NCBI RefSeq assembly: GCF_037081715.1
Contig: NZ_JAZDDH010000004.1
Location: forward strand, 1 to 64,000
Direction: 5' to 3'
DNA: 64,000 nt
Origin: Halalkalicoccus sp. CG83
GTDB taxonomy: Archaea; Halobacteriota; Halobacteria; Halobacteriales; Halalkalicoccaceae
The notes beneath the pieces are model-generated. The model was not told the origin of the DNA. It made no database searches and was given only the letters and a program-made list of their open reading frames with translations. A program made the translations under genes and the position numbers. Positions 1 through 64,000 of the stretch are shown here, piece after piece. The number at the start of each line of letters is the position of its first letter. Positions within the stretch are counted from its first letter, which is position 1.

Positions 1-525
1 TGGAAACGCTTGGATGTCAGTAGCCGAAAAGGGAGCCGCCTCGCCCGATCGCTGGCAGAGTATGGACTCATCGAGCGCACACAATCCACTCACAACGGGC
101 GTACTACGTATCTTCTCACGCCCTCTGCAGATGAGGAGACTGCTGTCACCAGCGCTGATCCGAACCCACCGCAAACGGACACAGTGGAGACTGAGGGCGA
201 TCTCACACCGCGTCAGCAACAGGCGCTCGATCTCGTTCGGGAAACCAAGGGCCTCTATCAAAGCGAGTTGTGGAAAGAGTTGGATGTGAGTAGCCGCACT
301 GGGACCCGGATCGCCACTGCACTCGAAGAGAAGGAGATGATCGAACGCGAGCCAGCCGTCCAGAATGGCCATACGACGTATCTCCTCAGTCCTCGAACAC
401 AAGATCTGGATTTTTCGTTGCTCATGGCTGGTGATTTATTCGTCCCGTTTGTTGGGGAAGAGCAGGTAGATCCACAGAGTGATGCGTTCACGGATTGGCT
501 GTTGCAACTCTCTAGAAATTCTTAG
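1..525 (+). CDS. Tandem winged-helix DNA-binding protein, 5' end outside the window
   Basis: The frame is open from base 1, so the gene starts upstream. Two similar winged-helix units are visible: the end of one at the window edge (WKRLDVSSRKGSRLARSL) and a complete second one about 75 residues later (LWKELDVSSRTGTRIATALE). Each ends in a wing with the pattern G(R/H)TTYLL(T/S)P. An acidic linker rich in T, D and E joins them. This repeat layout is seen in haloarchaeal regulators of the DUF7343/MarR type. The tail after the second wing is short and hydrophobic. The DNA target is not visible. The repeat structure is seen directly; the regulatory role is inferred. Confidence 0.75.
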   Translation, partial: WKRLDVSSRKGSRLARSLAEYGLIERTQSTHNGRTTYLLTPSADEETAVTSADPNPPQTDTVETEGDLTPRQQQALDLVRETKGLYQSELWKELDVSSRTGTRIATALEEKEMIEREPAVQNGHTTYLLSPRTQDLDFSLLMAGDLFVPFVGEEQVDPQSDAFTDWLLQLSRNS

Positions 526-914
526 TAAGAGGGGAGATTCATAACGTACTCGCGGACGCCTCAGATGGGTAGCGCACGCCCTTGTTGATCAACACCGTGT
601 GTTTGTGAGGTGCTTGTCGTGCCGTATGCAACCTCATCTGGAGTAAGGCTTGCTTGTTACACACGGTGCCACATGTCCTCTTCTCGGCGGCTGATTTCGA
701 CATGAGCAGTACCACAACGATTTGGAGACCACCGAGAGCCAACCACCCGCCTTCTATCTGCTCACAGCCTATTCTTAGTATCGGCAGTAGCGTCACAGAC
801 TTCTCACGACTGTTTGCATTGATTCCACTGTTTCACTGCACTACCGCATTATATCGATACAGATGTGGTAACTGCTAAGAAATTGCGAGTAACGATACCA
901 ATTTACACGGTAGA
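526..914. other. Intergenic stretch, no supported gene
   Basis: No open frame here has haloarchaeal-like composition or a recognisable domain. The frames that exist are rich in Cys, Leu and Ser and overlap on both strands. It separates the HTH gene from the gas-vesicle-like gene and probably contains the latter's promoter, but I could not pick a convincing TATA/BRE pair. Confidence 0.5.
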
Positions 915-1118
915 ATGGGATCCGCTCGACCGAGTACGTCAAGCCTGGCGGAAGTACTCGACCGCATCCTCGACAAGGGGATTGTCGTTGATCTTCGGGC
1001 TCGCCTCTCGCTTGTGGGGATCGAGATGGTTACTGTTGAGGTTCGCGTCACTGTTGGCTCGGTCGATACCTTCCTTCACTACGCGAGCGAGATTGCAGAA
1101 ATCGAAGCCGTCGAGTGA
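915..1118 (+). CDS. gvpA: Orphan gas vesicle structural protein, GvpA-like
   Basis: This 67-residue protein carries almost the whole GvpA signature: [18 protein letters not shown], then the beta segments around [15 protein letters not shown], then [17 protein letters not shown]. GvpA forms the ribbed wall of gas vesicles. The ATG at 915 gives an N-terminus matching GvpA length. Two things are odd. The tryptophan of the usual VWARVSLVGIE segment is replaced by arginine ([13 protein letters not shown]). No other gvp gene (gvpC, F, G, K, L, N, O) is visible, whereas vesicle formation needs a cluster. It may be a relic, a gene co-opted for something else, or an accessory subunit working with a chromosomal cluster. 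The family call is firm; function here is uncertain. Confidence 0.85.
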
Positions 1119-1130
1119 GATACCATCCAG

Positions 1131-2144
1131 TTACAAGCGGAGCGCGAGCTCCTCTTCAACTCGACGACGCGCCGTTAGACAGCGCTCAAGCACTGTCGTT
1201 CCATCTGCCAAGATTGGATACGTAACGTCCAATGATCGATACAAATACTCTTGCAGATCACCGACCTCGTCAGTACGAGGGAGGGATGTATGCCCGTCCG
1301 TTCGCTGTGTTTGTCGCTCCTCTACGAGGTGTTCACACGTAGAGATACGCTTGGTGAGCTGTTGGTGTGTTTCCCAGAGGTCGTCGACTGATTGCTGATG
1401 GCGCGGTTGGTCAGTGATCTGTTCATACTGCTCACCAATGGTTGCAAGCGTCTGGTATGCGTCTTCCAGTGTCGCCTCTTCTTCATCCAGCCGGGTGCTG
1501 AATGCAGTCCGGCGTGCACTTGCTGCTGTCGCCGCCTGCACTACGACGTGTTGTAGAGACGAAGTAAGCTGCGCGTTTGTCATGATCGCAGCCGTGAGAT
1601 CCTCACCAAACTCGATTGTCATATCCTGTACGAGTGGGTCACCATACTCCTCATCGTAATGAGGGGTGTTCATGACCGTGTCTCGGTAGGCCTGCTGAAT
1701 ATCGTCCAGCCCTTCAACTGTCGATGACGCAGAGTGTCGATCGATCGAAGGGGAGAATTCTTGGCTGGGAGGGGGAGTCTTTGAGACTGTAGATGAAGGG
1801 TCAAGATCCGCAACACACTCCCGAAACTGCTTGAACGCATCTCGCTCAGCGAGTATGCGTTCGTGCTCTGTTTGTACCATCTCACGTGCGCTGGGAATCC
1901 AGGCGATAACCGACGAGGACAGCCCGACCGTTCCTATTCGCCGTGAGTGGAATAGTTCTGGTAGCTGGATTGAGGATAGCTTGGTCGGTGAGCCGACAAG
2001 AGCAAGGATGGTAGACAGTCTGGATGGCAGAACCGTCTCTATGAGTGCCGGATCGCCGATATAGATGAGCGATCCAGTAGCAAGGACGCCAACGAGAATA
2101 CCACGTAGAATAGCAATCCGCCGCGATGCGGATACCGTTCTCAT
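1131..2144 (-). CDS. Membrane-anchored coiled-coil protein, DUF7260-like
   Basis: The 337-residue protein begins with a basic stretch (MRTVSASRRIAILR) and a hydrophobic segment at about residues 12-32, with a second weak one near 35-52. The remainder is soluble, helical and rich in E, Q and R. Haloarchaea encode many such proteins with N-terminal membrane segments followed by long helices, and the pattern AERDAFKQFRECVADLD resembles the DUF7260 group. That label is from memory and not checked. It runs convergently into the GvpA-like gene with a 12-base gap. No enzymatic motif is visible and the function is unknown. Confidence 0.6.
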   Translation of the reverse strand: MRTVSASRRIAILRGILVGVLATGSLIYIGDPALIETVLPSRLSTILALVGSPTKLSSIQLPELFHSRRIGTVGLSSSVIAWIPSAREMVQTEHERILAERDAFKQFRECVADLDPSSTVSKTPPPSQEFSPSIDRHSASSTVEGLDDIQQAYRDTVMNTPHYDEEYGDPLVQDMTIEFGEDLTAAIMTNAQLTSSLQHVVVQAATAASARRTAFSTRLDEEEATLEDAYQTLATIGEQYEQITDQPRHQQSVDDLWETHQQLTKRISTCEHLVEERQTQRTDGHTSLPRTDEVGDLQEYLYRSLDVTYPILADGTTVLERCLTARRRVEEELALRL

Positions 2145-2893
2145 GTAGATGGGAGCTATGCAGCGCTAGAAAATAACTCTCGTGGCAGAATTGTACTGGA
2201 GGGCACGTCCCCACCGGTCGGCGCGAACCCGCGATCTCACAAGGCGTCGCTAATCCGGGACAATCAACCCTCTGATGCATTGGTTGACCACTAGAGCCCT
2301 CTCTCTGCAATACCAACCCCCAGACGACCGGGAACGGAGTCCAACAGCCATACCAGCACCCAATGGGCCTTCAGCGGTCGCACTAAACCGCTAGTTCAGT
2401 GGAACGGTAAGCAGCCACGCTTAAGGATGAGAAGGGAGTCACGACCGGTGAGTGGAGAGGGGGCCTTGTGACCCAGTCGTGAACGCCCCTTATAAATATC
2501 GTATGCCCCAGATTATCAACATCATGGTCCGTGTGAGATATCTGTCGCGCCTTGTGCAACAAACGGCGTTTCGGAAGGGAGATTGTGGTCAGTGAGGCCA
2601 TCTAACCTTGTGCAACATAGAGGCGTCTTTGCTTGAGGTTTCCAGGTTACAAAGAGCGATCTCCTCAGAGTGAACCGTGCATTTCTGGGAGGAGCCGTTT
2701 CTCTAACTTCAGATGTGACATTGCAATCTGTAAACCTCAATGCATGAACACGTTGCACAAGGGACAGGCAAGTTATACAATACAGAGAATACTACCAGTA
2801 GTAGCTGACATCACTATTCTGGAGGACTTAGATACTGGCGAGTACTTCACTGTAGAGGTGAATGGGAATTTTGCTCGTTTGGACTACTGAGGT
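2145..2893. other. Intergenic region with palindrome-element relics
   Basis: This region contains three CCTTGTGCAAC-type arms (see the repeat entry at 2550-2762) and no well-supported gene. A plus-strand frame that begins inside the repeat and ends at 2890 has no recognisable domain. A stretch near 2210-2300 looks weakly like a decayed tRNA 3' half on the minus strand but does not fold properly. Confidence 0.5.
2550..2762. repeat. CCTTGTGCAAC palindrome element, expanded copy A
   Basis: Perfect 11-mers CCTTGTGCAAC occur at 2550-2560 and 2606-2616, and the reverse complement GTTGCACAAGG lies at 2752-2762. The 2606 and 2752 arms bound about 157 bp, the size of a small non-autonomous element. 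The same arms occur as tight hairpins near 12874, 30322, 33074 and 53083. No transposase lies between the arms. Confidence 0.6.
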
Positions 2894-3349
2894 TCAATCG
2901 TACAGTGGTGCTGCGATCGACGGAATGATTTCAGTAAAGAGTTGATCGAGTATCTCCCATAAGATTCGAGGCGGCGTGACAGCATCAATAGAGGTTGCTT
3001 GGTAGACCGGATCGTCAAGACCGGGACGGTCATACTGGAAATGGATGTTGCCGTATTCAGGATGGTCCCCATCCTGATGCCAGCCGCAATGAAACTGGAC
3101 GTTTGGATCAGCGTAGTCGATTCGAAACTCTTCCGGAGACGGCTGTTGCGTCCATTTGACGGTGATTGTTGATACATCGGGGCCGGCCGGCGGATTAAGG
3201 CGTTCGGGATGAACCAGGGCCTCAAGATAGCGCTTATCAGCAGTTGAACGGCGGTAGTGAACGTGGTCACTGTCGATCTGAGGTAGTCGTTGGAGAACAT
3301 CCTTGAGAGGGGAATAGACGTTCCCATGATAGTTAGGATGTGGCGGCAT
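2894..3349 (-). CDS. Partner protein of DUF7342-type regulator, possible toxin-like role
   Basis: The 151-residue protein has no hydrophobic segment. Its centre alternates short strands (TITVKW, FRIDY) and holds a His/Asp-rich stretch (CGWHQDGDHPEYGNIHFQY), followed by a helix near the end (ILWEILDQLF). It sits 9 bases downstream of a DUF7342-type regulator on the same strand. The protein at 33822-34301 shares the strand pattern, the Trp-His spacing, a HIH motif and the same type of neighbour. It recalls the toxin-like DUF6516 group in general layout, but I do not claim homology. The function is unknown. Confidence 0.6.
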   Translation of the reverse strand: MPPHPNYHGNVYSPLKDVLQRLPQIDSDHVHYRRSTADKRYLEALVHPERLNPPAGPDVSTITVKWTQQPSPEEFRIDYADPNVQFHCGWHQDGDHPEYGNIHFQYDRPGLDDPVYQATSIDAVTPPRILWEILDQLFTEIIPSIAAPLYD

Positions 3350-3358
3350 AGAGCAGAT

Positions 3359-3851
3359 CTATGCTACTAGTTGCTGGTCGTCAGGAAAGCGATCATAGAG
3401 TCTCAGCGCGTCTTCAATGATAGTGAGACGTATTTCGATATGATCCCATTCGATTGCGATGTCACGGCGCTGTTCGGCTTCTGTTTGATCGACGGTAGCG
3501 ATCGTCGCACGGAGTGCGTTCGGTGTTGAAACCTCGTATTCCGCTTGCCAGGTCTCTATCTGCGTCCGGATTTCGTCGAGAGATTGAGCTAACTCATCAA
3601 CGGAGTGTGTCTCATAGACCTCTCGCCCCTCATCAAGGTATTGTGTAACAGGAATCCGGTGAGTAGAGAGTCCGTTCCCCGTTCTCAAGTCGCCGTAATC
3701 GACGCTCATCAGCAAGTTTTTCGAGGTACTTCCGAGCGGTTGCTGGTGAGACTTCTGCTTGGTCAGCGACCCAATGTGCAGTCTGGGGTTCGCTTAGTGA
3801 CTCAGCGATCCAGTGTACACGATCAGCAGCAGGTTGGTCGCTCCAAGCCAT
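3359..3851 (-). pseudogene. DUF7342-type winged-helix regulator broken by one frameshift
   Basis: The N-terminal half starts at 3851 (AWSDQPAADRVHWIAESL) and includes a wHTH (SPATARKYLEKLADERRL) ending in RTLYSPD. The expected continuation of this family, PVTQYLDE-REVYE and onward to LTIIEDALRLYD, is present in another frame down to 3359. The switch falls at about 3652-3656, where one extra A on the plus strand (TGTAACAGGAATCC) breaks the frame. Deleting one base restores a protein of about 163 residues. A paralogue at 33269-33808 is intact. Either this is a genuine pseudogene, or a sequencing error hides a functional gene. Confidence 0.8.
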
Positions 3852-4007
3852 TGTACCGTAGTACGAGAGCTATCACCAAATAGTTGATGGGTAGTGAATA
3901 TAATTGGCGGTTAGATAGTGTACACCAGCAAGCAAAAATTCGATGCTGTTGCAAGGTGGTCTATAAGCACTCAATGACCATCTTAGAGCTGATTAGGGAC
4001 GAGGTGA

Positions 4008-4072
4008 GTGCCACTTGGTACAAGTCTTTGGTACAAGTGCTTGTTTCAAATGGGTGTTTCAAACAGTCAATG
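4008..4072 (+). repeat. 13-bp iteron array 1 upstream of parA
   Basis: Units start at exactly 13-base steps: CAAGTCTTTGGTA (4021), CAAGTGCTTGTTT (4034), CAAATGGGTGTTT (4047) and a partial unit CAAAC at 4060. A half unit ending TTGGTA precedes them. The consensus is near CAARTNNTTGTTW. Such arrays next to parA usually bind a replication initiator or a centromere-binding protein. Confidence 0.75.
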
Positions 4073-4157
4073 CAATCGAACTAAGAGCCAAAATCGTTCG
4101 TTCTTGCGTCTAACCATCGATTCTGTCCTAGAGAGTATATGGTATCTCCAGTTATCG

Positions 4158-4222
4158 AAGGCCGATATTGCAAATGTTTGTTACAAATACTTGTTTCAAA
4201 TAGATATTACAAATGTAGCCAA
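4158..4222 (+). repeat. 13-bp iteron array 2 upstream of parA
   Basis: This is a second run with the same 13-base step: CAAATGTTTGTTA (4171), CAAATACTTGTTT (4184), CAAATAGATATTA (4197) and CAAATG (4210). It begins 150 bp after array 1 and ends about 65 bp before parA. The units match array 1, which argues for one binding protein recognising both. Confidence 0.75.
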
Positions 4223-4288
4223 CACATGAAGGATTGATTTACATTGTCTGACGAAAGCTTATGATTCAAGCGACCAAGAAATCGCTCA

Positions 4289-5191
4289 ATGCTCTCGTAT
4301 GCGATATACAGTGAGGCTGGAGGCGTAGGGAAAACAACACTTAGCGCGAACCTAGCTGTCGCACATGCACGGGCAGGGTTGGACGTTCTCGTGATTCCAC
4401 TAGATCCACAAGATGGTGATTTGAGCTATCTGTTCGATGTGGATCAAGACCGAGCCGATAGCGAGGCCGATACACTCGTACATCATCTCGTCAATCGTGG
4501 GAAAGGGGAGTTTCAGGCTCTCATACGCACAGTCGAACACGGAGTCGATATTATTCCAGAACACAACCGACTCGAGGATCTCGGTGAAGCACTCCGCAAA
4601 GAGCAAGAGGCACGAAGTGACTTCGGAGAGTCATTCCCAATGTGGACACAGCTACAACGTGTCCTTCGAGAAGCAAACATTCACCAACACTATGACGTCT
4701 TGATCGTTGATCCACCAGCAAGCTCGGGTCCACAGCTCTACAACGCATTAGACGCCACCCGGAATCTAGTTCTCCCGCTTGAGCCATCTGGAAAAGGTCA
4801 AGCGTCGGTTAGTGGCTTAGACGACTTAGTCACAAACCTCGAAGAGCAGTTAGAGATCAATATTGGTGTCCTCGCTGCGGTCCCGAACCGAGTGAAAGGG
4901 ACGCGTGATCAAGATACGATTATCGAGGAAATACAAGCACAGGGCTTTGAGGTGCCTGTGATTTTCCGCGATCGAACATCTCTACTAGAGGGATGCTGGC
5001 GCAAGAAATGTAGTGCGTTCACGTACATCGATAAGCACCGCAGTCGCCATCGTGACTACGAACTCGAAACACTAGCCCAGTTCGACCAACTCGCTCGTCA
5101 TCTCGAAGCACAAGGAGACATTGAGGCACCAAATCCGCCGGAGCCAGGAAGTCTTGACCACGAGCGTGAAACCAAGGGGGTCCAAGCATGA
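4289..5191 (+). CDS. parA: ParA-family partition ATPase
   Basis: This 300-residue protein has the ParA/MinD P-loop at residues 8-17 (SEAGGVGKTT). The signature lysine of the deviant Walker A box is replaced by Ala/Glu, which I recall as common in haloarchaeal plasmid ParA proteins. The switch regions LDPQDGDLSYLF (about 38-49) and LIVDPPASSG (about 138-147) are present. ParA ATPases move plasmid copies apart with a DNA-bound partner. The gene overlaps the next by 4 bases (ATGA), and two iteron arrays precede it, forming a typical par locus. It has no N-terminal HTH, so autoregulation probably rests with the partner. Confidence 0.92.
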   Translation: MLSYAIYSEAGGVGKTTLSANLAVAHARAGLDVLVIPLDPQDGDLSYLFDVDQDRADSEADTLVHHLVNRGKGEFQALIRTVEHGVDIIPEHNRLEDLGEALRKEQEARSDFGESFPMWTQLQRVLREANIHQHYDVLIVDPPASSGPQLYNALDATRNLVLPLEPSGKGQASVSGLDDLVTNLEEQLEINIGVLAAVPNRVKGTRDQDTIIEEIQAQGFEVPVIFRDRTSLLEGCWRKKCSAFTYIDKHRSRHRDYELETLAQFDQLARHLEAQGDIEAPNPPEPGSLDHERETKGVQA

Positions 5192-5637
5192 CGGGCCTAA
5201 AATCAGGCTCCGGCGATGACTTGTGGGGAGAGGACATAGCTGAGGAGAGTGAGAGCGGCACAGAGACTACTGAAGTCGAATCGACAGCCAATGAAGGGCA
5301 ACAACAGCCCGACGAGAGCTCGAACACAACACCCGAGAATCGCTCCAGAAGTGAGCCCAGAGAAGGAGGAACAACAAGTCAACAGCAGCCATACATCGTT
5401 CGACGAGCGATACAGGATAAGTCAGTACAGTTTGAACGCGACGAGCGGCTAACGTTCTTCGTGCATAACGACGTGATTGAGGGCGAGCGGCAACTTCTTA
5501 CAGAAGTTGAAACCGCCTTAGGACGTGACGTACCCAAATTCGATATTCGTGAAGCAGTATACCGTGCTGCACTGCGGAATCGGGATGATGTTCTTAATGA
5601 GCTGATAGAGATGGGATATTCCGCTAATACAGAATAG
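5188..5637 (+). CDS. Small acidic ParA partner, candidate centromere-binding protein
   Basis: The 149-residue protein is translationally coupled to parA through a 4-base overlap. Residues 1-70 are a disordered, acidic, Ser/Glu/Gln-rich tail. The C-terminal half (from about residue 75) is folded and ends in helices (FDIREAVYRAALRN, DVLNELIEMGY) that could form a ribbon-helix-helix or similar DNA-binding unit. Haloarchaeal parA operons often carry such a short second gene rather than a canonical ParB. Binding to the 13-bp iterons upstream is my inference. Confidence 0.7.
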   Translation: MTGLKSGSGDDLWGEDIAEESESGTETTEVESTANEGQQQPDESSNTTPENRSRSEPREGGTTSQQQPYIVRRAIQDKSVQFERDERLTFFVHNDVIEGERQLLTEVETALGRDVPKFDIREAVYRAALRNRDDVLNELIEMGYSANTE

Positions 5638-5799
5638 AAGTGGGATCATAGCACGCCAGTCAGCACGTACTTGATCATTCTAGTAATAACTGTCAACAAT
5701 AAGCTTAGTAGAGATCGTTCCAACTACTCCTCACTCGATAGACCTTGGCTGCCCTTCAGTATTCCAGACTCGTTCAAGGCTCTATTAGTGACTCTTCTC

Positions 5800-5863
5800 C
5801 GCTAACAGCGGAAGTAGTGGAGTTAAAGTATATAAGTAATCGAGGGCAGCGGAAGCAGCGGAA
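5800..5863 (+). promoter_or_regulatory. Origin recognition boxes upstream of orc1/cdc6
   Basis: The box CTAACAGCGGAAGTAGTGG lies at 5802-5820. It recurs in inverted orientation twice after the initiator gene (7098-7116 and 7144-7162, identical over 19 bases), with a partial copy at 7319. A related GCAGCGGAAGCAGCGGAA stretch lies at 5846-5863. Flanking of an initiator gene by its binding boxes is the usual layout of haloarchaeal origins. Confidence 0.8.
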
Positions 5864-5901
5864 CCAAAGGTTAACATAGAATCGATGAGATACCATGCAC
5901 A

Positions 5902-7095
5902 ATGCCCACATTTAGCTTCAAACCAACTGGAAGCATCTTCAAAGAACGGGAAGCTCTGCTCGAAGAATGGACGCCCGATGAGCTGGTCGGTCGCGATGAG
6001 GAACTCACTCAATATCACGCTGCACTCCAGCCTGTCATCGAAGGTGAAACCCCATCTAACGTCTTCATTTACGGAAAAAGCGGTGTCGGTAAAACCGCAG
6101 CTACTCGCTTCCTCCTGGAACGACTCGAACGTGATGCCACAAACATCGATGGGCTAAATCTTCATACTATTGAAATCAACTGCGACGGCCTCAACACCAG
6201 CTACCAAACCGCGGTCGCGATCGTCAACAAACTCCGCGACCCAGCAAACCAGATCTCCAATACAGGCTATCCCCAAGCATCCGTCTATCAATTCCTGTTC
6301 GACGAGCTTGACCAGCTCGGCGGCACCGTTCTCATTGTCCTTGACGAGGTAGACCATATCAAAGATGACAGCCTTCTGTATAAATTACCACGCGCTCGGT
6401 CGAACGGTGATATAACAAACGCAAAACTCGGCGTTATCGGGATTTCGAATGACCTGAACTTCAGAAAACAGCTGAACTCGAAAGTGCGCTCCAGCCTCTG
6501 TGAGAAGGAAGTCTCGTTCAGCGCCTACGACGCCACAGAACTCTGTGAAGTCTTACGACAACGTGAAGCCGTCGCCTTCCAACAAAACGTTCTAGAGGAC
6601 GGCGTGATCGATCTCTGCGCCGCGTTCGGCGCAAAGGACTCGGGTGACGCTCGCCAAGCATTGGACCTGCTGCTTGAAAGCGGAGACATCGCTCGAGAAA
6701 CCAACGCTGATCACGTAATAGAATCCCATGTCCGCCAAGCTCGGGAACGGCTTCAAACCGATCAGATAGTCAAAGGAATTGATAATTATTCCCAGCATGG
6801 GCAACTCGTGCTATGGGCGCTCACTATCCTCGAAGAACAAGGCGACTCACCCGTACGAACACGAGAAATCAGGCAGCCGTACGAGACATTATGCGAACAT
6901 GAAGGAAGTGAGCCAATCTCCGACCGAGCAATTCGTGAATACCTTGCTGAACTCGAAACACTTGGGATCATTTCCTCAACCCAGATCAATCGCGGAAAGG
7001 GAGGAGGAAAGTACAAAAAACACGAACTGGATCAACCCGTCTCCAGTGTGAAATCCGGTCTGAAAGAGCTCTTAGAACTTGATGCAGACGCCTAA
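5902..7095 (+). CDS. orc: Orc1/Cdc6 replication initiator
   Basis: The 397-residue protein is an AAA+ ATPase with Walker A at 58-65 (GKSGVGKT) and Walker B at about 144-151 (LIVLDEVD). A sensor region (VIGISNDLNF) follows, and then a C-terminal winged helix (about 295-385: ILEEQGDSPVRTREI through ISDRAIREYLAELETLGII). Orc1/Cdc6 binds origin boxes and loads the MCM helicase. The identical 19-bp boxes on both sides mark this as the replicon's own origin. The length fits the plasmid-type Orc proteins of haloarchaea. Together with parA it defines a self-replicating backbone. Confidence 0.95.
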   Translation: MPTFSFKPTGSIFKEREALLEEWTPDELVGRDEELTQYHAALQPVIEGETPSNVFIYGKSGVGKTAATRFLLERLERDATNIDGLNLHTIEINCDGLNTSYQTAVAIVNKLRDPANQISNTGYPQASVYQFLFDELDQLGGTVLIVLDEVDHIKDDSLLYKLPRARSNGDITNAKLGVIGISNDLNFRKQLNSKVRSSLCEKEVSFSAYDATELCEVLRQREAVAFQQNVLEDGVIDLCAAFGAKDSGDARQALDLLLESGDIARETNADHVIESHVRQARERLQTDQIVKGIDNYSQHGQLVLWALTILEEQGDSPVRTREIRQPYETLCEHEGSEPISDRAIREYLAELETLGIISSTQINRGKGGGKYKKHELDQPVSSVKSGLKELLELDADA

Positions 7096-7406
7096 CACCA
7101 CTACTTCCGCTGTTAGTAGGGCGATCGCTAGTGTCCCCTCCCCCCACTACTTCCGCTGTTAGACTAGATGCGGGAACCGCTGTAGAGAATATTTCCACTA
7201 GAACACATCTGGAATTCTAGCATAGATTTAAATGTGTGCACTAAAAACCATATCCGTAGGCCGTTCTTCACTGGATGGCAAACCACCTCCTCCCATGGAG
7301 GTGGTGCAGTCGTTCTTTCGCTAACAGCGGAACTCATGGAGTGGGTGTCAAACCTTCTAACGCAGGTAGTGCAGTACTGGAATTCAATTCCGCTCTCAAA
7401 CTTTCG
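7096..7406. promoter_or_regulatory. Downstream half of the replication origin
   Basis: Two identical boxes CCACTACTTCCGCTGTTAG lie at 7098-7116 and 7144-7162, inverted relative to the upstream box. A half box CGCTAACAGCGGAA lies at 7319-7332. Between them an inverted repeat, ACCACCTCC then GGAGGTGGT, lies at 7282-7305 with a 6-base loop. The A/T-rich part at about 7185-7260 could be the unwinding region. Confidence 0.7.
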
Positions 7407-8594
7407 TCAACTACCTTCAGATTGATCAAGCATTTCGCTTGCGCGTTTAGCCCCCTCAGTTGCGTCGATATGCGAATAGTGCCTTTCGTGGTTTCAAGGC
7501 TCTGGTGCCGGAGCAAGTCCTGCGCCGTTCCACGATCCATTCGATAGAACGTATCGCCAATTCCGCGACGAGCTCCGTGAAGTTGTAGGTAGCCTGGTCC
7601 CTCTGGTGGCGTGAGAACGTCGATATCTGTCGCCTTACAGAGGCGTTTCATTATACTTCGAGCGCCCGTTGTCGTGATCGCAATCTGGTAGTCCCGTAGT
7701 ACCGTCTCAATTGTGTGCTCTTCGAGAATCCCTTCGATTGTTTCTTTGTCTTTATCTTCTACTTCACGAAGGTGCGTCCGTGCACACTGATAGAGCGAGG
7801 GTGCGTGTTTCGTAGGGAACACTGGCCACTCGTCGGATGCCGAGTCACTAATTGTCTGATAGCGCTCGAGGGCAGGAATCGCTTGCTCGAGTAACCAAGC
7901 GGACTGGCGTTGTTGAGTCTTCCCGAGCACGGAGATCGTCTGTTCGTCGAGATCGACGTCACGCCATCGGAGTCCCTGACGACCGGTACGGTTGTCGTGT
8001 TCGGAACGGAAGATCTCGGAGCCACGAACGCCCGTAAACGCCAGTACAGCAACGAGGGCCCGATCGCGTGCCTCTATCTCGGCGTCGAATCTCTTCTCGT
8101 CAATAGCGTCGTGAGCGCGTTTGTTGACGTAGTTGAGGATCTGTTCTCGCTGCTTCGGTGTCCAGAACTGCTGTTCGATTTGCTGTGTCGTGGACCGGTC
8201 AGGCATCGACTCCTGGGCGAGACCTGCTCGGGCGTAATTTCCCGGATGTAGCCCCATTTCGATGCCCACCCGAGGAATACAGAGATCGTATTGTAGTAGG
8301 TCCAGGCAGTTGAGCGCGCAATACCGCCGTCAGTGGTCTCTGCTTCCTTCGCAGCGACACGCCGTCGGAGATACTCAGCGTAGTGGGCGAGAATGGTTTC
8401 GTCGAGCTGCTCGAAACTCTCGATATCTCGCTGATCGAGCCAGTCGATCCAGCTGCTAATAACTCGATTAGCGTTGCGTCGGTAGTTGCCCGACTCATCG
8501 CCTTTCGATTTTGCTTTGAGGAACTGTATGAGCCCGTCGTGGAGCGAGGGAGAGCCAGAAGAGGTGGTTGAACCCTGGGTCTGGGGTCTGGCAT
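7407..8594 (-). pseudogene. Tyrosine recombinase (XerC/D-type integrase) with at least two frameshifts
   Basis: Three frame segments make one integrase. The N-terminal core-binding part (LHDGLIQFLKAKSKGDESGN ... TAWTYYNTISVFLGWASKWG) is in one frame. At 8238-8240 a base is missing from a short A run and the rest continues in a second frame: FTGVRGSEI with the first catalytic Arg, then HGARRG with the HxxR motif, then LLRHQSLETT. Near 7481-7487 another base is lost, so the catalytic tyrosine segment (YSHIDATEGAKRASEML) lies in a third frame, ending at 7407. The N-terminus may hold a further shift. The enzyme should be inactive unless these are sequencing errors. It lies beside the origin, as plasmid resolvases or integrases often do. 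Confidence 0.85.
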
Positions 8595-9020
8595 GGTGCT
8601 GGATTGATAGAGGGCGTGGGGGATGGTAACTCTACTTGTGACTTCTGGCCTAATCAAAAGTAGAATAGGAATTCGCTTAATCTGGCGATATCACTAACCA
8701 TAGCGTGTCTACTTCTCATCGCCCATTTTATAAACTGTATACTGCTACACCAATACTCTTTCTGAGTGTTCCGAATCCGCCCCTTTGGGGCGCGTGAATG
8801 TCTGACTCTTCAAAAATACGGTCTTATTGAAATCCTCTTGCCGTCATGCGATTTCCGCTAGCGGCACGTTCCCACCGCCTCCGTTGAGAACGAACAGCAG
8901 AGCAGTCCTACCGAATGTCAACCGAGAAGAGTTCTAACAGAACCAAACTACAGAATTAAACAGCTATAGAATTTACAAATAGCAACCTTTAAACGTAATA
9001 CTGGTAAGTTAACAAGCATC
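8595..9020. other. Intergenic region, no gene
   Basis: No coding frame is supported. A perfect GC hairpin, CGCCCC-TTT-GGGGCG, lies at 8778-8792 without a following T run. An A/T-rich stretch with CCTTTAAACG about 30 bases before the ATG at 9021 could be that gene's promoter element. Confidence 0.5.
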
Positions 9021-9326
9021 ATGATAGACCGGCTTGAAAAGGAAGTAGACATGCTGGAACGACACCTCCAAGTATTGAAGATGGTCATCGAGAACGAACC
9101 GATTGGCATCGTGAAGATGTCGAACGAGACCGGGTATCCCCACCACAAGGTCCGCTACTCCCTCCGTGTCCTCGAGGAGGAGAACCTGATCGAGCCCTCG
9201 AGCCAGGGCGCGATCACCACTGAGCGCACCGAGGAGTTCGTCGACGAACTCGACGGTAAGCTCAACGAGACGATCGACAAGCTCGAAGGGATGAAGATCG
9301 ACGGGGTCGCCGAAGTCGAGAACTAA
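9021..9326 (+). CDS. Small conserved HTH protein with coiled coil
   Basis: The 101-residue protein begins with a heptad-like helix (MIDRLEKEVDMLERHLQVLK). A winged helix follows (NEPIGIVKMSNETGYPHHKV through LRVLEEENLIEPSSQGAITT), then a second helix (DELDGKLNETIDKLEGMK). The layout of a flanked wHTH resembles COG3432-type archaeal regulators that dimerise through helices. A close paralogue lies at 42390-42695 with the same length and order. No operon partner is evident. Confidence 0.75.
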   Translation: MIDRLEKEVDMLERHLQVLKMVIENEPIGIVKMSNETGYPHHKVRYSLRVLEEENLIEPSSQGAITTERTEEFVDELDGKLNETIDKLEGMKIDGVAEVEN

Positions 9327-9549
9327 ACCACTGTTCAAGTACTGCCTGTGAGCAACGTTCTGCAGCCGGTTGCTGAGGCGTCCAGTCAGCGACCGAGTGC
9401 AGATCTACAATATAATTCTCGAACTCGTGTTTGCTGTTGGTGTGAACAACAAGTCTGACCGGACCGCGACGGTCGGACACTGAGCCAGAGTATCAGATCA
9501 AATACTAGAAACCAATATACTATGTAGTACTGTTGGCTATTCTTTGTTT

Positions 9550-10833
9550 GTGACTACTATTCACAACGCCAATATCGTGGAGATTCGGCGTGATCTCCAC
9601 GCCTATCCAGAAACCGGTTGGACGGAATTCCGAACGACTGCATTGGTGGCCGCAGAACTTGATCGGTTGGGGTATAAACTGTATCTGGGCTCTGACGCCA
9701 TCGCTGTTGATGAACGACTCGGAGTTCCGAGCGATGATGAACTTGCAGGTGCGCTCCGGCGAGCACAAGAGGCCGATGCACCAGAAGAGTATCTCGATCG
9801 GATGAATGGTGTTACCGGTCTCATTGGCGAAAAGCGGTTTGGCGACGGTACTGGTCCAACTGTCGGGGTTCGAGTTGATATGGATGCTCTAGATCGAACG
9901 GAGGCAGGCGATAACACCCACCGACCGGCACAAGAGGGGTTTGCAAGCCGATACCCTGACAAAATGCATGCGTGTGGACATGATGGACATACAGCGATCG
10001 GTATTGGGATTGCACGCACTCTCGAAAACGACGACGAAGCTGAGTTCAATGGGACTTTGAAGCTGTTTTTCCAGCCTGCGGAGGAAGGGGGTCGAGGCGG
10101 TCTTCCAATGAGTAGGACACCGCATCTCGAAAATATCGACTACTTTTTCGCGCTTCATCTTGGGCTGGGCAACGAAACTGGGAAAATAATCGCCGGTTAC
10201 GATCGGCCGCTCTCGAATGCCAAGCTTGATGTCGAGTTCAGTGGAGAACCTGCACATGCAGGGAAAGCACCAGAAAAAGGAAAGAACGCGCTACAAGCCG
10301 CAGCTACAGCGATACAGAACCTCTACGCAATTCCTAGACACAGCGATGGAGCGACCCGAATTAATGTTGGTAAACTCACATCATTAAATGCGCAGAATGT
10401 CATCGCAGAACGAACAGAAATGCGCGTTGAAGTCCGCGGAGAAACTGCTGCTCTTAATGAATCTATGCTTGACGCCGCAGAACGTATTCTCATCCACTCG
10501 GCTGCAATGCATAATGTTAACCTTGAAACCGAGCTCTACGGAAAATCGACAACGTTCGTCAGCGATCAAAGTGCTATTGACATTGTAACTAAAGCAGCCT
10601 CGACCATAGACAACGTCGATGAGATCGTTGAACAGGAAACAATCGGTGCAAGTGAAGACGCATCGTTTCTCATTAACCGTGTTCAGGAGTTAGGTGGAAA
10701 ATGCACATACGTTGGTATTGGAGCAAGCAATACTGCGGGTCATCATACCGCCTATTTTGATATTGATGAAACCGCGCTTCAGATCGGTGTTGATGTCCTA
10801 GTTCAGACAATTACTCGGTGCGCAATAGAGTAG
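9550..10833 (+). CDS. M20-family amidohydrolase, AbgA-like
   Basis: About 427 residues belong to the M20 metallopeptidase/amidohydrolase family. Features include IRRDLHAYPETGW near the N-terminus, VGVRVDMDAL (about 108-117), the metal motif HACGHDGHT (142-150), FFQPAEEGGRGG (about 173-184), and the dimerisation-domain His in GEPAHAG. The C-terminal metal ligand region is GHHTAYFDIDE. The insertion after the first strand and the HACGHD motif resemble p-aminobenzoyl-glutamate hydrolase AbgA. These enzymes cleave N-acyl or amide bonds of amino-acid conjugates. The substrate is not determinable. I favour the GTG at 9550; a TTG at 9544 is possible. Confidence 0.85.
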   Translation: MTTIHNANIVEIRRDLHAYPETGWTEFRTTALVAAELDRLGYKLYLGSDAIAVDERLGVPSDDELAGALRRAQEADAPEEYLDRMNGVTGLIGEKRFGDGTGPTVGVRVDMDALDRTEAGDNTHRPAQEGFASRYPDKMHACGHDGHTAIGIGIARTLENDDEAEFNGTLKLFFQPAEEGGRGGLPMSRTPHLENIDYFFALHLGLGNETGKIIAGYDRPLSNAKLDVEFSGEPAHAGKAPEKGKNALQAAATAIQNLYAIPRHSDGATRINVGKLTSLNAQNVIAERTEMRVEVRGETAALNESMLDAAERILIHSAAMHNVNLETELYGKSTTFVSDQSAIDIVTKAASTIDNVDEIVEQETIGASEDASFLINRVQELGGKCTYVGIGASNTAGHHTAYFDIDETALQIGVDVLVQTITRCAIE

Positions 10834-10877
10834 CCAAAAAGAAAATAAAGCGATCCAAAAGCGCTCTGTGTTCGATC

Positions 10878-11204
10878 TTAGGCCTCTAGCTCAAAGCCAA
10901 CGTTATGAGCAGTTTCAACAAGAGTCCCGTTACGATCCACAACTGAAATGAAGCGTTCAATGGAACCACCGCTTTCCTCAATTACCAGTGCTATTTCAAC
11001 GATCGATTGTCCGGTTGATAGAGCGTCTTTGAGGACCGCGACGCGGTCCTTGTCCTCAATTCGTGCTTTTGGAACGGCATAATCACGCTCTTTTCGAACA
11101 ATTACTGCTGGTAGTTCTATTTTTAGTGAGATAACTGTACAAAAGTGCTTATGAACCCGGGTTTGTTGTCTCAGATACTGACCGTACTTGCTTCCCAGTA
11201 AAGA
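10878..11204 (-). other. Open minus-strand frame without a normal start, probable gene fragment
   Basis: A frame of about 109 codons ends at 10878 and looks coding: KERDYAVPKARIEDKDRVA, then LKDALSTGQSIVEIALVIEE, then FISVVDRNGTLVETAHNVGF. It contains no ATG, GTG or TTG in a sensible place before the in-frame stop at 11205-11207, only CTG or TTA codons. The composition is acidic and helical, unlike a shadow frame. It may be the C-terminal remnant of a longer protein or use a rare start. The family is not recognised. Confidence 0.4.
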
Positions 11205-11349
11205 CTATGTTCAACTTGGTAAACCTGATAATGGTTGTCCCCGTACTTTGTCGTCTACTGCCTGCTGCCAAGTGTGCTCCAGTCCCGTCGCGCAGTTCTT
11301 TGTTGACACAAACAGTAGTAAATCAATTCACCCTGAAACTACAGTCGTA

Positions 11350-12393
11350 TTAATACATTGTCTGAAAGTGATAAGTAGTATCGAACAACTGTCGGCGCTT
11401 TGCCTCATTTAAAAGAGCATGTGTGCCACCAGCGATCTCTGTATATTGTTTTTGATGGTTCGTCGCTCCAACAGCGTCGTACAGATTTAGCGCACCCTCA
11501 CGAGTTATGAGTGTGTCATTTGAGCCTCGAATAACTAGCGTGGGATCAATAATCTGTTTGGGGTGCCGGTCCTCATCCATATAGATGGATGGCGTGAATA
11601 TTGTCTGTGGATCGTCATCCGCCGCTTGATTGCTATCAAAGAGGGTCTTCCAGATCGTTTCTTGTACTTCGTCAGCTGTGAATTGATCACCGCCAATCCA
11701 TTGATCACGGTCTTCTCCTTTAGGGATTGCCGCATTCCAATCCTCTAAGAATTCTTCGCGGGTTTCAGTGCCGTAGGCAGGATCCTCTGGATCGCCTTCC
11801 ATATCGATGTCCTGATATGATCCCGCATAAAGAGTAACTGTTGCGAACTGAGGGTCATACTTGTTATACAATGCACGAACCCTCCAAGTACCGAGGCTGT
11901 GGCCAATGCAGTGAACGCGATCGAACCCTTCCTTCTTTCGTATAAAATTCAAGGTATCGATCAGATCATCCGCTTCCCTGCTTAACCTTGCTATTGGTTT
12001 ATTTTCCTCAGGTGGCTGCTCATATGCTGCAGGTGGCTCAGATTCGCCATATCCATACATATCCACAGCATAGGCCGCTTGTCCATGCTCCGCTACGAAA
12101 TTTAACCATCCAAAATCTTCAGCAACTGGTGGGTCAAACCTTGAGAGTGCATGATAGGTTGCCCCATGGATGAATAGGACTGCTTCGTCAGGATCTTCAG
12201 CGAAGGTACGCTCCCACACCTGGAGGCGATGGCCGTCATGTGCCGTTACATCATGGGCAGTGGGCTTCCAATCCCACTGTTCGCCTCTCTCTTGTTCCCC
12301 CGCCGGTCCAGAGAATCTTGCTATCCCTCCGACGGTTCCAATGGTTCCAGTTAAAAAGGGCCATCTATGGGTTTTCCTATTCATGTGTGTCAT
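11350..12393 (-). CDS. Alpha/beta hydrolase
   Basis: The 347-residue protein has an alpha/beta hydrolase fold. The oxyanion strand is AVLFIHGATYHA (about 71-82). The nucleophile elbow is GHSLG at 164-168 with Ser166. The acid is probably Asp293 in RGSNDTLI and the histidine His325 in GGTHALL. The N-terminus (HRWPFLTGTIGTVGGIARF) is weakly hydrophobic but lacks a clear Tat or lipobox motif. An insertion between about residues 190 and 275 forms a lid. The substrate is unknown. The gene stands alone, with a long non-coding region upstream. Confidence 0.85.
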   Translation of the reverse strand: MTHMNRKTHRWPFLTGTIGTVGGIARFSGPAGEQERGEQWDWKPTAHDVTAHDGHRLQVWERTFAEDPDEAVLFIHGATYHALSRFDPPVAEDFGWLNFVAEHGQAAYAVDMYGYGESEPPAAYEQPPEENKPIARLSREADDLIDTLNFIRKKEGFDRVHCIGHSLGTWRVRALYNKYDPQFATVTLYAGSYQDIDMEGDPEDPAYGTETREEFLEDWNAAIPKGEDRDQWIGGDQFTADEVQETIWKTLFDSNQAADDDPQTIFTPSIYMDEDRHPKQIIDPTLVIRGSNDTLITREGALNLYDAVGATNHQKQYTEIAGGTHALLNEAKRRQLFDTTYHFQTMY

Positions 12394-12552
12394 AACCTAC
12401 TATAGGTTGTGAATAGACCTATTATACGTTTTGGTGTGAATACCTATGTATTCAAGTCAGAGGTAAAGATAATGGCCGAATGGCGAAATAGCTATTAGTG
12501 TCTTGTAGTCATTATGTTCAATACTGGTTACAACAGGCACATCTCATTGAAT

Positions 12553-12624
12553 GAGGTGCCACGGTACTTATCCAGATAAGTGCTTGAGTTATCAGGCGTT
12601 CACCTGAACAAATGGCACGGCCTC
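12553..12624. other. Candidate three-way-junction structured element
   Basis: The outer stem is GAGGTGCCA (12553-12561) with TGGCA (12613-12617), a CGG bulge and CCTC (12621-12624). It encloses two hairpins: ACTTAT-CCAG-ATAAGT (starting at 12566) and TCAGG-CGTTCA-CCTGA (12592-12607). Three nested stems in 72 bases suggest a folded RNA or a transposon-end structure. No family was recognised and the transcribed strand is not known. Confidence 0.4.
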
Positions 12625-12873
12625 TAAACAAGTGTCTTATTCAACACGATGCCTTTCACCACTCAGGTATGTTGTACAAGGCGGGTATTCACCGGGGTAC
12701 TGTGGTAAGGGACGTCAGCGGTCTGTTCAATGATCCTTCCAGGATAGTTCTACTGAGAACAAGCCACTACTAGACACATCATGTTTTCAATATCAAATGA
12801 TATGATATTCTTACTCTATTAGACTGGCGACCTCTTCCCCTAATAAGGACACGGCGCCTAAAATGAAACCAGC

Positions 12874-12920
12874 CCTTGTGCAATGGACGGTCCCCAACAG
12901 AAGGCGATTGTTGCACAAGG
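12874..12920. repeat. CCTTGTGCAAC palindrome element, copy B
   Basis: The arms are CCTTGTGCAA (12874-12883) and TTGCACAAGG (12911-12920), separated by 27 bases. The outer flanks also pair (GCC against GGC). The sequence just outside the right arm (GGGCAG) resembles that of copy A (GACAG). Confidence 0.65.
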
Positions 12921-13220
12921 GGCAGATAGAAGGTCAGTGAATGACCGGATAATCTGCGTATAATCTCACTTAACGAACGGTACCGAGACGGTTGGAATCT
13001 ATTAAGGGATACGATTGGTGACAGAGAGATCGCGACCGGGGGAGTATACTCTGGAGTACTTCGTTTCATTGAGTATGCCGAAGGATAGATGCTCAGACTG
13101 TAATGTGAAGGAAATGTCATTAAAGAAGGATAGGGATCATAAGCTGATAGCAGAGGTAATGGAGTCACCTGGACAAATACAAATGCACCGGAGCCTAGTG
13201 TTATAATTTCTGGTTTAGCT

Positions 13221-13283
13221 GGCTTTGTTAAAAATTGTCTCTGTTTAGAAAGTCAATCAATTAGGGGATTTTCAACAAAGACG
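13221..13283. mobile_element. Mini element with IS-like terminal inverted repeats
   Basis: The left end GGCTTTGTTAAAAAT (13221-13235) matches the reverse complement of the right end ATTTTCAACAAAGACG over about 13 of 15 positions. Ends of the GGCTTTGTTGAAA type are, from memory, found on haloarchaeal IS5-group elements. Only about 63 bp lie between them, so this is a relic or miniature element without a transposase. Confidence 0.45.
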
Positions 13284-13470
13284 GTTTAGATCCCTGTAGA
13301 CTGGAATAGATTGAGCGGCTTCGGAGAGAAAAGCGCCAAATCCTCGATAGTCCATAGCGCGCTCAATTATTGAAATCACCGAGATTCGGGTCTTTATCGC
13401 TCGATTAGACAACGTATTAATTGACTGTGGATCTATATATGTTAATACGATTCGTACACATGTATTGTCT

Positions 13471-14109
13471 ATGAAAAACTCCCAACTGACGACGCGACGC
13501 GTCTTCATTACACTCAGTGGAACCGCACTCGCAACCATCTCTGGCTGCCTTGGCTTTCTCGGGATCGGCAGCAACTCTGAGGCAGGATCCAACTCCGAGT
13601 CAGGATCTGACGGTGGCACTACCGACGAGTCCACTACCAGCGACGACCTCCCTGAACAAGAGCCAAACTCCTCGGAGAACACTACTGCACCAGAGAACGA
13701 ACCCAATGATACCGATACTGAGGCCGTCGCCAATGAGAGCACCGAGGCCGGGAACGAAGAGAACGAAGCCGCCGTTCCCGAGTCAAACCCGCAGAACGAT
13801 CCGTCACAGACCGAGCCTGCGGATCCGAACACGACCGAACCACCCACCTCTGACGATATTGAACTTGTCGAGAGCAGCTTTTCGACGAACACCAACAAGG
13901 CAACGATCACGGTCCGAAACACCGCCGACGAGCGTGTCAACTCGATCGACCTCTGGGTTGTCTTCTACACTGACTCCGGCCAGCAGGTCGATGAGGGGAT
14001 GAACGGCGCGACCGGCGTCGACCCCGACCAAACCGTCACGATCACCGTCCCGTCCGAGGCATCCGACGCAACGACCTTCGAGATCCAGCGCGTCATGGTG
14101 TCGACTTGA
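13471..14109 (+). CDS. Tat lipoprotein with FxLYD-like C-terminal domain
   Basis: The protein has about 212 residues. The N-terminus TTRRVFITLSG followed by a lipobox ending at Cys26 (TISGC) predicts Tat export and lipid anchoring, the standard route for haloarchaeal lipoproteins. Residues 27-125 are a Ser/Glu/Asn/Thr-rich disordered linker. The last 85 residues form beta strands (IELVESSFSTNTNKATITVR through WVVFYTDSGQQVDEG) resembling FxLYD domains. The ATG at 13471 places the twin arginines at 9-10; a TTG lies two codons upstream. Its role, probably in the cell envelope, is unknown. It stands alone in an AT-rich context. Confidence 0.8.
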   Translation: MKNSQLTTRRVFITLSGTALATISGCLGFLGIGSNSEAGSNSESGSDGGTTDESTTSDDLPEQEPNSSENTTAPENEPNDTDTEAVANESTEAGNEENEAAVPESNPQNDPSQTEPADPNTTEPPTSDDIELVESSFSTNTNKATITVRNTADERVNSIDLWVVFYTDSGQQVDEGMNGATGVDPDQTVTITVPSEASDATTFEIQRVMVST

Positions 14110-14349
14110 CGAAGAGCGGACTTCTACTGACCGAGATGCAGATAATCGCTACCTGACGATCAGAGATTTCTCTATAGAAGTTGTTGGACTTGTTGAACTG
14201 CTTGGCCAGTGATGGGTTTCAGGCTGCGTGCTGAATAGGGGGCGCATATTCAGCGATTTCTGGTGGACTAAAGAAAGGTACTGAGAATCAGAGCTCCCCG
14301 GAAGATGAGGTTCGGATGGGCAGGCTGGTCTTGGTTGTCTCTCCGTCGG

Positions 14350-14850
14350 TTATGCTCCCTCCACCAGCCCTGCGAGTTGCCCGAGCGAGTCGGTCCACCC
14401 GGCGTGGGAGTCCTCAGGTGGGATGGCCTCGGGGATTCCCTCCTGGCGGACGGTCACCTCGGTTCCCTCGGGGACCTCCTCGAAGGTGACTGTCACCGTC
14501 ATCTCGTCGGCTATCGCCGGGTCGTCGGTCTCGAACGCGTCAGTGTGGACAATGCGCTTGCCGGGGACGAGCTCCCGGTAGGTGCCGCCAAAGGTCGAGC
14601 CGTACTCAGCGAGCTCCTCAGTCTCTCCCGTGAACGTCATGCGGAAAGTGCCACCCTCCTCGGGTTCAAGCTGGTGGACCTCGGCCGAAAATCCCGTCGG
14701 CGGGAGCCACTGGACCAACTCGTCCGGGTCGAGGAACGCCTCGTAGACCCGCTCGGGCGGCGTCTCGATGACGCGACTCACGATCATGGTCCGCTCGTCG
14801 GTCCGATTGTCGCTCTGCTGTCCGTCGTCACCATTACTGTTGGTTGTCAT
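14350..14850 (-). CDS. SRPBCC/AHSA1-domain protein
   Basis: The 166-residue protein has the START-like AHSA1 fold: VSRVIETPPERVYEAFLDPD at the N-terminus of the domain, WLPPTGF, GGTFRMTFTGE, FGGTYRELVPGKRIVHT and, near the end, the helix SHAGWTDSLGQLAGLVE. A disordered N-terminus of about 20 residues precedes it. The gene overlaps the upstream ArsR gene by 4 bases. ArsR plus AHSA1 pairs are widespread in bacteria and haloarchaea; the SRPBCC protein binds a hydrophobic ligand, but its identity is usually unknown. Confidence 0.88.
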   Translation of the reverse strand: MTTNSNGDDGQQSDNRTDERTMIVSRVIETPPERVYEAFLDPDELVQWLPPTGFSAEVHQLEPEEGGTFRMTFTGETEELAEYGSTFGGTYRELVPGKRIVHTDAFETDDPAIADEMTVTVTFEEVPEGTEVTVRQEGIPEAIPPEDSHAGWTDSLGQLAGLVEGA

Positions 14851-15185
14851 TGGTCTTCTTCCTCTAGGTGGATAGTCAACGCGTCGAACCTGTCCTCCCA
14901 GAAAACGCGGTATTGTGTCAGCCAGCCGAAAGCAGCACTGAGTGGCGCGGCGGTAAGGTGGCAGCGGCGAACGCGACCATCCTTTTCGATCTCGATCAGG
15001 CCCGCGTCCTCAAGCACGTGTAGATGCTTGGACACGGCTGCCAGTGAGACGTCGTGGGGCTCGGCTAGCTCGCCGACGCTTTCCGGCCCGTCGGCTACCT
15101 GTTCGAGGATGTCTCGACGGATTGGGTGCGCCAACGCTTGGAATATCGCGTCGAGATCCAGGTCGTTCGGCGGTTGTTCAACCAT
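14847..15185 (-). CDS. ArsR-family winged-helix repressor
   Basis: The 112-residue protein shows the ArsR fold: LDAIFQALAHPIRRDILEQV, then VGELAEPHDVSLAAVSKHLH as HTH, then VLEDAGLIEIEKDGRVRRCH as wing. No CVC metal motif is present, so it is more likely a regulator of the non-metal ArsR group found with SRPBCC partners. It is the first gene of a two-gene operon with a 4-base overlap. It probably controls its own operon. Confidence 0.9.
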   Translation of the reverse strand: MVEQPPNDLDLDAIFQALAHPIRRDILEQVADGPESVGELAEPHDVSLAAVSKHLHVLEDAGLIEIEKDGRVRRCHLTAAPLSAAFGWLTQYRVFWEDRFDALTIHLEEEDQ

Positions 15186-15725
15186 CCGGTTTAATGAACG
15201 ATGGATAGATACTTAACTCTTTAGTTGAATATCGATTCTGTGTCGTCTAGCGGTTGCTCTGACCGTGACACCATGTTCACGACGAGCGCTACGGGAGTGT
15301 TAGCGGTGTCCGTAACCAAGGCCGGGCATGAAGATCATCGTGCTGAATAGATCCTCTGTATGGGTCAGAGGATTTTGCCAATCAGCGGAAAGATCATCCA
15401 ACACGACGCACCTGAGTCGCCTGTGTCCACCGATCCGAGTGTTTGATCGATCGTACTAGTGAGACTATCTATGATACGTTTTGCGGACCTGGTTCCACCA
15501 GTTTTGAGAACGGACGAACGAACCAACAGGGCGCTTGAGATGAGCGTTCACCGACTCGTTTTGACTTCTCTAGCCGTAGTGATCAGTGTCTCATTGTGCG
15601 TTCCATACTTCTGGCGTGATGAGTGGGCGACCACCTCGTAGCGGGCTACTGCGCGTACCTCTGGCCGTCATCACCCTTGTTTTCGAGGAGAACCTGGACT
15701 ACCCATTCCCTCCATAACGGCATTG
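15186..15725. other. Intergenic region, no supported gene
   Basis: A 60-codon plus-strand frame at 15459-15641 with one hydrophobic segment lacks any recognisable family feature and is poorly supported. The TACTTAACT stretch at about 15210, upstream of the minus-strand ArsR gene, may include its TATA element. Confidence 0.45.
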
Positions 15726-16991
15726 TCACCCGTCACCAACGGGGAAATCAAACGACATCTCGTACTGATTATTGGCAATCTCGAACCGACAGAACCCCCG
15801 ATCATCTTGCTCATGTCCTGGCGGGATTGGTCCCTGGGCGATCGGTGGGTTCGAACCACCACCTTCCGTTTTCGGATTTCCAGTAACCGGCGGATGAGAG
15901 AACTGATTTCCACGCACTACCACTCGATCCATCGGTACTCCACCGATCACGATCGCCGGCGTCTGCTCTCCTCCTTGGAAGTTCGCGAACTCCACGACGT
16001 GCGTTGAGGTGAACGTACACCGCAAGATCTCCATTGTTCCACCCGCCCGATACCGATAGTTCAGATCATCTCTGCTCGAGCTGCCCGATGTATTCTCATA
16101 GAGGCCGTGCTGGTCGACTTGAAAGAGACTGTTTGCCGGTCCGAACTCACACTCGACTAATGAGTAACTACAGTTGCCATAGCCGAAGCCAGCGACTGCG
16201 TGACGCGTTCCGTTGAAGTAGACCTGGTAGACTGTGGGATGGCCCGAAAACACTTCTACGCCGTAGCCAGCTGACGTGAGCCCACACTGGGTGATCGAGC
16301 AGTTGTTGATCTGTGGGCTCGCCTCCTTCTCCCGAAGGCCGACCGTCACACCCTGCGTTGGCCAGCCAAAGATATCCATGTTATCGATCTGCACCGGATC
16401 GCCTGTACATGAGATTCCCCGAGCGTGTTGGCTATCATAGAACGACTCGCGAGCGCTTGAGTCGCCCGACGGCATTGGAATGTAGCCTGAATACCATTCG
16501 TTTTCGTAGACGTTCGACGTCGGTCCCCGATGGCGAAACCCTGTCAATCGGGAATTTGCCCGGCAGTCGAACACGCCGTCCGCCTCACTCCCTCCGAGAT
16601 ATGCCGTCGAGTTCTTGCCCTGCGTATCCGAGTAGACGATCGCTCCCAGATTATTCTTCGTGCGGTTTGAGGCGATCACCGCGTTCTCGACGACGGCGTC
16701 TCGCCCTGTCATGTCGATTGCCGCGTCCCCCGGCAGCCAGATCACTACTGGACTCTGCTCGCTCGCTTCGTCGAGCGCTGTGAGCAGTTCGTCGGCCGAG
16801 CGTGCCGTGTGCGTCGCGTCGGCCTCCGTTACAGCCGGTTCGTCGTACGCGAAGCCACTCCCTGTCGTCCCGGTTGCGATCCCACCACCACGCCCTCCAC
16901 CGCCGTTGTACTCGACGGTGCAGCCTGCGAGCCCGACGACCGTGGCCCCCGTGATCCCGGAGAGAAAACCGCGACGGGAGATTGCTGCCAT
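15726..16991 (-). CDS. Tat lipoprotein with right-handed beta-helix fold
   Basis: The 421-residue protein starts AAISRRGFLSG with twin arginines at 6-7 and a lipobox Cys24 (GLAGC), so it is exported by Tat and lipid-anchored outside the cell. A glycine-rich linker follows. From about residue 70 the chain shows repeating short strands typical of pectate-lyase-like beta helices: VVIWLPGDAAIDM, AVVENAVIASN, VQIDNMDIFGW, PQINNCSITQCG and VVVRGNQF. Such folds bind or cleave polysaccharides, but no catalytic set is evident. Its composition (many Asn, Gly, Tyr) matches secreted haloarchaeal proteins. Confidence 0.8.
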   Translation of the reverse strand: MAAISRRGFLSGITGATVVGLAGCTVEYNGGGGRGGGIATGTTGSGFAYDEPAVTEADATHTARSADELLTALDEASEQSPVVIWLPGDAAIDMTGRDAVVENAVIASNRTKNNLGAIVYSDTQGKNSTAYLGGSEADGVFDCRANSRLTGFRHRGPTSNVYENEWYSGYIPMPSGDSSARESFYDSQHARGISCTGDPVQIDNMDIFGWPTQGVTVGLREKEASPQINNCSITQCGLTSAGYGVEVFSGHPTVYQVYFNGTRHAVAGFGYGNCSYSLVECEFGPANSLFQVDQHGLYENTSGSSSRDDLNYRYRAGGTMEILRCTFTSTHVVEFANFQGGEQTPAIVIGGVPMDRVVVRGNQFSHPPVTGNPKTEGGGSNPPIAQGPIPPGHEQDDRGFCRFEIANNQYEMSFDFPVGDG

Positions 16992-17462
16992 TCTTGTTTC
17001 CTACAAGATGGGTCTGTATTATAGACCTTACGTACTGTACATATAACTCGACCAAAATAGAAGTACATCATATTCGTACGGCTTGAGGAAAACACGATTC
17101 TCCACGTCGTTCAACATGCGAATCTGACCAGGAGAATAACCAATCGATGACAGTGGAGACCGCCGCCACGCCACGCTACGCCACGCTACGCTCCTCGGTG
17201 GTTTCCTCGTCTCGACACCTGATGAGGTGTTGGATATATTATAGCTGGTGAGCTGTTCATCATACTACATTTATTGAGGTGGTGACCTGTTTCAACATGA
17301 CTGGGTGTTCCTCTTCCTGTGTACCCTGGATGTCTGGGTGTGGTGCCCGCACTGCGCGTCACCCCTGACAGGGTTCCTTACTTCGTCGGGATTTGAGACT
17401 GTACAGATACCCTTTTGAGAACTGTAGGCAAATTTAAAGGGACAATAGATCCATCATATTTC
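16992..17462. other. Intergenic region with short GCCACGCTAC repeats
   Basis: There is no gene. A direct repeat of GCCACGCTAC occurs at about 17171-17190. ACTGTAC appears at about 17034 and again at about 17399. The region separates the beta-helix gene from the HTH gene that faces the secretion-like operon. Confidence 0.45.
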
Positions 17463-17990
17463 ATGGCCGTCACTGTCGACTCTACAGACGGACTTGAGAC
17501 AGACCTCCATCACAATGCCGTTAATGTCCTCCTCGCCATCTACGACCAGGAGGACAAGACAGCGACCACCACGGAGATCAGGCACGTCACAGGGATCTCG
17601 AGCGCCAATATTTCGGGCGGCCACGCTCAGAAACTCGAGGAGAGAGGGCTGATCGAAAAGACAGGTTCCGTCGAAACCGAGGCCCCAATCGCGACGAACG
17701 AGTACGTGGTAACTCCTCGAGGATTAAAGGAATCAAAGCGTCTTTTAAAACAGACGCCCGCAGAGATTCCGATGTCTGAGGGCAAGAAACTGGCTCTCCT
17801 GAACTTTCTCGAGGAGCACCGCGAAGAAATAAAGGAGTTCTCCGCACAGTCGGAGCAGACATCCTCGATCGACGAGCAGCAGTTGGACGATCTCGCCGAC
17901 CAGGTCGAGGAGAACACGGAGAAGTTAGACGACCACGCCTCAGCGTTCGAGCGTGTCTTCAACATCCTAGACAAGAAGGTCCTGAGCTGA
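17463..17990 (+). CDS. Winged-helix regulator with C-terminal coiled coil
   Basis: The 175-residue protein has an N-terminal wHTH (LHHNAVNVLLAIYDQEDKTA, then TTEIRHVTGISSANISGGHA, then QKLEERGLIEKTG) and a wing ending in NEYVVTPRG. The C-terminal third is helical (EQQLDDLADQVEENTEKLDD), probably for dimerisation. I chose the ATG at 17463; a TTG lies 48 bases upstream. It ends 13 bases from the end of the secretion-like operon, converging on it, and is a candidate regulator of transfer genes. That role is inferred from position only. Confidence 0.75.
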   Translation: MAVTVDSTDGLETDLHHNAVNVLLAIYDQEDKTATTTEIRHVTGISSANISGGHAQKLEERGLIEKTGSVETEAPIATNEYVVTPRGLKESKRLLKQTPAEIPMSEGKKLALLNFLEEHREEIKEFSAQSEQTSSIDEQQLDDLADQVEENTEKLDDHASAFERVFNILDKKVLS

Positions 17991-18003
17991 TCTTTTCACG
18001 CCG

Positions 18004-20841
18004 TCAGTCGTCGAGCTTCGCCTCCAGCTCCGCAAACATCGCATCCATCGAGTCCACGGCCTCCTCCTCTGCCTCGTCCTCTATCTCGGGCTCCGGTACC
18101 GTCTCTGGCTCCGTCTCGATCTCATCTTGGTCCCGAATCGGTCCCTCACCACTTACGGCCAGTAGGTCTCCTGTATTCTCAAGGTCAGCGATGTCGCTAA
18201 TCTCATCGAACGGGATTTCCTCGTCATGGTGGATGATCGAGAGGTCGCTCGCTCGGGAGGTCCCCTCAGGAACGATCACGACAGCCCAGTGCTCTCGTGA
18301 GAGATCCGGATCGGGGACGAGTTCGGTCGGACACCCACAGTTGACGTAGTTCTCGCGGTCGGAATCGTCCGTGTCGAAGTCAGACTCTCGAGCAGGGTAC
18401 TTCTCGATCGCGGCCTTGGACTCGATTTCCTCGCGAGTTGCGAAGCGGGCGTACTGCGTACCATCAGTGTCCTCGAGGTGCCAGTGGCAGCCGTCGTCGG
18501 GATCAGGATCGTACCACCACACGGTCTTGCCGCCCTTGGGACGGAGCATGGGCTCGCCGTCGATTTTGACAGTGCCGAGACTGTACGACCGGCGCCGACC
18601 GTTCTCATCGACCTTACGGCAGTACATCGGGTCGGTGAGCGTATCGTAGACGTTCCAGGCAGTCTCGGGTCGGGCTGCGTAGAGACAGCGCTCTCCGTCT
18701 TCGATGGCGTCGTGAAGGTGCCGGAGTGTCTGTCCGGGCCCGGAGTCGCCTGTCGAGTCTTCAAGCTCCACACGGACGTTCTTGCCGCCAGAGAGGGCTG
18801 CGAGTTCGGGATGCTCTTCGATGAATCGCTCTTCAGCCTGTCGTGCGTCCTGGGCGGTGACGATGTCGGCGTTGACAGCCTGGGTGAAGACGCGCTCGAT
18901 CGAGGCGAAGCCGTCGGCAGAGCGACCCTTGGTGTTCTGGACGACCTCGGCGTCGAAACCCACGTCGGTGAGGGCGTCGTAGAGTTCCTTGATCGCTTTC
19001 CGGTGGTCGCCCTTGCCGTCATTGGCACTTCCGCTGATTTTCTTGAACAGCGTGGTGCCACGCGAGGTGGTCCTGAGTTTCACGTCGCCGTCACGTTTCT
19101 CCCGCTCAACGAGATCGTCACCGACCATGTCGAGGACGCCCCAGACCTGGGATTCGTGACCAAGGGCTTCGCGTTCGACCCCCAAATTGTCGATAAGACG
19201 GTCTTGAATCTGATCGGCAGCGACAAAGCCGTCGTCGTCGCCGTTCTCGATCGCAACGTCGTGGACCGTCTTACAGGTCTGTCTTTCAATGTGGTCGAGA
19301 TCGAGTTCGGCGACGGCCATGGACTTGCGGTTTCCACTGTCGTCGAGGATCGCGTCAGCGCCTTCCAGTTGCCCCTCCCCGCTGTTGAGTAGCAGCTCGT
19401 CGACGAGCTGCTGGTCGGTCTTGTGCTCGTGGCCGGTCTTTCGGACGATTCGCTCGATGTGGTGATCGGCGTCTGCTTGCGTGATCGTCGGTGGAAACGG
19501 TGGGAGCGCATAGACGCGGTAGGGGTCCGGCGGACCAACAGAAGTCTTCATCCAGCAGTGGTATTCCTCCTCGTCACGCAACGTCTCCCAGTTAAGACCG
19601 AGGTTCTTCGCGACGACTTTACAGCTCTTCTCGGAGCCGACCGAGAGCGACATTACCGTGTCACACTGCGAGAATAACGCCTCGACGACCTCGTCCGGTA
19701 GTTGATCGGGATACTGGCAACAGAGGAACAGACAGAGTCGCGAGGTCCGGGCCTTCGAGAGCATCGTTGGAAGTGCGGAGTCCTCGTGGGCTAGCAGATC
19801 GGCCTCGTCCATGAGCAAGTGAAAGTTCGACGGCCCAGACCCACGGGAGCTTTTATCGCCGTCACGGTCGCGTGCGGCCGCCCACGTCCGCCTGAGGATG
19901 GCGGTCCCGATCATTTCTTTGATCTCCTCGGACTCTTTGTTCATTCGGACGATCAGGATCTTGTCCTCGTCCATCAACTCTGTGAGGTTGATCGTATCTC
20001 CTCGGTGGGAGAACACACGTCGGGCGATGGGGTTCTCGACCCAGTTCTTGAAGCGCCGACGGATGGCGTCGAGATCGTCATCATCGTACTCGGCGATCTT
20101 GTCCGCGAACATCGCGAGGAAGATGTAGCCGGATTGGTTGACGATGTGTTTGTACCGCTCGCGGTTCTCCTTATCTGCGAGAATGAAGTAGAGGTCGATC
20201 AAGGTGAAGTCAGCCTCGTGGCGGGCTGCAAAGCGGATGATGTTCGACGCAATGGCGTCCATGAGCGGGCCCCAGTAGTCGCTCGCGCCAAGCATCTTCA
20301 CGAGGTCCTCGAGGATGTTCTCGACGATCAAGTCAAACTCCGGATGGTCGGGCGAGACACCAGGATCAAGGAAGTTGAAGCCGGTCTGTGCAGATCGCGT
20401 CCCTGAGGGTTCGAGCCATACGACGTCGTCCTTCCGGTAGTCGGGAAGGATGGAGTAGAATCGCTTGGCATCATCGCCTTTAGGTTCGATATAGATCATG
20501 CCGTCGCCGGATTCGGCGATCGTCCGGCCAGCGTTCATCATGAGGTTTGACTTTCCGTAGCCAGTGCTCCCGAAGAGGACGGTGTGCTGGCAAAGGTCCG
20601 ACTGTTCAATCGAGGCGTGGCCGCCGCGACGGGTGCCGACGCCGACGGCGATGGGGCTCTCGGGATCGGCCCGTGGCGCCCGCATCATCTGGCGGGCGAG
20701 ATAGCCAGCGAACACCTGCTCGTTGCCATGTTCGTCGGGACCGTGGGCTCGGAGATTCTCATTGCCCTCGACGGCCTCGGTCGACTCTTCGGTCCAGATG
20801 TAGCGCCCGTCGTCGGGGCTCAGGGGTTGAGCAGCACTCAT
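18004..20841 (-). CDS. virD4: VirD4/TraD-like coupling ATPase
   Basis: The 945-residue AAA+ ATPase has Walker A at 91-98 (GSTGYGKS) and Walker B at about 341-348 (HLLMDEAD), followed by a Gln-rich sensor (LFLCCQYPDQLPDEVVEALF). The order and the region around KGDDAKRFYSILPDY fit VirD4/TraG/HerA-type ATPases that bring DNA or protein to a type IV secretion channel. No N-terminal transmembrane segments are visible, unlike classic VirD4. The two small membrane proteins upstream may anchor it. The C-terminal 500 residues contain a winged-helix-like portion and an acidic tail (EPETVPEPEIEDEAEEE). It is the last gene of a seven- to eight-gene operon. Confidence 0.85.
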   Translation of the reverse strand: MSAAQPLSPDDGRYIWTEESTEAVEGNENLRAHGPDEHGNEQVFAGYLARQMMRAPRADPESPIAVGVGTRRGGHASIEQSDLCQHTVLFGSTGYGKSNLMMNAGRTIAESGDGMIYIEPKGDDAKRFYSILPDYRKDDVVWLEPSGTRSAQTGFNFLDPGVSPDHPEFDLIVENILEDLVKMLGASDYWGPLMDAIASNIIRFAARHEADFTLIDLYFILADKENRERYKHIVNQSGYIFLAMFADKIAEYDDDDLDAIRRRFKNWVENPIARRVFSHRGDTINLTELMDEDKILIVRMNKESEEIKEMIGTAILRRTWAAARDRDGDKSSRGSGPSNFHLLMDEADLLAHEDSALPTMLSKARTSRLCLFLCCQYPDQLPDEVVEALFSQCDTVMSLSVGSEKSCKVVAKNLGLNWETLRDEEEYHCWMKTSVGPPDPYRVYALPPFPPTITQADADHHIERIVRKTGHEHKTDQQLVDELLLNSGEGQLEGADAILDDSGNRKSMAVAELDLDHIERQTCKTVHDVAIENGDDDGFVAADQIQDRLIDNLGVEREALGHESQVWGVLDMVGDDLVEREKRDGDVKLRTTSRGTTLFKKISGSANDGKGDHRKAIKELYDALTDVGFDAEVVQNTKGRSADGFASIERVFTQAVNADIVTAQDARQAEERFIEEHPELAALSGGKNVRVELEDSTGDSGPGQTLRHLHDAIEDGERCLYAARPETAWNVYDTLTDPMYCRKVDENGRRRSYSLGTVKIDGEPMLRPKGGKTVWWYDPDPDDGCHWHLEDTDGTQYARFATREEIESKAAIEKYPARESDFDTDDSDRENYVNCGCPTELVPDPDLSREHWAVVIVPEGTSRASDLSIIHHDEEIPFDEISDIADLENTGDLLAVSGEGPIRDQDEIETEPETVPEPEIEDEAEEEAVDSMDAMFAELEAKLDD

Positions 20842-21942
20842 CTATGATCCGGCCTCCTGCTGGTTCGCGTCGTCGCTATCCAAGTCGAGGTCGGCACCGA
20901 AGGTGTGGCTCTCTCGGGGGACGCCGGGACCGGACTCTCGAGTCGCCCACTTCACGTCGGGGACCTCGATGTCGGCATTGGGGATGTGGAAGAGGCCTTC
21001 CCACTCGCGGATGGTCATGGCGTTCTTCGTGCCGTGCAGCATCCGTGCAACCGGCGAGCGCTTGCGGACGCGCCGACGAACCAAGTCCTCTGCCTCGTTG
21101 ACGATCGCAGTGTGCTTGAGGTGCTGTGGCCGGAGTTTCTGCTTGTTCGCGTAGTCGTACTTTGAGTAAGACTCGGCAGCCTTCGTGAGGACGGACTGGA
21201 CGTCGTCCTTGTCGGGGCCGATCACCATGAGTCGGATCGTGGTTCGGAAGGTCTCGTCGGAAACCTGATCCTGCATATCTTTCGCGAGCTGCTCGTTGAG
21301 GTCGGACTGCACGACCTTCGTATCTGCCTGCCGAAGTCCAATCTCGAGGGAGCCTTGTTTGGTTGAGTCGGCGATCGCATCACCGCCAGCGCCGAGCTTA
21401 CCGCGCTTGTACCACTTGCTCGAGATAGGTTTCCCACAGCCCTGAACGATCAGGCGAACCTCTTTCTCGTTGACGAACTTCGGGAGCACCGACGAATAGG
21501 GGTCGCCGTTGAGTGGGTCACCTTTCGACCCACGGTAGGAAAGGGGATGAATTGCATCCAATTGGAGGGTGAGCCGGCAGACGGACACGAACTCGCCGAC
21601 CTTCGCGTCGGGGAGTGGGTCGTGGTAGGTCTCCATCCGGCTGTTGGCGTACTTGGAGTTAACGAGTGAGTGGATGTCCGAGAGGTCCTCGCCGTCGGCG
21701 GCGGTGATCTGGACGGTCAACTGGTCGCGAAACCACCACTCGAACGAGAAGGTGCCACCCTTCCGGCCGGTCCCGAGAGTGTCGTGGATGTCCTCAAGGA
21801 AGTCTTCGCCGCGCTCCATGCCCTTCGTGTCGACGTAGGGACGGATCTCGAGGCGACTCGGGTGCTCGGTCTCGTGGTAGAGGCGGTCGATTCGATCCTC
21901 GGTGAGTTCGATAGGCTTGCCGCCAGTTGAGAGGAGCCTCAT
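20842..21942 (-). CDS. Conserved operon protein, soluble component of the secretion-like machine
   Basis: The 366-residue soluble protein has no P-loop. Recognisable stretches are LSTGGKPIELTEDRIDRLYH at the N-terminus, GTFSFEWWFRDQLTVQITA, and TIRLMVIGPDKDDVQSVLTK. The last resembles the N-terminal non-ATPase domain that often precedes HerA/VirD4 ATPases in archaeal and Gram-positive transfer systems. Here it is a separate gene directly upstream: its stop and the next ATG are adjacent. It is probably the detached N-terminal half of the coupling protein; that is inference. It overlaps the preceding gene by 4 bases. Confidence 0.6.
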   Translation of the reverse strand: MRLLSTGGKPIELTEDRIDRLYHETEHPSRLEIRPYVDTKGMERGEDFLEDIHDTLGTGRKGGTFSFEWWFRDQLTVQITAADGEDLSDIHSLVNSKYANSRMETYHDPLPDAKVGEFVSVCRLTLQLDAIHPLSYRGSKGDPLNGDPYSSVLPKFVNEKEVRLIVQGCGKPISSKWYKRGKLGAGGDAIADSTKQGSLEIGLRQADTKVVQSDLNEQLAKDMQDQVSDETFRTTIRLMVIGPDKDDVQSVLTKAAESYSKYDYANKQKLRPQHLKHTAIVNEAEDLVRRRVRKRSPVARMLHGTKNAMTIREWEGLFHIPNADIEVPDVKWATRESGPGVPRESHTFGADLDLDSDDANQQEAGS

Positions 21943-22451
21943 TCGCCATCACCTCGCTCAGTGTATCGCCCCTCAATACCTGTGGTGCAGTCGGGCTGGC
22001 TATCACCGGTGTTTCCCATTGGCTCGGCATGCCAGAATTTTGCCAGAGCCACGATGCCAAAGAAGGCCATCATCACGCCAATCACAAAATCAATCGGGAG
22101 AAGAGGGGCAGTAGCGATTCCAGTTATGATCTCAATGGGCGAGATCCCCTCCGAAAGCCAGAGGACAATCCAGCCGACAACCGGAAGCAGCCCGAGGAGC
22201 CCCAACACCAACCCACCGCAGAACAGTGCCCGGCGGGATGCTGTCCGCCGAGATAAGTCCATCCAACTATCAATCCCCAGCCACGTTGCTAGGCCAGTGC
22301 CAATGCCAACGGTGACCACCAGACCGAGAAGGATCTCGGCCGACCAACCAAGCGGGGTGAGGCTCATGTCGAGATACATATAGGACAGGTAGGGGGCCGC
22401 GACAATCGCCTCAAAGATCGTCCCCTCCGAGAACGGATCATTTGGTCTCAT
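21939..22451 (-). CDS. Small polytopic membrane protein of the secretion-like operon
   Basis: The 170-residue protein has about four membrane segments: around 20-40, LLGLVVTVGIGTGLATWLG, LFCGGLVLGLLGLLPVVGWI and FVIGVMMAFFGIVALAKFW. It overlaps both neighbours by 4 bases (ATGA), so it is co-translated with them. No family is recognised. The position between a soluble VirD4-associated protein and another membrane protein suggests a role in anchoring or channel building. Confidence 0.7.
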   Translation of the reverse strand: MRPNDPFSEGTIFEAIVAAPYLSYMYLDMSLTPLGWSAEILLGLVVTVGIGTGLATWLGIDSWMDLSRRTASRRALFCGGLVLGLLGLLPVVGWIVLWLSEGISPIEIITGIATAPLLPIDFVIGVMMAFFGIVALAKFWHAEPMGNTGDSQPDCTTGIEGRYTERGDGE

Positions 22452-23470
22452 TCGTCATCACCGCCGTAGTACAGGAGCTTCCAGTTCTGTCCGAGGTCGT
22501 GCCACTTCCGCGCGAAGAGGTACGCACTGATTACGATCACGGGGGTGAGCGCGCCGAGCATACTGTTTCCGAGGAGCAGCGTGAGCCCAACGACGGTACT
22601 TAGTCGCAACAGGAACAGCTCGCGGTCGTAGCGCGGGATCCAGTTCACTCGCTGGATGCAGCGGTCGGCCCGGACGGCGGGCTCGAGGTTCGTGAACGCG
22701 AAGACGACACTCGCAACGTAGGTGGCGAGGCCGAGGGCCGACACGGTCACGGTCGACGCGAGTGCGATCCCTGCGGTCCCGAGGAGCATCCCACCACCGG
22801 TGAACGCGAGGACGGACCACGGACCACCAGTGATGTCGTGTTCGTCGACGGTCGTCCCGCGGTAGTCGTTCTTCTCGCAGTCGTAAAGGTGGAGCCAGTA
22901 GCCACCGATGAGACCGGAGAGAACGAGTCCGCCGATGAGGGTGACGTTCGTGGATGCGAGGATGGTTCGGAGCGATCCGAGGCCGGACGTGAGAACGGTC
23001 ATGATGGTCGTGAGTGCGGTAGCGGTCAGCAGTAGCGCGATACCAGCGGCGGCTCGGCGGAGGAACAGCGTCCTCACGGGGCCTCGTGAGACCCAATGGA
23101 TTAGCTCATCGAGGCGGGAGTTGATCTGTCGGTTCCGGCGGCGTTCCAGCACCTTCTCCTTCCAGTTCGGATCGTTTGCACGACAGTTGCGACAGACGAG
23201 GGCGTGGCTCTCGGGCGAGAAGTCGATGTCCGAGAGGTCGCAGATGATCCACTCGCCGAGGCTGTGGCCGTCCACGACAGTCCCGCAGCATTCGCACATC
23301 GAACTTGCGTTGCCAATGGGTATCGAGAACGTTTCCTCGAAACCGTAGCCGGGCGGGGTGGCCGTTACTTCCAACTCTCTGGCCTCGATCCTCGAGCCCG
23401 AGTCTGACTCCTTGGACCTATCTGGGGTCGTCACGTTGCCATTTGTTTCAGGGGCCGGAGTATTACGCAT
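22448..23470 (-). CDS. Membrane protein with N-terminal zinc-ribbon-like region
   Basis: The protein has about 340 residues. The N-terminal 110 residues are soluble and carry paired cysteines (MCECCGTVV and ALVCRNCRAN) spaced like a zinc ribbon. Six or so membrane segments follow, including AAAGIALLLTATALTTIMTV, TLIGGLVLSGLIGGYWL and VGLTLLLGNSMLGALTPVIV. An earlier ATG at 23485 exists, but a GGAGGTG Shine-Dalgarno site sits six bases before the ATG at 23470, which I prefer. The start overlaps the end of the VirB4 gene. The function is unknown; it is a probable inner component of the machine. Confidence 0.7.
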   Translation of the reverse strand: MRNTPAPETNGNVTTPDRSKESDSGSRIEARELEVTATPPGYGFEETFSIPIGNASSMCECCGTVVDGHSLGEWIICDLSDIDFSPESHALVCRNCRANDPNWKEKVLERRRNRQINSRLDELIHWVSRGPVRTLFLRRAAAGIALLLTATALTTIMTVLTSGLGSLRTILASTNVTLIGGLVLSGLIGGYWLHLYDCEKNDYRGTTVDEHDITGGPWSVLAFTGGGMLLGTAGIALASTVTVSALGLATYVASVVFAFTNLEPAVRADRCIQRVNWIPRYDRELFLLRLSTVVGLTLLLGNSMLGALTPVIVISAYLFARKWHDLGQNWKLLYYGGDDE

Positions 23471-25418
23471 TGGCGACACCTCCATTATTATCGTCAGCCT
23501 CGTCGCTCCCGAGTTTCAGTAGCTCCATCGGCAGTGGCGTGACCTTCACGGGGTAGGTGCCATGGTCGTCGATGTCAGCGAGGACGTGCGAGTAGCCTCG
23601 CTCGGGTGTCCCTTTGTTCATCTTCCGGGCGAACGCACACTCGTTCTCCGTGAGCCCGAGTTTCTTGCCGTGGGGCTCGTGGTAGAGGCCCGGCTCCTTG
23701 TGGATGAATTTGTGCGACGTGAGGTTCGCCAGCGTCTCGGCCTTCGGGTGGACGAAGAAGTCCTGGGCTTGCTGGCTAATCATGTGCAGCGAGATGTCGA
23801 AGTGCCGGGAATGGCGAATGATCTTCTCGAGCCAGTCCAGACTGTTCGGGGTTTCGAACAGCCGGTGGATCTCGTCGATGCAGATCACCATTCGTTTCTC
23901 CGACGATTTGGCACGTTGGTAGATCACGTTGAACGGGGCCTGCAGGCGGAGTGCCTTCTCCCGGTCCGAGCCACCCTGCTGCACGTCGATCAACGTCGAC
24001 TTACCCGAGAGATCGACGTTCGAGCGCTTGCCCATGTTGGCGAAGTTCCCACCCCTGAACGAGTCCATCGCCATGTGAAGGTCTGCCGCAGCGGTCTCCC
24101 ACTTCCCGGCATCGCGAACCTCCGAGGCACGGTCGTCCTGCGAGAAGTCATACGTGCCATCGGGCGTGCGGGCGAAGAAGTCCTCGGCATCGTCGGCGAT
24201 GTGGCCCAGCGACTCACGAAGGTCGAGCGGTGCCGGGCTCGTCTTGGAGTGAGTCGTCGGATCCTCGTTGATCCCCATCCGGTAAGCAGTCTTGCGGATC
24301 CCCTTTTGGAGAACCGTCCACTCGTCGCGCGTGAGGCCATCGCCACTGCCGGCCTGCGAGAAGAACGTCTCGAACCAGCCCAGCGTCGTCGAGGCCCAGT
24401 GACCGAACGGGTCGAGACCCTGCTCTTTGACGACATGAATCGGCGTCGGCTGGATCTCCATCGGGTTGACGGCGTTCTCGCCGCCGAGCGGGAGGCGCTT
24501 TGCGCCCGTCTCATGAGCCAGCTTATCGAGCCCACCGACCGGATCGATCATTACAAGGATCGTGTCGGGGTCCTGGGCGAGGCGGCGCAGGAGCATCATC
24601 ATCGTCCCGAAGGACTTGCCCGATCCGAGGTCACCGATCGTGAGCGCGTTGTAGCCACCCTCTCGGTTCCAGCGGTCGTAGGCGAATGGTTCGTCCGTGA
24701 CGGCATGGTAGCCCAACAGCACACCTTTCGGTTCGTAGAGCGTGCTCGCGGAGAAGGGGAACATCGCACCGACAGCGTCCCCGAGCATCTTCCCACTCGC
24801 GCCGTCGAGCATGTCCTTCGCGACCGGGGACGTACTCGTGAGCGCGTCGTCGCTCTGGTAGTCGATCGTCCGCGTCACTACGTCGTTCTTCGCGAGTTCG
24901 TCGATGATCGAGCGGGCCTCGTTGGTGACGGTCTCTCGTGAGTCGCCACGGATCCGAATGTAGACGCCGACGTCCCAGAGCTTTTGCGAGCCCGATTTGA
25001 GTTCGTCACGGATGAACTGGTGCTCGGCGATCTCCTGTTTGGTGAGGCCGATGTCCGGGTCCTCCTGCTTTTGCTGCTGTCGGAGTTTCACCTTGAGCTT
25101 CTGGATCGACCGGTCGATCTTCTGGACCATCTGCTTGGTGTCGGCCGGGTTGAAGTGGATCACTGGCTCGATGGCTGTGTTCGGGTGCGTGTTGACCAAG
25201 TCAATGATCCCCGGATCGATCTTCGAGGGCATCGAGGTGATGCACAGGTGTTTGATCCAGTCTTCGCCGGATCGGCACGCGCCGAGTTCGTAGGCCACTG
25301 AGGACGGGCCGACGGCCCGGGCTTGCTGTTCACGAGTCTCGTCGACGGACCCGATGTCTGCACTCGTGCCGAATTGATCTGACACCTTTTCTTTCAGGTG
25401 TGTGAGTTTACTACTCAT
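23463..25418 (-). CDS. virB4: VirB4/TraC-like secretion ATPase
   Basis: The 651-residue ATPase has Walker A at 262-269 (GDLGSGKS), Walker B at about 510-516 (MVICIDE) followed by HRLFE, and a Gln-containing sensor region (MISQQAQDF). The N-terminal 250 residues hold the VirB4/TraC-type domain (HFNPADTKQMVQKIDRSIQK). VirB4 ATPases power pilus biogenesis and substrate transfer and are the most conserved markers of conjugation systems. It follows the bitopic protein gene by one base, and its end overlaps the next gene. This is the strongest single piece of evidence that the operon is a type IV secretion or conjugation apparatus. Confidence 0.9.
   Translation of the reverse strand: MSSKLTHLKEKVSDQFGTSADIGSVDETREQQARAVGPSSVAYELGACRSGEDWIKHLCITSMPSKIDPGIIDLVNTHPNTAIEPVIHFNPADTKQMVQKIDRSIQKLKVKLRQQQKQEDPDIGLTKQEIAEHQFIRDELKSGSQKLWDVGVYIRIRGDSRETVTNEARSIIDELAKNDVVTRTIDYQSDDALTSTSPVAKDMLDGASGKMLGDAVGAMFPFSASTLYEPKGVLLGYHAVTDEPFAYDRWNREGGYNALTIGDLGSGKSFGTMMMLLRRLAQDPDTILVMIDPVGGLDKLAHETGAKRLPLGGENAVNPMEIQPTPIHVVKEQGLDPFGHWASTTLGWFETFFSQAGSGDGLTRDEWTVLQKGIRKTAYRMGINEDPTTHSKTSPAPLDLRESLGHIADDAEDFFARTPDGTYDFSQDDRASEVRDAGKWETAAADLHMAMDSFRGGNFANMGKRSNVDLSGKSTLIDVQQGGSDREKALRLQAPFNVIYQRAKSSEKRMVICIDEIHRLFETPNSLDWLEKIIRHSRHFDISLHMISQQAQDFFVHPKAETLANLTSHKFIHKEPGLYHEPHGKKLGLTENECAFARKMNKGTPERGYSHVLADIDDHGTYPVKVTPLPMELLKLGSDEADDNNGGVANA
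23477..23483 (-). promoter_or_regulatory. Shine-Dalgarno site deciding the start at 23470
   Basis: On the minus strand GGAGGTG precedes the ATG at 23470 by six bases. It lies inside the last codons of the upstream VirB4-like gene and indicates translational re-initiation. It makes the nearer ATG, rather than that at 23485, the likely start. Confidence 0.6.
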
Positions 25419-25419
25419 G

Positions 25420-26973
25420 TTAGGTCATTGCCTCCTGTCGCTTCGCATCCCCACCGCTGTCCGTGGTCTCTGCCTCCGACTCCGCTTGCTCCATCTGCTC
25501 TATGAGGGCTGCACAGGCGTCCTCAAGTGTGGTGTACTGCGACTCGTCGATGGACACCTCCTGTTCTTCATCCCCTACTTCCGCCTCCGTCTCTGGGGCA
25601 TCCGGCGTCTCAGGTGCCTCTGGCATATCCGGTTCTGGAGTGGCTTCCGCTTCCGACTCCGTCTCACCGAGGTCGTCGGCGGAGACCGTCCGTCGCTCGT
25701 GGTCCTCGTCCGAGAGGTCGCTCGCCCCTTTGGGGTCGGGGTCCGCACTGGAGGTCTCCTCGACGGGCGCCGTGGATTTCTGGAGTTCGTCGAGGATCTG
25801 CTGGTCGAGTTCGTCGTCGGCAAGCTGATCGGGCGAGCGAGTGTCGCCTTGGGTCTCGGTGTACTCTCTCGTCATCGTGACGAGTGGGAGCGAGCGGTCG
25901 TCTCGCTCTTCGGTGACGACCCGCTCGCCGGTCCACGACTCCTCAAGGACGCTAATCAGGTCGTCCATAGAGAGCTGGTCGGCATCACAGCCGGTGATCC
26001 CGCCGAGGTCTTTCTCAAGCGAGGCACGACGTTCCTTCATGATCCGTTCCTGTCGGTAGCGGATCTCGGCGACGGTGAGGTCGCGCGAGGCCAGCATCGA
26101 GGCGATCCGTGAGCCAAGCACGGGAATGTCGTTCAGACGCCCGAGCACGCGATGGCCTTGCATCTGGACTTCTTCCATCGTGACCGGCGCGAGGAACTGG
26201 AAGCCCCGGATGCTGGCGTTCTTTGAGTCCATCTGGGCGGCGAGGTTCTGTTTGTACATCCCGACGTTCTGCTGGAGTTGGGGGTTGCTCCGGACGTCTG
26301 GATCTCCGATTCGCTCGCCGAAGCGTCGTTTGACGGCTTCGGTGTCGATCTTCACCGATCCATTACGGAGTTGGCCCGGATGTTCGAGGCCGTTAATGAC
26401 CTCGCCGAGTTCGTCGGCGGCAGCCTCCCAGTCTGCTTTCGAGGCCAGCGAGAGTTCCGCGGGATCGATCGAACAGCCACCGACGAGGGCGCCGTCGAAA
26501 CGCCACACACCGTCGGCTTGTGGCGCGAACCCATCAACTCGTGTGAGGTCCTCCAAGGCCCGGCGTTCCCCACTCGACGAGACGCTGTCCTTCGTGATTC
26601 GGCCCGAGTCGCCGTTGTTGGCTGCTCGATGGTCCGATCCGAACCGAAAGCCGATCTTGCACTTGAGCCATTTATAGAAGGACATCTGCGGCGGTGAGAC
26701 GTAGATCCCGACGAGTACGCCTCCGATGAGGACCGTTGAGATCCCGAGAACGAGGAGCGCCCAATTGCGACCATCGGGAACGATGTTCCCGAGAATCGCG
26801 AAGGTCATGAGCGAGGTGAACAGGAGGATCACGTCCGAGAACGCGACGTCAGTGTCCCCGAGGTCCATGACGCCCATCGTCCCGAGGGAGTCGAGATTTC
26901 GCCGGGTGGCGTTCGTCTTGTTCTGTAGCGATTCGACCAAGTCTTCGATCTGTGATTGTTCTGTGTTTGCCAT
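25420..26973 (-). CDS. Membrane-anchored component preceding VirB4, PrgI/TraC-N-like position
   Basis: The protein has about 517 residues, with two close membrane helices near the N-terminus (VILLFTSLMTFAILGNIV and WALLVLGISTVLIGGVLVGI). A short segment (PPQMSFYKWLKCKIGFRFG), a large soluble domain and a very acidic, Pro/Glu-rich tail from about residue 390 follow. Two helices followed by a short charged stretch and a soluble domain, immediately before VirB4, match the PrgI-type proteins of transfer systems. The assignment is positional. I chose the ATG at 26973, one base after the upstream stop; an earlier frame start at 26994 overlaps that gene. Confidence 0.65.
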   Translation of the reverse strand: MANTEQSQIEDLVESLQNKTNATRRNLDSLGTMGVMDLGDTDVAFSDVILLFTSLMTFAILGNIVPDGRNWALLVLGISTVLIGGVLVGIYVSPPQMSFYKWLKCKIGFRFGSDHRAANNGDSGRITKDSVSSSGERRALEDLTRVDGFAPQADGVWRFDGALVGGCSIDPAELSLASKADWEAAADELGEVINGLEHPGQLRNGSVKIDTEAVKRRFGERIGDPDVRSNPQLQQNVGMYKQNLAAQMDSKNASIRGFQFLAPVTMEEVQMQGHRVLGRLNDIPVLGSRIASMLASRDLTVAEIRYRQERIMKERRASLEKDLGGITGCDADQLSMDDLISVLEESWTGERVVTEERDDRSLPLVTMTREYTETQGDTRSPDQLADDELDQQILDELQKSTAPVEETSSADPDPKGASDLSDEDHERRTVSADDLGETESEAEATPEPDMPEAPETPDAPETEAEVGDEEQEVSIDESQYTTLEDACAALIEQMEQAESEAETTDSGGDAKRQEAMT

Positions 26974-26974
26974 T

Positions 26975-29092
26975 TCAGAATCCCCTCGATTCACTCACGG
27001 CAGAGCGACTTTCCGCGTGCTGTTCGGCCTCCGAGAGGTTGAGGTCGCCATTCGCCTCGTGAATCGGATTCACGTCGTAGAACTGCTGATCCTCTTGCCC
27101 GCGCACGAAGAGTTCGCGGTCATCGTAGGCCTGGTCAGCGCGAGCGTACATCTCGCCGGTGATTTGCTCCGGTGATCGGTCCGTTTCGAGCGTCTTCTGG
27201 AACTCGATGTTGCTTCCCGGTCCCGACCCGGTGAAGTAGCCTACGCGGTACTCCTGTTCGGGGAGCTGCTCTTTTGACTCGACGGTCATGACTGATGGGT
27301 CATCAACCGGGACGCGCCCCGGCATCGACCCCTCCGTGTCTGCCGGTGCCGAACCCGACGATGAGGAGGCCGCTCCAGCGGGAGCGGACGCGGCCGACGG
27401 GGACGACCCAGCCCCGGAACCAGAGCTACCACTAGGGATGGCCATTCCCGAGGGATTCGCCCCCGTGGCCGTTCCCGCGGTTGCCGGTGTACCACCGCTG
27501 GCAGAGTCGAGGTCACTGGTCCCAGATGAGAGGCTCGACGAGCCGGAGCTAGAGCTAGCGCCAGAACCGAGCACTCCGGATGCACCACTGGCTCCACTCT
27601 CCCCGAGGGCGTGACCGTTGACGGCTCGTTCTGCACTACCAGGGATGGCCGATGCACTGGAACCGGCGGCACTGCCAGCAGCGGCACCACTCCCGGCGGC
27701 GGTCCCACCACCGAGTCGGCCGAGGGCACTCGAGATCGCCCCGAGGCCGATCGACCCGGCAAGGATGGCTCCCGCGCCGGAGCCAACCTTCTTGAACCAG
27801 AAGAGGTAGATCGACGCGATGAACGCGAGTAGCCAGATCACGATGATCGCAACCGCGCTCACCGGCACGGCACCCCACTCTGCCGGCCCGGGGAGGAGGC
27901 TCTCAATCGCCCTGAGGATTGAGTAGCCCACCGAGAGGACGACGACCGCGGGCAGTGGGAAGAACGCCGCCGAGGGAAACAACTCGAGGACACCTTCGAA
28001 CGCCTCGGCGACCCCCTCCATGATCCACACCTTCGGGACGCTCATGGCGATCAGGATCGGCATCGCTGGAAAGATGATGTAGAGAAACAGCCACGTCACG
28101 AAGAACGTGAACGCGATCGCGAGGGCGAATGCTCCGCCGAAGGCGTAGAACAGCAGAACGCTAATCCCGGCGGCGGCGTTGTTCGCGGCGATCGAGGAGG
28201 TATCCGGAGCGATCGTGTTCGGATCAAGCGGGACGGCGTTCAACGCGAACGACGCAGTGAAGAGGATGATCGTCCCGAGCATCCACGAGAACGGGATCAA
28301 GACTAGCTTGAGCCACGCTTCTTGCTGGGCGATCTTGATTTGCTGGTAGGTCGGCGTCGGCGGCCACACCATCCCTAGGATGTACAGGACAAGCGTGTTG
28401 ATCAGCCAGATCGCCGCGCCGGCGACCAGACTAACGCCGTACCAGTAGTCATGGAGGATCGACATCAACTCGCCGTCGGGCTCGCCACTGATAGCGACCG
28501 AGCCGTCTTGCATCGGATAGACCGTGCTCGACTGTAGGGCCTCGGCCATCCCGATCAGCAAGTTCGTCCCAAACGTGAACCACGGCTCGAAGAAGCTGAT
28601 CAGCAACCCGACCGGGTCGATCGAGATCGAGAACATCCCGTTGTCGTCGTTCCCCTCCGGCTGGTAGGTCCCCGACCCCGAGCTGTCGTTGCCAGTCCCA
28701 TTCGTCGCGTTGCCTGACTCGTTCGTGCTGGCGGTCTCGTTACTACTTTCTTTCGTTCCCGCGTTCGCGCCCGTATCGGAGGATGTGTCGGGAAGAGCCG
28801 ACTCGACGCGATCAGAGCCAGAGGAGTCGCTGCCAGTGTCGTTTCCGGTGCTGCTACTGTTGATCCCGCTGTCGGCGGTAGTGTTGTCGCTTGGGCCACC
28901 ACCAGGAGGAGCGCCGGTCGTGGCCCCGTCACCGGCGCCGCCCGTCTCGTTTGACTGGGCAGCGACTGATGCGGTTCCGACCAGAACCATGGCGCCGACG
29001 CCCATGGTGATGAGCAGTGCGACGATCAGGACTGTAACTACGAGCCCTGCAGTCGTCTGGCGGCATCGGTCCGTCATTAATGAGAACACCAA
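26975..29092 (-). CDS. TrbL/VirB6-like polytopic membrane protein
   Basis: The 705-residue protein has a strong N-terminal hydrophobic segment (VVTVLIVALLITMGVGAMVL), followed by an extracellular-type Ser/Thr/Asn/Gly-rich stretch of about 100 residues full of N-glycosylation-type sequons. Then come six or so membrane segments, including LVAGAAIWLINTLVLYILGM, FALAIAFTFFVTWLFLYIIF and VSAVAIIVIWLLAFIASIYL. A long Gly/Ala/Ser-rich flexible tail and a charged C-terminus follow. Size and topology fit VirB6/TrbL channel proteins, which line the inner-membrane pore. It lies 6 bases after the pilin-like gene. Confidence 0.75.
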   Translation of the reverse strand: MVFSLMTDRCRQTTAGLVVTVLIVALLITMGVGAMVLVGTASVAAQSNETGGAGDGATTGAPPGGGPSDNTTADSGINSSSTGNDTGSDSSGSDRVESALPDTSSDTGANAGTKESSNETASTNESGNATNGTGNDSSGSGTYQPEGNDDNGMFSISIDPVGLLISFFEPWFTFGTNLLIGMAEALQSSTVYPMQDGSVAISGEPDGELMSILHDYWYGVSLVAGAAIWLINTLVLYILGMVWPPTPTYQQIKIAQQEAWLKLVLIPFSWMLGTIILFTASFALNAVPLDPNTIAPDTSSIAANNAAAGISVLLFYAFGGAFALAIAFTFFVTWLFLYIIFPAMPILIAMSVPKVWIMEGVAEAFEGVLELFPSAAFFPLPAVVVLSVGYSILRAIESLLPGPAEWGAVPVSAVAIIVIWLLAFIASIYLFWFKKVGSGAGAILAGSIGLGAISSALGRLGGGTAAGSGAAAGSAAGSSASAIPGSAERAVNGHALGESGASGASGVLGSGASSSSGSSSLSSGTSDLDSASGGTPATAGTATGANPSGMAIPSGSSGSGAGSSPSAASAPAGAASSSSGSAPADTEGSMPGRVPVDDPSVMTVESKEQLPEQEYRVGYFTGSGPGSNIEFQKTLETDRSPEQITGEMYARADQAYDDRELFVRGQEDQQFYDVNPIHEANGDLNLSEAEQHAESRSAVSESRGF

Positions 29093-29098
29093 GGGAAG

Positions 29099-29614
29099 TT
29101 AGAGCACGCCGAGTCCGCCGGTCACGCAATCGGCGAATGAGAACCCGAAGATGTCACCGAAGACCATCTGGATCAGCGTTGGCGCGAGCAACGCCACGCC
29201 GAGGCCCATGAAGCCACGCTTGGCCCAGTTGATGTCGCCCTCAAGCTTCCCCGGCGTCTTGTGGATCGCATAGGACAGGCCGGCGACGATCAAGACACCA
29301 AGGCAGCCAACGAAAGCAATCCGCTGGAGCATCGGGAGGCCGTTCGAGGCAGCCTGCTCAGTGATCGTCGAACAACCATCGCCACCGACCTCCTGTTGGG
29401 CCATGACCGCTCCAACCGAGAACATGTATGCGGTGAGTCCGACAAGGACGAAGATTGCCATGTCGGCCGCCGCGGCTCGGGTTTCGTAGAGTGAGTACTC
29501 TATCGTACCCGACTGCTCAGGATCGAGAGGGTTTGTTCGCCAACGTGCGATTCGTCCAGTCAGCCCGGAGAACGTCTCTTCCGTGGTATCGTCACGGGAC
29601 AGATCAGATTCCAT
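29099..29614 (-). CDS. VirB2/TrbC-like pilin candidate
   Basis: The 171-residue protein has a charged cytosolic start of about 50 residues, then three hydrophobic segments (AAADMAIFVLVGLTAYMFSV, IAFVGCLGVLIVAGLSYAIH and GFMGLGVALLAPTLIQMVF). The pattern of two helices with a short charged turn (HKTPGKLEGDINWAKRG) resembles VirB2/TrbC pilins. Two cysteines (GCSTIT, ADCVTGG) might form a disulphide. It is the first gene of the operon, and its ATG at 29614 faces the divergent HTH gene at 29803. Confidence 0.7.
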   Translation of the reverse strand: MESDLSRDDTTEETFSGLTGRIARWRTNPLDPEQSGTIEYSLYETRAAAADMAIFVLVGLTAYMFSVGAVMAQQEVGGDGCSTITEQAASNGLPMLQRIAFVGCLGVLIVAGLSYAIHKTPGKLEGDINWAKRGFMGLGVALLAPTLIQMVFGDIFGFSFADCVTGGLGVL

Positions 29615-29802
29615 GTATCATATACTAGATTCAACACACATTAAATTTACGTATAGTACAGTCGAAGAGCACTGCAGTATAATACAGTTAAATCATACAT
29701 TGAAGAGGAACAGTCAAAATGTACAGTCGTAGCATGTAGTGAATGCAGTGAAACCATCGAAGTGGCTTTAAGGTATGAGCGGGCACATCGTGAGCAGATA
29801 CG
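29615..29802. promoter_or_regulatory. Divergent promoter region of the secretion-like operon
   Basis: This is an AT-rich region between the leftward operon and the rightward HTH gene. It holds two identical 9-mers GTACAGTCG (29656-29664 and 29721-29729, 65 bp apart) and a related ATACAGTTA between them. The repeats could be an operator for the divergently encoded HTH protein. No binding evidence is available. Confidence 0.5.
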
Positions 29803-30147
29803 ATGCCCCCTCGCCTCACCACGGTCGATCACGAGATTCTGACCGTGTTACGACTCGAATGTGCTCGAACACAGGGCTATCTCGTGAATCGGACCGGTCG
29901 ATCTCGACAGCAGATTCACACCCGCCTCCAAATCCTCGCTGGCAGCCAGATCCTCCGTGCCGTTCACTATCCAACTGCCCTCTACGAGATGAGTCAAGAC
30001 CCACGAGAAAACGAGGATGAGTTTCCTCTCGTTGAGCTCAACCTTGTGGATAGAGACGGCGAAGAAATCGGCAGCGAACAGATCAAGCTGGGTCCGTCCG
30101 GCGTTCCGACGTCTCACCAGTACCAACGCCACGCTTCTTCGCCGTGA
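29803..30147 (+). CDS. Small winged-helix protein divergent from the secretion-like operon
   Basis: The 114-residue protein has an N-terminal wHTH: VDHEILTVLRLECARTQGYL, then NRTGRSRQQIHTRLQILAGS, then a wing ending in YPTALYEMSQ. An acidic tail follows (RENEDEFPLVELNLVDRDGE). It is transcribed away from the pilin-like gene with 188 bp between, the usual place for a local regulator. It probably binds the repeated GTACAGTCG sites; this is inferred. Confidence 0.7.
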   Translation: MPPRLTTVDHEILTVLRLECARTQGYLVNRTGRSRQQIHTRLQILAGSQILRAVHYPTALYEMSQDPRENEDEFPLVELNLVDRDGEEIGSEQIKLGPSGVPTSHQYQRHASSP

Positions 30148-30570
30148 GTCAACGAAAGTAGTCTCGCTTGTCAAGCAGTTCCGTGAGGGGGCCTGCTACT
30201 CGATCGATTAACCGACGCAAAGGGGCATGCTCATCCCGATGAACGCGATCATGATACTGGGAGCTTACTGTCAGCCTTTCAGATCTAGAACGCACTCCTA
30301 AGCGGTAGTACAGAAGTGTATATAACCTTGTGCAACGATAATACCGGACACTACTTCCTGTTGCACAAGGTTATCTCGAGAGGGTGGAGTGCTTCGCAAA
30401 ACCTGGGTGCGTGTTTTACCATACTGGCGGAGTCAAAACCAGGAGACCGTAGAATACGGATCCCGGTGTAGTCGTCCTCCTCTGTATTCGTTTGCGGGAG
30501 TATTGTACTAACGAATCGGCGTATAAGATAATGAGAATAGTTGACAAGACAGCCACTCCTAGAGTGAATC
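30148..30570. other. Intergenic region with palindrome copy C
   Basis: No gene is supported. The region includes the tight palindrome at 30322-30374 and the likely promoter of the PadR gene (AT-rich stretch at about 30510-30545). Confidence 0.5.
30322..30374. repeat. CCTTGTGCAAC palindrome element, copy C
   Basis: This is the best-preserved copy. ATAACCTTGTGCAAC (30322-30336) and GTTGCACAAGGTTAT (30360-30374) form a perfect 15-bp inverted repeat around a 23-base loop. Confidence 0.75.
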
Positions 30571-30870
30571 ATGTACGATCTCACGGGATTTCAACGTGAT
30601 CTACTGGTCGCGATCATCGGATTAGAGAAACCACATGGGTTAGCGATCAAAGATGAACTTGAGGAGCACTACGAAAAGGAGATCCACCACGGACGGCTCT
30701 ATCCTAATCTCGATACGCTCGTCAACAAAGGGCTTGTTGAGAAAAGCCAGCTGGATCGCCGGACGAATGTTTATGCGCTAACCGACCGCGGGAAGCGAGA
30801 ACTCGAAGCGCGTCGTGAATGGGAAGACCAGTACGTCAGCAAGGTACTCAAGATACCAGCCGAGAACTAA
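30571..30870 (+). CDS. PadR-family winged-helix regulator
   Basis: The 99-residue protein is a compact haloarchaeal PadR: LTGFQRDLLVAIIGLEKPHG, KDELEEHYEKEIHHGRLYPN as recognition helix region, LDTLVNKGLVEKSQLDRRTN as wing, and YALTDRGKRELEARREWEDQ as start of the dimer helix. It stands alone. A decayed paralogue lies at 46525-46732. The target is unknown. Confidence 0.9.
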   Translation: MYDLTGFQRDLLVAIIGLEKPHGLAIKDELEEHYEKEIHHGRLYPNLDTLVNKGLVEKSQLDRRTNVYALTDRGKRELEARREWEDQYVSKVLKIPAEN

Positions 30871-30899
30871 ACAGCACTTGGGAGTACAGGAAGTGGTGA

Positions 30900-31244
30900 T
30901 TAGTCAGACTGCGTCTCAAGGAGGTGGATGAGCTGGCGCATCCGTGTTTGATCGTACGCAGTGAGATCATAGCGGTTCCGATTGCTTCGATTGGCGTGAA
31001 TACGAAGAATGTCACACTGTGCGGCTGCACTGAGCAGGTGGCCAAGAATCTGCGGTTGAACGGGCGGCCCCGCCCATGTATTGTGAAGTTGCTTGGCCGA
31101 GATATAGTTCGACTCGATTTGTTCGAGAGCGTCCCTGAGATCTACGGCGTGTGATTCAAGGAGAGCATATCGAGGTGGATTGTCGGTACGGAGTGAGGCG
31201 AGTTGCGTTTCAAGAGTGGCCACCTGTGAACCATCCGGTGCCAT
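30900..31244 (-). CDS. Hypothetical haloarchaeal protein, possible helical DNA-binding domain
   Basis: The protein has about 114 residues from the ATG at 31244. It is helical (VATLETQLASLR, SHAVDLRDALEQIESNYISA) with a C-terminal half (GHLLSAAAQCDILRIHANRS, NRNRYDLTAYDQTRMRQLIH) that resembles a winged helix with a wing ending in RYDLT. The frame also extends upstream to 31277. It converges with the PadR gene. The family is not recognised. Confidence 0.55.
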   Translation of the reverse strand: MAPDGSQVATLETQLASLRTDNPPRYALLESHAVDLRDALEQIESNYISAKQLHNTWAGPPVQPQILGHLLSAAAQCDILRIHANRSNRNRYDLTAYDQTRMRQLIHLLETQSD

Positions 31245-31697
31245 ACTAGCCAGTTTGTGACTGATACTTACTATCATTTACTGAATAATCGATGTTCTGT
31301 AGAACGTTGGCGAGGATTGGTCTCATCGAAAGTCGAAAGATCTTTGTTGGGAGTTACCAAGGGCCGAAGTGCAGCGGGAATAGCTGACGTCGTCGTCATT
31401 CACCCCCCACAACGCACGGCTCAGAAGCACCAATTACAGCGCACAACTGCCATGGTTGGATCCGATCCCTCATCCCGCTGCTGTTACTCCGTCAACTCCA
31501 ACTCTCCAAAACCCCTGAATAGAGCAATCCCTAGACATGCAGTGTGCCATCGCTAAAGTGGGAAGTATCCCACTTGGCACTTGGTACCATTATCGAGAGA
31601 TGTCTTTCCGGACAGGACGATTCTCACTCGGCCATTCCTTCTGAACGGTAACTATAGCTTGTTTCCGGACGATCTGTCGAACGCATACCAGTCAATC
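31245..31697. other. Intergenic region, no supported gene
   Basis: The plus-strand frame at 31257-31556 is Ser/Arg/Cys-rich and unlike acidic haloarchaeal proteins. The frame of the VOC gene extends upstream to 31581, but the conserved start is at 31698. Confidence 0.45.
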
Positions 31698-32120
31698 ATG
31701 GAGCCACGAATCACCGTCATTACAGTGGGAGTTAGCGATCTAAAACGGTCACTCGAGTTTTACCGCGATGGGTTAGGATGGCCGACGGAAGGTATCGTTG
31801 GCACCGAATTTGAAGGCGGAGCTGTTGCCTTTTTCCCATTACAGAATGGCTTACAGCTTGCTCTCTATCCGAAACAGCAGATTGCGGCAGACGCGAATGT
31901 CGATGAAACGCCATTGAGTTCTACGGAGTTCACTCTCGGCCATAACGTCACGTCGAAAGAAGAAGTCGAGGACGTGATCAGGACAGCAGAAAAAGCAGGG
32001 GCGAAAATCACCGATCCACCCCGTGACCGTGACTGGGATGGATACTCAGGGCACTTCACGGACTTGGACAACCATCTCTGGGAAGTGGTCTGGAATCCGC
32101 AACTCGAAATCGAAGAGTAA
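31698..32120 (+). CDS. VOC-family (glyoxalase/dioxygenase-like) protein
   Basis: The 140-residue protein has paired beta-alpha-beta units of the vicinal oxygen chelate fold: TVITVGVSDLKRSLEFYRDG and LGWPTEGIVG in the first half, then EVEDVIRTAEKAGAKITDPP and FTDLDNHLWEVVWNP in the second. The ending D-NHLWE matches the glutamate metal-ligand region. The metal-binding His near the N-terminus is replaced by Thr/Val, so activity is uncertain. I chose the ATG at 31698 because the domain begins five residues later. Confidence 0.85.
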   Translation: MEPRITVITVGVSDLKRSLEFYRDGLGWPTEGIVGTEFEGGAVAFFPLQNGLQLALYPKQQIAADANVDETPLSSTEFTLGHNVTSKEEVEDVIRTAEKAGAKITDPPRDRDWDGYSGHFTDLDNHLWEVVWNPQLEIEE

Positions 32121-32481
32121 AGACACTCACCAGCACAATTTCGCCTATTGTACTATTCACCACGTCAAGCTTCGTTGCTGAGTAAAGGCTGTTTGCGCCC
32201 CACTGTTTCGCTAACCGATCTACGTGTCAGAGACTCTGTCAACCATATTTAATTAATAGAGTTCCAATTAGATCTATTCGGCAGAGTGTGCTCGTGATCC
32301 CTGGCTGAAGACTCCTCAGGGGGAGCGGTTGTACTTGAGAAGAGCGGATCCCAGTAGTGGGTAGAGTCACCTGATACTGCTTTCGTCGACTCGATCAAAT
32401 TTTCACACCGTGAATAACGAAAAGACGTTCGTTCACCTATGGTCTGACCGCCATTCCAATTCGTACGGAAGAGAGGCGGTT
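32121..32481. other. Intergenic region, nothing recognised
   Basis: This AT-rich stretch lies between two convergent genes. I see no repeat, hairpin or coding frame that stands out. Confidence 0.5.
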
Positions 32482-32940
32482 TCAGAGCAGGTACTGCTCT
32501 GCGATTTTGGTGACGACTGGGAGACGGGTGCGCTTCCCGCGGAACGCCGAGATCATCGTGTAGAGCCAGACGCCGATCGCACCGAGCCAGATCGCGAGTC
32601 CGATCAAGGCCATTCCAAGGCCGAACAGCAAGCCGATCATAGGAACGCCATCGAGGGCGATCGAGCCAACCGTGCTGATGAGGCTGATACCGATCCACGT
32701 AGCAATCACGACGGCTGAGAGCACAATGCTCTGAGCAGCGTGATAGCGGGCGAACTCACTGTTCTCCTCGAGGAAGTACACCAGTAACCCACTGATGAAT
32801 CCGAAGAGATACGAGAGAGCACCCAGCGTGTTCTCAGCCAGTCCCATGCTCGTCTCACCGACCATTGCATCGCCAGTTATTGCCTCTGATTCCGCCAGTT
32901 CCGACTCTCCGAGATATTGCTCGGCTGTCCTCGTCGCCAT
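32482..32940 (-). CDS. DUF4870-like membrane protein
   Basis: The 152-residue protein has an acidic cytosolic N-terminus of about 30 residues, then three membrane segments (LGALSYLFGFISGLLVYFLE, SIVLSAVVIATWIGISLIS, LIGLAIWLGAIGVWLYTMIS). The motif FARYHAAQSI before the second helix is characteristic of the DUF4870/Tic20-like family, whose members have F-R-HA-Q at this place. The function of the family is unknown. Confidence 0.85.
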   Translation of the reverse strand: MATRTAEQYLGESELAESEAITGDAMVGETSMGLAENTLGALSYLFGFISGLLVYFLEENSEFARYHAAQSIVLSAVVIATWIGISLISTVGSIALDGVPMIGLLFGLGMALIGLAIWLGAIGVWLYTMISAFRGKRTRLPVVTKIAEQYLL

Positions 32941-33268
32941 AATTATTCCTCACACCTATATGGTTCTCTAAGTATATAAATATATCTATAAAAGTGTTCT
33001 GATACATGGATAATTGAACTGCTTCTCACCGAGCGACAAGCCTGAACGGAGAACTCACGATCTAGTAGTAGTTGACCTTGTGTACCGGAGAATCTTGTAA
33101 GGGCGAAGAGGGTTGCACAAGATTTGCCGAGTACTACTTACATCTTCTGCACCACTGGCGACCCAAGCGGGCGAGTCATTGGAGCAGTTCTGATTCATTG
33201 GGTGCTGTGAAGACGATATATATCCATTTCGGGAAAGATATATCGCCTTCCCGCTTGAAACACTGTGT
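32941..33268. other. Intergenic region with palindrome copy D
   Basis: There is no gene. The region holds degenerate palindrome copy D (33074-33124). It also contains the promoter region of the DUF7342-type gene at 33269, with ATATATATCC at about 33218. Confidence 0.5.
33074..33124. repeat. CCTTGTGCAAC palindrome element, degenerate copy D
   Basis: The left arm GACCTTGTGTACC (33074-33086) and right arm GGTTGCACAAGAT (33111-33123) pair with two or three mismatches. The spacing equals that of the other copies. Confidence 0.55.
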
Positions 33269-33808
33269 ATGAACAAGGGGACGTCCCGCGACGGCGATGC
33301 ACGTGCACGCTGGCGAGAAGAACGGACTACCTTTCAGCGCGTCTATGACGTCATTACGGGGATCACCGACTTCGCGACCGCAACGGAGATCGGCGAGCGT
33401 GCGGATTGTTCGGCTGACGGCGCGCGTGGCGCCCTTGCACAGCTCGTTGAAATGGGAATCGCTGAGCAGCGCACCGGCCGCCCGAGCGAGTATCGACGGA
33501 ATGAGTCGTACTGGCGCTGGAAGCGAATCGAAGCACTCGCACGCGAGCACTCCGCTACCGAACTCCGTGAGGAAGTTGACGCACTCCTCGAGGAAGATCA
33601 GGCCTTCCAAGAGCGGTTCGCCGCAGCAGACCCGGACGCCATTTCTCCGACGGTGTTTGAGGAGATTGACCACGAGGCAGTCCACGAGCGGTGGGACGCA
33701 CTAACCCGGTGGCGAAGTGTGCGTGAAGACCTTGAAATCCTCCAACAAGCGATTCATCGTGCCGAGGGAGATACCGAAGGGCGAACGGGAACGTCGGCGT
33801 CAGCGTAG
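33269..33808 (+). CDS. DUF7342-type winged-helix regulator
   Basis: The 179-residue protein has an N-terminal wHTH (VYDVITGITDFATATEIGER, then ADCSADGARGALAQLVEMGI, then a wing ending RPSEYRRNESYWRW). A helical C-terminal part follows (TELREEVDALLEEDQAFQER and TRWRSVREDLEILQQAIHRA). This two-part layout is typical of the haloarchaeal DUF7342 group. A downstream partner starts 14 bases later. The same regulator/partner order is found at 3851-2894, where the regulator is frameshifted. It probably represses its own operon. Confidence 0.8.
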   Translation: MNKGTSRDGDARARWREERTTFQRVYDVITGITDFATATEIGERADCSADGARGALAQLVEMGIAEQRTGRPSEYRRNESYWRWKRIEALAREHSATELREEVDALLEEDQAFQERFAAADPDAISPTVFEEIDHEAVHERWDALTRWRSVREDLEILQQAIHRAEGDTEGRTGTSASA

Positions 33809-33821
33809 CGAGAGGATCTGG

Positions 33822-34301
33822 ATGCCTACCGATAACAATGAAGACGCCCAGACTGGTGACTCACATCCGGGAGGCCGCCTCGATGTGCCAACACTCCAGA
33901 CGCTCGCTCAGCGTGCTGGGACGCATCCTCTCGTTGACGACTGGGCATTTGACCCGTCGAGCATGTCACCCCGTCTCTTACAGCTCTATCTTACCGAGAG
34001 TGCGTACCCCACGGACGTCGTGACCGCCCGTATTGACGTCCGCTGGTTTGTCACCAGCGACTACTCATTCCACTATCTCGAAGAGCGCGAGGGTGAGTGC
34101 GAGGTTGATCGGTACCAGTGTCGATGGGACCGGCATCCGAAAACGACTGCACCGCGAACACATATCCATCCGCCGCCAGACGCTGGCGACGCTGAACCGT
34201 CGTCACTTGCTCCACATCACCTAGATGTACTGTTTACCGTCCTCGATTGGGCGAGCGAGCGCGTTGAACACCTCCATACTGAGTCCGAACACAGTCGGTA
34301 A
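33822..34301 (+). CDS. Partner protein of DUF7342-type regulator
   Basis: The 159-residue protein starts at an ATG preceded by GAGAGG. After a disordered start it shows VVTARIDVRWFVTSDYSFHY, a Cys-Trp segment (VDRYQCRWDRHP), a HIHPPPDAGD motif and a C-terminal helix (HLDVLFTVLDWASERVEHLH). The protein at 2894-3349 has the same order: strand with Trp, F/H-x-Y strand, C-x-WH, HIHF and a terminal helix. The His-rich motif could be catalytic or metal binding. A regulator plus small partner resembles toxin-antitoxin or effector pairs, but no toxic activity can be inferred. Confidence 0.65.
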   Translation: MPTDNNEDAQTGDSHPGGRLDVPTLQTLAQRAGTHPLVDDWAFDPSSMSPRLLQLYLTESAYPTDVVTARIDVRWFVTSDYSFHYLEEREGECEVDRYQCRWDRHPKTTAPRTHIHPPPDAGDAEPSSLAPHHLDVLFTVLDWASERVEHLHTESEHSR

Positions 34302-34868
34302 TCGTCTACTTCCCAGGTTCACAACGATGATCCCACGGCTCGCGTCATTACTCGTAGTTCCACGACACGCAAGACTGCGTCTCGGTGATGTTCAGTGACG
34401 CGGCTCACAAGGATCGTACTGTATTCCTTGTACCGCTGGTAGCTCTATCGGCAGGGATCTCACACCAGTACTATCTGCAGGCCATGCGCAAGACAGGGGC
34501 CAGAGGGGCGGTTCGGCCCCGGATGTGATCGAGAGTACCATGAGAGCAAACGCCTCTAGCGTGACTCCCAGACGCGTATACGGGATGCTATAGCATATCA
34601 TTTTGGGTGGTCACCTTAGAAACGTACCAAGACGAAGTGATACTGTTACATAGATTCAGACAGCAAGGGTAACAGAAGTACGGCCTCCACAGACAGTCGT
34701 TGTCGGTAGTGGGGCCTCCAACGAGGGTCTCTGGCTAGTGCCGTCAACAGCCGCTCAAGGAACGTACCCGCTAGTAATCGTACCGTACTAGCAACCGCGT
34801 TCGTGGGGTTTGGATAGGTTCGTGTTAGAGTTTGAACCCGTTCTCACGGGGAGTAGCGTCCGGCGACA
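34302..34868. other. Non-coding stretch downstream of the three-gene module
   Basis: I see no credible gene. Frames present are short and Arg/Ser/Pro-rich. The last part, near 34840, is conserved with the relic at 49400, which shows that it belonged to the duplicated module rather than to random spacer. Confidence 0.45.
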
Positions 34869-35723
34869 TCACTCACTACCGACGTCAGCTGTCTCCGGTG
34901 AATTCGTCTCAAACGTGGTCTCACCCGGAATCTCGGATTCCTCCGGGAGGACGACACGCCGCTCCTTGTACGACAATCCATCCTTCCGTCGGTTCTTTCG
35001 TTTCACGTACAGCCGATCCTTGGTGAGGTCGAGCAGTGCGTCGATCGTTCGGCCGGCGAGCTTCTGGCTGTACTCTTTGTTCACACCCGGCTCGTTGTGC
35101 CGAAGCCATTGGGCAAGCTCGCCGGCGTCGACATACTCGCGAACGCCGTTGCAGCCCTGCTTCCAGAGCATGCTTTGCTCTTGTTCGTGATCGCGCCAGA
35201 CCTCCGCGGCAAGCCGCACGGGCTTCGAGGACGCTGCCGAGTGCAGCATATCGTCGTCCATACGCGCAAGCTGCTGGATCGGCAGTAAGTCACCGGTCGT
35301 GAGTGCAGGTTCGCCACCCCGATTCAGTGGATCCTCACCGCCGGGAATACGGGCGTAGGTCTCGCCGTCGTCCTTGGTGAACTTCTCGACGCGATCCGTA
35401 TCAACCTCGAGTGTTTCGACGTTGGGTTCGACGTGATCCCAGCGTAGATGCGCGTTTTTCTCGAGTTCGCGCGATTGGAGTTCGGTAAGCATCTCACGGG
35501 TGCCCCCTGCCTTCCGACGAAGCGCTTCGAGCAAGGCGTCTTGGCGTTCAACTGTGCCTTCGAGGTCCTCGATGCGCTCGTTTTTGCGTTCGACCGTAGC
35601 TTCGAGCTTGTCAACGCGCTCAGTGAGCTGATCGAGTCGGTCACAGACGGTCTCAAGCGTCTGGGTATCGCTGGTAGAACGGTCGAAAGCGGTGCTGTCG
35701 CTGGGAGATTCAGTCGTGTTCAT
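34869..35723 (-). CDS. Coiled-coil plus C-terminal DNA-binding-like protein, module copy 1
   Basis: The protein has 284 residues. An acidic start is followed by a long coiled coil (about 25-85: LETVCDRLDQLTERVDKLEA and following heptads). A middle domain (WDHVEPNVETLEVDTDRVEK) and a C-terminal helical domain (WRDHEQEQSMLWKQGCNGVR, EYVDAGELAQWLRHNEPGVN, DGLSYKERRVVLPEES) follow. The latter looks like a winged helix with a basic wing. The homologue at 53305-53991 shares the coiled coil but has a different middle and C-terminus. It is the third gene of a module with a zinc-ribbon protein and a short starter gene. Plasmid maintenance or transcription control is possible; the function is unknown. 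Confidence 0.65.
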   Translation of the reverse strand: MNTTESPSDSTAFDRSTSDTQTLETVCDRLDQLTERVDKLEATVERKNERIEDLEGTVERQDALLEALRRKAGGTREMLTELQSRELEKNAHLRWDHVEPNVETLEVDTDRVEKFTKDDGETYARIPGGEDPLNRGGEPALTTGDLLPIQQLARMDDDMLHSAASSKPVRLAAEVWRDHEQEQSMLWKQGCNGVREYVDAGELAQWLRHNEPGVNKEYSQKLAGRTIDALLDLTKDRLYVKRKNRRKDGLSYKERRVVLPEESEIPGETTFETNSPETADVGSE

Positions 35724-35941
35724 TGGAAATGCGGTGTGGTGTGCTGTCGCACGTGGGGACTCGACTGGCTGGCGTGGCTTGCGGTACCGATTGCTGAACC
35801 AGTGGTGGGGCAGATGCCCCGTCGCAGCCGAGTACTCGGCGGTCAATACGCTCTGGTTGAGAGGGACGATAGACGGGATTCTCGACGGGTGCGCTGACCG
35901 GTCGCGATCGCTCGTCGAGCGCCCGCCCATCGTAGCGCGGG

Positions 35942-36697
35942 TTACTCCTGGGAGGGGCTGGTGTGTGCCTGAGCGCTCGTACCCGTTATGAAACGTGTGG
36001 CCGGCTGGGTGTCGGTGGTCGCCGGATCGCCGTCAGGGTCAGTCTCTGCAGTAGCGTCGGTCGGCGTACCCGTCCAGGCCCTGATGTGCTGTGGCCAAGC
36101 ACTCAGTTTGATCTCAGTCGTGCAGTGTGGACAGGGACGAGTCTCCTGTTCACCTTGGCGTACAATCTGGCAATTTCGGCCGCGACGGGCAGTATGGGCT
36201 TTGGCATCGGCGAGTGAGATGGCTGTGTACTCAGCATCACCCCTGCAGTTGCACAGTGGGTGGCCGTCACCATCGTCGAGGTGATAGATCGTCTGTCCGG
36301 GGCAGTATGCGTCGCTGATGAGGGCTGCGAGTGCGTCGTTTTTGTTGTCGTCAGGGGTGTCGACGGTGCCTTCGCTCGGGAGACTTGTGGCGATCAGGTG
36401 GGGTTCGTGAAGGGTGTGGTATGTGGTTTGGGTTCGGTCATCCAGCGTACGCGTGAGTCGAGCTTGGAAGAGATATTCACTCGTCTCGCGTGTTGGGGAC
36501 GGAATCCCGTTCGGAGCGCAGTCAGCGCAGTAAAGCCGCTCAAGCGTGTAGGTCGCAGCGTCCTCTGGCTGGATCGCATAGATGATGCAGCGCTCGCCTG
36601 CTCTCACCGTCTGATCGCACTCGGTGCATAACGCGTCAGTAGGGAGTGGGGTGCCGGCGAGCAGTTGGGTGGTGTCGGAGTCGATCTTGATCTGCAT
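35942..36697 (-). CDS. Zinc-ribbon protein, module copy 1
   Basis: The 251-residue protein has several Cys pairs: TECDQTVRAGERC with LYCADCAP near the N-terminus, LCNCRGDAEYTAI and GRNCQIVRQG in the middle, and RPCPHCTTEIKLSAWPQHIR towards the end. It has an acidic, Thr-rich tail. The start ATG overlaps the stop of the upstream 65-codon gene (TGATG). The paralogue at 54171-54935 keeps all these cysteine motifs except for small changes. The multiple zinc ribbons suggest nucleic-acid or protein binding. Confidence 0.75.
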   Translation of the reverse strand: MQIKIDSDTTQLLAGTPLPTDALCTECDQTVRAGERCIIYAIQPEDAATYTLERLYCADCAPNGIPSPTRETSEYLFQARLTRTLDDRTQTTYHTLHEPHLIATSLPSEGTVDTPDDNKNDALAALISDAYCPGQTIYHLDDGDGHPLCNCRGDAEYTAISLADAKAHTARRGRNCQIVRQGEQETRPCPHCTTEIKLSAWPQHIRAWTGTPTDATAETDPDGDPATTDTQPATRFITGTSAQAHTSPSQE

Positions 36698-36894
36698 CAG
36701 GCGGTCACCTCTCTGGTCGGAATATGTCTGCTATGGATTGCTGGGGTCGCTAACGAGAGAGTTTCGTGAGTGGGGAGATCATCAGCGTCATCGCTACCGT
36801 ACCGAATTGATTCCCTCGCAGTCTGTGCTGGGTTGTCGATTGGTCCCGTGAGAAAACCTTTATTCCCAGGGTACCGTTGTGTTGGTGGCGTCAT
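36697..36894 (-). CDS. Short first gene of the three-gene module, copy 1
   Basis: This 65-residue gene is coupled by a TGATG overlap to the zinc-ribbon gene, which supports its reality. The sequence is polar, with no cysteine motif (NKGFLTGPIDNPAQTARESI). The first gene of module copy 2 (54929-55138) is zinc-finger-like instead, so the two leading genes may not be homologous. The function is unknown. Confidence 0.5.
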   Translation of the reverse strand: MTPPTQRYPGNKGFLTGPIDNPAQTARESIRYGSDDADDLPTHETLSLATPAIHSRHIPTREVTA

Positions 36895-37314
36895 TGTGAT
36901 TGCAGGTGTGGTAAACGTGTCGTCTACCCAACCGATGGAAGCTACACACTGACGTCCTCCGCCGATGCAAGGGGACCACTCACAACCAAGGTTCCAAGTT
37001 GAGTGTGAATGGCCCCCTCACAAGCGGAGTGAGTCTCTGTGCGCTGCTCCATTCGTTGAGTAACTACTCTATTCTAACCGCCCGCGACTGAGGTTAGGGG
37101 CTAACGAAACCTGTCGTAGTATGCTACTTCGATTTCCGGAGTGGATCTCGACCATCCATCGTAATCCAGGCGCTAGAGGGCATATAATTTCATCCGTGTT
37201 TACGGTGTCAACCCCCGTGAAATACACATACTGTAAATTATGTGTATTTGGAAACAGTCGTATCGGTCAAGCATTGTATTGTGATTAGTAACAACGATAT
37301 AAAAATATTATATC
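36895..37314. other. Intergenic region with a 30-bp operator-like palindrome
   Basis: There is no gene. The region is bounded by the module copy 1 start and the end of the UbiA gene. A perfect inverted repeat lies at 37220-37249. The rest shows no repeats. Confidence 0.5.
37220..37249. promoter_or_regulatory. 10-10-10 inverted repeat, operator-like
   Basis: AAATACACAT (37220-37229), a 10-base spacer and ATGTGTATTT (37240-37249) form a perfect dyad. Half-sites one helical turn apart are typical of dimeric repressor sites. It could serve the leftward module or be part of the UbiA gene's 3' region. Confidence 0.5.
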
Positions 37315-38163
37315 CTACAACACTGTTGCTACCCGGCCAACAATGAACGCTGCAGCTGTCAGAAACGTTCCGTATTTTAAAAATGATTGTCCAGCAGCTG
37401 GTTCAGAAAAGCTGACATACCCAGCATACAGCATTATCAGAGTTGCTGGGAGAACGACCAAGAGATACGGCATTCCGAGTGTGCCGAGAAGATATGGAAG
37501 CGGTGTCAGTATAGCCATTAGGCAGAGAAATACCGCTGCGCTCAGGAGTGCTCGGCGCTCTCCAACCACGATTGGTAGTGTCTTCAGGTCTTTTTCACGA
37601 TCTCCAGTAATGTCCTCAACGTCCTTGATTACTTCTCGAGAGAATGTTGCTAATGCTGCTAGGACGAACAGTATTCCAGGGGCCGTAAGATCCTCAACAG
37701 CTGCGCCGCCGAATAAGAACGCACTCCCGCCAAGATATGCTATAGCAGCATTCCCGACGCCTGGTAGTCCCTTCAAGACAGGCGTGTATGCCACCAGAAG
37801 GCCAATATTTATGACTGCTATTGCGATTGCCACCGGCGATAAAGTAAGAGATAATCCTCCAGCCACGGCAAATAGAATTGCGCTAAATAGGAGTGCGGTT
37901 TGAGGAGTAACCGAGCCACGCGGAAGCGGCCGTTCCGGATTCGTGATTTGATCGATCTCTCTGTCGAAATAGTCGTTAACCGCGTTGCCTGCCCCTGTTG
38001 CCAGAATCGTCACAAGGGTTGCAACGGCGATGGAGTCAGCGCTACCGACGATGCCGCTCCCTTGAGCGACAAACGCGCCGGTAAACGTCAGTATCCCAGC
38101 GACGATCGTATTTACTGGTCGGGTGAGGTTGAGTAACCCACGAACGCGCTCATCAACCGGCAT
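37315..38163 (-). CDS. UbiA-family prenyltransferase, DGGGP-synthase-like
   Basis: The 282-residue membrane protein has about nine hydrophobic helices. The first Asp-rich motif is at 63-71 (NDYFDREID) followed by ITNPERPLPRG. The second is DVEDITGDREKDLKTLP near residues 180-196. These match digeranylgeranylglyceryl phosphate synthase, which adds the second geranylgeranyl chain in archaeal lipid synthesis. Homologues acting on quinones share the fold, so substrate choice is inferred from the ITNPERPLPRG stretch. A lipid-core enzyme on an accessory replicon would be a second copy. The divergent FilR1-like regulator at 38268 begins about 105 bases away. Confidence 0.85.
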   Translation of the reverse strand: MPVDERVRGLLNLTRPVNTIVAGILTFTGAFVAQGSGIVGSADSIAVATLVTILATGAGNAVNDYFDREIDQITNPERPLPRGSVTPQTALLFSAILFAVAGGLSLTLSPVAIAIAVINIGLLVAYTPVLKGLPGVGNAAIAYLGGSAFLFGGAAVEDLTAPGILFVLAALATFSREVIKDVEDITGDREKDLKTLPIVVGERRALLSAAVFLCLMAILTPLPYLLGTLGMPYLLVVLPATLIMLYAGYVSFSEPAAGQSFLKYGTFLTAAAFIVGRVATVL

Positions 38164-38267
38164 CCAATACTACGAGGGTTTCTTGATTGAGGCAAAAAGG
38201 CAATCGAAGTCAACTGATCGTTTCGTATCGTGGTGTTATTTACACGCCACCAAAAACTGATTCTATA

Positions 38268-39392
38268 ATGGAACGTGAGTGTATCCCGTTGGCTGCACTC
38301 GAGGATGAGCGCACAGCTACAAATCCACTCAACGATGAGCAATTCGTTGTTCGTGAAGCGATCAACGAACTCATCGATTCGACGTGCTTGGATATACTCC
38401 GTGTGCTTGATGGAGACGCGTCAACGCCAACGGGCATTGAAAACCAAGGGATCGTTTCCCGACAAACTGCCTCAGAGCACCTCTCAGCATTCGCACGTCA
38501 TGGGCTCATCAATCAGAAAGCATCAGCACCGCTCGAATACACCCTCACATACGGTGGTGTATTCGTCCTAGAAGCCGTCGAAGCATGTCTTGAAGAACTC
38601 TCTCGCGAACAGCTTTCATTTCTCACCCGGTCACCTCGACCGCTTCAACTGTTGCGGACGCTCAGAACACGGCCTGCAACGCGAAGCGAACTCACAACAT
38701 CCGGTGAGGATTCACCATCCAGCGTCACGATTTGGCGTGCCTTACAAGCGTTTGTAGATTACGGCTGGTGTGAGACGGAATCCGGCTCGTACTCGCTTAT
38801 CTCAGCCGGGAAACAAGCCCTAGCTGCATACGAAGAGTTGCTTGTACTGGGTGAGCAAGCAATCGAGAAGGCTCCGTTCTTACAACGTCTCTCAACGACC
38901 TGGGGCGATTTTCCCACACATGCTCTTACAGATGCGGAGATCGTTGCATCGGAACCAGCATCTCCTGGTCTTGTTGTAGAGGCCGCACTCAAGCTCTGTG
39001 ATCCTCAAACGCGACAATTTCGTATTCTCACGTCTGTGTTCAATCCAACAGTGTTTGCTGGGTATCATAAGTTGCTCAAGCTGGGCGTGGTCTTAGAGCC
39101 GATTGTCGATGCATCGGTCTACGAGACGATTTGTGCCAATGACGACTTCCACTATCTCCTAGATAATTCCAAATATGAGCGTTATACGCTGTCTCGGCTT
39201 GAGGAATCGCTCACGCTTGGTATCGGACTCTATGATGAGCGGAAAATTGCTATCGGCGCATACAATGAAGTCGGTGAGGGCAACCATATTGCCGTTCTCA
39301 TTAGTACACACGAAGATATGGTTGAGTGGGGAACGAAGGTGTACCAGACATATAGAGAACAAGCTCTCCCTCCGGATGAATCAGATTACTGA
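38268..39392 (+). CDS. FilR1-like winged-helix regulator
   Basis: The protein has about 374 residues. An N-terminal wHTH (STCLDILRVLDGDASTPTGI, then NQGIVSRQTASEHLSAFARH) and a second one (RSELTTSGEDSPSSVTIWRA) are followed by a C-terminal domain of about 170 residues (FRILTSVFNPTVFAGYHKLL through KIAIGAYNEVGEGNHIAVLI). That domain resembles the FilR1/DUF1724 sensory domain of archaeal regulators. I chose the ATG at 38268; a longer frame reaches 38187. It is divergent from the UbiA gene and may control it. The ligand is unknown. Confidence 0.8.
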   Translation: MERECIPLAALEDERTATNPLNDEQFVVREAINELIDSTCLDILRVLDGDASTPTGIENQGIVSRQTASEHLSAFARHGLINQKASAPLEYTLTYGGVFVLEAVEACLEELSREQLSFLTRSPRPLQLLRTLRTRPATRSELTTSGEDSPSSVTIWRALQAFVDYGWCETESGSYSLISAGKQALAAYEELLVLGEQAIEKAPFLQRLSTTWGDFPTHALTDAEIVASEPASPGLVVEAALKLCDPQTRQFRILTSVFNPTVFAGYHKLLKLGVVLEPIVDASVYETICANDDFHYLLDNSKYERYTLSRLEESLTLGIGLYDERKIAIGAYNEVGEGNHIAVLISTHEDMVEWGTKVYQTYREQALPPDESDY

Positions 39393-39426
39393 AACGTGTT
39401 AAGGATCAAATTCAGGGATAGCGTGT

Positions 39427-40158
39427 TGAGAAGGTTCCCGAATAGAAGTGTTACTGCGCCGGACCACACTAGTCGATGAGGACGGAGACCAGCCACCACA
39501 AGATATGCTGGCCTTGCTACTGCGTGTGGAATCCAATCCGGAGGTTACCTACTCGGAGAACCAGATTCGTGATGAGGTTGCGACCTTCCTCATTGCAGGA
39601 CACGAAACGACCGCGCTCAGTCTCACGTATACCCTCGGCCTTCTTGCGCAGCATCCCTCAATTCGAGATCGCGTACGAAGTGAGGCCGAGAGTGCGCTTG
39701 GTGACGAACAGCCACAGTATGAGCATCTAACGGAGTTGCCCTACACTAAACGTGTCTATCGGGAAGGGTTGCGCCTGTATCCCCCGGCGTGGGCAGTCTT
39801 TCGGCAGGCAAGCGGGAAAGCTCGATTAGGCGAGTACACGGTACCGGCTGGATCTGCGGTGATTCTTCCCCAGTGGTCCGTCCATCGGGACAAACGGTAT
39901 TTCGATAATCCCACATAGTTTGATCCGGCCTGGTGGGAGCGACGGTCTCCCAATTCGGTGAGTGCGTATTTCCCGTTTAGTACGGGGCCTCACTCGTGTA
40001 TTGGCTCACAGTTCGCACTCTCAGGGGCGACGCTGTCGCTTGCTCGTCTCACGCAAGCGTTTGATATCGACGTTCCTGCGGCTGAGTTGCGAGATCTTCG
40101 TCCAACACCGACGCTTCGGCCCCAGGGTGGTGTGGCGGCCACGATTGAACCACGCTGA
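39427..40158 (+). pseudogene. Cytochrome P450, truncated and interrupted by a stop
   Basis: The frame holds the C-terminal half of a P450: I-helix AGHETTALSLTYTLGLLAQH, the E-x-x-R in YREGLRLYPPAWAVFRQ, and YFDNPT. A TAG stop (39916-39918) follows where the family has Glu, then the same frame continues FDPAWWERRSP and the haem loop FSTGPHSCIGSQFA with its cysteine. One base change (GAG to TAG) explains the stop. The N-terminal 200 or so residues are missing, so the gene was already truncated. Typical length is about 440 residues. Confidence 0.85.
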
Positions 40159-40286
40159 CATAGGTAGTACGTTCGTTCGACGCCGTTCGCTGCGGAGAGA
40201 TTGATTCAACGACATACTACGACCGGGCTGCCGTCTCTTTTAGAGGTGTCCGAAGCATTATGTGCGCTATGACTGGATGACTAGCT

Positions 40287-40475
40287 ATGACTGAACAGTT
40301 TGATCGGCCCGGTGTCGATCTCGTTCTCAAACTTGGCGAGCGTAACACGCCTCGATCGTGTGTAGCCGATGGCTGTGACCAGGACGCCAATTATTACGTT
40401 CTGACTGATAACGTGCTCTCAGAGTACGCCTGCGAAGAGCATCTTGAGGGGACAATCGAGCGGGCCCAAGCCTGA
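40287..40475 (+). CDS. Short haloarchaeal protein with two cysteine/histidine pairs
   Basis: This 62-residue protein has SCVADGCDQDANYYVLTDN and YACEEHLE, arranged like a small zinc-binding finger. A possible TATA sequence lies about 30 bases before the ATG. It is probably a zinc finger protein of the short haloarchaeal class; the function is unknown. Confidence 0.65.
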   Translation: MTEQFDRPGVDLVLKLGERNTPRSCVADGCDQDANYYVLTDNVLSEYACEEHLEGTIERAQA

Positions 40476-40598
40476 GATCCGTTTTGGCCGGAAATGAAAG
40501 CGGGGTCCAAGAAAGCTAGTTTGTGCTGTATGCGTTCCTGCTCATCTTAAACGGGATCCCTGTGGTAGTATCCGAGGTCACCAGGCGGATCTGGGCAA

Positions 40599-40850
40599 CT
40601 ATGTACCACCGCTGGTTTCGAGGAGAGCAGCGATGTCGCGACAGATAACGACTGCTCGGATGGTACTCGAAGCGGAAGAATCCGATGGTGGTGCAATGAT
40701 GACACCCTCTGAGGTTTCCTCATAGATGAGATCATACGACTCACGAAGGTGCTGAGAGACGCTTCTGAGTTCGTCAGCATCCATGGAGAGAAGGGTCTCC
40801 TGAATTGGCTGTGGAGCTTCTAACTCTCCGGACGAGGGTCCCTGTGGCAT
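40599..40850 (-). CDS. Hypothetical protein
   Basis: The 83-residue acidic protein has a central predicted helix (MDADELRSVSQHLRESYDLI) and two beta strands (GVIIAPPSD and AVVICRDIAALL). Codon use and acidity fit a real gene. No family is recognised. It converges with the small gene at 40287. Confidence 0.5.
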   Translation of the reverse strand: MPQGPSSGELEAPQPIQETLLSMDADELRSVSQHLRESYDLIYEETSEGVIIAPPSDSSASSTIRAVVICRDIAALLETSGGT

Positions 40851-41008
40851 TTGTTGTCCGTATATTACCGCCGAATACTAATAAATGATTTCTATCCATT
40901 GCAAGCAGTACTTCGATCGTGGCAGATCAATAGATTATTATGAGAGTTGCATATGCCAGCAGTAATCTCATAATCCTCAGCTAATAGTACACAGTTTGAT
41001 ACTGAAGA

Positions 41009-41185
41009 ATGAGTCACCGGTGTACAGAATGCGACTGGGTAACCGATGAGGACACACAGACCGATCCGAGTACCGCTGCGATTCACCATTACGTCGAAAC
41101 CGGACATGCTGTTGAACGGGGTGCGTCAGTCACAGAGTCACCGACACCGCACCCTGACGACCAGTCCGAACGGCTCATAAAGTAG
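41009..41185 (+). CDS. Very short zinc-finger-like protein
   Basis: The 58-residue gene runs from the ATG at 41009 to the TAG at 41183-41185. It begins SHRCTECDWVTDED and has AIHHYVETGHAV, a C2H2-like spacing of CxxC and H-x(6)-H. Small proteins of this type are frequent in haloarchaea. The function is unknown. Confidence 0.6.
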   Translation: MSHRCTECDWVTDEDTQTDPSTAAIHHYVETGHAVERGASVTESPTPHPDDQSERLIK

Positions 41186-42389
41186 TGAGCACGCTGTAGC
41201 GGTCGGCGATCTGCTCAGGGAGCGCACAGATCCGCTCTAAGGACATCCTGGTCGACTGTGAGAATATTATCGGTTGCCTCACTAGTCGTGTTGTCTGGCG
41301 ACGATTCGAGTGCCTGGATCGATGCTTTAATGTCGTCTTATAATTGACAATTGGCTTAAGAGAGAGGAGGAGCGTTTTATTCTGCAGCAGTCACGCGCGC
41401 GAATTTGAATGGTCTCTGCAAAACGTACAGTACCCGGTGAGTCTGCTCCGAACGCCGCTCAAGCGATCGCCACAGGCCTCACACCGGTCAGTTAGTAATG
41501 ATAACGGGTACATATGTGAGAAGGAAGGAAGCGAAACGATGGCCGGTCAAACCCTCGTTGCTTCTGACATCGGAATTGAGTCCCGGTATAGGCAGCATAT
41601 GAGTTCTGTTCCTAAGACTTTACTTTGTCTACTCAAATCATGCACTCACCTGAAGGAATAGCACGCGCGCAGAGTGTTACCTAAGTATCGAGGAGCTGTA
41701 CAACCGGTCGTAGTGGAACCCTCGGCAACTGAGGGAAATGACAGTCAGAATATATACGCTCACTGAAGAAGACCAAGCACTCGTTGAAGGATGGTAAACG
41801 TGCAGACTGTCTTGGGTAAGGTAATCACCTTCTTCTCTAAGCATAGTACAAGAAATCGCCACGACATTTCTAAGGATCGACCACAGCGAGGGGTACGCTC
41901 CTGCCGAACCAGACACGTATGGTATGTTTATCTAAGGTTTTCTCGTGAGTCTAATTTTAATTGGAGAAATAGGGCTGCTTGCGGATCAGAAACGCATGAC
42001 TGAGTGGTAAGAGAATCCCGGCCGCAAATGTGGGCTTTGGGTGGATGCGGCCAGGAAGGCGTAGTGCCGCCTCCACAGGGCGACAGTTGTTGGTTCTGAG
42101 GCACTCATTTGTAGGCTTTTTTATTAGGGAAATCCGCCCTAAGGCCCGTTCCTATGATTTAAGTCATGTGACGACATAGCATGACCTGCGACCCTCATTT
42201 CAGTTGGTCGCTATCACCGTGTGAACACCAACCTCTCTGAATCAGATTACTAAAAGTTACGTGTAATTCCCAGAACACCGATTTAACAGCAGTAAAGGAC
42301 CCTATGTGAGGTTGGATTGGCCAGTATTGTTGAGACGGACGGGTGGGAATACCAAACACTAACTTCTAGAGTGGCATGGGAGCAAACCG
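41186..42389. other. About 1.2 kb without a supported gene; includes a module relic
   Basis: Apart from the relic at 41190-41335 I see no coherent gene. Open frames are short and Arg/Ser/Cys-rich. A short start MTVRIYTLTEEDQALVEGW* at about 41740 looks like the end of a lost gene. Confidence 0.45.
41190..41335 (-). pseudogene. Relic of the module copy 2 coiled-coil gene
   Basis: The stretch matches 53612-53755 closely over long blocks (GCGATCTGCTC then GCACAGATCCGCTCTAAGG, later CTCACTAGTCGTGTTGTC and GGCGACGATTCGAG). It corresponds to the linker and middle of the coiled-coil protein, with no intact frame. Confidence 0.7.
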
Positions 42390-42695
42390 ATGATCGACCG
42401 ACTAGAGAAAGAAGTTGGCATGATCGAACGGAATTTAGATCTCTTGGCGAGAATTATTGAAAATGAGCCAATCGGGATCGTGAAATTGTCGAACCAGAAT
42501 GGGTATGAACATCATGAAGTCCGCTACTCACTTCGGGTCCTCGAAGAAGACGGAATCATTGAGCCCTCTAATCAAGGAGCTATTACCACTGAGCATACGG
42601 AAGAGTTTGTCAGTGATCTTGACGAACGACTTGCGACGCTTGCAGACAGACTCGATGCGATGAAATTCGAGGATCATGCCGAGAGCAACCCGTAA
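42390..42695 (+). CDS. Small conserved HTH protein with coiled coil, paralogue
   Basis: The 101-residue protein is closely similar to the one at 9021-9326: MIDRLEKEVGMIERNLDLLA, NEPIGIVKLSNQNGYEHHEV, RYSLRVLEEDGIIEPSNQGA. Conservation is strongest in the HTH and weaker in the C-terminal helix. It has a longer, more AT-rich context than the first copy. Two copies on one replicon suggest separate roles or separate acquisition. Confidence 0.75.
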   Translation: MIDRLEKEVGMIERNLDLLARIIENEPIGIVKLSNQNGYEHHEVRYSLRVLEEDGIIEPSNQGAITTEHTEEFVSDLDERLATLADRLDAMKFEDHAESNP

Positions 42696-42928
42696 GGAAT
42701 CGTCGAGAATTCTGATGAGAGGATGACCCATACTCTCAGTACCAGCTAAACGCACGTACAGCCGGAATCAAGAGCGGCTGCGTTTGAACTGTACCTATTG
42801 AGTAATCTAATCACGTAGAGAGTTCATTTATCACCGCTTTCGTTACGGAAATAGAGAGCGTAAGTCACGAATCAGATATTCCATGACCGAACCAGGAGAT
42901 TCTTAGTCAGTTCTGCTCAAGCGGTCTT

Positions 42929-43111
42929 ATGCAGTTATCGCTGTTTGAAGCTAAAACCGGGGTACTCCTGGGAGTTGGTCTGTTTATTACGGGGATCAGT
43001 GGCGGAATCACCCTCCACGAGTCACTGTTCCCGTTTCTGGCTCTTTTCGGTGTCATTGTTACCCTGTTTTCAGCAGTGATTTTTGGAGTGATCATCCCGC
43101 TGGTGGGGTAA
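42929..43111 (+). CDS. Small two-helix membrane protein
   Basis: The 60-residue protein consists of two hydrophobic helices (TGVLLGVGLFITGISGGITL and FLALFGVIVTLFSAVIFGVI) with a short turn. It is likely to be real because the frame is uniformly hydrophobic and starts at ATG. The family is unknown. Confidence 0.6.
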   Translation: MQLSLFEAKTGVLLGVGLFITGISGGITLHESLFPFLALFGVIVTLFSAVIFGVIIPLVG

Positions 43112-43206
43112 CAAAACACGCTTGGAGTAGACTCTCAGTCATTTCAGCGTCATTTGCGGATAAGTGAGTTTAACACAACGGTAGCTAGAGGAGATAGCAG
43201 CCCAAC

Positions 43207-43458
43207 GTGCCACCAAGCGAGCAGACGGACGCAGTGAGGGACCTTTCACCGAGTGCCAAGCTCGTCTATATCGTGCTCGTAGAGAACGGACAACTCACCC
43301 AGCAGGGAATTGCCGAGGAGTCGTATCTACCTGTTCGGACGGTTCGCTATGCAGGCAAGCAACTCAAAGAGATCGACGTTATCGACGAAGAAATTAGTAT
43401 TCACGATGCACGACAGCGTGTATATTATCTCACAGCTGACGATCGGGAGGGTTCCTGA
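43207..43458 (+). CDS. MarR/TrmB-like winged-helix protein
   Basis: The 83-residue protein starts at GTG. DLSPSAKLVYIVLVENGQLT and QQGIAEESYLPVRTVRYAGK form a wHTH, then VIDEEISIHDARQRVYYLTA forms the wing. Short proteins of this type are common haloarchaeal regulators. It stands alone. Confidence 0.75.
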   Translation: MPPSEQTDAVRDLSPSAKLVYIVLVENGQLTQQGIAEESYLPVRTVRYAGKQLKEIDVIDEEISIHDARQRVYYLTADDREGS

Positions 43459-43756
43459 GTGATCAGAACTCACCGATTGACCAACGCATGAACGAACCCC
43501 AAGACCGCCAAGAGCTACACGCTGCAGTTGCGGGCGGTCGGTACCGACAGCTTCGAGCATAGATAGCTGCACTTACTCAATCGATCGGTACGACTATTGG
43601 CAATCCAGGGTAGATAGCATGGGGAGTTCCGTACCACTTCTTCGACAAACGTCTTCCCAGAGTCATAGCACCCATACTCGATCAGACTACCTCTGCTGAG
43701 TAGCGAAGTTGATTATGTGTGTTAAGTGTTATCTCCACCCATCTCGTACAGTCAGT

Positions 43757-44005
43757 ATGAACCTTGTGGCTAAATTCACACGAGGACTTCTCCCTGAGAG
43801 ATCCTCTCGAACACACGATGGGACATATTACTGTCAATCGTGTACTGTATCATTCAAATCACCAGACAAGTGGTGCTCTGGGTGCCAGTCAACACTGATC
43901 AGAGAATCCGATACACGATGTGAGAGCTGCGGGTCAATTCTGTTCGATACACGCCGCCAACACTGTCCACTCTGTGAATCAACCGATGTTGACCAACTGG
44001 AGTGA
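43757..44005 (+). CDS. Double zinc-ribbon protein
   Basis: The 82-residue protein has four CxxC pairs: YYCQSCTVSF, KWCSGCQSTL, TRCESCGSILF and QHCPLCESTD, forming two zinc ribbons. The start is ATG 43757; a longer frame reaches 43709. Archaeal small zinc-ribbon proteins often bind nucleic acid or serve as adaptors. Confidence 0.75.
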   Translation: MNLVAKFTRGLLPERSSRTHDGTYYCQSCTVSFKSPDKWCSGCQSTLIRESDTRCESCGSILFDTRRQHCPLCESTDVDQLE

Positions 44006-44379
44006 GTAGTCTCCCTATGAGACAGGAGGAGATTTGGGTGTGGGCGCTTTTCTTCTGCGGCGGTCCAACACCGCTTGATCGCTCTGCTATCAATGACGGG
44101 TCCAGCAGGGCCTTCTCGGCGTAATCTTGAACGTCACGAGCGATGAAGCGCATGCGTTCTTGGTTGGCAGTGAGTTCCGATCGGCGACGTTCAGACCCAG
44201 GCCGAGTCACCATCAATACTATGAGTCATCTATAACTAGATACAATTCAGGAGAACCTTCCTGTAATGATAACGTTCACTATCTGCTGGCCAAGAGAGAA
44301 CGTATCCTACAGGTGATCAGAGATCTGAAATCCAACAGCGGACGGTCGACCACACTATGATTAGCAAGCAACACTATAC
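44006..44379. other. Intergenic region with a module relic
   Basis: The minus-strand relic at about 44080-44216 is listed separately. The rest has no clear gene. Confidence 0.45.
44080..44216 (-). pseudogene. Relic of the coiled-coil/HTH module gene
   Basis: ELTANQERMRFIARDVQDYA in one frame matches ELTTNQDRARFIARDVRDYA of the copy 2 gene at 53305-53991. The reading breaks off after AEKALLDPSL. This is one of several decayed copies. Confidence 0.7.
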
Positions 44380-46131
44380 ATGAACAAGGAATTGTTCGGT
44401 GTCTTTGGTGATCGCGCTGAATTCGAGCGGTTGCGTTCGGGGAAGGAGTTTGACGTCATCGTTGATGGCAAGTGTAGCACAGTCGGGATCCGAGACCCAC
44501 ATCTCGATCTCCCAGGGCGGAGTGCTACATATACGACTACACACGGCGCCTGCGTCATCTGGGGCGAAGCACATATTCCTGGCTCCGGCTCTACCACAAC
44601 GAATGCCGCCCGTTGGCTGCTTCATCACTACCCCGAGCATGGAATGGACGCAGTCTCCAACGTAAGCGGCTCCTATCTCGTGTTTCTCGAGTACAACGGA
44701 CACGCACAGCTCATCACCGATCCAATTCGATCATGGGAGTGTTTCTATACTGACGACCCTGGCAGTCGTGTCTTCGGCACCGACGCCATGACCGTCGCCA
44801 GATCACTCAGTGATCCCTCGATCGACAGTCGGGCGCTCACTGAATTTCTTCATATTGGAACCGTGCTCGGTAACCGAACGCTGGTTACCGGATTGGATCG
44901 TGTTCCACTTGATGGAGGAATCACTGCGTCGACTATTGAATCGTATCAGCGATTCAGTTACGACCCCCAGTCGTTCGATTACGCTACGGAGCTGGCAGCT
45001 CGCCTGCAGCGAGCAATCCGTCGGCGCGCTCACTATCCTGGACGAAAGGGACTGTTACTGTCCGGTGGCTATGACTCCCGGACGATTCTGGCGTGTCTCC
45101 CCGAGTTGGACCGCTGTTACAGTATCGGGGAGGTAGACGATCGGGAGATGCGAGTTGCCAGACGGATCGCCACTCAATATGATCTCCCTCATATTATTTT
45201 AGAATCGAATAGCCGCTATATTCGGCCAACGCCTGGGAAAGTGCGCTATTCCCAGATGATCAAAGAGTCGCTCCACATCCATCATGCTGGGTATACTGAC
45301 GATATTACCGTTGAGACGATCTATCATGGGCTGCTCTATGATACGCTCTTCCGGGGCTACTACAACAAGCCCACTGGCATGTCTCTCCTCGGGAAAGAGC
45401 TCCCGATCGGCAAGAGTAGTCAGCCGGAGGACGTGGTTAGCGCACTCTTGGACCAGCTGCGTGATGTTTCGGATGACGATACACTCGCGACATGTGCGAG
45501 TGATGTCTTTTGTGACCTCGATGGTGGCGATCCTAGTGCGCTCATCCGCGAGAGTATTGCGGACGAATTTGCGAACTGTGCGACGCGAGCCGATTCGGTG
45601 TACAATCAGATGGCGCTGTTTGCCATCCGAAACCAGCCTGCGAAAGCATCTCGCATCCACCTCGCGGATAATTATCTCGAAGCACTCATCGCAGCCGATG
45701 CCGAACTCCTCCTCTGGCATCTCCAGACACCACCGGAACACCGATCGACGGAGACCTTTCTGCAGGCAATGCGCCAACTTGATTCTGATATCCTCCAGCA
45801 TGCGCCGCCGGATCGGCCACACGATAGTTATGCACTGAATCAGCTTGAGCGGTTCGTCCGGCGAAAGCTTCCCTACGTCGAAGCATTCCAACATGCGTGG
45901 CCTGATCGGGAGGTGAGTTACGAGGAATGTCGCTTGGATCAGCATCTGTTTCCCGACACTCCCTCGGTTCATCAACTTCCAGCACGAGAGAAGTTGCGGA
46001 TAAACGATGCTCGGCAGTGGATCCACTGGATCAACGAGAACAGCACGACTCCACAAGTCGTCGGTTCAGAGGATGATCGTCCTCCATCTTCCCTCCGTGC
46101 TCTTCTGGATGTAATTTGGGGTCTCCTGTGA
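44380..46131 (+). CDS. Asparagine-synthase-like protein (AsnB C-terminal type)
   Basis: The 583-residue protein has the ATP-pyrophosphatase loop LLLSGGYDSR (SGGYDS at 228-233) and the following motif region of asparagine synthetases. The N-terminal 200 residues look like an Ntn amidotransferase fold (AVSNVSGSYLVFLEYNGHAQ), but the nucleophile Cys at position 2 is absent (MNKELFG). The enzyme therefore probably uses free ammonia or another nucleophile, or acts on a different substrate. Such proteins occur in glycan clusters, but no sugar genes are visible here. A start at 44380 is preceded by an AT-rich stretch. Confidence 0.8.
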   Translation: MNKELFGVFGDRAEFERLRSGKEFDVIVDGKCSTVGIRDPHLDLPGRSATYTTTHGACVIWGEAHIPGSGSTTTNAARWLLHHYPEHGMDAVSNVSGSYLVFLEYNGHAQLITDPIRSWECFYTDDPGSRVFGTDAMTVARSLSDPSIDSRALTEFLHIGTVLGNRTLVTGLDRVPLDGGITASTIESYQRFSYDPQSFDYATELAARLQRAIRRRAHYPGRKGLLLSGGYDSRTILACLPELDRCYSIGEVDDREMRVARRIATQYDLPHIILESNSRYIRPTPGKVRYSQMIKESLHIHHAGYTDDITVETIYHGLLYDTLFRGYYNKPTGMSLLGKELPIGKSSQPEDVVSALLDQLRDVSDDDTLATCASDVFCDLDGGDPSALIRESIADEFANCATRADSVYNQMALFAIRNQPAKASRIHLADNYLEALIAADAELLLWHLQTPPEHRSTETFLQAMRQLDSDILQHAPPDRPHDSYALNQLERFVRRKLPYVEAFQHAWPDREVSYEECRLDQHLFPDTPSVHQLPAREKLRINDARQWIHWINENSTTPQVVGSEDDRPPSSLRALLDVIWGLL

Positions 46132-46326
46132 TAGGAATTGTCGTCTTCTTCACTGTCACCACGGCTCTACTGGGATGCGATCACGCTCACGAGAGTGGTT
46201 TTCGGGGTAGTGACTAGCTGAAGGTAGCGGGAAAGACGTTTCGCGGTTACGATGCTGGTATATTTCTAGATCCACTAAGAGAGCTACAATAGTGGAACGG
46301 CAGAGATAAGTAGATAAGAGAAATCC

Positions 46327-46485
46327 ATGTCACAACCTATCTTCGTCCAATGTGTTCATTGCAATCGGATTTATTCAGCAATCCGCGATAAGACTGGAAG
46401 AGTGTGGACAGAGACTACAGAAGGCTGTCCAGAGTGTGGAGAGAGACAGATTCGGGTCATAACAGGTCAAGGTGCGACTACTTGA
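46327..46485 (+). CDS. Very short zinc-ribbon protein
   Basis: The 52-residue gene reads MSQPIFVQCVHCNRIYSAIR and ends EGCPECGERQIRVITGQG. The two CxxC pairs form a zinc ribbon. It is typical of haloarchaeal micro-zinc-finger proteins. The function is unknown. Confidence 0.65.
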   Translation: MSQPIFVQCVHCNRIYSAIRDKTGRVWTETTEGCPECGERQIRVITGQGATT

Positions 46486-46524
46486 GAGACCATCCCACTA
46501 CTTGGAGTCCTGAGTCGTTATCTT

Positions 46525-46732
46525 CGCTTCTGAGGGCTATCCCTGCCTCAATACCCTTGTTGAGAAGGGACTTGTAGCTAAAACTCAACGAGATCCCCAA
46601 ACTAACAACTACGAGTTGACCGACTGCGGTAACCATGAGATCGAAGTACATCTCAACTGGAAACTCTCATCTATTCCCGACGAATTGAAGGCCGAACTCA
46701 CCGATATCATTCCGGAGTCTCACTCCGGGTAA
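46525..46732 (+). pseudogene. PadR-family regulator relic
   Basis: The frame reads SEGYPCLNTLVEKGLVAKTQ, RDPQTNNYELTDCGNHEIEV and a tail ending SHSG. These match LYPNLDTLVNKGLVEKSQLD and RRTNVYALTDRGKRELEARR of the PadR protein at 30571. The recognition helix and start are missing. Confidence 0.75.
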
Positions 46733-46864
46733 TCTCCTCCTTGCGACCTGCTGATTACTACCAGAACGCATCAATCTCTTAGAGGAATTCAGCTTAGCGC
46801 GGGATATGTACAGTAACCACTCGAAGAATCATGTGTTCCTCGTTGTTCGAATGCGCGAACGGTC

Positions 46865-47425
46865 TCACTCAAGCATTCCCAATTCGGTGAGACGCTTAGT
46901 GACGGTGTCCAGTGCTTGGTCGATATCATTACGCGTCTGTGCACCTGTAATGATGAGCTTCCCGCTGCCGAAGAGCAAGAGGACGACCTGTGGATCATCC
47001 AACCGGTAGACGAGTCCAGGAAACTGTTCAGGTTCGTATTCGAGATTTTCAAGGCCGAGTCCGATAGCGATAGCATTGAGATGTAACGGCTGGCCCAGAT
47101 CTGCATTGCTAACGATGTTCTGGACGGTAACGTCGGGTGTTTCGGGAACCGTGATGCCGAGCTCTCGTAATGCATCAACGACCTGAGCGAGAGAAGCGTG
47201 AAGGGCATCTTCGCTCTGTGCGCCGGCCGTCACGATCTTCCCCGAGCGGAAGATAAGTGACGTCGCAGCCGGCGCCTCAGTCCGATAGATGATACCCGGA
47301 GACCGTTCGGGAGCATAGTCGGCACGAGGCAGATCGACCGCGACACGTTTTAATTCGAGTTCCTGACCGATTGCTGTAGAACCGACCACGTTTTGAATCT
47401 GGATTGTGTCGGTTGGTGGGTCCAT
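46865..47425 (-). CDS. tbp: TATA-binding protein paralogue 1
   Basis: The 186-residue protein has two direct repeats of the TBP fold. The first holds IQIQNVVGSTAIGQELELKR and RSPGIIYRTEAPAATSLIFR, the second VTVQNIVSNADLGQPLHLNA and FPGLVYRLDDPQVVLLLFGS, each ending in GK(L/I)(I/V)(I/T). These are the saddle halves that bend TATA DNA. The sequence is divergent at several positions, as for haloarchaeal accessory TBPs that act with particular TFB proteins. A second TBP lies at 55684. Confidence 0.93.
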   Translation of the reverse strand: MDPPTDTIQIQNVVGSTAIGQELELKRVAVDLPRADYAPERSPGIIYRTEAPAATSLIFRSGKIVTAGAQSEDALHASLAQVVDALRELGITVPETPDVTVQNIVSNADLGQPLHLNAIAIGLGLENLEYEPEQFPGLVYRLDDPQVVLLLFGSGKLIITGAQTRNDIDQALDTVTKRLTELGMLE

Positions 47426-47528
47426 GTCGTGTTATGTTCAAGATCCGTGTGGATACAGCGAGTATGCGTCGTGACCAGTGGTAGTCGTCAACGCACTGCG
47501 CGCTCAGCTCATGCGAGCGATCTAGTCA

Positions 47529-47696
47529 CTAGAGATCACGCGGTTGGACGGTGCTGCGGTCATTGGCCTCGGTTCGCCGGGCTGCATCCTCCAAGAGTGC
47601 TGCTACTTCCGCATCAAGTGCATCATAGAACGCTTTCGACACCTGGTAGCCATCCAGTGTATTCTTCACTCCCGATTTGACGAGCAGATCCGTCAT
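47529..47696 (-). CDS. Short histone-fold protein, DUF1931-like
   Basis: The 55-residue gene reads MTDLLVKSGVKNTLDGYQVS, KAFYDALDAEVAALLEDAAR and RTEANDRSTVQPRDL. The last block (A-R(R)-x-E-A-N-D-R-x-T-V-x-P-R-D-L) is characteristic of the haloarchaeal DUF1931 histone-fold proteins. It is encoded next to a TBP paralogue, with which it may be co-regulated. Confidence 0.85.
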   Translation of the reverse strand: MTDLLVKSGVKNTLDGYQVSKAFYDALDAEVAALLEDAARRTEANDRSTVQPRDL

Positions 47697-48622
47697 ACTA
47701 GTCTATTTTCATGATAGTTATATAAAGATGCGCGAAACTCAATGCCCAGAATTCCGTCTCCATCGGTGTAGCGACGAACCTGTCAATTATTAGTTTGGGA
47801 GATCCAACGATACATGCGTTAACATCGAGCATAGTTGATAGACGATGACGGCACTGTATCCCCCCTACTCACTCGCTTCGCTCGCTCGTTGAGGAAGGGG
47901 CCTTAGCGCCTGCGGTTAGGTAATCCGTCGCGCACCGAGGCGTTCCAGCAGACACTCCACAGCTGGTCGAAGCCTGTTTCGAGATGCTGATTCACGTGCG
48001 CAACTTCCCGATTCTCGACGGCCATTGCCATGAAGATGTGATATACTTTCGAAGCCAGAACCGGTGAAACCGTTTCTCCCCACGCTACTACTCCTAAACC
48101 AGGAGGAGGCTGCTCGTAGTTGGTACTACAACGGCCCGGCTTGCCCGGAGTGGGTGTTGCGGACTATTCCAGTTCGTATTGTCTCGGTGTTAGGACATCA
48201 CGCTCTGTGCGGGGACATGCTTGTTCGCCCGATCACAACGATCGTGACAGCGATTAACCGCCTCGAGATCGACAACGACGGGCTTCTTCCGCGACGTTTC
48301 GTCTGCTTAACCTCGTCTTTGCCGAGCTTCTCTAGGAAATTCATGGCCTGAGCCGCAGTTTGTATATGGGGCTTTGTTCATTCCATGATAGTAATCGACT
48401 TTGCAATAATGCACTATTGATCTCAAGGCCAGCAGGCGCTTTCTCGGCGTAGTCTCGAACGCTGCGAGCGATGAAACGAGCTCGTTCCTGGTTGGAGGAG
48501 AACGCGTGCCTGACGACAGTCGGGAGCGAAAGGAGTTTTCTCGTCAGGGTTGGGATACCAGCCGCCCGGGTGAGACTCAGGCACGGATTTAAGCCTATTG
48601 CTATTAAACACGATACTACAAT
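47697..48622. other. Non-coding region with relics
   Basis: A short minus-strand frame (about 47935-48060; AMAVENREVAHVNQHLETGF) ends in a stop and is not recognised. The stretch 48060-48520 duplicates 53190-53640 in decayed form. Confidence 0.45.
48060..48520 (-). pseudogene. Decayed copy of the 3' part of the coiled-coil module gene
   Basis: Long near-identical blocks match the plus-strand sequence at 53190-53640: CCCACGCTACTACT, GCTGCTCGTAGTTGGTACTA, GTGTTAGGACATCACG, GATCACAACGATCGTGA and GACGTTTCGTCTGCTTAAC. The relic encodes ERARFIARSVRDYAEKAPAG in one frame but lacks the rest of the gene. The duplication includes the downstream flank of the module. Confidence 0.8.
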
Positions 48623-48874
48623 ATGGCCGCCGAACTCTCCGAACGAGTCCGCGAAATCGCACAAGCACGTGGACTCTTCGAGTCAGCGGTCTTCGAACAA
48701 GCGCTTGAACGTGGACTCGAATCGATCTGGGAGGACGTCGTTCTCGAAGCCTACTTTGCAGGAGACCTCTCAAAAGCAGACACGATTGATCGTCGCGGAC
48801 GAGCGAAAGTCGAGCGAGCAGACCGCAAACGAGCGGTTGTTAAAGAGGACGTAGCATGGGGTCTTAACGGGTGA
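48623..48874 (+). CDS. VapB-like antitoxin
   Basis: The 83-residue protein is helical (SERVREIAQARGLFESAVFE, then QALERGLESIWEDVVLEAYF). The C-terminus is basic (RRGRAKVERADRKRAVVKED). It is followed by a PIN-domain toxin with a 4-base overlap (GTGA), the standard antitoxin-toxin arrangement. It resembles antitoxins of PIN/DUF3368 pairs. Confidence 0.75.
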   Translation: MAAELSERVREIAQARGLFESAVFEQALERGLESIWEDVVLEAYFAGDLSKADTIDRRGRAKVERADRKRAVVKEDVAWGLNG

Positions 48875-49355
48875 GTACCGTTGCGGTTGCTGATACAGGC
48901 CCGCTGATTCATCTCGCAGAGATTGATGCCTTAGCACTACTGGAGACGATCGACGAGCTGCTCGTTCCGGACACCGTCTATGAAGAACTTAGAGCAGGCG
49001 GACTCCCGACAGGATTCGATTAAGACAACTCGAGTACCAGCAGAGACCGCTTCGATTGACGACCACCAGTTAGTAGTTAGATCCAGGCGAAAGAGCCGCT
49101 CTTGCGGTCGTCACTGCGCACAATGCGATTTTACTGACTGATGATCTTGCGGCTCGCGATGCAGCAACGTCGCTTGGCGTTGAGGTCCACGGATCGATCG
49201 GGATTATTGCCCGTGGATACGCAGAGGATCGTCTCGACCAAGAGGAAGCGGCTACGTTGATGCGAACGCTCCAGCATGAGACGAGCCTGTTTCTCACTGA
49301 CGCCGTCGTTGAACAAGGGATTGCGTTACTCGAAGCAGACAATAACGAAGAGTAG
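48871..49355 (+). pseudogene. PIN-domain toxin (VapC/DUF3368-like) broken by two indels
   Basis: A GTG start gives VAVADTGPLIHLAEIDALAL with the PIN Asp, ending in a stop after TGFD (49021-49023). The next part (KTTRVPAETASIDDHQLVV) is in another frame. The rest (DPGERAALAVVTAHNAILLT, then DDLAARDAATSLGVEVHGSI) returns to the first frame to the stop at 49355. The second acidic cluster (LTDDLAARDAA) is preserved. The two shifts compensate, so the gene is intact except for about 20 residues. The toxin is probably inactive while the antitoxin is intact. Confidence 0.85.
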
Positions 49356-49374
49356 AGACAAACCCCATTCTCCA

Positions 49375-49672
49375 TGGATAGCCGTTGTCAGGAGTGGAAC
49401 CTCCAACCGGGGGGAGTAGGGTCCGAGGACATCACTCACCACCGACGTCAGCTGTCGCCGGGACGATTGTTTCACCAGGGACCTCTGAGTCCGCTGGAAG
49501 ACGACACGCCGTTCCTTGTACGAAAGCCCATCCTTACGTCCGGTTCGTTGTGGTGGAGCCACTGGGCGAGTTCACTAGTATCGACGTATTCACGAACGCC
49601 GTTACAGCCCTGATTCCAGAGCGTGCTCCGGTCCTGGTGCCGGTCACGCCAGACCTCAGTGCTTGAGATCGT
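49375..49672 (-). pseudogene. Relic of module copy 1-type coiled-coil gene
   Basis: This matches the 3' end of the gene at 34869-35723: CATCACTCACCACCGACGTC, CGACACGCCGTTCCTTGTAC, then TTCACGAACGCCGTTACAGC. An internal deletion of about 100 bp and truncation at the C-terminal domain border leave no usable frame. It ends where the DUF790-like fragment begins. Confidence 0.8.
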
Positions 49673-49901
49673 CGTATTCTGGACGCCAGAGTACCTTGAG
49701 AAGAAACTGGAGAAAATTCGGGCAGTGAATGCAGACAACCTGATCGTAGCGGTTTCAGAAAACCTGGACTGTAGCAGCGAGGATATTGCGCTCACGGATG
49801 ACCGGGTACTTTGGTTCAAGACGGGGATCCACGTCTACAATGTTGTCGATCTGGCGGAACGGTATGCGGTTAAGTCACCGGCTAGGACCTCCAACAGATG
49901 A
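49662..49901 (+). pseudogene. C-terminal fragment of a DUF790/Bax1-like nuclease
   Basis: The frame reads EIVVFWTPEYLEKKLEKIRA, then NADNLIVAVSENLDCSSEDI, then DDRVLWFKTGIHVYNVVDLA. This matches the end of the DUF790 (Bax1) nuclease domain, the partner of archaeal XPB helicase. The nuclease core and the rest are missing. It begins inside the module relic, so an ancient deletion joined two genes. Confidence 0.65.
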
Positions 49902-50026
49902 TAAACCTCGCGGATACTTGATCGCAGTGACGGCACCTCCGTACAAAAGATAGGTTACCTCTCAGAGTTCGGATCTCGGTCAATCTACCAGCATGTGATC
50001 AGATATCACGGTGTTTTTGGAGGACT

Positions 50027-50866
50027 TTAATAGAGTACTGCGTTAATTACAGCGCCGAAAACAATAATCACCCCGCTGATGTAAAACCATGCAAGTAACA
50101 GGAGCACGCCACCTAGCACTCCGTACACCTCGTACTGGCTGGCGTGTGCGGCGTAGATCCCGAACAGTGTATTTAGAATTGCCCAGCTGACTGCCGCCAC
50201 GATTGCTCCGGGGAGTGCGTCGACGAGAGAGTGGTCGATAGCCGGTAACAGATAGTAGATCGGCCAAAAGACCAATATGAGAGCGACTAGTACCGCTCCC
50301 GCACTTGCAAGTCCGATGAGCGGGAGGTCGGGGAGAACTGCGAACAGAACGCTGATACTGATCAGTCCGGTCCCGGCGATTAACAGCGCAAGAAACAGCA
50401 TTGTAGCGGTCGTGAGCTGTGTGAGAACCGGCGGTGATAGCTCCGTCTCATATACCATCGAAATCGCGATCTCAAGACCTCGGAGAAGGCGAAACACGCT
50501 CCAGACGAAAACGAGGCCCGCTCCGACGATGACGCCCGTCCGTCCTTCGGTCTGTGTGATCGCATTACGAATCAGCTCTTGACTGGTCGGCGTCAGAAAT
50601 CCCTGGGTCACAACCACGATCCGCACCGCGAGATCAGTCCCACCGATGGCCGAGACCACGATAAACGCAAACAGTAACAGCGGAATCAACGCGGCAAACG
50701 CGTAATAGGCAATACTGGCGGCCAGAAACGGCACTTCCTTTTTCGTCGCAAGGACAACTATCTCCCGAATCACAGCTTCAATGCGACTGAGTCCGCTGTA
50801 GGTCCGATGAATAAGTCGGGAACTCACGTGGATAATGTCCGTGTCTGCGTAACACTCACACAACAA
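50027..50866 (-). CDS. YihY/BrkB-family membrane protein
   Basis: The 279-residue protein has about six membrane helices. The characteristic start PFLAASIAYYAFAALIPLLL, the central RTGVIVGAGLVFVWSVFRLL and the terminal SQYEVYGVLGGVLLLLAWFY-ISGVIIVFGAVINAV match the BrkB/YihY family (predicted integral membrane proteins once thought to be RNase BN). Translation may begin at 50866 or at a GTG at about 50827. The function is unknown. Confidence 0.9.
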   Translation of the reverse strand: MLCECYADTDIIHVSSRLIHRTYSGLSRIEAVIREIVVLATKKEVPFLAASIAYYAFAALIPLLLFAFIVVSAIGGTDLAVRIVVVTQGFLTPTSQELIRNAITQTEGRTGVIVGAGLVFVWSVFRLLRGLEIAISMVYETELSPPVLTQLTTATMLFLALLIAGTGLISISVLFAVLPDLPLIGLASAGAVLVALILVFWPIYYLLPAIDHSLVDALPGAIVAAVSWAILNTLFGIYAAHASQYEVYGVLGGVLLLLAWFYISGVIIVFGAVINAVLY

Positions 50867-51112
50867 TGAATGCTTCGCAGCACATCTGTTTTCTCGTTCC
50901 TTCTGGTGATCTCATTGAAATCCGTAGCAGGATTTCTACCGAGTCAGCACGCCATATCTAGTAATGTTTGAGAATTTGTAAGCGTAACTATCGATTGTTC
51001 TGCTACTTCCTAGAAGGAGTACAGCTGGAAAAGACATGGGAGAAAGCTGCTTTCGTAGAAACTCCTATTTTCGCGGTCACTCTACATGAAAGGTTGGATC
51101 GATCGGTGGGGA
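50867..51112. other. Intergenic region, nothing recognised
   Basis: This short spacer lies between two leftward membrane-protein genes and has no repeats or frames of note. It probably contains the BrkB-like gene's promoter. Confidence 0.4.
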
Positions 51113-52291
51113 TTAGATCCCGAAGATGGGGACGAACCGAAAGGTCAGGTACGCTCCAAGGGTCGCGATCACCGGAACGAGGTTCTGCATCAGGATGATT
51201 CGGGCTGTCGTCGATGGGTCGAACAGGTCCGATGCCCTCGGAATCGTCGCGGGGTTCTCTTTGCCGATCGGCGGCAGCTCCTCGCCCACCTTATCGGCGG
51301 CAAGCGCTCCAACTGAGACCGTTGTTTGTTGTTTCCCGCGCACTGCCTCGGAGACTGTGAGCGGACGGGTCGCCCGTCCCCAGCCGAGGCCAATGATCGA
51401 CATCGTGGCGATCACGACGAAGCTTGCGGGGATCCCGATCCAAGAGAGGAAGGTCACGAGCGTGGCGCTGACGGTCGCAACGACAATAGCCGCCGTCAGC
51501 GGGAGTTCGGTGAGGTCGTTGCCCATCGTCTCCAGAGTGCGACGAGCGATGGTGAACGTGCCGATGCCGACAGCCAGACAGCCAATAACGATGGCGGGGT
51601 TCATCTCAAGTGCACCGCTGCCGACCAGCGGAGCGATCGCGTTGGCGATGTTCGAGGTGCCGGAGCTGAACGCCATCAGACAGCCGATCGCGATGACAGT
51701 CGTCACGCCACCCAGCTCGCGCCGACTCGTGGTCGCGCTCGGAACGGGCACTGGGATGACGCGGGAACGATCGACCCGGAGGAGAGGTCCCACGCTTCGC
51801 TCCATCGCGACCCTCTGGTTGAGGTACGCGTAGAAGTATCGGCCGATGATCAACGATACCCAGAACCCGATAAAAGGAGCGACAATCCACCAGATGGCGA
51901 TTTCACCCATCACTGCCCAGTTCAGTTCCTCGCCCGCGAGGCCGAGTCCCGCGATCGCGCCGACGGCCGTCATCGATGTCGAGGCGGGGACGCCGAAGAA
52001 GTTCCCGACGAACAGCGCCAGCCCGATGAAAAAGAGGACCCCGATGCTGGCCTCCAGCGTGAAGACGCCGGGATCGTGGACCAGTTCAGTCCCGAGTGTG
52101 TCGACAACCCGACGGCCGATCGTCCACGCGCCGATGAAGAAGAAGACGGTCATCAGGGCGGCTGCCCACGACTTCGAAATGGCGTCGGCGCCGACTGCTG
52201 GGCCGAACGCCGGCCCTGTCGTTGCGCCGCCAACGTTGTACCCGACGAAGATAGCGACGAGGACGCCTACGAGAAGCAACACGGTGACCAT
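51113..52291 (-). CDS. PiT-family inorganic phosphate/anion permease
   Basis: The 392-residue membrane protein has ten or so helices. The PiT signature occurs twice: GYNVGGATTGPAFGPAVGAD near the N-terminus (residues 17-36) and SGTSNIANAIAPLVGSGALE in the second half (about 229-248). The loop FFGVPASTSMTAVGAIAGLG is characteristic too. PiT proteins import phosphate with H+ or Na+. The G-N-V/N-x-A pattern (rather than GANDVANAFGTSVG) suggests a variant substrate or a diverged subfamily. It stands alone in a leftward group with the BrkB-like gene. Confidence 0.88.
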   Translation of the reverse strand: MVTVLLLVGVLVAIFVGYNVGGATTGPAFGPAVGADAISKSWAAALMTVFFFIGAWTIGRRVVDTLGTELVHDPGVFTLEASIGVLFFIGLALFVGNFFGVPASTSMTAVGAIAGLGLAGEELNWAVMGEIAIWWIVAPFIGFWVSLIIGRYFYAYLNQRVAMERSVGPLLRVDRSRVIPVPVPSATTSRRELGGVTTVIAIGCLMAFSSGTSNIANAIAPLVGSGALEMNPAIVIGCLAVGIGTFTIARRTLETMGNDLTELPLTAAIVVATVSATLVTFLSWIGIPASFVVIATMSIIGLGWGRATRPLTVSEAVRGKQQTTVSVGALAADKVGEELPPIGKENPATIPRASDLFDPSTTARIILMQNLVPVIATLGAYLTFRFVPIFGI

Positions 52292-52445
52292 AACAATAGA
52301 TTCGAATACGTATCATGTGGATAGATCCATAGGTGTTGTGTCGTCCTTCGTTATCGAAGCATTACCTGTGCCGTACGCTACGGATTGACAGTGGATGCTG
52401 CCGAGTTGCAACTCGTGACACGCTCGGTATCCTGAGGAGGCAGAA

Positions 52446-52823
52446 TCACCTGTCTGACCGGCCTTGTCCGTCGCCCTTGGCTGTCTCTTCGATCATCTCC
52501 TTGATCTCGTCTTCTCGCGGGCGACGCTCGACACGCTGATTGACGGTCTCGACCTGGTCTTGAAGTGTACCGATCTGCTCCGTTACGGTCTCCTCAACCG
52601 TCCTTTCGACTGTTTCTTCGACAGCTTCTTCGACTGCTGTGGTCATCCAGTCCGGATCGAAGCGCGCCATCTTCCAGGTGACGTGAACCGCGTAGGAGAT
52701 CAGCACTCCGAATCCGAAGGCGAGACCGATCTCAGTCCCTATCAAGATAATCGACAAGATGGAGACAAAGATCAACACCCCATACGTGAGATCGACAATG
52801 GCGTCAACGTGACGTGGATTCAT
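52446..52823 (-). CDS. Two-helix membrane protein with C-terminal coiled coil
   Basis: The protein has about 125 residues from the ATG at 52823; a longer frame begins at 52874. One or two membrane helices (GVLIFVSILSIILIGTEIGL, AFGFGVLISYAVHVTW) are followed by a charged helical stretch of V-E-E-T-V repeats (AVEEAVEETVERTVEETVTE) and QIGTLQDQVETVNQRVERRP. The coiled-coil half faces the cytosol. The family is unknown. Confidence 0.65.
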   Translation of the reverse strand: MNPRHVDAIVDLTYGVLIFVSILSIILIGTEIGLAFGFGVLISYAVHVTWKMARFDPDWMTTAVEEAVEETVERTVEETVTEQIGTLQDQVETVNQRVERRPREDEIKEMIEETAKGDGQGRSDR

Positions 52824-53304
52824 TGATGGGAGAATTTCCTGGAAACGGTTGCTGGCGATTCTGGTTTTGAACACAGGGGATCTGGCTCCACGTGTGTCTC
52901 CTGAGCGAGTTCGTGTGTGACAGCATGTCGTTGATTGTTTTCAAGGAGGCTGGGGAGAAATCCTTTGGGTTAGATGAAGTGCTGGACTGGTCCTGATACC
53001 CTCAGACCGGCTTCAGCGGTATGGATTTTCGATGGTCGCCAGCCAATTCTTAAGCAGACAGCTGGTCAGAGGTGGAAGATCGGACCTTGTGCAACAACTC
53101 CTGTTGAGAAAGACACGGTGTTGCACAAGGTCGTATCTAATCACACCGTGGTGTGATCTACTCGCAAAGCCAGAACCGAAGAAAGCGTTTCTACCCACGC
53201 TACTACTACTAAACCAGGAGAGAGCTGCTCGTAGTTGGTACTAGGCCAGCCCCGCCTACGTCGGGTGGGTGTCGCAGCCTATTCCTGTTCGTGTTGTCCC
53301 AGTG
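52824..53304. other. Intergenic region with palindrome copy E and the module downstream flank
   Basis: There is no gene. Palindrome copy E lies at 53083-53132. From about 53190 the sequence belongs to the flank duplicated at 48060. Confidence 0.5.
53083..53132. repeat. CCTTGTGCAAC palindrome element, copy E
   Basis: GACCTTGTGCAAC (53083-53095) and GTTGCACAAGGTC (53120-53132) form a perfect 13-bp inverted repeat around a 24-base loop. This is the same layout as copy C. Confidence 0.75.
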
Positions 53305-53991
53305 TTAGGACATCACGTTCTTCGTGGGGACATGCTCGTTTGCCCGATCACAACGATCGTGATATCGGTCGGCTGCCTCGGGATCAACAACGACGAGCTT
53401 CTTCCCGCGACGTTTCGTCTGCTTAACGTCGTCCTTGCCGAGCTTCTCGAGGAAATTCATGACGCGGGCCACAGTCTGGGTGTGAGGCTTCGTTCCTTCT
53501 GCAGCGGTGAGTACCTTCGTAATCGTTTGACTATCGATGACGAGCCCAGCAGGAGCTTTCTCGGCATAGTCACGAACGTCGCGAGCGATGAACCGTGCCC
53601 GGTCCTGGTTAGTCGTCAATTCGCGGTCAGCGATCTGCTCGGGTAGGCCACAAATCCGCTCTAAGGGCGTCTCCGTAGTCTGTGAGGATGTCTCGCCGGC
53701 GTCCTCACTAGTCGCGTTGTCCGGCGACGATTCGAGCGTCTGGACCTGCTCTTCAACGTCGGTAATCCGCCCGCGAACGTCGGCGAACTCCGAGCCGGCG
53801 AATCGCTTGTACTCCGTGAGTTGTGCTTCGAGTTCCTCAATCCGGTCGTCTTTCTGTTCGACCTCGGCTTCGAGCTCGTCAACGCGCTCGGTGAGTTGAT
53901 CAAGTTGCTCACAGACGGCCTTGAGTGTCGGCTCGTCGGTCGTCGCAGGCTGGTCGGTGGCGGTGCTCTCGGGAGTGGTGGTGTCGGTCAT
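53305..53991 (-). CDS. Coiled-coil plus HTH-like protein, module copy 2
   Basis: The 228-residue protein has a disordered start, a long coiled coil (LKAVCEQLDQLTERVDELEA, VEQKDDRIEELEAQLTEY), a linker with QTLESSP, and a C-terminal helical domain (NQDRARFIARDVRDYAEKAP, TITKVLTAAEGTKPHTQTVA, RVMNFLEKLGKDDVKQTKRR) that looks like a winged helix with a basic end. It shares the coiled-coil start with copy 1 but not the C-terminal domain. I chose the ATG at 53991 (MTDTTTPEST). Fragments of this gene occur at 41190, 44080 and 48060. Confidence 0.7.
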   Translation of the reverse strand: MTDTTTPESTATDQPATTDEPTLKAVCEQLDQLTERVDELEAEVEQKDDRIEELEAQLTEYKRFAGSEFADVRGRITDVEEQVQTLESSPDNATSEDAGETSSQTTETPLERICGLPEQIADRELTTNQDRARFIARDVRDYAEKAPAGLVIDSQTITKVLTAAEGTKPHTQTVARVMNFLEKLGKDDVKQTKRRGKKLVVVDPEAADRYHDRCDRANEHVPTKNVMS

Positions 53992-54170
53992 TGGAACAAG
54001 ATGTCGCAGGTGAGACGATCGAGCCCGTCCCGTGGCTGGCGAGTGATTCGAACGCGTGGCTGACCAGGAGGGAGATGCCCTGGGTCTGGACACGGGGTGC
54101 TATAGGCGCGCCTCTCGACGGGCGTGCAACGCTGGCGCTGTGAGAGGACCCTGCCCATCGCTGGCGTGGG

Positions 54171-54935
54171 TTACTCCGGCGATTGCGAGCGGGTGTGAGC
54201 CTGAACGCTCAGGCGTGTCGTCGGGCTCGTCGTTCGCTGGGTGTCGGTGATCGCTGGATCGCCGTCGGGATCGGTCTCCTCGGTGGCGTCGGTCGGATCA
54301 CCCGTACACGCCCGGACGTGTTGGGGCCAGGCACTCAGCTTGATCGCACTGCTGCAGTGGGGGCAGGGACGGGCCTCCTGTCCGCCCTGGCGTGCGATCT
54401 GACAGTTCTGACAGCGTCGAGCGGGGCGTGACTCGGCCTCAGCGAGTGAGACCGACGTGTACTCGGCCTCACCCCTACAGTTGCACAGGGGGTGGCCCTT
54501 GCCGTTATCGAGGTGATAGACGGTGGTTCCGGGGTTCTGAGATTGTTCGTCTCTGATAAGCGCCGAGGGCTCTTGGGGTTCGTCATGGGCTTCGGCTGTG
54601 CCCTCGCTCGGGGCACTTGTGTCGACGGCGTGGGGTTCGTGGAGCGTATAGAACTCGCTCTGGGTTTGGACGTCCAGTGTCCGGGTGAGTTGGGATTCGA
54701 GGAGGTGCTCGTTGAGTCCAAGGGTTGGAGCGGTGAGTTCCTCGGGGGTACACTCGCGGCAGTAGATTCGTTCGATGCGGAAGGTAGGGGCGTCCTCTTG
54801 TCGGGCGGCGTAGATCGTGGCCTGTTCGCCTTCTCTGAGGGTACGATTACAGCCCGTGCATTCGGGACTGTCGTCTTGGGTAAGTGTGGTGCCGGCGAAC
54901 AGTTGGGCGGTGTCGGCGTCGATCGTGGTCACCAT
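54171..54935 (-). CDS. Zinc-ribbon protein, module copy 2
   Basis: The 254-residue protein has the same cysteine sets as copy 1: ECTGCNRTLREGEQA and RIYCRECTPE, then LCNCRGEAEYTSV and CQNCQIARQGGQ, then RPCPHCSSAIKLSAWPQHVR and an acidic tail. The start ATG (54935) overlaps the end of the preceding short gene. The conserved order with the coiled-coil gene shows that this pair is a unit. Confidence 0.8.
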   Translation of the reverse strand: MVTTIDADTAQLFAGTTLTQDDSPECTGCNRTLREGEQATIYAARQEDAPTFRIERIYCRECTPEELTAPTLGLNEHLLESQLTRTLDVQTQSEFYTLHEPHAVDTSAPSEGTAEAHDEPQEPSALIRDEQSQNPGTTVYHLDNGKGHPLCNCRGEAEYTSVSLAEAESRPARRCQNCQIARQGGQEARPCPHCSSAIKLSAWPQHVRACTGDPTDATEETDPDGDPAITDTQRTTSPTTRLSVQAHTRSQSPE

Positions 54936-55138
54936 TGGTCGGCCACCTCGCACTCGTCAGCGTGGAAGGCTTGGCGGTAGAGGTCCTGCTCGCGGATGGA
55001 TTCACGAGAACAGGCGGTACAGCGCCAGTAGGTGGTGGCGTTCGCGACCGTTGGGGGTTCGATGTGGGGACCGGTGATTTGGTGGTCGGTCTGTTCGGAG
55101 GCGATACTGTTTTCTGGGGTAGAGTTGCTAGTGCTCAT
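54929..55138 (-). CDS. Short zinc-finger-like first gene of module copy 2
   Basis: The protein has about 69 residues from the ATG at 55138. The C-terminal half is YWRCTACSRESIREQDLYRQ, then AFHADECEVADQW, a C-x-x-C plus H-x-x-x-C arrangement like a zinc finger. Its end overlaps the next gene's start. The copy 1 leading gene does not share this pattern. Confidence 0.65.
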   Translation of the reverse strand: MSTSNSTPENSIASEQTDHQITGPHIEPPTVANATTYWRCTACSRESIREQDLYRQAFHADECEVADQW

Positions 55139-55305
55139 TGCTTCTCCTAGGCGAGAAGCGCGGTCCGGTGCTACTACACCGGGCCAGATCGATTCTGGCG
55201 ACACCACGCTTCTATAGACATATCACAGCGCTATACCCATAAGCTCTTTGCTTAGCAAAATGCTAGATTTTATTTAAACATATCGTCAGATACTATGTGA
55301 GAAGG

Positions 55306-55560
55306 ATGACTAAGAAACCGATAATGGTAAACGCACACTATGAACCAAATGATGGAGAGGAAAAGATTTTGGAATTATTTAAAGAAGGGCGTGGAACTAA
55401 CAGGCCATGGGGGCGTGCAAATCCAATGTATTTTCGTCAGAGGACAGATTTAGACAAAGGCCAGGTAGAATATTCTCTTTCTAATCTCGCAAAAGCTGGC
55501 TGGATTGTTCAGCTCAATAAGGGCGGTCTCTATGAATTTGTTGAGGACCCACGGCAATAA
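55306..55560 (+). CDS. Small winged-helix protein
   Basis: The protein has about 84 residues from the ATG at 55306 (a GTG at 55297 is possible). HYEPNDGEEKILELFKEGRG and FRQRTDLDKGQVEYSLSNLA-KAGWIVQLNKGGLYEFVED form a wHTH with a short wing. The sequence is more AT-rich and more Lys-rich than surrounding genes, which suggests a separate origin. Such proteins are frequent in haloarchaeal phages and plasmids. Confidence 0.7.
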   Translation: MTKKPIMVNAHYEPNDGEEKILELFKEGRGTNRPWGRANPMYFRQRTDLDKGQVEYSLSNLAKAGWIVQLNKGGLYEFVEDPRQ

Positions 55561-55683
55561 AGCAGAAAAACCGATAACAGATGTAATTCTAGAGAAACCC
55601 GCTTAGTCATCAGCTAGATGTACGCCTGTTGCCTAGCTATAGTTCAAGTTTGGCACTAAGTAAGCCCGAAAAAATCTAATTGT

Positions 55684-56241
55684 TTAGTCTAAACTATCAT
55701 TTCTGAAAAGATTGTTAATATGCTCGTAGAGAGTTGAAAACGCATTCTTTGAAGAATCAATATCCTTGCCACCTGTGATTATAACCTTTCCCGATCTGAA
55801 AATGAGCAACACACAATTGTGATTTGGAGGCCGGTATACTATTCCTGGAAACTGTTCTGGCTCATATTCGGAAATCTCTAGTCCAAGATCGATAACGAGG
55901 GCATCAAGATCCAATTCGCGCCGGATGTCACCCATGCAGACGTAGTTCTGAATAGCAAACCAGTCATCGTCTGCGGCAGGAAGTATCTTGTGGTCGCTCA
56001 GGAGATTTAGCAAGGTATCACGAGTTGAATCAGCCTCTGCTTTAGAGTCTGCACCGGTGATAATGTACTTCCCAGTACGATATATAGTAACGAGGGGATA
56101 TGATTCTCCCAGATGAATATACGCGCCAGGATACATCTCTGGGTCATAATCAACAATGTCGCTCAGTTCTTCTTCGATTGTCACTAGATCGAGCTCTAGG
56201 CCCAGAGATCCAGATGCGACGACATTTACGACTTTAATCAT
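55684..56241 (-). CDS. tbp: TATA-binding protein paralogue 2
   Basis: The 185-residue protein has two TBP repeats: VNVVASGSLGLELDLVTIEE, MYPGAYIHLGESYPLVTIYR, TGKYIITGADSKAEADSTRD and, in the second half, IQNYVCMGDIRRELDLDALV, FPGIVYRPPNHNCVLLIFRS, GKVIITGGKDIDSSKNAFST. It is more divergent than paralogue 1 in the first repeat. It is in an AT-rich context, close to the type IIG gene. Accessory TBPs may direct transcription of replicon-specific genes. Confidence 0.9.
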   Translation of the reverse strand: MIKVVNVVASGSLGLELDLVTIEEELSDIVDYDPEMYPGAYIHLGESYPLVTIYRTGKYIITGADSKAEADSTRDTLLNLLSDHKILPAADDDWFAIQNYVCMGDIRRELDLDALVIDLGLEISEYEPEQFPGIVYRPPNHNCVLLIFRSGKVIITGGKDIDSSKNAFSTLYEHINNLFRNDSLD

Positions 56242-56382
56242 CCTCGATCATAGGTTGGAGGTAGTAACTTCTAATTTATAAATCTCTGATGATTCTATCC
56301 CCTATTCCATATAAAAACCAACACCGATTATGCATATTTGTTCTATGAATACTATAATTATTCTATTCTCTAAACAATAATA

Positions 56383-59300
56383 TTATGATACATATTCCTC
56401 TACTATCTCAATTTCCTCTTCAGTGAGATTGTAGAGGTCAAAGACGATGTCGTCGATAAGCCGATCGATCTTCTCAATTTTTTCGTTGAGTTCCTCAGAA
56501 CGCTCCTTTGCTTTGAGATAGCGTTGAAGATCATGTGTAATGTCGTCAGAGTCAGGCAGGGTGATGGCTTTTAATCGGTCAATGGGAGAATTTGTCTTTG
56601 TGGCGTTGTCTCGGAATCCTGCAAATCCGTCGGCCTCATTGACAGCGACTGGTACGAATACCTCGATCATCGCAGCCTCTTCCTCGGAGAGATTTGCAAG
56701 CGTAAACGCCTCGAGGTAGTCCGTCTCCGTGTACCCCCAGCGGTCAGTCTCGTACTCGTCTTCGTTCTCAGGCTTGTACCGTGCCCTCGCGTAAATAGTG
56801 ACGCGGCAACCGTCGCGTTTAGTCCTCACATCACCGACACGGAGCTTCTTGTAATCCTCTGTGGTCGCGTCAAGGATGCTGGAGCTGGTTGGTTGGAAGA
56901 AACCAATGTCTGGGAGAACTAGACCTTCAGTGTAATTGCCGAGATAATCGAGAAGTGAGAGATTGAGTTGGGCTCGTTCTCTGTGTAATTTATGTATGTC
57001 TTCAGTCATTTCAGCAATCTTTTCCCTGTCTTCTTGTGGTTGCTTAATGGGTAACTGTTCCATATATTGCGATCGAAATTCGTAGTAGATATCATCTTGA
57101 TTGGCACCCTCTAATTTGGCAAGTACTTGTTGAAGATAGAACAGACACAGTGTACTATTTAAGATACCAACTAAATAGCGGTCCTCTGTTGGGATGAAGA
57201 AGCATTTATCATTCAAATAGAGTGGTCCAGTATGGAATGCAAATCGATTTTCTGGAGCAATAACAGGATAGAGGATTTTGGCCCCTTCAAAGTGCTCAAT
57301 ATACGCCTGCTGGGGCTGCTGTAGCTCGTACCAATTTTGTTCGGTTGCCCGGCCTTCTAAAGCTTCTTTGTACTCTTTAAGATGGTTTTCAATGGCGGGG
57401 TATTTGTCAATGTTGACACCATGATTCATGTACAGAAGATAGGAAGGATTATCTTTGACATAGTATGATCTGATGTCCCTTCCTCTAGCAATAGGTCGAA
57501 TTATCTCTGCACTCTTTGGATCCTTTTCGATCAAGGAATTTCGCTTAGATTCATCAATAAAGAAAGCATTATTTAGTCCCGTTACAATACCACGTCCGAT
57601 TTGCTGTCCGTTAACACACTTGATAAGTGGTTTTCCTTGAGCTTCGATTTTCCCCATTAATTCCGAAATCTCGTGAGAAACTAACCGCCATTCTTCACCC
57701 TGAAGGTTTTCAGAGTCAATTTCGTATCCGACTTGGTTAACCTTTGAAGACAAAAGCTCAAACTCCAGATTATCAATTGGAGCAAAAAGAGGATTCTTCC
57801 CAGATTTAGGATTCTTCTGGGAGATCACTATTGCCGACCGGACAGTAGCGTCAGGAAACACTGGTAATCCACCAAAGTCAATAATTTCATGGATAGCTGT
57901 CTGAGAACCGAGAAGAGATCGGACGTTCTTTCCATAATTTGAGCGGAGGAATTTGTTCGACACGATAGCGCCATACAACCCATCCTTTCTGAGGATACGT
58001 ACTGACTGTTCTATGAAGTAAACATAAAGATCGGTTCGAGCAGCATGTGTATCGAATTCTGCTGTAAGATATTTCTTGGCTTTCTTGAACTTCTCCATCC
58101 GAACGTAAGGAGGATTCCCGATCAGCGCGTCAAATCCGGCATCTGTCTTCTGTTTACCATCCTCTGCGTAGAAGGCTACGGGGAACTCCAACTCCCAATG
58201 AAAGAATTGTTCCTCCTCGGCCATAGCCTGTGCAGACCGGAACCAAGCTTGTTCTTCAATCTCAATCCACGATTCGTTGCGAAGTGCCTCGGCCATTCGC
58301 TCATACGATCCCTCAGGAATGTCCACCCCGAACTGCTCGGCCGTATGCACGTTCGCTATTTCAAACAGGCGTTCATACAATGGATCACTCCGAATTTCCG
58401 CATGCAAAGCTTCCATTGACTTGATATCCTCAAGCGTATCATTGTCGTACGACAGCAACTCTTGAACCAAGTCCATCACATGATCGAGCGCATTTTGTCG
58501 AACCCGCGCAAACGCTTGATGTAACGTCAGCTGTCCCCCGCTATCCCCCGTATCGCCGCTCAGGACCTCCGAAATATCACTCCCAATCAGCGAATTGCCC
58601 TCTTTCAGATGATGATCCAAGAACGCCAAGGGCTGATCGGCCGCAAGCGTCTCCAGCCACATCGAGAGCTTCGCTAACTCGACGGCCATCCCGTTCAGGT
58701 CAACACCGTAGATACACTCCTTTGAGACGCGCCGCCGAACATCCTGCTCGTCGAAGACGCCCGCGACCTTCTCGACTTTCCGGACCTCCTGCATTACAGC
58801 GTCCGCCAGATAGCCTGTGGCTTTCGTCAAGAAGTGTCCCGATCCCATCGCTGGATCGAGCACCTTCAACTCCAGCACTCGATCCGCGAAGGCATACACG
58901 TACGCCTCAGTCCCCGAATTTAACCCCTCCTCACGAAGATCCTCCTCAATGTCCTCAAGGAGGGGATCGATCGTCTCCTCAACGATGTAGGTTACCACAT
59001 AGTCGGGCGTATAGTACGCACCAGTGGCCTTTCGCTCACCCTCATCGTTGACGACGTAGAGCTCACCCTTCTCAACCGATTCAACCGCATCGGCGACTGT
59101 AACCTCCGTCGCGGGTTTCCAGACCTGACCACCGTCCTCCGAGACCGCCGCGTACTCCTCAGGCGCAATGCGGAATTCATGTTCGAGCAGGCCTTCGTAG
59201 ATCGTTCCGAGGTGGCGCGTATCTAGATCCGCATAGTCCGCAGGCACGTACGAACCATCATCGGCCTGGGTGGTCGAAAGTCGATAGATTACTTCCGCAA

Positions 59301-60474
59301 GGTGGCGATTCGAAACCTCATTCTCAGTCAGGAATGCGTGCTGGTCGTGATCAAACAATCCGCCGTTGTACGCCGGAATCCCTAACTCCTGCTCACCAGA
59401 GTCAATAAGTCGAAAGAGGTCCTCCATGCGGCTCCACATGGTCGTCGAGTAGCTGCTATACACCTCGTCGAATCCTCGAGCGTTGTCGATCTCCTCAAGG
59501 ATCTCATCCCGAAGGGCCTCTAAGCTGAAGTTCGATTGATACTCATCTTCGGCCCGTGGGGTATCTGGATCGATCAGCCCGCGTGACTCGGCGTACAGAA
59601 TGAACATGAGCCGATAGAGCAAAACCAGCGATTGCTCTTTGAGCTCGTCCAGCGCTGCATCATCATCAGGATCGATCCACAGGTCGTTTTTCTCGACGAA
59701 GCCCTCACCGAGTACTCGAAGAGCTGTGAAGACGTTATCCTGCAGATCTTCACCGAGCTCTTGTGCTGCAGTCTCGGATTCGTTCCAGACTTCATCGAGG
59801 AAGGTCGAGCCCCCGATCTCCTCGAAGGCCGCCGCCCGGAAGAAGACGTAGAAGTATTTGAACTGCTCAACCCTACCCGATTCAAGCAGCTCAGGCAGGT
59901 CGATCTCGTAGTAGGTCTGAGTCTCGTAGTCCTTGGTTCCATACAGTCGCCACTTCCGACCGTCTGTGAGAATACCCCATTTGACGTCCTCGGGTGTTCG
60001 CTCAAGATAGAATTTGATTTGATGGGATGCATCACGGTACTGGCGTCCCTCATTGAAGCGCGTCGAAAAGTCGGTGTTCCACTTCTTGGCTTCTAAGAGG
60101 GCCACTGATTTGCTGTACATCCCATCGAGGTCGCCATCCTGTCGAAGGTGCGCGGCATCAATTCGATCCTGGCTAGAGGCAAAGAGTGTCCGGTCGATCT
60201 CGCCACGACCGGCCGTGACGTTCGTCTCGCTGAGGCTATCGAACCCCAGGACATCAAGCACCTCATCGATCCATTTGCTCAGGACGTCCTCCTCTTTGTA
60301 GGAGGGAAGCAGTCCGCCTTCCTGATTGTACGCCTCTTGGAGCTGCGAAAGGGCTGCTTGGGCTTCGTCGTCACAGTCCCAGGCATCGAGATCCGCAACA
60401 CGCTCATCGAGATAATAGCCCGAAAAGAGATTCGAGTTGAGATAGGTATCGGATGGGGACGCAGCCTGACTCAT
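56383..60474 (-). CDS. Type IIG restriction-modification enzyme, Eco57I-like
   Basis: The protein has about 1363 residues from the ATG at 60474; a frame extends to 60537. The N-terminal nuclease has a PD-(D/E)xK-type motif set: GEIDRTLF, then ALLEAKKW at about 124-131. The methylase part has motif I LDPAMGSGHF at about 539-548 and motif IV NPPYV at about 787-791, with the preceding IYGVDLNGMAVELAKLSMWL. The C-terminal part (from about 900) is the target recognition domain. Cleavage and methylation in one polypeptide are typical of type IIG enzymes. It probably provides host restriction and protects the replicon. Confidence 0.9.
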   Translation of the reverse strand: MSQAASPSDTYLNSNLFSGYYLDERVADLDAWDCDDEAQAALSQLQEAYNQEGGLLPSYKEEDVLSKWIDEVLDVLGFDSLSETNVTAGRGEIDRTLFASSQDRIDAAHLRQDGDLDGMYSKSVALLEAKKWNTDFSTRFNEGRQYRDASHQIKFYLERTPEDVKWGILTDGRKWRLYGTKDYETQTYYEIDLPELLESGRVEQFKYFYVFFRAAAFEEIGGSTFLDEVWNESETAAQELGEDLQDNVFTALRVLGEGFVEKNDLWIDPDDDAALDELKEQSLVLLYRLMFILYAESRGLIDPDTPRAEDEYQSNFSLEALRDEILEEIDNARGFDEVYSSYSTTMWSRMEDLFRLIDSGEQELGIPAYNGGLFDHDQHAFLTENEVSNRHLAEVIYRLSTTQADDGSYVPADYADLDTRHLGTIYEGLLEHEFRIAPEEYAAVSEDGGQVWKPATEVTVADAVESVEKGELYVVNDEGERKATGAYYTPDYVVTYIVEETIDPLLEDIEEDLREEGLNSGTEAYVYAFADRVLELKVLDPAMGSGHFLTKATGYLADAVMQEVRKVEKVAGVFDEQDVRRRVSKECIYGVDLNGMAVELAKLSMWLETLAADQPLAFLDHHLKEGNSLIGSDISEVLSGDTGDSGGQLTLHQAFARVRQNALDHVMDLVQELLSYDNDTLEDIKSMEALHAEIRSDPLYERLFEIANVHTAEQFGVDIPEGSYERMAEALRNESWIEIEEQAWFRSAQAMAEEEQFFHWELEFPVAFYAEDGKQKTDAGFDALIGNPPYVRMEKFKKAKKYLTAEFDTHAARTDLYVYFIEQSVRILRKDGLYGAIVSNKFLRSNYGKNVRSLLGSQTAIHEIIDFGGLPVFPDATVRSAIVISQKNPKSGKNPLFAPIDNLEFELLSSKVNQVGYEIDSENLQGEEWRLVSHEISELMGKIEAQGKPLIKCVNGQQIGRGIVTGLNNAFFIDESKRNSLIEKDPKSAEIIRPIARGRDIRSYYVKDNPSYLLYMNHGVNIDKYPAIENHLKEYKEALEGRATEQNWYELQQPQQAYIEHFEGAKILYPVIAPENRFAFHTGPLYLNDKCFFIPTEDRYLVGILNSTLCLFYLQQVLAKLEGANQDDIYYEFRSQYMEQLPIKQPQEDREKIAEMTEDIHKLHRERAQLNLSLLDYLGNYTEGLVLPDIGFFQPTSSSILDATTEDYKKLRVGDVRTKRDGCRVTIYARARYKPENEDEYETDRWGYTETDYLEAFTLANLSEEEAAMIEVFVPVAVNEADGFAGFRDNATKTNSPIDRLKAITLPDSDDITHDLQRYLKAKERSEELNEKIEKIDRLIDDIVFDLYNLTEEEIEIVEEYVS

Positions 60475-60549
60475 TTGGATTACGAGGTATGTCTGAGCAA
60501 ACGCATATGAAGATAGTGGATTAGTAGTTGGCATCAAAGTCGAGAACCA

Positions 60550-60783
60550 TTAGCTTCCAATATCCCATGACGAATTTGAGTCAGTGAAAGTCACGTGCCG
60601 TTTTTCGGTCCCATTGGAGATCTCAAACAGTAGCGTAGCATCAATTGGACCAGAGAGATCAACCTGGCTATCAAGCGTACCTGTGAACGATTCATCGAGT
60701 GACTGTTCTCGACTACCCAACTGCAGGTCACCACTATGGTGAGTGAGCTTGACTGCCTCGTCTTTATCCCTGAGAACGGCTCA
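60550..60783 (-). pseudogene. Unrecognised 3' fragment
   Basis: A coding-like frame (DKDEAVKLTHHSGDLQLGSR, then GPIDATLLFEISNGTEKRHV) ends at 60550 and is preceded by an in-frame stop with no start codon. The beta-rich pattern could be the C-terminal part of a secreted pilin-like protein. The assignment is weak. Confidence 0.4.
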
Positions 60784-60831
60784 TATTGAATAAATATAGA
60801 GAACCCCGTCTGTGCGATTGCTTAAGTCACA

Positions 60832-61065
60832 TCATATATGAAAACGGTGCTCAGCAACGAATGTACCGCCCATTCCGTCATCAGCTTCATAGCCTCCCAG
60901 AGAATACGTGGTCTCTTCAATGTCCTTGATCTCCAATTCGCCGACTTCACGCTTTGTGCTTTTGTACTGCAGATAGACAGCAGACGCTGACAAGAAGAGA
61001 GCAACGGTAGTCGCAACATCATTCAACCCGGCTTGGAGAGGAAATGTAATTTGAGTAGTTGCCAT
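60832..61065 (-). CDS. Hypothetical single-helix membrane protein
   Basis: The protein has 77 residues from the ATG at 61065. One membrane helix is at about residues 15-35 (VATTVALFLSASAVYLQY), followed by a charged helix (KSTKREVGELEIKDIEETTY). A longer frame from 61092 exists. It is AT-rich and the family is unknown. Confidence 0.55.
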   Translation of the reverse strand: MATTQITFPLQAGLNDVATTVALFLSASAVYLQYKSTKREVGELEIKDIEETTYSLGGYEADDGMGGTFVAEHRFHI

Positions 61066-61219
61066 TAGTGGTTCCCTCACGAAAGCTTTCATTGGAGAGC
61101 TATCTCTATCATATTAGGGTCAAATACATCTGATAAGATTCTGTCCCAGAGTGTACTCAGATAGTTCATTCTATACTATAGTTTGATCGTTCGCAGCGTT
61201 GAGTCGCCTATAGTGCTTT

Positions 61220-61432
61220 TCATCGGATCTGGGTATAATGGTAGGCATCTCGAATATTTCGGTGGAAATATTTTCCATGTGAGGAGGCAGCCATGAGTCC
61301 ATTATAGATACTTATTGGAACATTTGAGTACTGATAGACACTTCCGTCGTTGAACTCAATCTCTAATATACGACTATTCTCATCATATCCGACACTACTC
61401 AAGTTGCTTGACGATACTGGAGTTCGGTTCAT
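61220..61432 (-). CDS. KTSC-domain protein
   Basis: The protein has 70 residues from the ATG at 61432: [60 protein letters not shown]. This matches the KTSC domain, a short beta-sheet domain that often ends in K-F-N-I. Frequently found near defence or RNA-processing genes. The longer frame from 61486 adds a doubtful hydrophobic start. Confidence 0.8.
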
Positions 61433-61634
61433 AGCAAAGATAATGACAGCAACCCAGGAAAAGGTATCCTTCAATATAGTGACCAATCATCCCTTACTGA
61501 GAATTTCACGAAGATCAGTCGAGACACATCCATTCGACGTTGTTTGATCGTTCAACCCGCTGCGCGCTCATTATATCCTCTTGACACCTCATGGGGAGCT
61601 ATCTTTTTCCTTCTACCGGATAACGTCGAGTAAC

Positions 61635-64000
61635 ATGATTCAACGAGAAGAACTACTCAGGAAGGAATTAGAGCATCTCCAGGGAATTGGGAACATTGAG
61701 ATCGATAGTCCAAGCGTTCTCGAACTCATCGACGCCAATACGTTGGTTATCGTGAGTAGTGAGCGGTTTCGGGGACCGACTCCAAATCAGATTGTAGCCG
61801 AGTACAATGTCCGTGAGTTTGACCAGGTGCTTGTGGTGCTTGAAGACGTCATCTTGGATGTCGCTCCATCACCGCTTCTGATCTATCCCGGAGACTATTC
61901 TATCGAAGATCCCCACTCGGTTGCTACTCATCTCGAAGCGATTCTGCATGGACAGCAGTCGCCAAGTGTACTCGATACTGCGGATGAAGACCTTCTGGTA
62001 CAACTCCAAGAAGCCGAACTGCTATCCTACCAGACGCCTGCCGCAGCAGCGGAATTGTTGATTAATTGGACAACTACAGGTCAACGACGAACGATCCTGA
62101 ATGCAGGATGCGGTATAGGACAAATACTGGTGGAAATCCGCGATCAACTCACCTCCAATGAAGAGGACACTCCGGACTACTCTCTCTGGGGAATCGATAC
62201 CAGTCGAATTGCTAGTGAGATTGCCCAAAATTGTCTTGGGGAGGACGCAACGATACTAACGTCCGATTTTCTCGAGTTCCAGAATGAACACCGGCAAACC
62301 ACCTTGGAGGACGTACAATCACGGTCTAGTAATACCGAATCAATTCCAGCGTTTGACGCAGTCATAAGTCATCCCCCTGCCGTGCGAACGTCCTCTTTGC
62401 CGGAGTCTACAAAGGAGACGATCCGAGATAGATTTAGCTGCCGTCGTCTTGATCAAGCGTTCGTACTCCATTCGTTGTCGCTCTTGAGAAATGGAGGACA
62501 TGGAGCGTTTCTTCTTCCTCAGTCGAGCCTAACCGAAAAATTTCTCAAGTCGATTCAATCACGAGGGCGAATCCACTGTCTGACCCGTCTCACTAACGCT
62601 GAATTCCTTGCGCAGGGCATTGAGCCTGTTCTCCTCTTCTTAGAGAGAACTGAGATGAACAGCGGTGTTGATGACTCAATCAGACTGCTTCGCGTCGATA
62701 GTACTGAGATCACACCCGAGCACATAGGATTGCTTCACGGTCATGCCGACAACGCGGTAAACCGAGCACAAGGAATAAATGACGTGAGTATAGTCGCTGT
62801 CTCTCCGGATGAGATAGATCCTGATCTGCTCCCACTCGCGCTCAATGCCCCGGAAGCAGTCCCATTCCTTTTCTCGGAGACGTTTGATGAACTCGGTTTA
62901 GTCGCTCAACCCTGTACTGGCCTCACAACGGGTGCAAACCAATTCTTCTATTTCGAACGCGAAGAGAGAGACGAATCAGCCATTCCAGATGAGTTGTTCA
63001 CCCCCGTCCTTCGTAAACTCTCTCCGGAATCTCACCGTATTACCGAACGAGACATTACTTGGTATCTTCTTGATCTTCGGGGCATCGTCAAGGAGGCTCG
63101 CGAAGACATCTCTCCTTCCGATGAGTTTCTCGACTGGCTTGCAGAACAGGGCTATCCATCGTTGGTCGATTATATCTCTGAATTCTGGCATCGGTTCGAC
63201 TTTGACCAGGACCATCTGGATACTCTGATCCCAAGTCGTTTTACAGACCGGGTGAGGAACCCGGACTTAGTCACACAGGGAATATTTTCACTGGAAAGTC
63301 CCGCTCAGCCAGAATGGTGGCTGGTAGACATCAATGAGGAGGTCGTCTTCGATAGTACCGTGGTTGGAATCCACTGTGAGGAGGAAACACCTCCACTCGC
63401 TCTTTGGTCGATACTGAATATCCCACTGTATCAGAGGATCCAGAAAGACTCTATGCCACTCCTGCGTAATGATCCAAACTACGCTCGATTTCGAATCAGA
63501 GAGCTTCAGAGTCTTCCGATTATCGAGTCCTGTCTGAGTGAGGAATTTGCACAGGAAATGAAGTCGTTGCTTCCCGTAGACTCCGCACACAAGGAAATCA
63601 CCCTGCGAAACCGCATTATCGAAGCGTGCAGTCCAGCAGAACGCGCGGCAGTAGATGCGGCATTCGAGGCGTTTTCACAGCATGCACTGACGTGGTTTCT
63701 CTCCGGAGAAGAATTGGAAAAGTTCCGAGAACGGATTGAAGGAGACGACAATCCGGAAGAATTCCTTCTAGAACAATTCGGGGATGATGTTCTCTCTGAC
63801 GTCCAGTATACGTTCTCGCGAACAGGCTTATTCGAGGGGCGACGGGAGGTGTTACTGGATCTCGTCGAACTATTCGACCAAGAGCGTTATCAGACGTTTC
63901 TCGTTGGATTGGCGTCCCAGTTTGAGGGAGTCCTCGTCGACTATGTCGAAGAAACCGGAGGCCGTATCGAATTTGAAATTCGAGAGGTTGAGCAAGACGG
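61635..64000 (+). CDS. Adenine-methylase-like protein with altered catalytic motif, cut by window end
   Basis: The frame is open from the ATG at 61635 to the end of the window (788 codons). A class I methyltransferase core is visible: motif I at 157-162 (AGCGIG) within TILNAGCGIGQILVEI, then WGIDTSRIASEIAQ, and in the position of motif IV, AVISHPPAVR (SHPPA at 245-249). The usual N/D/S-PP-Y/F/W is replaced by His-Pro-Pro-Ala, so base methylation is doubtful. The following region (QAFVLHSLSLLRNGGHGAFF) fits HsdM/Eco57I-type methylases. It follows the type IIG gene after small genes and may be part of a defence island. Confidence 0.7.
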   Translation, partial: MIQREELLRKELEHLQGIGNIEIDSPSVLELIDANTLVIVSSERFRGPTPNQIVAEYNVREFDQVLVVLEDVILDVAPSPLLIYPGDYSIEDPHSVATHLEAILHGQQSPSVLDTADEDLLVQLQEAELLSYQTPAAAAELLINWTTTGQRRTILNAGCGIGQILVEIRDQLTSNEEDTPDYSLWGIDTSRIASEIAQNCLGEDATILTSDFLEFQNEHRQTTLEDVQSRSSNTESIPAFDAVISHPPAVRTSSLPESTKETIRDRFSCRRLDQAFVLHSLSLLRNGGHGAFLLPQSSLTEKFLKSIQSRGRIHCLTRLTNAEFLAQGIEPVLLFLERTEMNSGVDDSIRLLRVDSTEITPEHIGLLHGHADNAVNRAQGINDVSIVAVSPDEIDPDLLPLALNAPEAVPFLFSETFDELGLVAQPCTGLTTGANQFFYFEREERDESAIPDELFTPVLRKLSPESHRITERDITWYLLDLRGIVKEAREDISPSDEFLDWLAEQGYPSLVDYISEFWHRFDFDQDHLDTLIPSRFTDRVRNPDLVTQGIFSLESPAQPEWWLVDINEEVVFDSTVVGIHCEEETPPLALWSILNIPLYQRIQKDSMPLLRNDPNYARFRIRELQSLPIIESCLSEEFAQEMKSLLPVDSAHKEITLRNRIIEACSPAERAAVDAAFEAFSQHALTWFLSGEELEKFRERIEGDDNPEEFLLEQFGDDVLSDVQYTFSRTGLFEGRREVLLDLVELFDQERYQTFLVGLASQFEGVLVDYVEETGGRIEFEIREVEQD

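What the first reader, a model, noticed from the sequence alone, without database searches (positions are those of the whole stretch)
18004..29614. Complete-looking secretion/conjugation core without a visible relaxase
One uninterrupted minus-strand operon contains pilin-like, TrbL/VirB6-like, PrgI-position, VirB4-like and VirD4-like proteins plus two extra membrane proteins and a soluble protein that may be the detached VirD4 N-terminus. Genes overlap or are 1-6 bases apart. No relaxase, outer-membrane or peptidoglycan-lytic components are seen, as expected for cells without murein, but the missing relaxase is notable. The VirD4-like protein lacks membrane helices, so neighbours may anchor it. 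Either DNA is processed by a non-canonical enzyme, or the machine exports protein or moves DNA by cell contact.
Basis: partly seen in the sequence, partly recalled or inferred. Interest (0 to 1): 0.7.

Follow-up and report, generated by a model that had tools for sequence, protein, structure and literature searches.

The report
Archaeal DNA-transfer motor with built-in nuclease
A salt-loving archaeon's plasmid carries a complete cell-to-cell DNA-transfer machine that lacks the usual DNA-nicking enzyme (relaxase), and its DNA-pumping motor carries a previously undescribed, strictly conserved nuclease-like domain that may do that enzyme's job.

Summary
An uninterrupted eight-gene minus-strand operon (18004-29614) lies on a circular ~127.3-kb Halalkalicoccus plasmid. 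It encodes a T4SS-pilin-like protein, a VirB6-like membrane protein, VirB4 and VirD4. Both ATPases are split: P0003/P0004 (VirB4) and P0007/P0008 (VirD4) are N-/C-terminal halves that are fused in relatives. Profiles assign them to T4SS ATPases, not HerA-NurA. No relaxase of the three families testable with a working control (Relaxase, TrwC, MobA_MobL) was found anywhere in the genome. The missing relaxase itself is a known open problem of archaeal conjugation.

The new point is that the VirD4-like protein carries, after its ATPase, a winged helix plus a domain absent from Pfam. G-H...D...E-x-E of this domain is invariant in 63/63 homologues (35% mean identity), including non-haloarchaea with the same gene order. 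A moderate-confidence model has PD-(D/E)XK strand order, and its structural neighbours are almost all VRR-NUC/PD-(D/E)XK nucleases. Among four complete plasmids, only VirD4(-nuclease), VirB4 and a wHTH protein are shared by all. Best reading: relaxase-independent conjugation in which the coupling ATPase brings its own DNA-cutting domain. The nuclease fold is well supported; its replacing the relaxase is inference.

The parts
18004..20841 (-). VirD4-like coupling ATPase without TM helices, with C-terminal wHTH + nuclease-like + extra domain (P0008, 945 aa)
   Evidence: TrwB_AAD_bind and TraG-D_C above Pfam cut-offs; C-terminal domains by alignment of 33-63 homologues
19432..20664 (-). VirD4/TraG-type ATPase core, about aa 60-470, Walker A G91-x4-G96-K97, Walker B D345-E346
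19042..19308 (-). winged-helix domain, aa 512-600
   Evidence: AF2 model pLDDT 80-90 in this part; Foldseek matches to archaeal wHTH proteins Sso10a-2, SSV1 F-93, prob 0.95-0.97
18637..19032 (-). predicted PD-(D/E)XK (VRR-NUC-like) nuclease domain, aa 604-735: G609, H613, D643, E692, E694 invariant
   Evidence: 63/63 homologues; strand order and Foldseek neighbours; not in Pfam
18232..18636 (-). conserved C-terminal beta-rich domain, aa 736-870, function unknown
20842..21942 (-). detached N-terminal half of the VirD4-like protein (P0007, 366 aa, soluble)
   Evidence: fused to the P0008 homologue in 11 distinct relatives, separate and adjacent in 26
21939..22451 (-). small membrane protein, 3 TM (P0006), not detected in the two closest relatives
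22448..23485 (-). zinc-ribbon-like + about 5 TM membrane protein (P0005), detected only in the Halalkalicoccus copies
23463..25418 (-). VirB4-like ATPase, C-terminal half (P0004)
   Evidence: NCBIfam CD1110-family VirB4-like ATPase E 4.8e-40; 401 plasmid records match
25420..26994 (-). PrgI-like TM pair + VirB4 N-terminal domain (P0003)
   Evidence: HHalign to N-terminus of full-length haloarchaeal VirB4, prob 98.5, E 1.6e-15; to PrgI-like protein of another archaeal lineage, prob 96, E 2.5e-9
26975..29092 (-). VirB6/TrbL-like polytopic membrane protein, about 6 TM, Ser/Gly-rich tail (P0002)
   Evidence: topology and position only; no Pfam hit
29099..29614 (-). T4SS pilin-like protein (P0001)
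   Evidence: Pfam T4SS_pilin E 6.7e-4, below the curated cut-off
17415..17990 (+). convergent MarR-like wHTH protein with coiled coil, conserved next to virD4
   Evidence: MarR_2; one of only three families shared by four complete plasmids; 38/38 distinct virD4 loci that have it nearby have it convergent
15726..16991 (-). predicted Tat lipoprotein, probable surface component of the module
   Evidence: shared by 3 of 4 complete plasmids; no Pfam hit; lipoprotein reading from the N-terminal sequence only

Best explanation
This is a plasmid-borne archaeal conjugation (DNA export) machine of the monoderm type. P0001 forms the pilus, P0002 plus the TM pair of P0003 form the membrane channel, VirB4 (P0003+P0004) energises assembly, and the soluble VirD4 motor (P0007+P0008) docks on the channel. 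Instead of handing over DNA bound to a relaxase, the VirD4 motor carries its own DNA-recognition (winged-helix) and DNA-cutting (PD-(D/E)XK-like) domains. The hexameric motor would bind the plasmid, perhaps helped by the convergent wHTH protein, cut or nick it in a metal-dependent, non-covalent way, and pump the strand or duplex out. Shown: operon, split/fusion relations, absence of three relaxase families, invariance of H/D/ExE in the motor-fused domain, nuclease-like model. Inferred: catalysis, DNA as substrate, direction of transfer, replacement of the relaxase.
For: T4SS identity of both ATPases. Circular replicon scanned in part and genome-wide absence of PF03432, PF08751, PF03389 with working controls. 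The domain is covalently part of the motor in every full-length relative examined; G609, H613, D643, E692, E694 invariant in 63/63 sequences (30 clusters below 70% identity, mean identity 35%, minimum 17.5%), 53 of which were collected without regard to these residues. E-x-E in place of D/E-x-K has a precedent in BamHI (own knowledge). Model with helix-strand-strand-helix-strand-helix-strand order; top PDB neighbours VRR_NUC 4qbn and Hjc 2eo0; in BFVD nearly all named top matches are VRR-NUC/nucleases with probability up to 0.99. The same motor-nuclease fusion next to VirB4 occurs in another family of the same phylum outside the window's order. In four complete plasmids of 42-127 kb the only families shared by all are VirD4-nuclease, VirB4 and the wHTH protein.
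Against: No biochemical or transfer data. Foldseek E-values are only 0.014-0.15, and the domain models are of moderate confidence (pLDDT 67-70). HHalign with Hjc was not significant; no Pfam, PHROGs, PADLOC or PDB sequence match for the domain. Restriction-type nucleases do not normally stay bound to DNA, so strand guidance and re-joining in the recipient are unexplained. No oriT found. A relaxase of an unrecognised kind, or one supplied in trans, is not excluded. The membrane components are too divergent to assign by profile.
Confidence: 0.5

Rival explanations
1. The nuclease-like domain is active but is not the transfer-initiating enzyme: it trims or terminates transferred DNA, cleaves competing incoming DNA (entry exclusion or defence), or resolves intermediates, while nicking is done by something else.
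For: PD-(D/E)XK enzymes such as VRR-NUC/FAN1 and Hjc act on branched or flapped DNA, and these are the nearest structural matches. The domain is attached to the motor, so it acts on DNA already engaged.
Against: It needs an additional unseen initiator; none is shared by the four complete plasmids.
Confidence: 0.2
2. An unrecognised or trans-acting relaxase exists: a divergent HUH enzyme, a tyrosine-recombinase-type (MOB_M-like) enzyme such as the plasmid's integrase at 7334-8269, or a host nuclease such as NurA-HerA as proposed for Ced/Ted (PMC9905601).
For: The plasmid carries a tyrosine recombinase. Searches for Mob_Pre and Replic_Relax had silent controls in the own-genome scan and so do not prove absence. 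Families such as MOB_H, MOB_C, MOB_T were not searched.
Against: The integrase has no homologue in the three small complete plasmids with the same system; Relaxase, TrwC and MobA_MobL are absent genome-wide with working controls.
Confidence: 0.2
3. The machine imports DNA, or is a domesticated Ced/Ted-like DNA-uptake system, and the nuclease converts incoming DNA to single strands.
For: Ced/Ted share pilin, VirB6, VirB4 and lack of relaxase (PMC9905601).
Against: Ced/Ted are chromosomal; this system is on plasmids in the Halalkalicoccus and many other cases and keeps a VirD4 coupling protein; no match above cut-off to CedD.
Confidence: 0.07
4. The machine exports proteins (toxins or effectors), not DNA.
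For: T4SSs can be repurposed; relaxase-less systems in Patescibacteria are thought to be (PMC12102498).
Against: The motor carries wHTH and nuclease-like (DNA-acting) domains; the system spreads on plasmids; no conserved effector-like cargo family among the four complete plasmids.
Confidence: 0.03

Closest known systems
pT33-3 and Sulfolobus conjugative plasmids (pNOB8/pING type)
   Same: archaeal plasmid with VirB4- and VirD4-like ATPases and no recognisable relaxase (PMC12857230)
   Different: here a fuller operon (pilin, PrgI/VirB6-like), split ATPases, and a nuclease-like domain on VirD4; whether those plasmids' VirD4 proteins have such a domain was not testable here
Ced/Ted DNA-import systems
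   Same: pilin, VirB6-like, VirB4-like core, no relaxase; NurA-HerA was proposed there to supply single-stranded DNA
   Different: plasmid-borne, has VirD4; the ATPase-nuclease pair is one polypeptide of the T4CP type and not HerA + NurA
Bacterial MPF_FATA conjugation systems (Gram-positive)
   Same: VirB4 of the CD1110/Mbov_0397 kind as best match, PrgI-like TM pair, monoderm set without outer-membrane parts
   Different: no relaxase, no lytic enzyme seen, TM-less coupling protein, PrgI fused to the VirB4 N-terminal domain
VRR-NUC / PD-(D/E)XK nucleases (FAN1, phage VRR-NUC, Hjc)
   Same: predicted strand order, PD...E-x-E signature, nearest folds
   Different: no significant sequence or profile similarity; E-x-E in place of D/E-x-K; fused to a T4SS coupling ATPase
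Vesicle-forming haloarchaeal plasmids (pR1SE type)
   Same: haloarchaeal plasmid with a VirB4/TrwB-like ATPase (PMC10818511)
   Different: those lack a T4SS set and move in vesicles

Membership tests
Type IV secretion system (conjugation type) | VirB4 ATPase | tested here: met
   P0004 vs VirB4-like CD1110 family E 4.8e-40, though below that equivalog's cut-off; 401 plasmid records match, many annotated conjugal/transfer ATPase
Type IV secretion system (conjugation type) | VirD4/TraG coupling protein | tested here: met
   P0008 above Pfam cut-offs for TrwB_AAD_bind and TraG-D_C
Type IV secretion system (conjugation type) | VirB2/pilin, VirB3/PrgI, VirB6 | tested here: inconclusive
   pilin hit below cut-off; TM pair + VirB4 NTD by HHalign; VirB6 by topology only
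Type IV secretion system (conjugation type) | cognate relaxase | tested here: not met
   PF03432, PF08751, PF03389 absent genome-wide with working controls; PF01076 and PF13814 not found but controls silent
Type IV secretion system (conjugation type) | operon-dependent DNA transfer between cells | not testable with these tools
   needs mating experiments
HerA-NurA repair complex | HerA-family ATPase with NurA partner | tested here: not met
   DUF87/HerA below cut-off, T4CP families above cut-off; no NurA in the operon
Ced/Ted DNA-import system | chromosomal location, no VirD4, CedB/CedD-type ATPases | tested here: not met
   plasmid-borne with VirD4; CedD match E 1.5e-4 at 20.5 bits vs cut-off 600
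PD-(D/E)XK nuclease superfamily (C-terminal domain of P0008) | conserved acidic active-site triad PD...(D/E)xK or variant | tested here: met
   D643, E692, E694 (and H613) invariant in 63/63; P before D in 59/63; E-x-E variant
PD-(D/E)XK nuclease superfamily (C-terminal domain of P0008) | alpha-beta-beta-beta-alpha-beta core fold | tested here: inconclusive
   strand/helix order fits and neighbours are VRR-NUC/Hjc, but pLDDT 67 and E-values 0.014-0.15
PD-(D/E)XK nuclease superfamily (C-terminal domain of P0008) | profile-level homology to a known family | tested here: not met
   no Pfam/PHROG/PADLOC/PDB match; Hjc profile comparison not significant
Relaxase (MOB) | HUH or other recognised relaxase fold with catalytic Tyr/His forming covalent DNA link | tested here: not met
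   no such profile match in P0008; covalent chemistry not testable

The most novel reading that the evidence does not exclude
Conjugation in haloarchaea, and in at least one further family of the same phylum, is initiated without a relaxase: the coupling ATPase is a motor-nuclease in one polypeptide that recognises, cuts and pumps plasmid DNA, a mechanistically different class of conjugation.
Probability: 0.4. Interest if true: 0.88.

Novelty: new variant of a known kind. Interest (0 to 1): 0.72.

Why it matters
Reviews up to 2025 state that no relaxase has been recognised on any archaeal conjugative plasmid, and that how archaea prepare DNA for transfer is unknown (PMC12857230, PMC9905601). 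A conserved nuclease-like domain fused to the coupling motor, with named catalytic residues, turns this into a question that one set of point mutants can answer. If right, conjugation would have a second, relaxase-free way of starting, and MOB-type mobility typing would be wrong for these plasmids: PLSDB labels 120 of the 122 plasmids with the motor 'non-mobilizable'.

Tried and rejected
HerA-NurA repair assignment: rejected. Integrase as MOB_M-like relaxase: not shared with the small complete plasmids. Replic_Relax (wHTH + nuclease-like, suggested by architecture): no match in the own genome or P0008, and only two sub-threshold matches in 148 genomes of the phylum; left as a resemblance from memory. 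Sequence and profile search of the domain in Pfam, PHROGs, PADLOC and PDB: nothing. HHalign against Hjc: at the level of negative controls. Foldseek with the three-domain model mainly returned the wHTH and meaningless methyltransferase matches. Viral contigs: four scans, no relative, consistent with a plasmid and not a virus system. oriT search by conservation and repeats in the flanks: no inverted-repeat nick site recognised. Rfam: nothing. Neighbouring 345-aa gene in the other lineage is not a P0007 homologue.
Full report
WHAT IS THERE. The contig (C4, 127,399 bases) repeats its first ~104 bases at its end, so it is read as a circular plasmid of about 127.3 kb; it carries ParA and Orc1/Cdc6. 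The nearest records are Halalkalicoccus sp. FCH27 plasmids, 91% and 83% identical over the operon, so the host is most likely Halalkalicoccus.

THE ATPASES ARE T4SS-TYPE. P0008 passes Pfam cut-offs for TrwB_AAD_bind and TraG-D_C; DUF87/HerA does not pass. P0004's best NCBIfam match is a VirB4-like conjugal ATPase (E 4.8e-40; below the equivalog cut-off). P0001 has a weak T4SS_pilin match (below cut-off); P0002 has about six TM helices and P0003 a TM pair, which fit VirB6 and PrgI by position and topology only.

BOTH ATPASES ARE SPLIT. P0007 and P0008 homologues are fused into one ORF of about 1,230-1,430 aa in 11 distinct relatives and adjacent but separate in 26. P0003 aligns (HHalign prob 98.5, E 1.6e-15) with the N-terminal ~300 residues of the ~1,000-1,100-aa VirB4 proteins of relatives, and with a 284-aa PrgI-like protein of another archaeal family that precedes a ~650-aa VirB4 (prob 96, E 2.5e-9). 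So P0003+P0004 make VirB4 and P0007+P0008 make VirD4. Neither half of VirD4, nor the fused relatives checked, has a TM helix. P0005 was detected only in the Halalkalicoccus copies and P0006 only here.

RELAXASE. Relaxase (PF03432), TrwC (PF08751) and MobA_MobL (PF03389) have no match in the whole genome, with positive controls. Mob_Pre and Replic_Relax also gave none, but their controls were silent. Pfam on 29 further plasmid proteins found partition, replication, an integrase, restriction-modification and other genes, and no relaxase; not every ORF of the plasmid was scanned. Absence of a relaxase is already documented for archaeal conjugative plasmids in general (PMC12857230, PMC9905601).

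THE NUCLEASE-LIKE DOMAIN. After the ATPase, P0008 continues with a winged helix (aa ~512-600), a domain at aa ~604-735, and a beta-rich domain to ~870. In 33 homologues G609, H613, G628, D643, E692, E694 and T697 are invariant. Twenty further homologues from other haloarchaeal genera, chosen only by ATPase similarity, all keep H613, D643, E692 and E694. Ten more, including four from a family outside the window's order, bring this to 63/63 for G609, H613, D643, E692 and E694, at 35% mean identity among 30 clusters. For these last ten the segment was cut with a pattern that requires the motif, at the place found by the profile, so they are weaker evidence. In compact members the motif is PD-x(15-18)-E-x-E-T-T-T. 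The domain is not in Pfam, PHROGs, PADLOC or the PDB by sequence.

FOLD. AlphaFold of aa 512-870 (pLDDT 70, pTM 0.65) gives a good winged helix (Foldseek: archaeal wHTH proteins) and a weaker alpha/beta core. The core alone, predicted for the Actinarchaeum homologue with P0008 in the alignment (pLDDT 67, pTM 0.56), has helix-strand-strand-helices-strand-helix-strand-helix order, with D at the start of strand 2 and ExE on strand 3. Its best PDB matches are VRR_NUC 4qbn (prob 0.84) and Hjc 2eo0 (0.60), with FAN1, MUS81 and Cas4-like nucleases below. In BFVD the top nine are all annotated nuclease or VRR-NUC, prob 0.90-0.99, E 0.014-0.04. No match reaches E 0.001, and a profile comparison with Hjc is not significant. 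I take a PD-(D/E)XK-like nuclease as likely (about 0.85), not proven.

DISTRIBUTION AND MINIMAL SET. A profile of the whole protein finds matches in 232 of 394 genomes of the order, some only to the ATPase. The C-terminal profile finds 41 of 394 in the phylum, including non-haloarchaea in which VirB4 and the PrgI-like gene precede the VirD4-nuclease gene. Comparing this plasmid with three complete plasmids of 42-45 kb, the only protein families shared by all four (phmmer E<1e-4) are VirD4(-nuclease), VirB4 and the wHTH protein at 17415-17990. That gene is convergent with virD4 in all 38 distinct loci where it lies nearby. Fast-evolving membrane proteins would be missed by this test.

MECHANISM. 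The simplest reading is a conjugation machine whose coupling motor brings its own DNA-binding and DNA-cutting modules, making a separate relaxase unnecessary. It parallels the NurA-HerA idea put forward for Ced/Ted (PMC9905601), but as one polypeptide belonging to the T4SS. Steps shown: gene content, split/fusion, relaxase families absent, motif invariance, nuclease-like model. Steps inferred: catalysis, substrate, direction, and that the cut starts transfer.

NOVELTY AND SCORE. T4SS operons on haloarchaeal plasmids and the missing relaxase are known. I found no report of this conserved nuclease-like domain in archaeal coupling proteins in the library searched (open-licence papers only). Rated a new variant of a known kind, interest 0.72, because it makes a long-standing question directly testable.

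Noticed in passing
NZ_CP144464.1 120107-131253 and about 2734-9656: A Halalkalicoccus sp. FCH27 plasmid carries two near-identical copies of this transfer operon on one replicon.
   Followed up: no
17415-17990 (+): MarR-like wHTH gene with coiled coil, convergent with virD4 in all 38 distinct loci where it is near; possible regulator or origin-binding accessory protein.
   Followed up: yes
13465-14109 and 15726-16991: A protein whose relatives are annotated FxLYD-domain and a predicted lipoprotein accompany the operon in the FCH27 copies and H. jeotgali plasmid 3; probable surface parts of the module.
   Followed up: partly
29656-29740: Degenerate GTACAGTC-like direct repeats just upstream of the operon, in a region conserved in the two closest relatives; possible operator or iterons.
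   Followed up: partly
L099, L100, L101, L104: A second class of giant (1470-1565 aa) haloarchaeal coupling proteins with the same H...PD...ExE domain, next to VirB4 genes.
   Followed up: partly
L102 2880-3683; L103 2850-3593: Stand-alone proteins of 268 and 248 aa match the part after the active site but show no H/D/ExE; look like domesticated, catalytically dead derivatives.
   Followed up: no
L007 9766-12647: The virD4-nuclease gene of FCH27 plasmid unnamed2 is broken into two ORFs, and its P0003 homologue too; this copy is probably decaying.
   Followed up: no
window 56383-60537 and 61581-64000; C4 70444-71808 and 73255-75078: The plasmid carries a restriction/defence cluster: Eco57I-like and N6-methylase genes, a PDDEXK_4 nuclease and a GmrSD-type gene.
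   Followed up: no

Follow-up and report, generated by a model that had tools for sequence, protein, structure and literature searches.

A candidate cis-regulatory leader RNA precedes putative zinc-protein operons on plasmids and chromosomes of haloarchaea

Introduction

Translational riboswitches and ribosomal-protein leaders are structured 5' leaders with mutually exclusive stems, one of which occludes the start region. As of 2021, the fluoride riboswitch of Thermococcus kodakarensis was the only experimentally determined archaeal riboswitch (PMC8241225). Of the protein-coding transcripts of Haloferax volcanii, 72% lack a leader, and control by structured leaders has been judged 'not typical in haloarchaea' (PMC4983044). 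The S15 leader of Halobacteria precedes rpsO (PMC7247131).

Here we describe a leader, termed type B, that resembles these systems in having a structured 5' region with predicted exclusive stems, one of them occluding the start. It differs in what it precedes, namely genes for putative zinc proteins on mobile elements and chromosomes rather than metabolic or ribosomal genes, which also sets it apart from the S15 leader. It shares an archaeal host and presumed control of translation with the T. kodakarensis riboswitch, although the lineage and downstream genes are different. Prior knowledge of the class was checked in Rfam and the open-access literature. Rfam 15 had no match to the analyzed DNA at gathering thresholds, nor any match at E ≤ 1 to five further leader loci. 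The leader is best read as a cis-regulatory RNA, new and widespread among haloarchaea, that governs access to the start codon, with both transcription and switching being predicted.

Results

Two modules on a conjugative plasmid

The window analyzed here is a stretch of 64,000 nucleotides within contig G000:C4, which measures 127 kb and comes from a Halalkalicoccus-like haloarchaeon. The contig encodes ParA, Orc1/Cdc6 and a type IV secretion coupling protein, and the replicon is a conjugative Halalkalicoccus-like plasmid. For comparison, we searched 394 Halobacteriales genomes from 95 genera. A first-pass annotation of the window had described a three-gene module present in two minus-strand copies, each with a short gene followed by a zinc-ribbon gene (zr) and a coiled-coil gene (cc), and with starts coupled by overlap. 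Both modules, A and B, were located where claimed, and the overlaps were confirmed at 36697 and 54935, respectively (Table 1). The gene order stood, but short A proved unrelated to short B. Taken as a whole, the earlier observation was confirmed in part and its interpretation found partial support. The structured leaders, a divergent gene for a small winged helix-turn-helix (wHTH) protein and a long conserved zr-cc spacer were absent from it.

Table 1. Coordinates of features in the window
Feature	Position	Strand	Remarks
ParA-like gene	4289-5191		outside modules A and B
cc A	34869..35723	-	284 aa; coiled coil and diverged wHTH
zr A	35942..36697	-	251 aa; two Cys fewer than zr B
Short gene A	36697..36894	-	65 aa
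Type A leader	36958..37029	-	long hairpin 5' of short A; fold z -6.71
Relic, cc B C-terminal domain	41199..41334	-	tblastn 1.3e-7
Relic, cc B C-terminal domain	44038..44177	-	tblastn 2e-10
Relic, cc B C-terminal domain	48193..48538	-	frames broken; tblastn 2.6e-22
Relic, cc A C-terminal domain	49435..49663	-	tblastn 9e-22
cc B	53305..53991	-	coiled coil and wHTH
zr-cc spacer B	53992..54170	-	sequence conserved in type B modules (alignment)
zr B	54171..54935	-	multi-zinc-ribbon protein, 254 aa
Short gene B	54932..55138	-	69-codon frame including stop; zinc-finger-like WRCTAC...FHADEC
Type B leader RNA	55136..55213	-	78 nt; three-way junction 55213-55154 and tail, up to short B ATG
GAGAAGC tail strand	55146-55140	-	1 nt before ATG (55138-55136); complementary to P1 3' strand
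P3	55182-55165	-	
P2	55199-55183	-	
P1, closing stem	55213-55203/55164-55154	-	11 bp
TATA-like CTTATG	55238..55243	-	about 25-30 nt before P1; assigned by eye in window copy
Divergent small wHTH gene	55306..55560	+	profile match 4e-13

The zr proteins are 57% identical over 250 aa. They do not keep every Cys pair as had been stated, since zr A has RRGRNC and HIRAW at the sites of RRCQNC and HVRAC in zr B. Short B is 78-88% conserved among type B modules, and the short and zr proteins would bind zinc. Small, Cys-rich zinc-finger micro-proteins are known from haloarchaea in Brz (PMC2253796) and HVO_0758 (PMC10716476), from which the module proteins differ in that none reached any zinc-family Pfam cut-off. 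Searches of Pfam, NCBIfam and PHROGs with the module proteins gave coil-driven matches only, and a sequence search of the PDB returned only coils. The cc genes start at ATG 35723 (A) and ATG 53991 (B), and the in-frame extensions of the open reading frames upstream of these starts fall in the zr-cc spacer. We considered spacer B as a structured RNA and rejected it (fold z +0.64) despite its conserved sequence.

Four scattered relics had also been reported. No relic of zr or the short genes was detected by tblastn; decayed pieces do exist at four sites, each being a cc C-terminal domain only.

A leader with two predicted states

When type B modules were aligned upstream of the short gene, pairing was conserved rather than sequence. 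The closing stem P1 was initially found by hand, and MAFFT/RNAalifold on the first leader set lacked it due to differences in register. RNAalifold applied to a covariance model alignment (A8) recovered all three helices. The window leader has a fold z of -4.75 and scores 93.8 and 82.9 bits against covariance models R1 and R2 (see below). Its minimum free energy state (-38.0) contains the start hairpin and its centroid (-36.8) is the three-way junction, placing the two predicted states within about 1 kcal/mol of each other. Since P1 and the hairpin touching the ATG compete for the same strand, they are predicted to be mutually exclusive.

We built R1 from nine plasmid leaders and found that it recovered leaders absent from its training set, both ahead of zr modules on the chromosome of the same genome and in other families, at E 1e-13 to 1e-5 (such E-values being rough for covariance models). 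Model R2, comprising 48 sequences and applied at E ≤ 0.01, matched 256 of the 394 Halobacteriales genomes and 75 of the 95 genera, with many copies per genome. In a wider draw from the phylum, matches were confined to the leader's own order.

Covariation was quantified over 86 matches, with the caveat that covariance model alignments lean toward the modeled structure. Paired cells made up 93.0% of the total versus 72.6% after shuffling, and 21 of 22 pairs had changes on both sides. The covariation score was 0.534 compared to 0.154 for shuffled and at most 0.08 for slid versions, and double-change cells numbered 326 versus 77.7 when shuffled. Stem sequences varied freely while pairing was kept, often through G-U pairs. 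Native start hairpins were predicted at -9.7 kcal/mol, versus -5.7 ± 0.25 with start strands swapped among sequences.

The relationship between junction and start codon was also apparent with a third model, R3, which represents the three-way junction without its tail or ATG. In all 47 matches examined, P1 was followed 8-23 nt later by an ATG, compared with 16% in the control. Under a stricter definition, wherein the first usable start must be an ATG that begins a frame of 25 codons or more and lies 8-30 nt after P1, 33 of the 47 qualified versus 9.5% of controls. The start hairpins of R3 matches were again more stable in native form (-9.0) than when swapped (-5.4 ± 0.34). Measured from P1, 67 non-redundant leaders had W-rich peaks at -31..-27 and at -12/-11. 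These peaks, which lie outside the covariance model, form the TATA and -12/-11 signals of an archaeal promoter at a constant distance upstream. Therefore, the transcript should start at or near P1. Of the properties that characterize a cis-regulatory leader, covarying structure and a fixed place between promoter and start codon were both found, and exclusive conformations touching the start are predicted.

Genes associated with the leader

Among 95 listed zr matches outside the genus, at least 30 had a same-strand leader within 1.2 kb upstream, and none of the matches listed had one within that distance on the opposite strand or downstream. We then considered 83 leaders ending at an ATG, a sample partly picked as zr/cc loci, such that its proportions are not unbiased. 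A divergent small wHTH gene was located within 700 bp upstream of 57, the zr N-domain was encoded downstream of 53, and a SWIM-like gene came first in 16. Other first genes encoded 68-aa WRCxxC proteins, 48-59-aa DHDWCDGP..LPCFxCF proteins and a Cys-free 100-aa family (DPRPDYI). No ribosomal protein was recognized among the 83 first genes inspected. Given this diversity, neither a single ligand nor autoregulation is evident from the downstream genes.

Recurrence and exchange of modules

Whether zr and cc are neighbors elsewhere had been set as a test, and they are. Fifteen more loci in Halalkalicoccus and in a plasmid record of that genus have the two side by side, as do loci beyond the family (L114, L115, L134, L139, L141, L142 and L151). 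The full order of short gene, zr and cc recurs across Halalkalicoccus, and in other families it is the zr-cc adjacency that recurs. Halalkalicoccus jeotgali also has the modules. Type B modules (short B, zr and cc B) occupy about a dozen further sites in five relatives and in Halalkalicoccus sp. FCH27, where the site is on a plasmid. Type A modules occupy four. Plasmids carry both types together, separated by 18-50 kb. Of the 394 genomes, 119 have the N-terminal half of zr, 101 have the C-domain of cc A and 78 have that of cc B.

Genes have been exchanged between modules. On the zr tree, the window's zr A, which sits beside cc A, clusters with the zr of cc B modules, and at L054 an A-type zr is paired with cc B. 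High copy number and swapping had both been proposed, and these hold in the form of module copies and exchanged genes rather than unrelated C-terminal domains. Other partners downstream of zr are an 841-858 aa HTH protein and a RAMP-like protein (PF03787, below cut-off). Sometimes zr follows helicase-like genes, and elsewhere cc A is preceded by the gene for a 253-aa protein bearing a Cas12f1-like TNB domain. Homologues of zr or cc were not found in phage records, and scanning IMG/VR with zr gave zero confirmed matches. The suggested defence role was unsupported, as PADLOC matches to cc were to coils only and there were none for zr, short B or the wHTH protein.

Diverged paralogues at the cc C-terminus

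The N-terminal coil is common to cc A and cc B, as had been noted, and BLAST aligned the coil alone. Different C-terminal domains had been claimed for the two proteins, which did not hold up. Iterated HMM searches joined both C-domain families into one far-diverged wHTH family, and the C-termini aligned end to end, albeit weakly (hhalign E 0.02), which is contrary to domain exchange. With whole cc proteins, hhalign aligned only the coils. AlphaFold2 modeled cc A and cc B at a mean pLDDT of 79 each, both with a long helix at the N-terminus followed by a C-terminal domain of element order HHH-E-HH-EE. The cc B model matched the wHTH folds of MepR, TubR, Cdt1 and Fur with Foldseek probabilities of 0.98-1.0, and no convincing Foldseek match was obtained for cc A. 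Because iterated profiles merge and the end-to-end profile alignment exists, though weak, we read the cc C-termini as diverged paralogues rather than unrelated swapped domains, judging from profiles and predicted models.

Accordingly, cc B resembles wHTH proteins such as MarR/MepR, Fur, TubR and SSV1 F-93 in the fold of its C-terminus. It differs from them by its long N-terminal coil and lack of a sequence family, and best E-values of only 0.003-0.07 imply no specific membership. The cc proteins are probably dimeric coiled-coil wHTH proteins that, based on the models, would bind DNA. The candidacy of cc B as a plasmid replication protein (Rep) was weakened by L174 and L184, which carry HUH-like genes of their own (motifs assigned by eye). 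Given that at least two small plasmids carry what looks like an HUH Rep gene themselves, cc B is probably not the Rep of the 4.5-7 kb plasmids on which its homologues occur.

Discussion

The evidence throughout is computational, and it shows the conserved RNA fold, both pairings, the positions of promoter and ATG, and the gene associations. From these we infer how the leader would be transcribed and switched. Modules A and B are probably regulatory operons borne by mobile elements. In module B, the promoter, flanked by the divergent wHTH gene, would set the 5' end of the RNA at or within a few nucleotides of the three-way junction. The P1 3' strand could then pair either with the P1 5' strand or with the strand adjacent to the AUG. 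Formation of the three-way junction would expose the start codon and formation of the start hairpin would occlude it, thereby switching translation of the first gene along with the translationally coupled zr. Our favored guess is that a protein toggles the leader; one of the operon's own putative zinc proteins is a plausible candidate, and control would then be autoregulatory. We consider this full account probable, including a trigger from the operon. That haloarchaea use a widespread, previously unlisted RNA switch gating the start codons of zinc-protein operons, on both chromosomes and mobile elements, also seems fairly probable.

These observations can be explained in other ways. If cc were a centromere- or iteron-binding protein of exchanged specificity, the modules would serve replicon maintenance or incompatibility, as the first-pass annotation had suggested, a role compatible with the leader switch. 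This would fit with multiple plasmid copies, the presence of A and B on the same plasmid, cc B homologues on small plasmids, TubR among the fold matches, and Orc1/Cdc6-like genes adjoining L137 and L103. We nonetheless regard it as rather unlikely in light of chromosomal module copies, the HUH Rep-like genes on small plasmids, and the absence from modules A and B of the partition NTPase expected of a ParABS or TubZRC system. The element might instead act as DNA. It would then be an operator array or an attC-like recombination site formed by a folded single strand, with the divergent wHTH protein, cc or an integrase binding to it. Its half-sites AGAAGC/GCTTCT do resemble inverted repeats, neighboring genes encode DNA-binding proteins, and an integrase-like gene follows one leader (L209). 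Yet the freely varying but paired stems with their many G-U pairs, promoter signals upstream of P1, and fixed orientation and spacing to the ATG make a DNA element improbable.

Direct sensing of zinc or another ion by the leader, tuning the supply of zinc-binding proteins, would account for the many Cys-rich first genes (SWIM, NATTYWRC and DHDWCDGP families). Such a metal riboswitch is quite improbable given that several first genes, those of the DPRPDYI family, lack Cys and that no transporter or metal-homeostasis gene was among those inspected. A stable fold in many copies per genome could also denote an RNA acting in trans, such as an RNA antitoxin or an antisense regulator. However, the ATG directly follows the leader, and the final strand of the leader folds back to pair with P1, an arrangement expected in a cis element, making this very improbable.

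If start-codon gating by the leader is true, a widespread RNA switch exists in a group where structured leaders are thought atypical. The breadth of its occurrence (256 of 394 genomes) together with an explicit two-state model makes RNA-level control in haloarchaea directly testable through single-nucleotide predictions. The leader also opens a first way into the many uncharacterized zinc and coiled-coil wHTH proteins.

Module A is without a type B leader, which is a point against the leader-switch model. Upstream of short A is an unrelated long hairpin that recurs at the equivalent position in L053 (z -7.6), L055 (-6.3) and L056 (-4.2) and is weak in L051 (-1.5). Beyond the type B leader itself, a coding-region motif, GAAAA..GTATCG, is conserved at +22..+34 and may belong to a larger element.

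Alternative partners of the zr and cc genes

In Natrialba-like genomes, a gene for a compact protein precedes ccA (one of two diverged coiled-coil, winged-helix types), occupying the place of the zinc-ribbon gene zr. RuvC-like motifs were read in this protein by eye, and the one tested (L161) carries a Cas12f1-like TNB domain (PF07282, 4.8e-8). The protein is read as a truncated TnpB replacing zr, possibly exapted with a wHTH partner.

Other neighbors were also observed. A RAMP-superfamily (Cas7-like) protein follows zr in two loci, matching PF03787 at 3.5e-4, slightly under the cut-off. On plasmids of 4.5-7 kb (L108, L174, L184, L187), ccB homologues form a divergent pair with a CopG/RHH coiled-coil gene, whose product ends in a conserved aromatic motif, PFF..W.RW. 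At L103 and L137, chromosomal short-zr-cc modules adjoin putative Orc1/Cdc6 genes. Matches to zr and ccA recur many times on a 219 kb contig (G124:C7), and their spacing of ~6-9 kb suggests a multiplied element.

Conserved nucleotide features

In type A modules the short gene is preceded by a long hairpin, which differs from the type B leader, a three-way-junction RNA. The hairpin is very stable, and its sequence is altered while pairing is kept among the copies in the window, L053, L055, and L056. Downstream of the leader, a motif (GAAAA..GTATCG or CGAAACGGTTTCGG) is conserved ~+22 to +34 past the ATG, within coding sequences otherwise unrelated to each other. The zr-cc spacer (~175 nt) is strongly conserved among type B modules and may hold protein-binding sites; its fold stability was not unusual.

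The window's plasmid also encodes two TATA-binding-protein paralogues, and module B neighbors a Type IIG-like restriction-methyltransferase.

Coordinates of features in the window and in related loci
Feature	Locus	Positions	Match
Compact protein before ccA	L158	4137-4898	
Compact protein before ccA	L161	4279-5040	
Compact protein before ccA	L163	1729-2496	
Compact protein before ccA	L166	4227-5258	
RAMP-like protein	L121	3731-4591	
RAMP-like protein	L143	3409-4278	
Putative Orc1/Cdc6	L103	12732-14012	
Putative Orc1/Cdc6	L137	1199-2416	
Type A hairpin	window	36958-37029	
zr-cc spacer	window	53992-54170	
TATA-binding protein	window	46865-47425	PF00352, 8e-53
TATA-binding protein	window	55684-56241	PF00352, 4e-44
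Type IIG-like restriction-methyltransferase	window	56383-60537	Eco57I PF07669, 5.5e-39; PADLOC DrmMI, 1e-107
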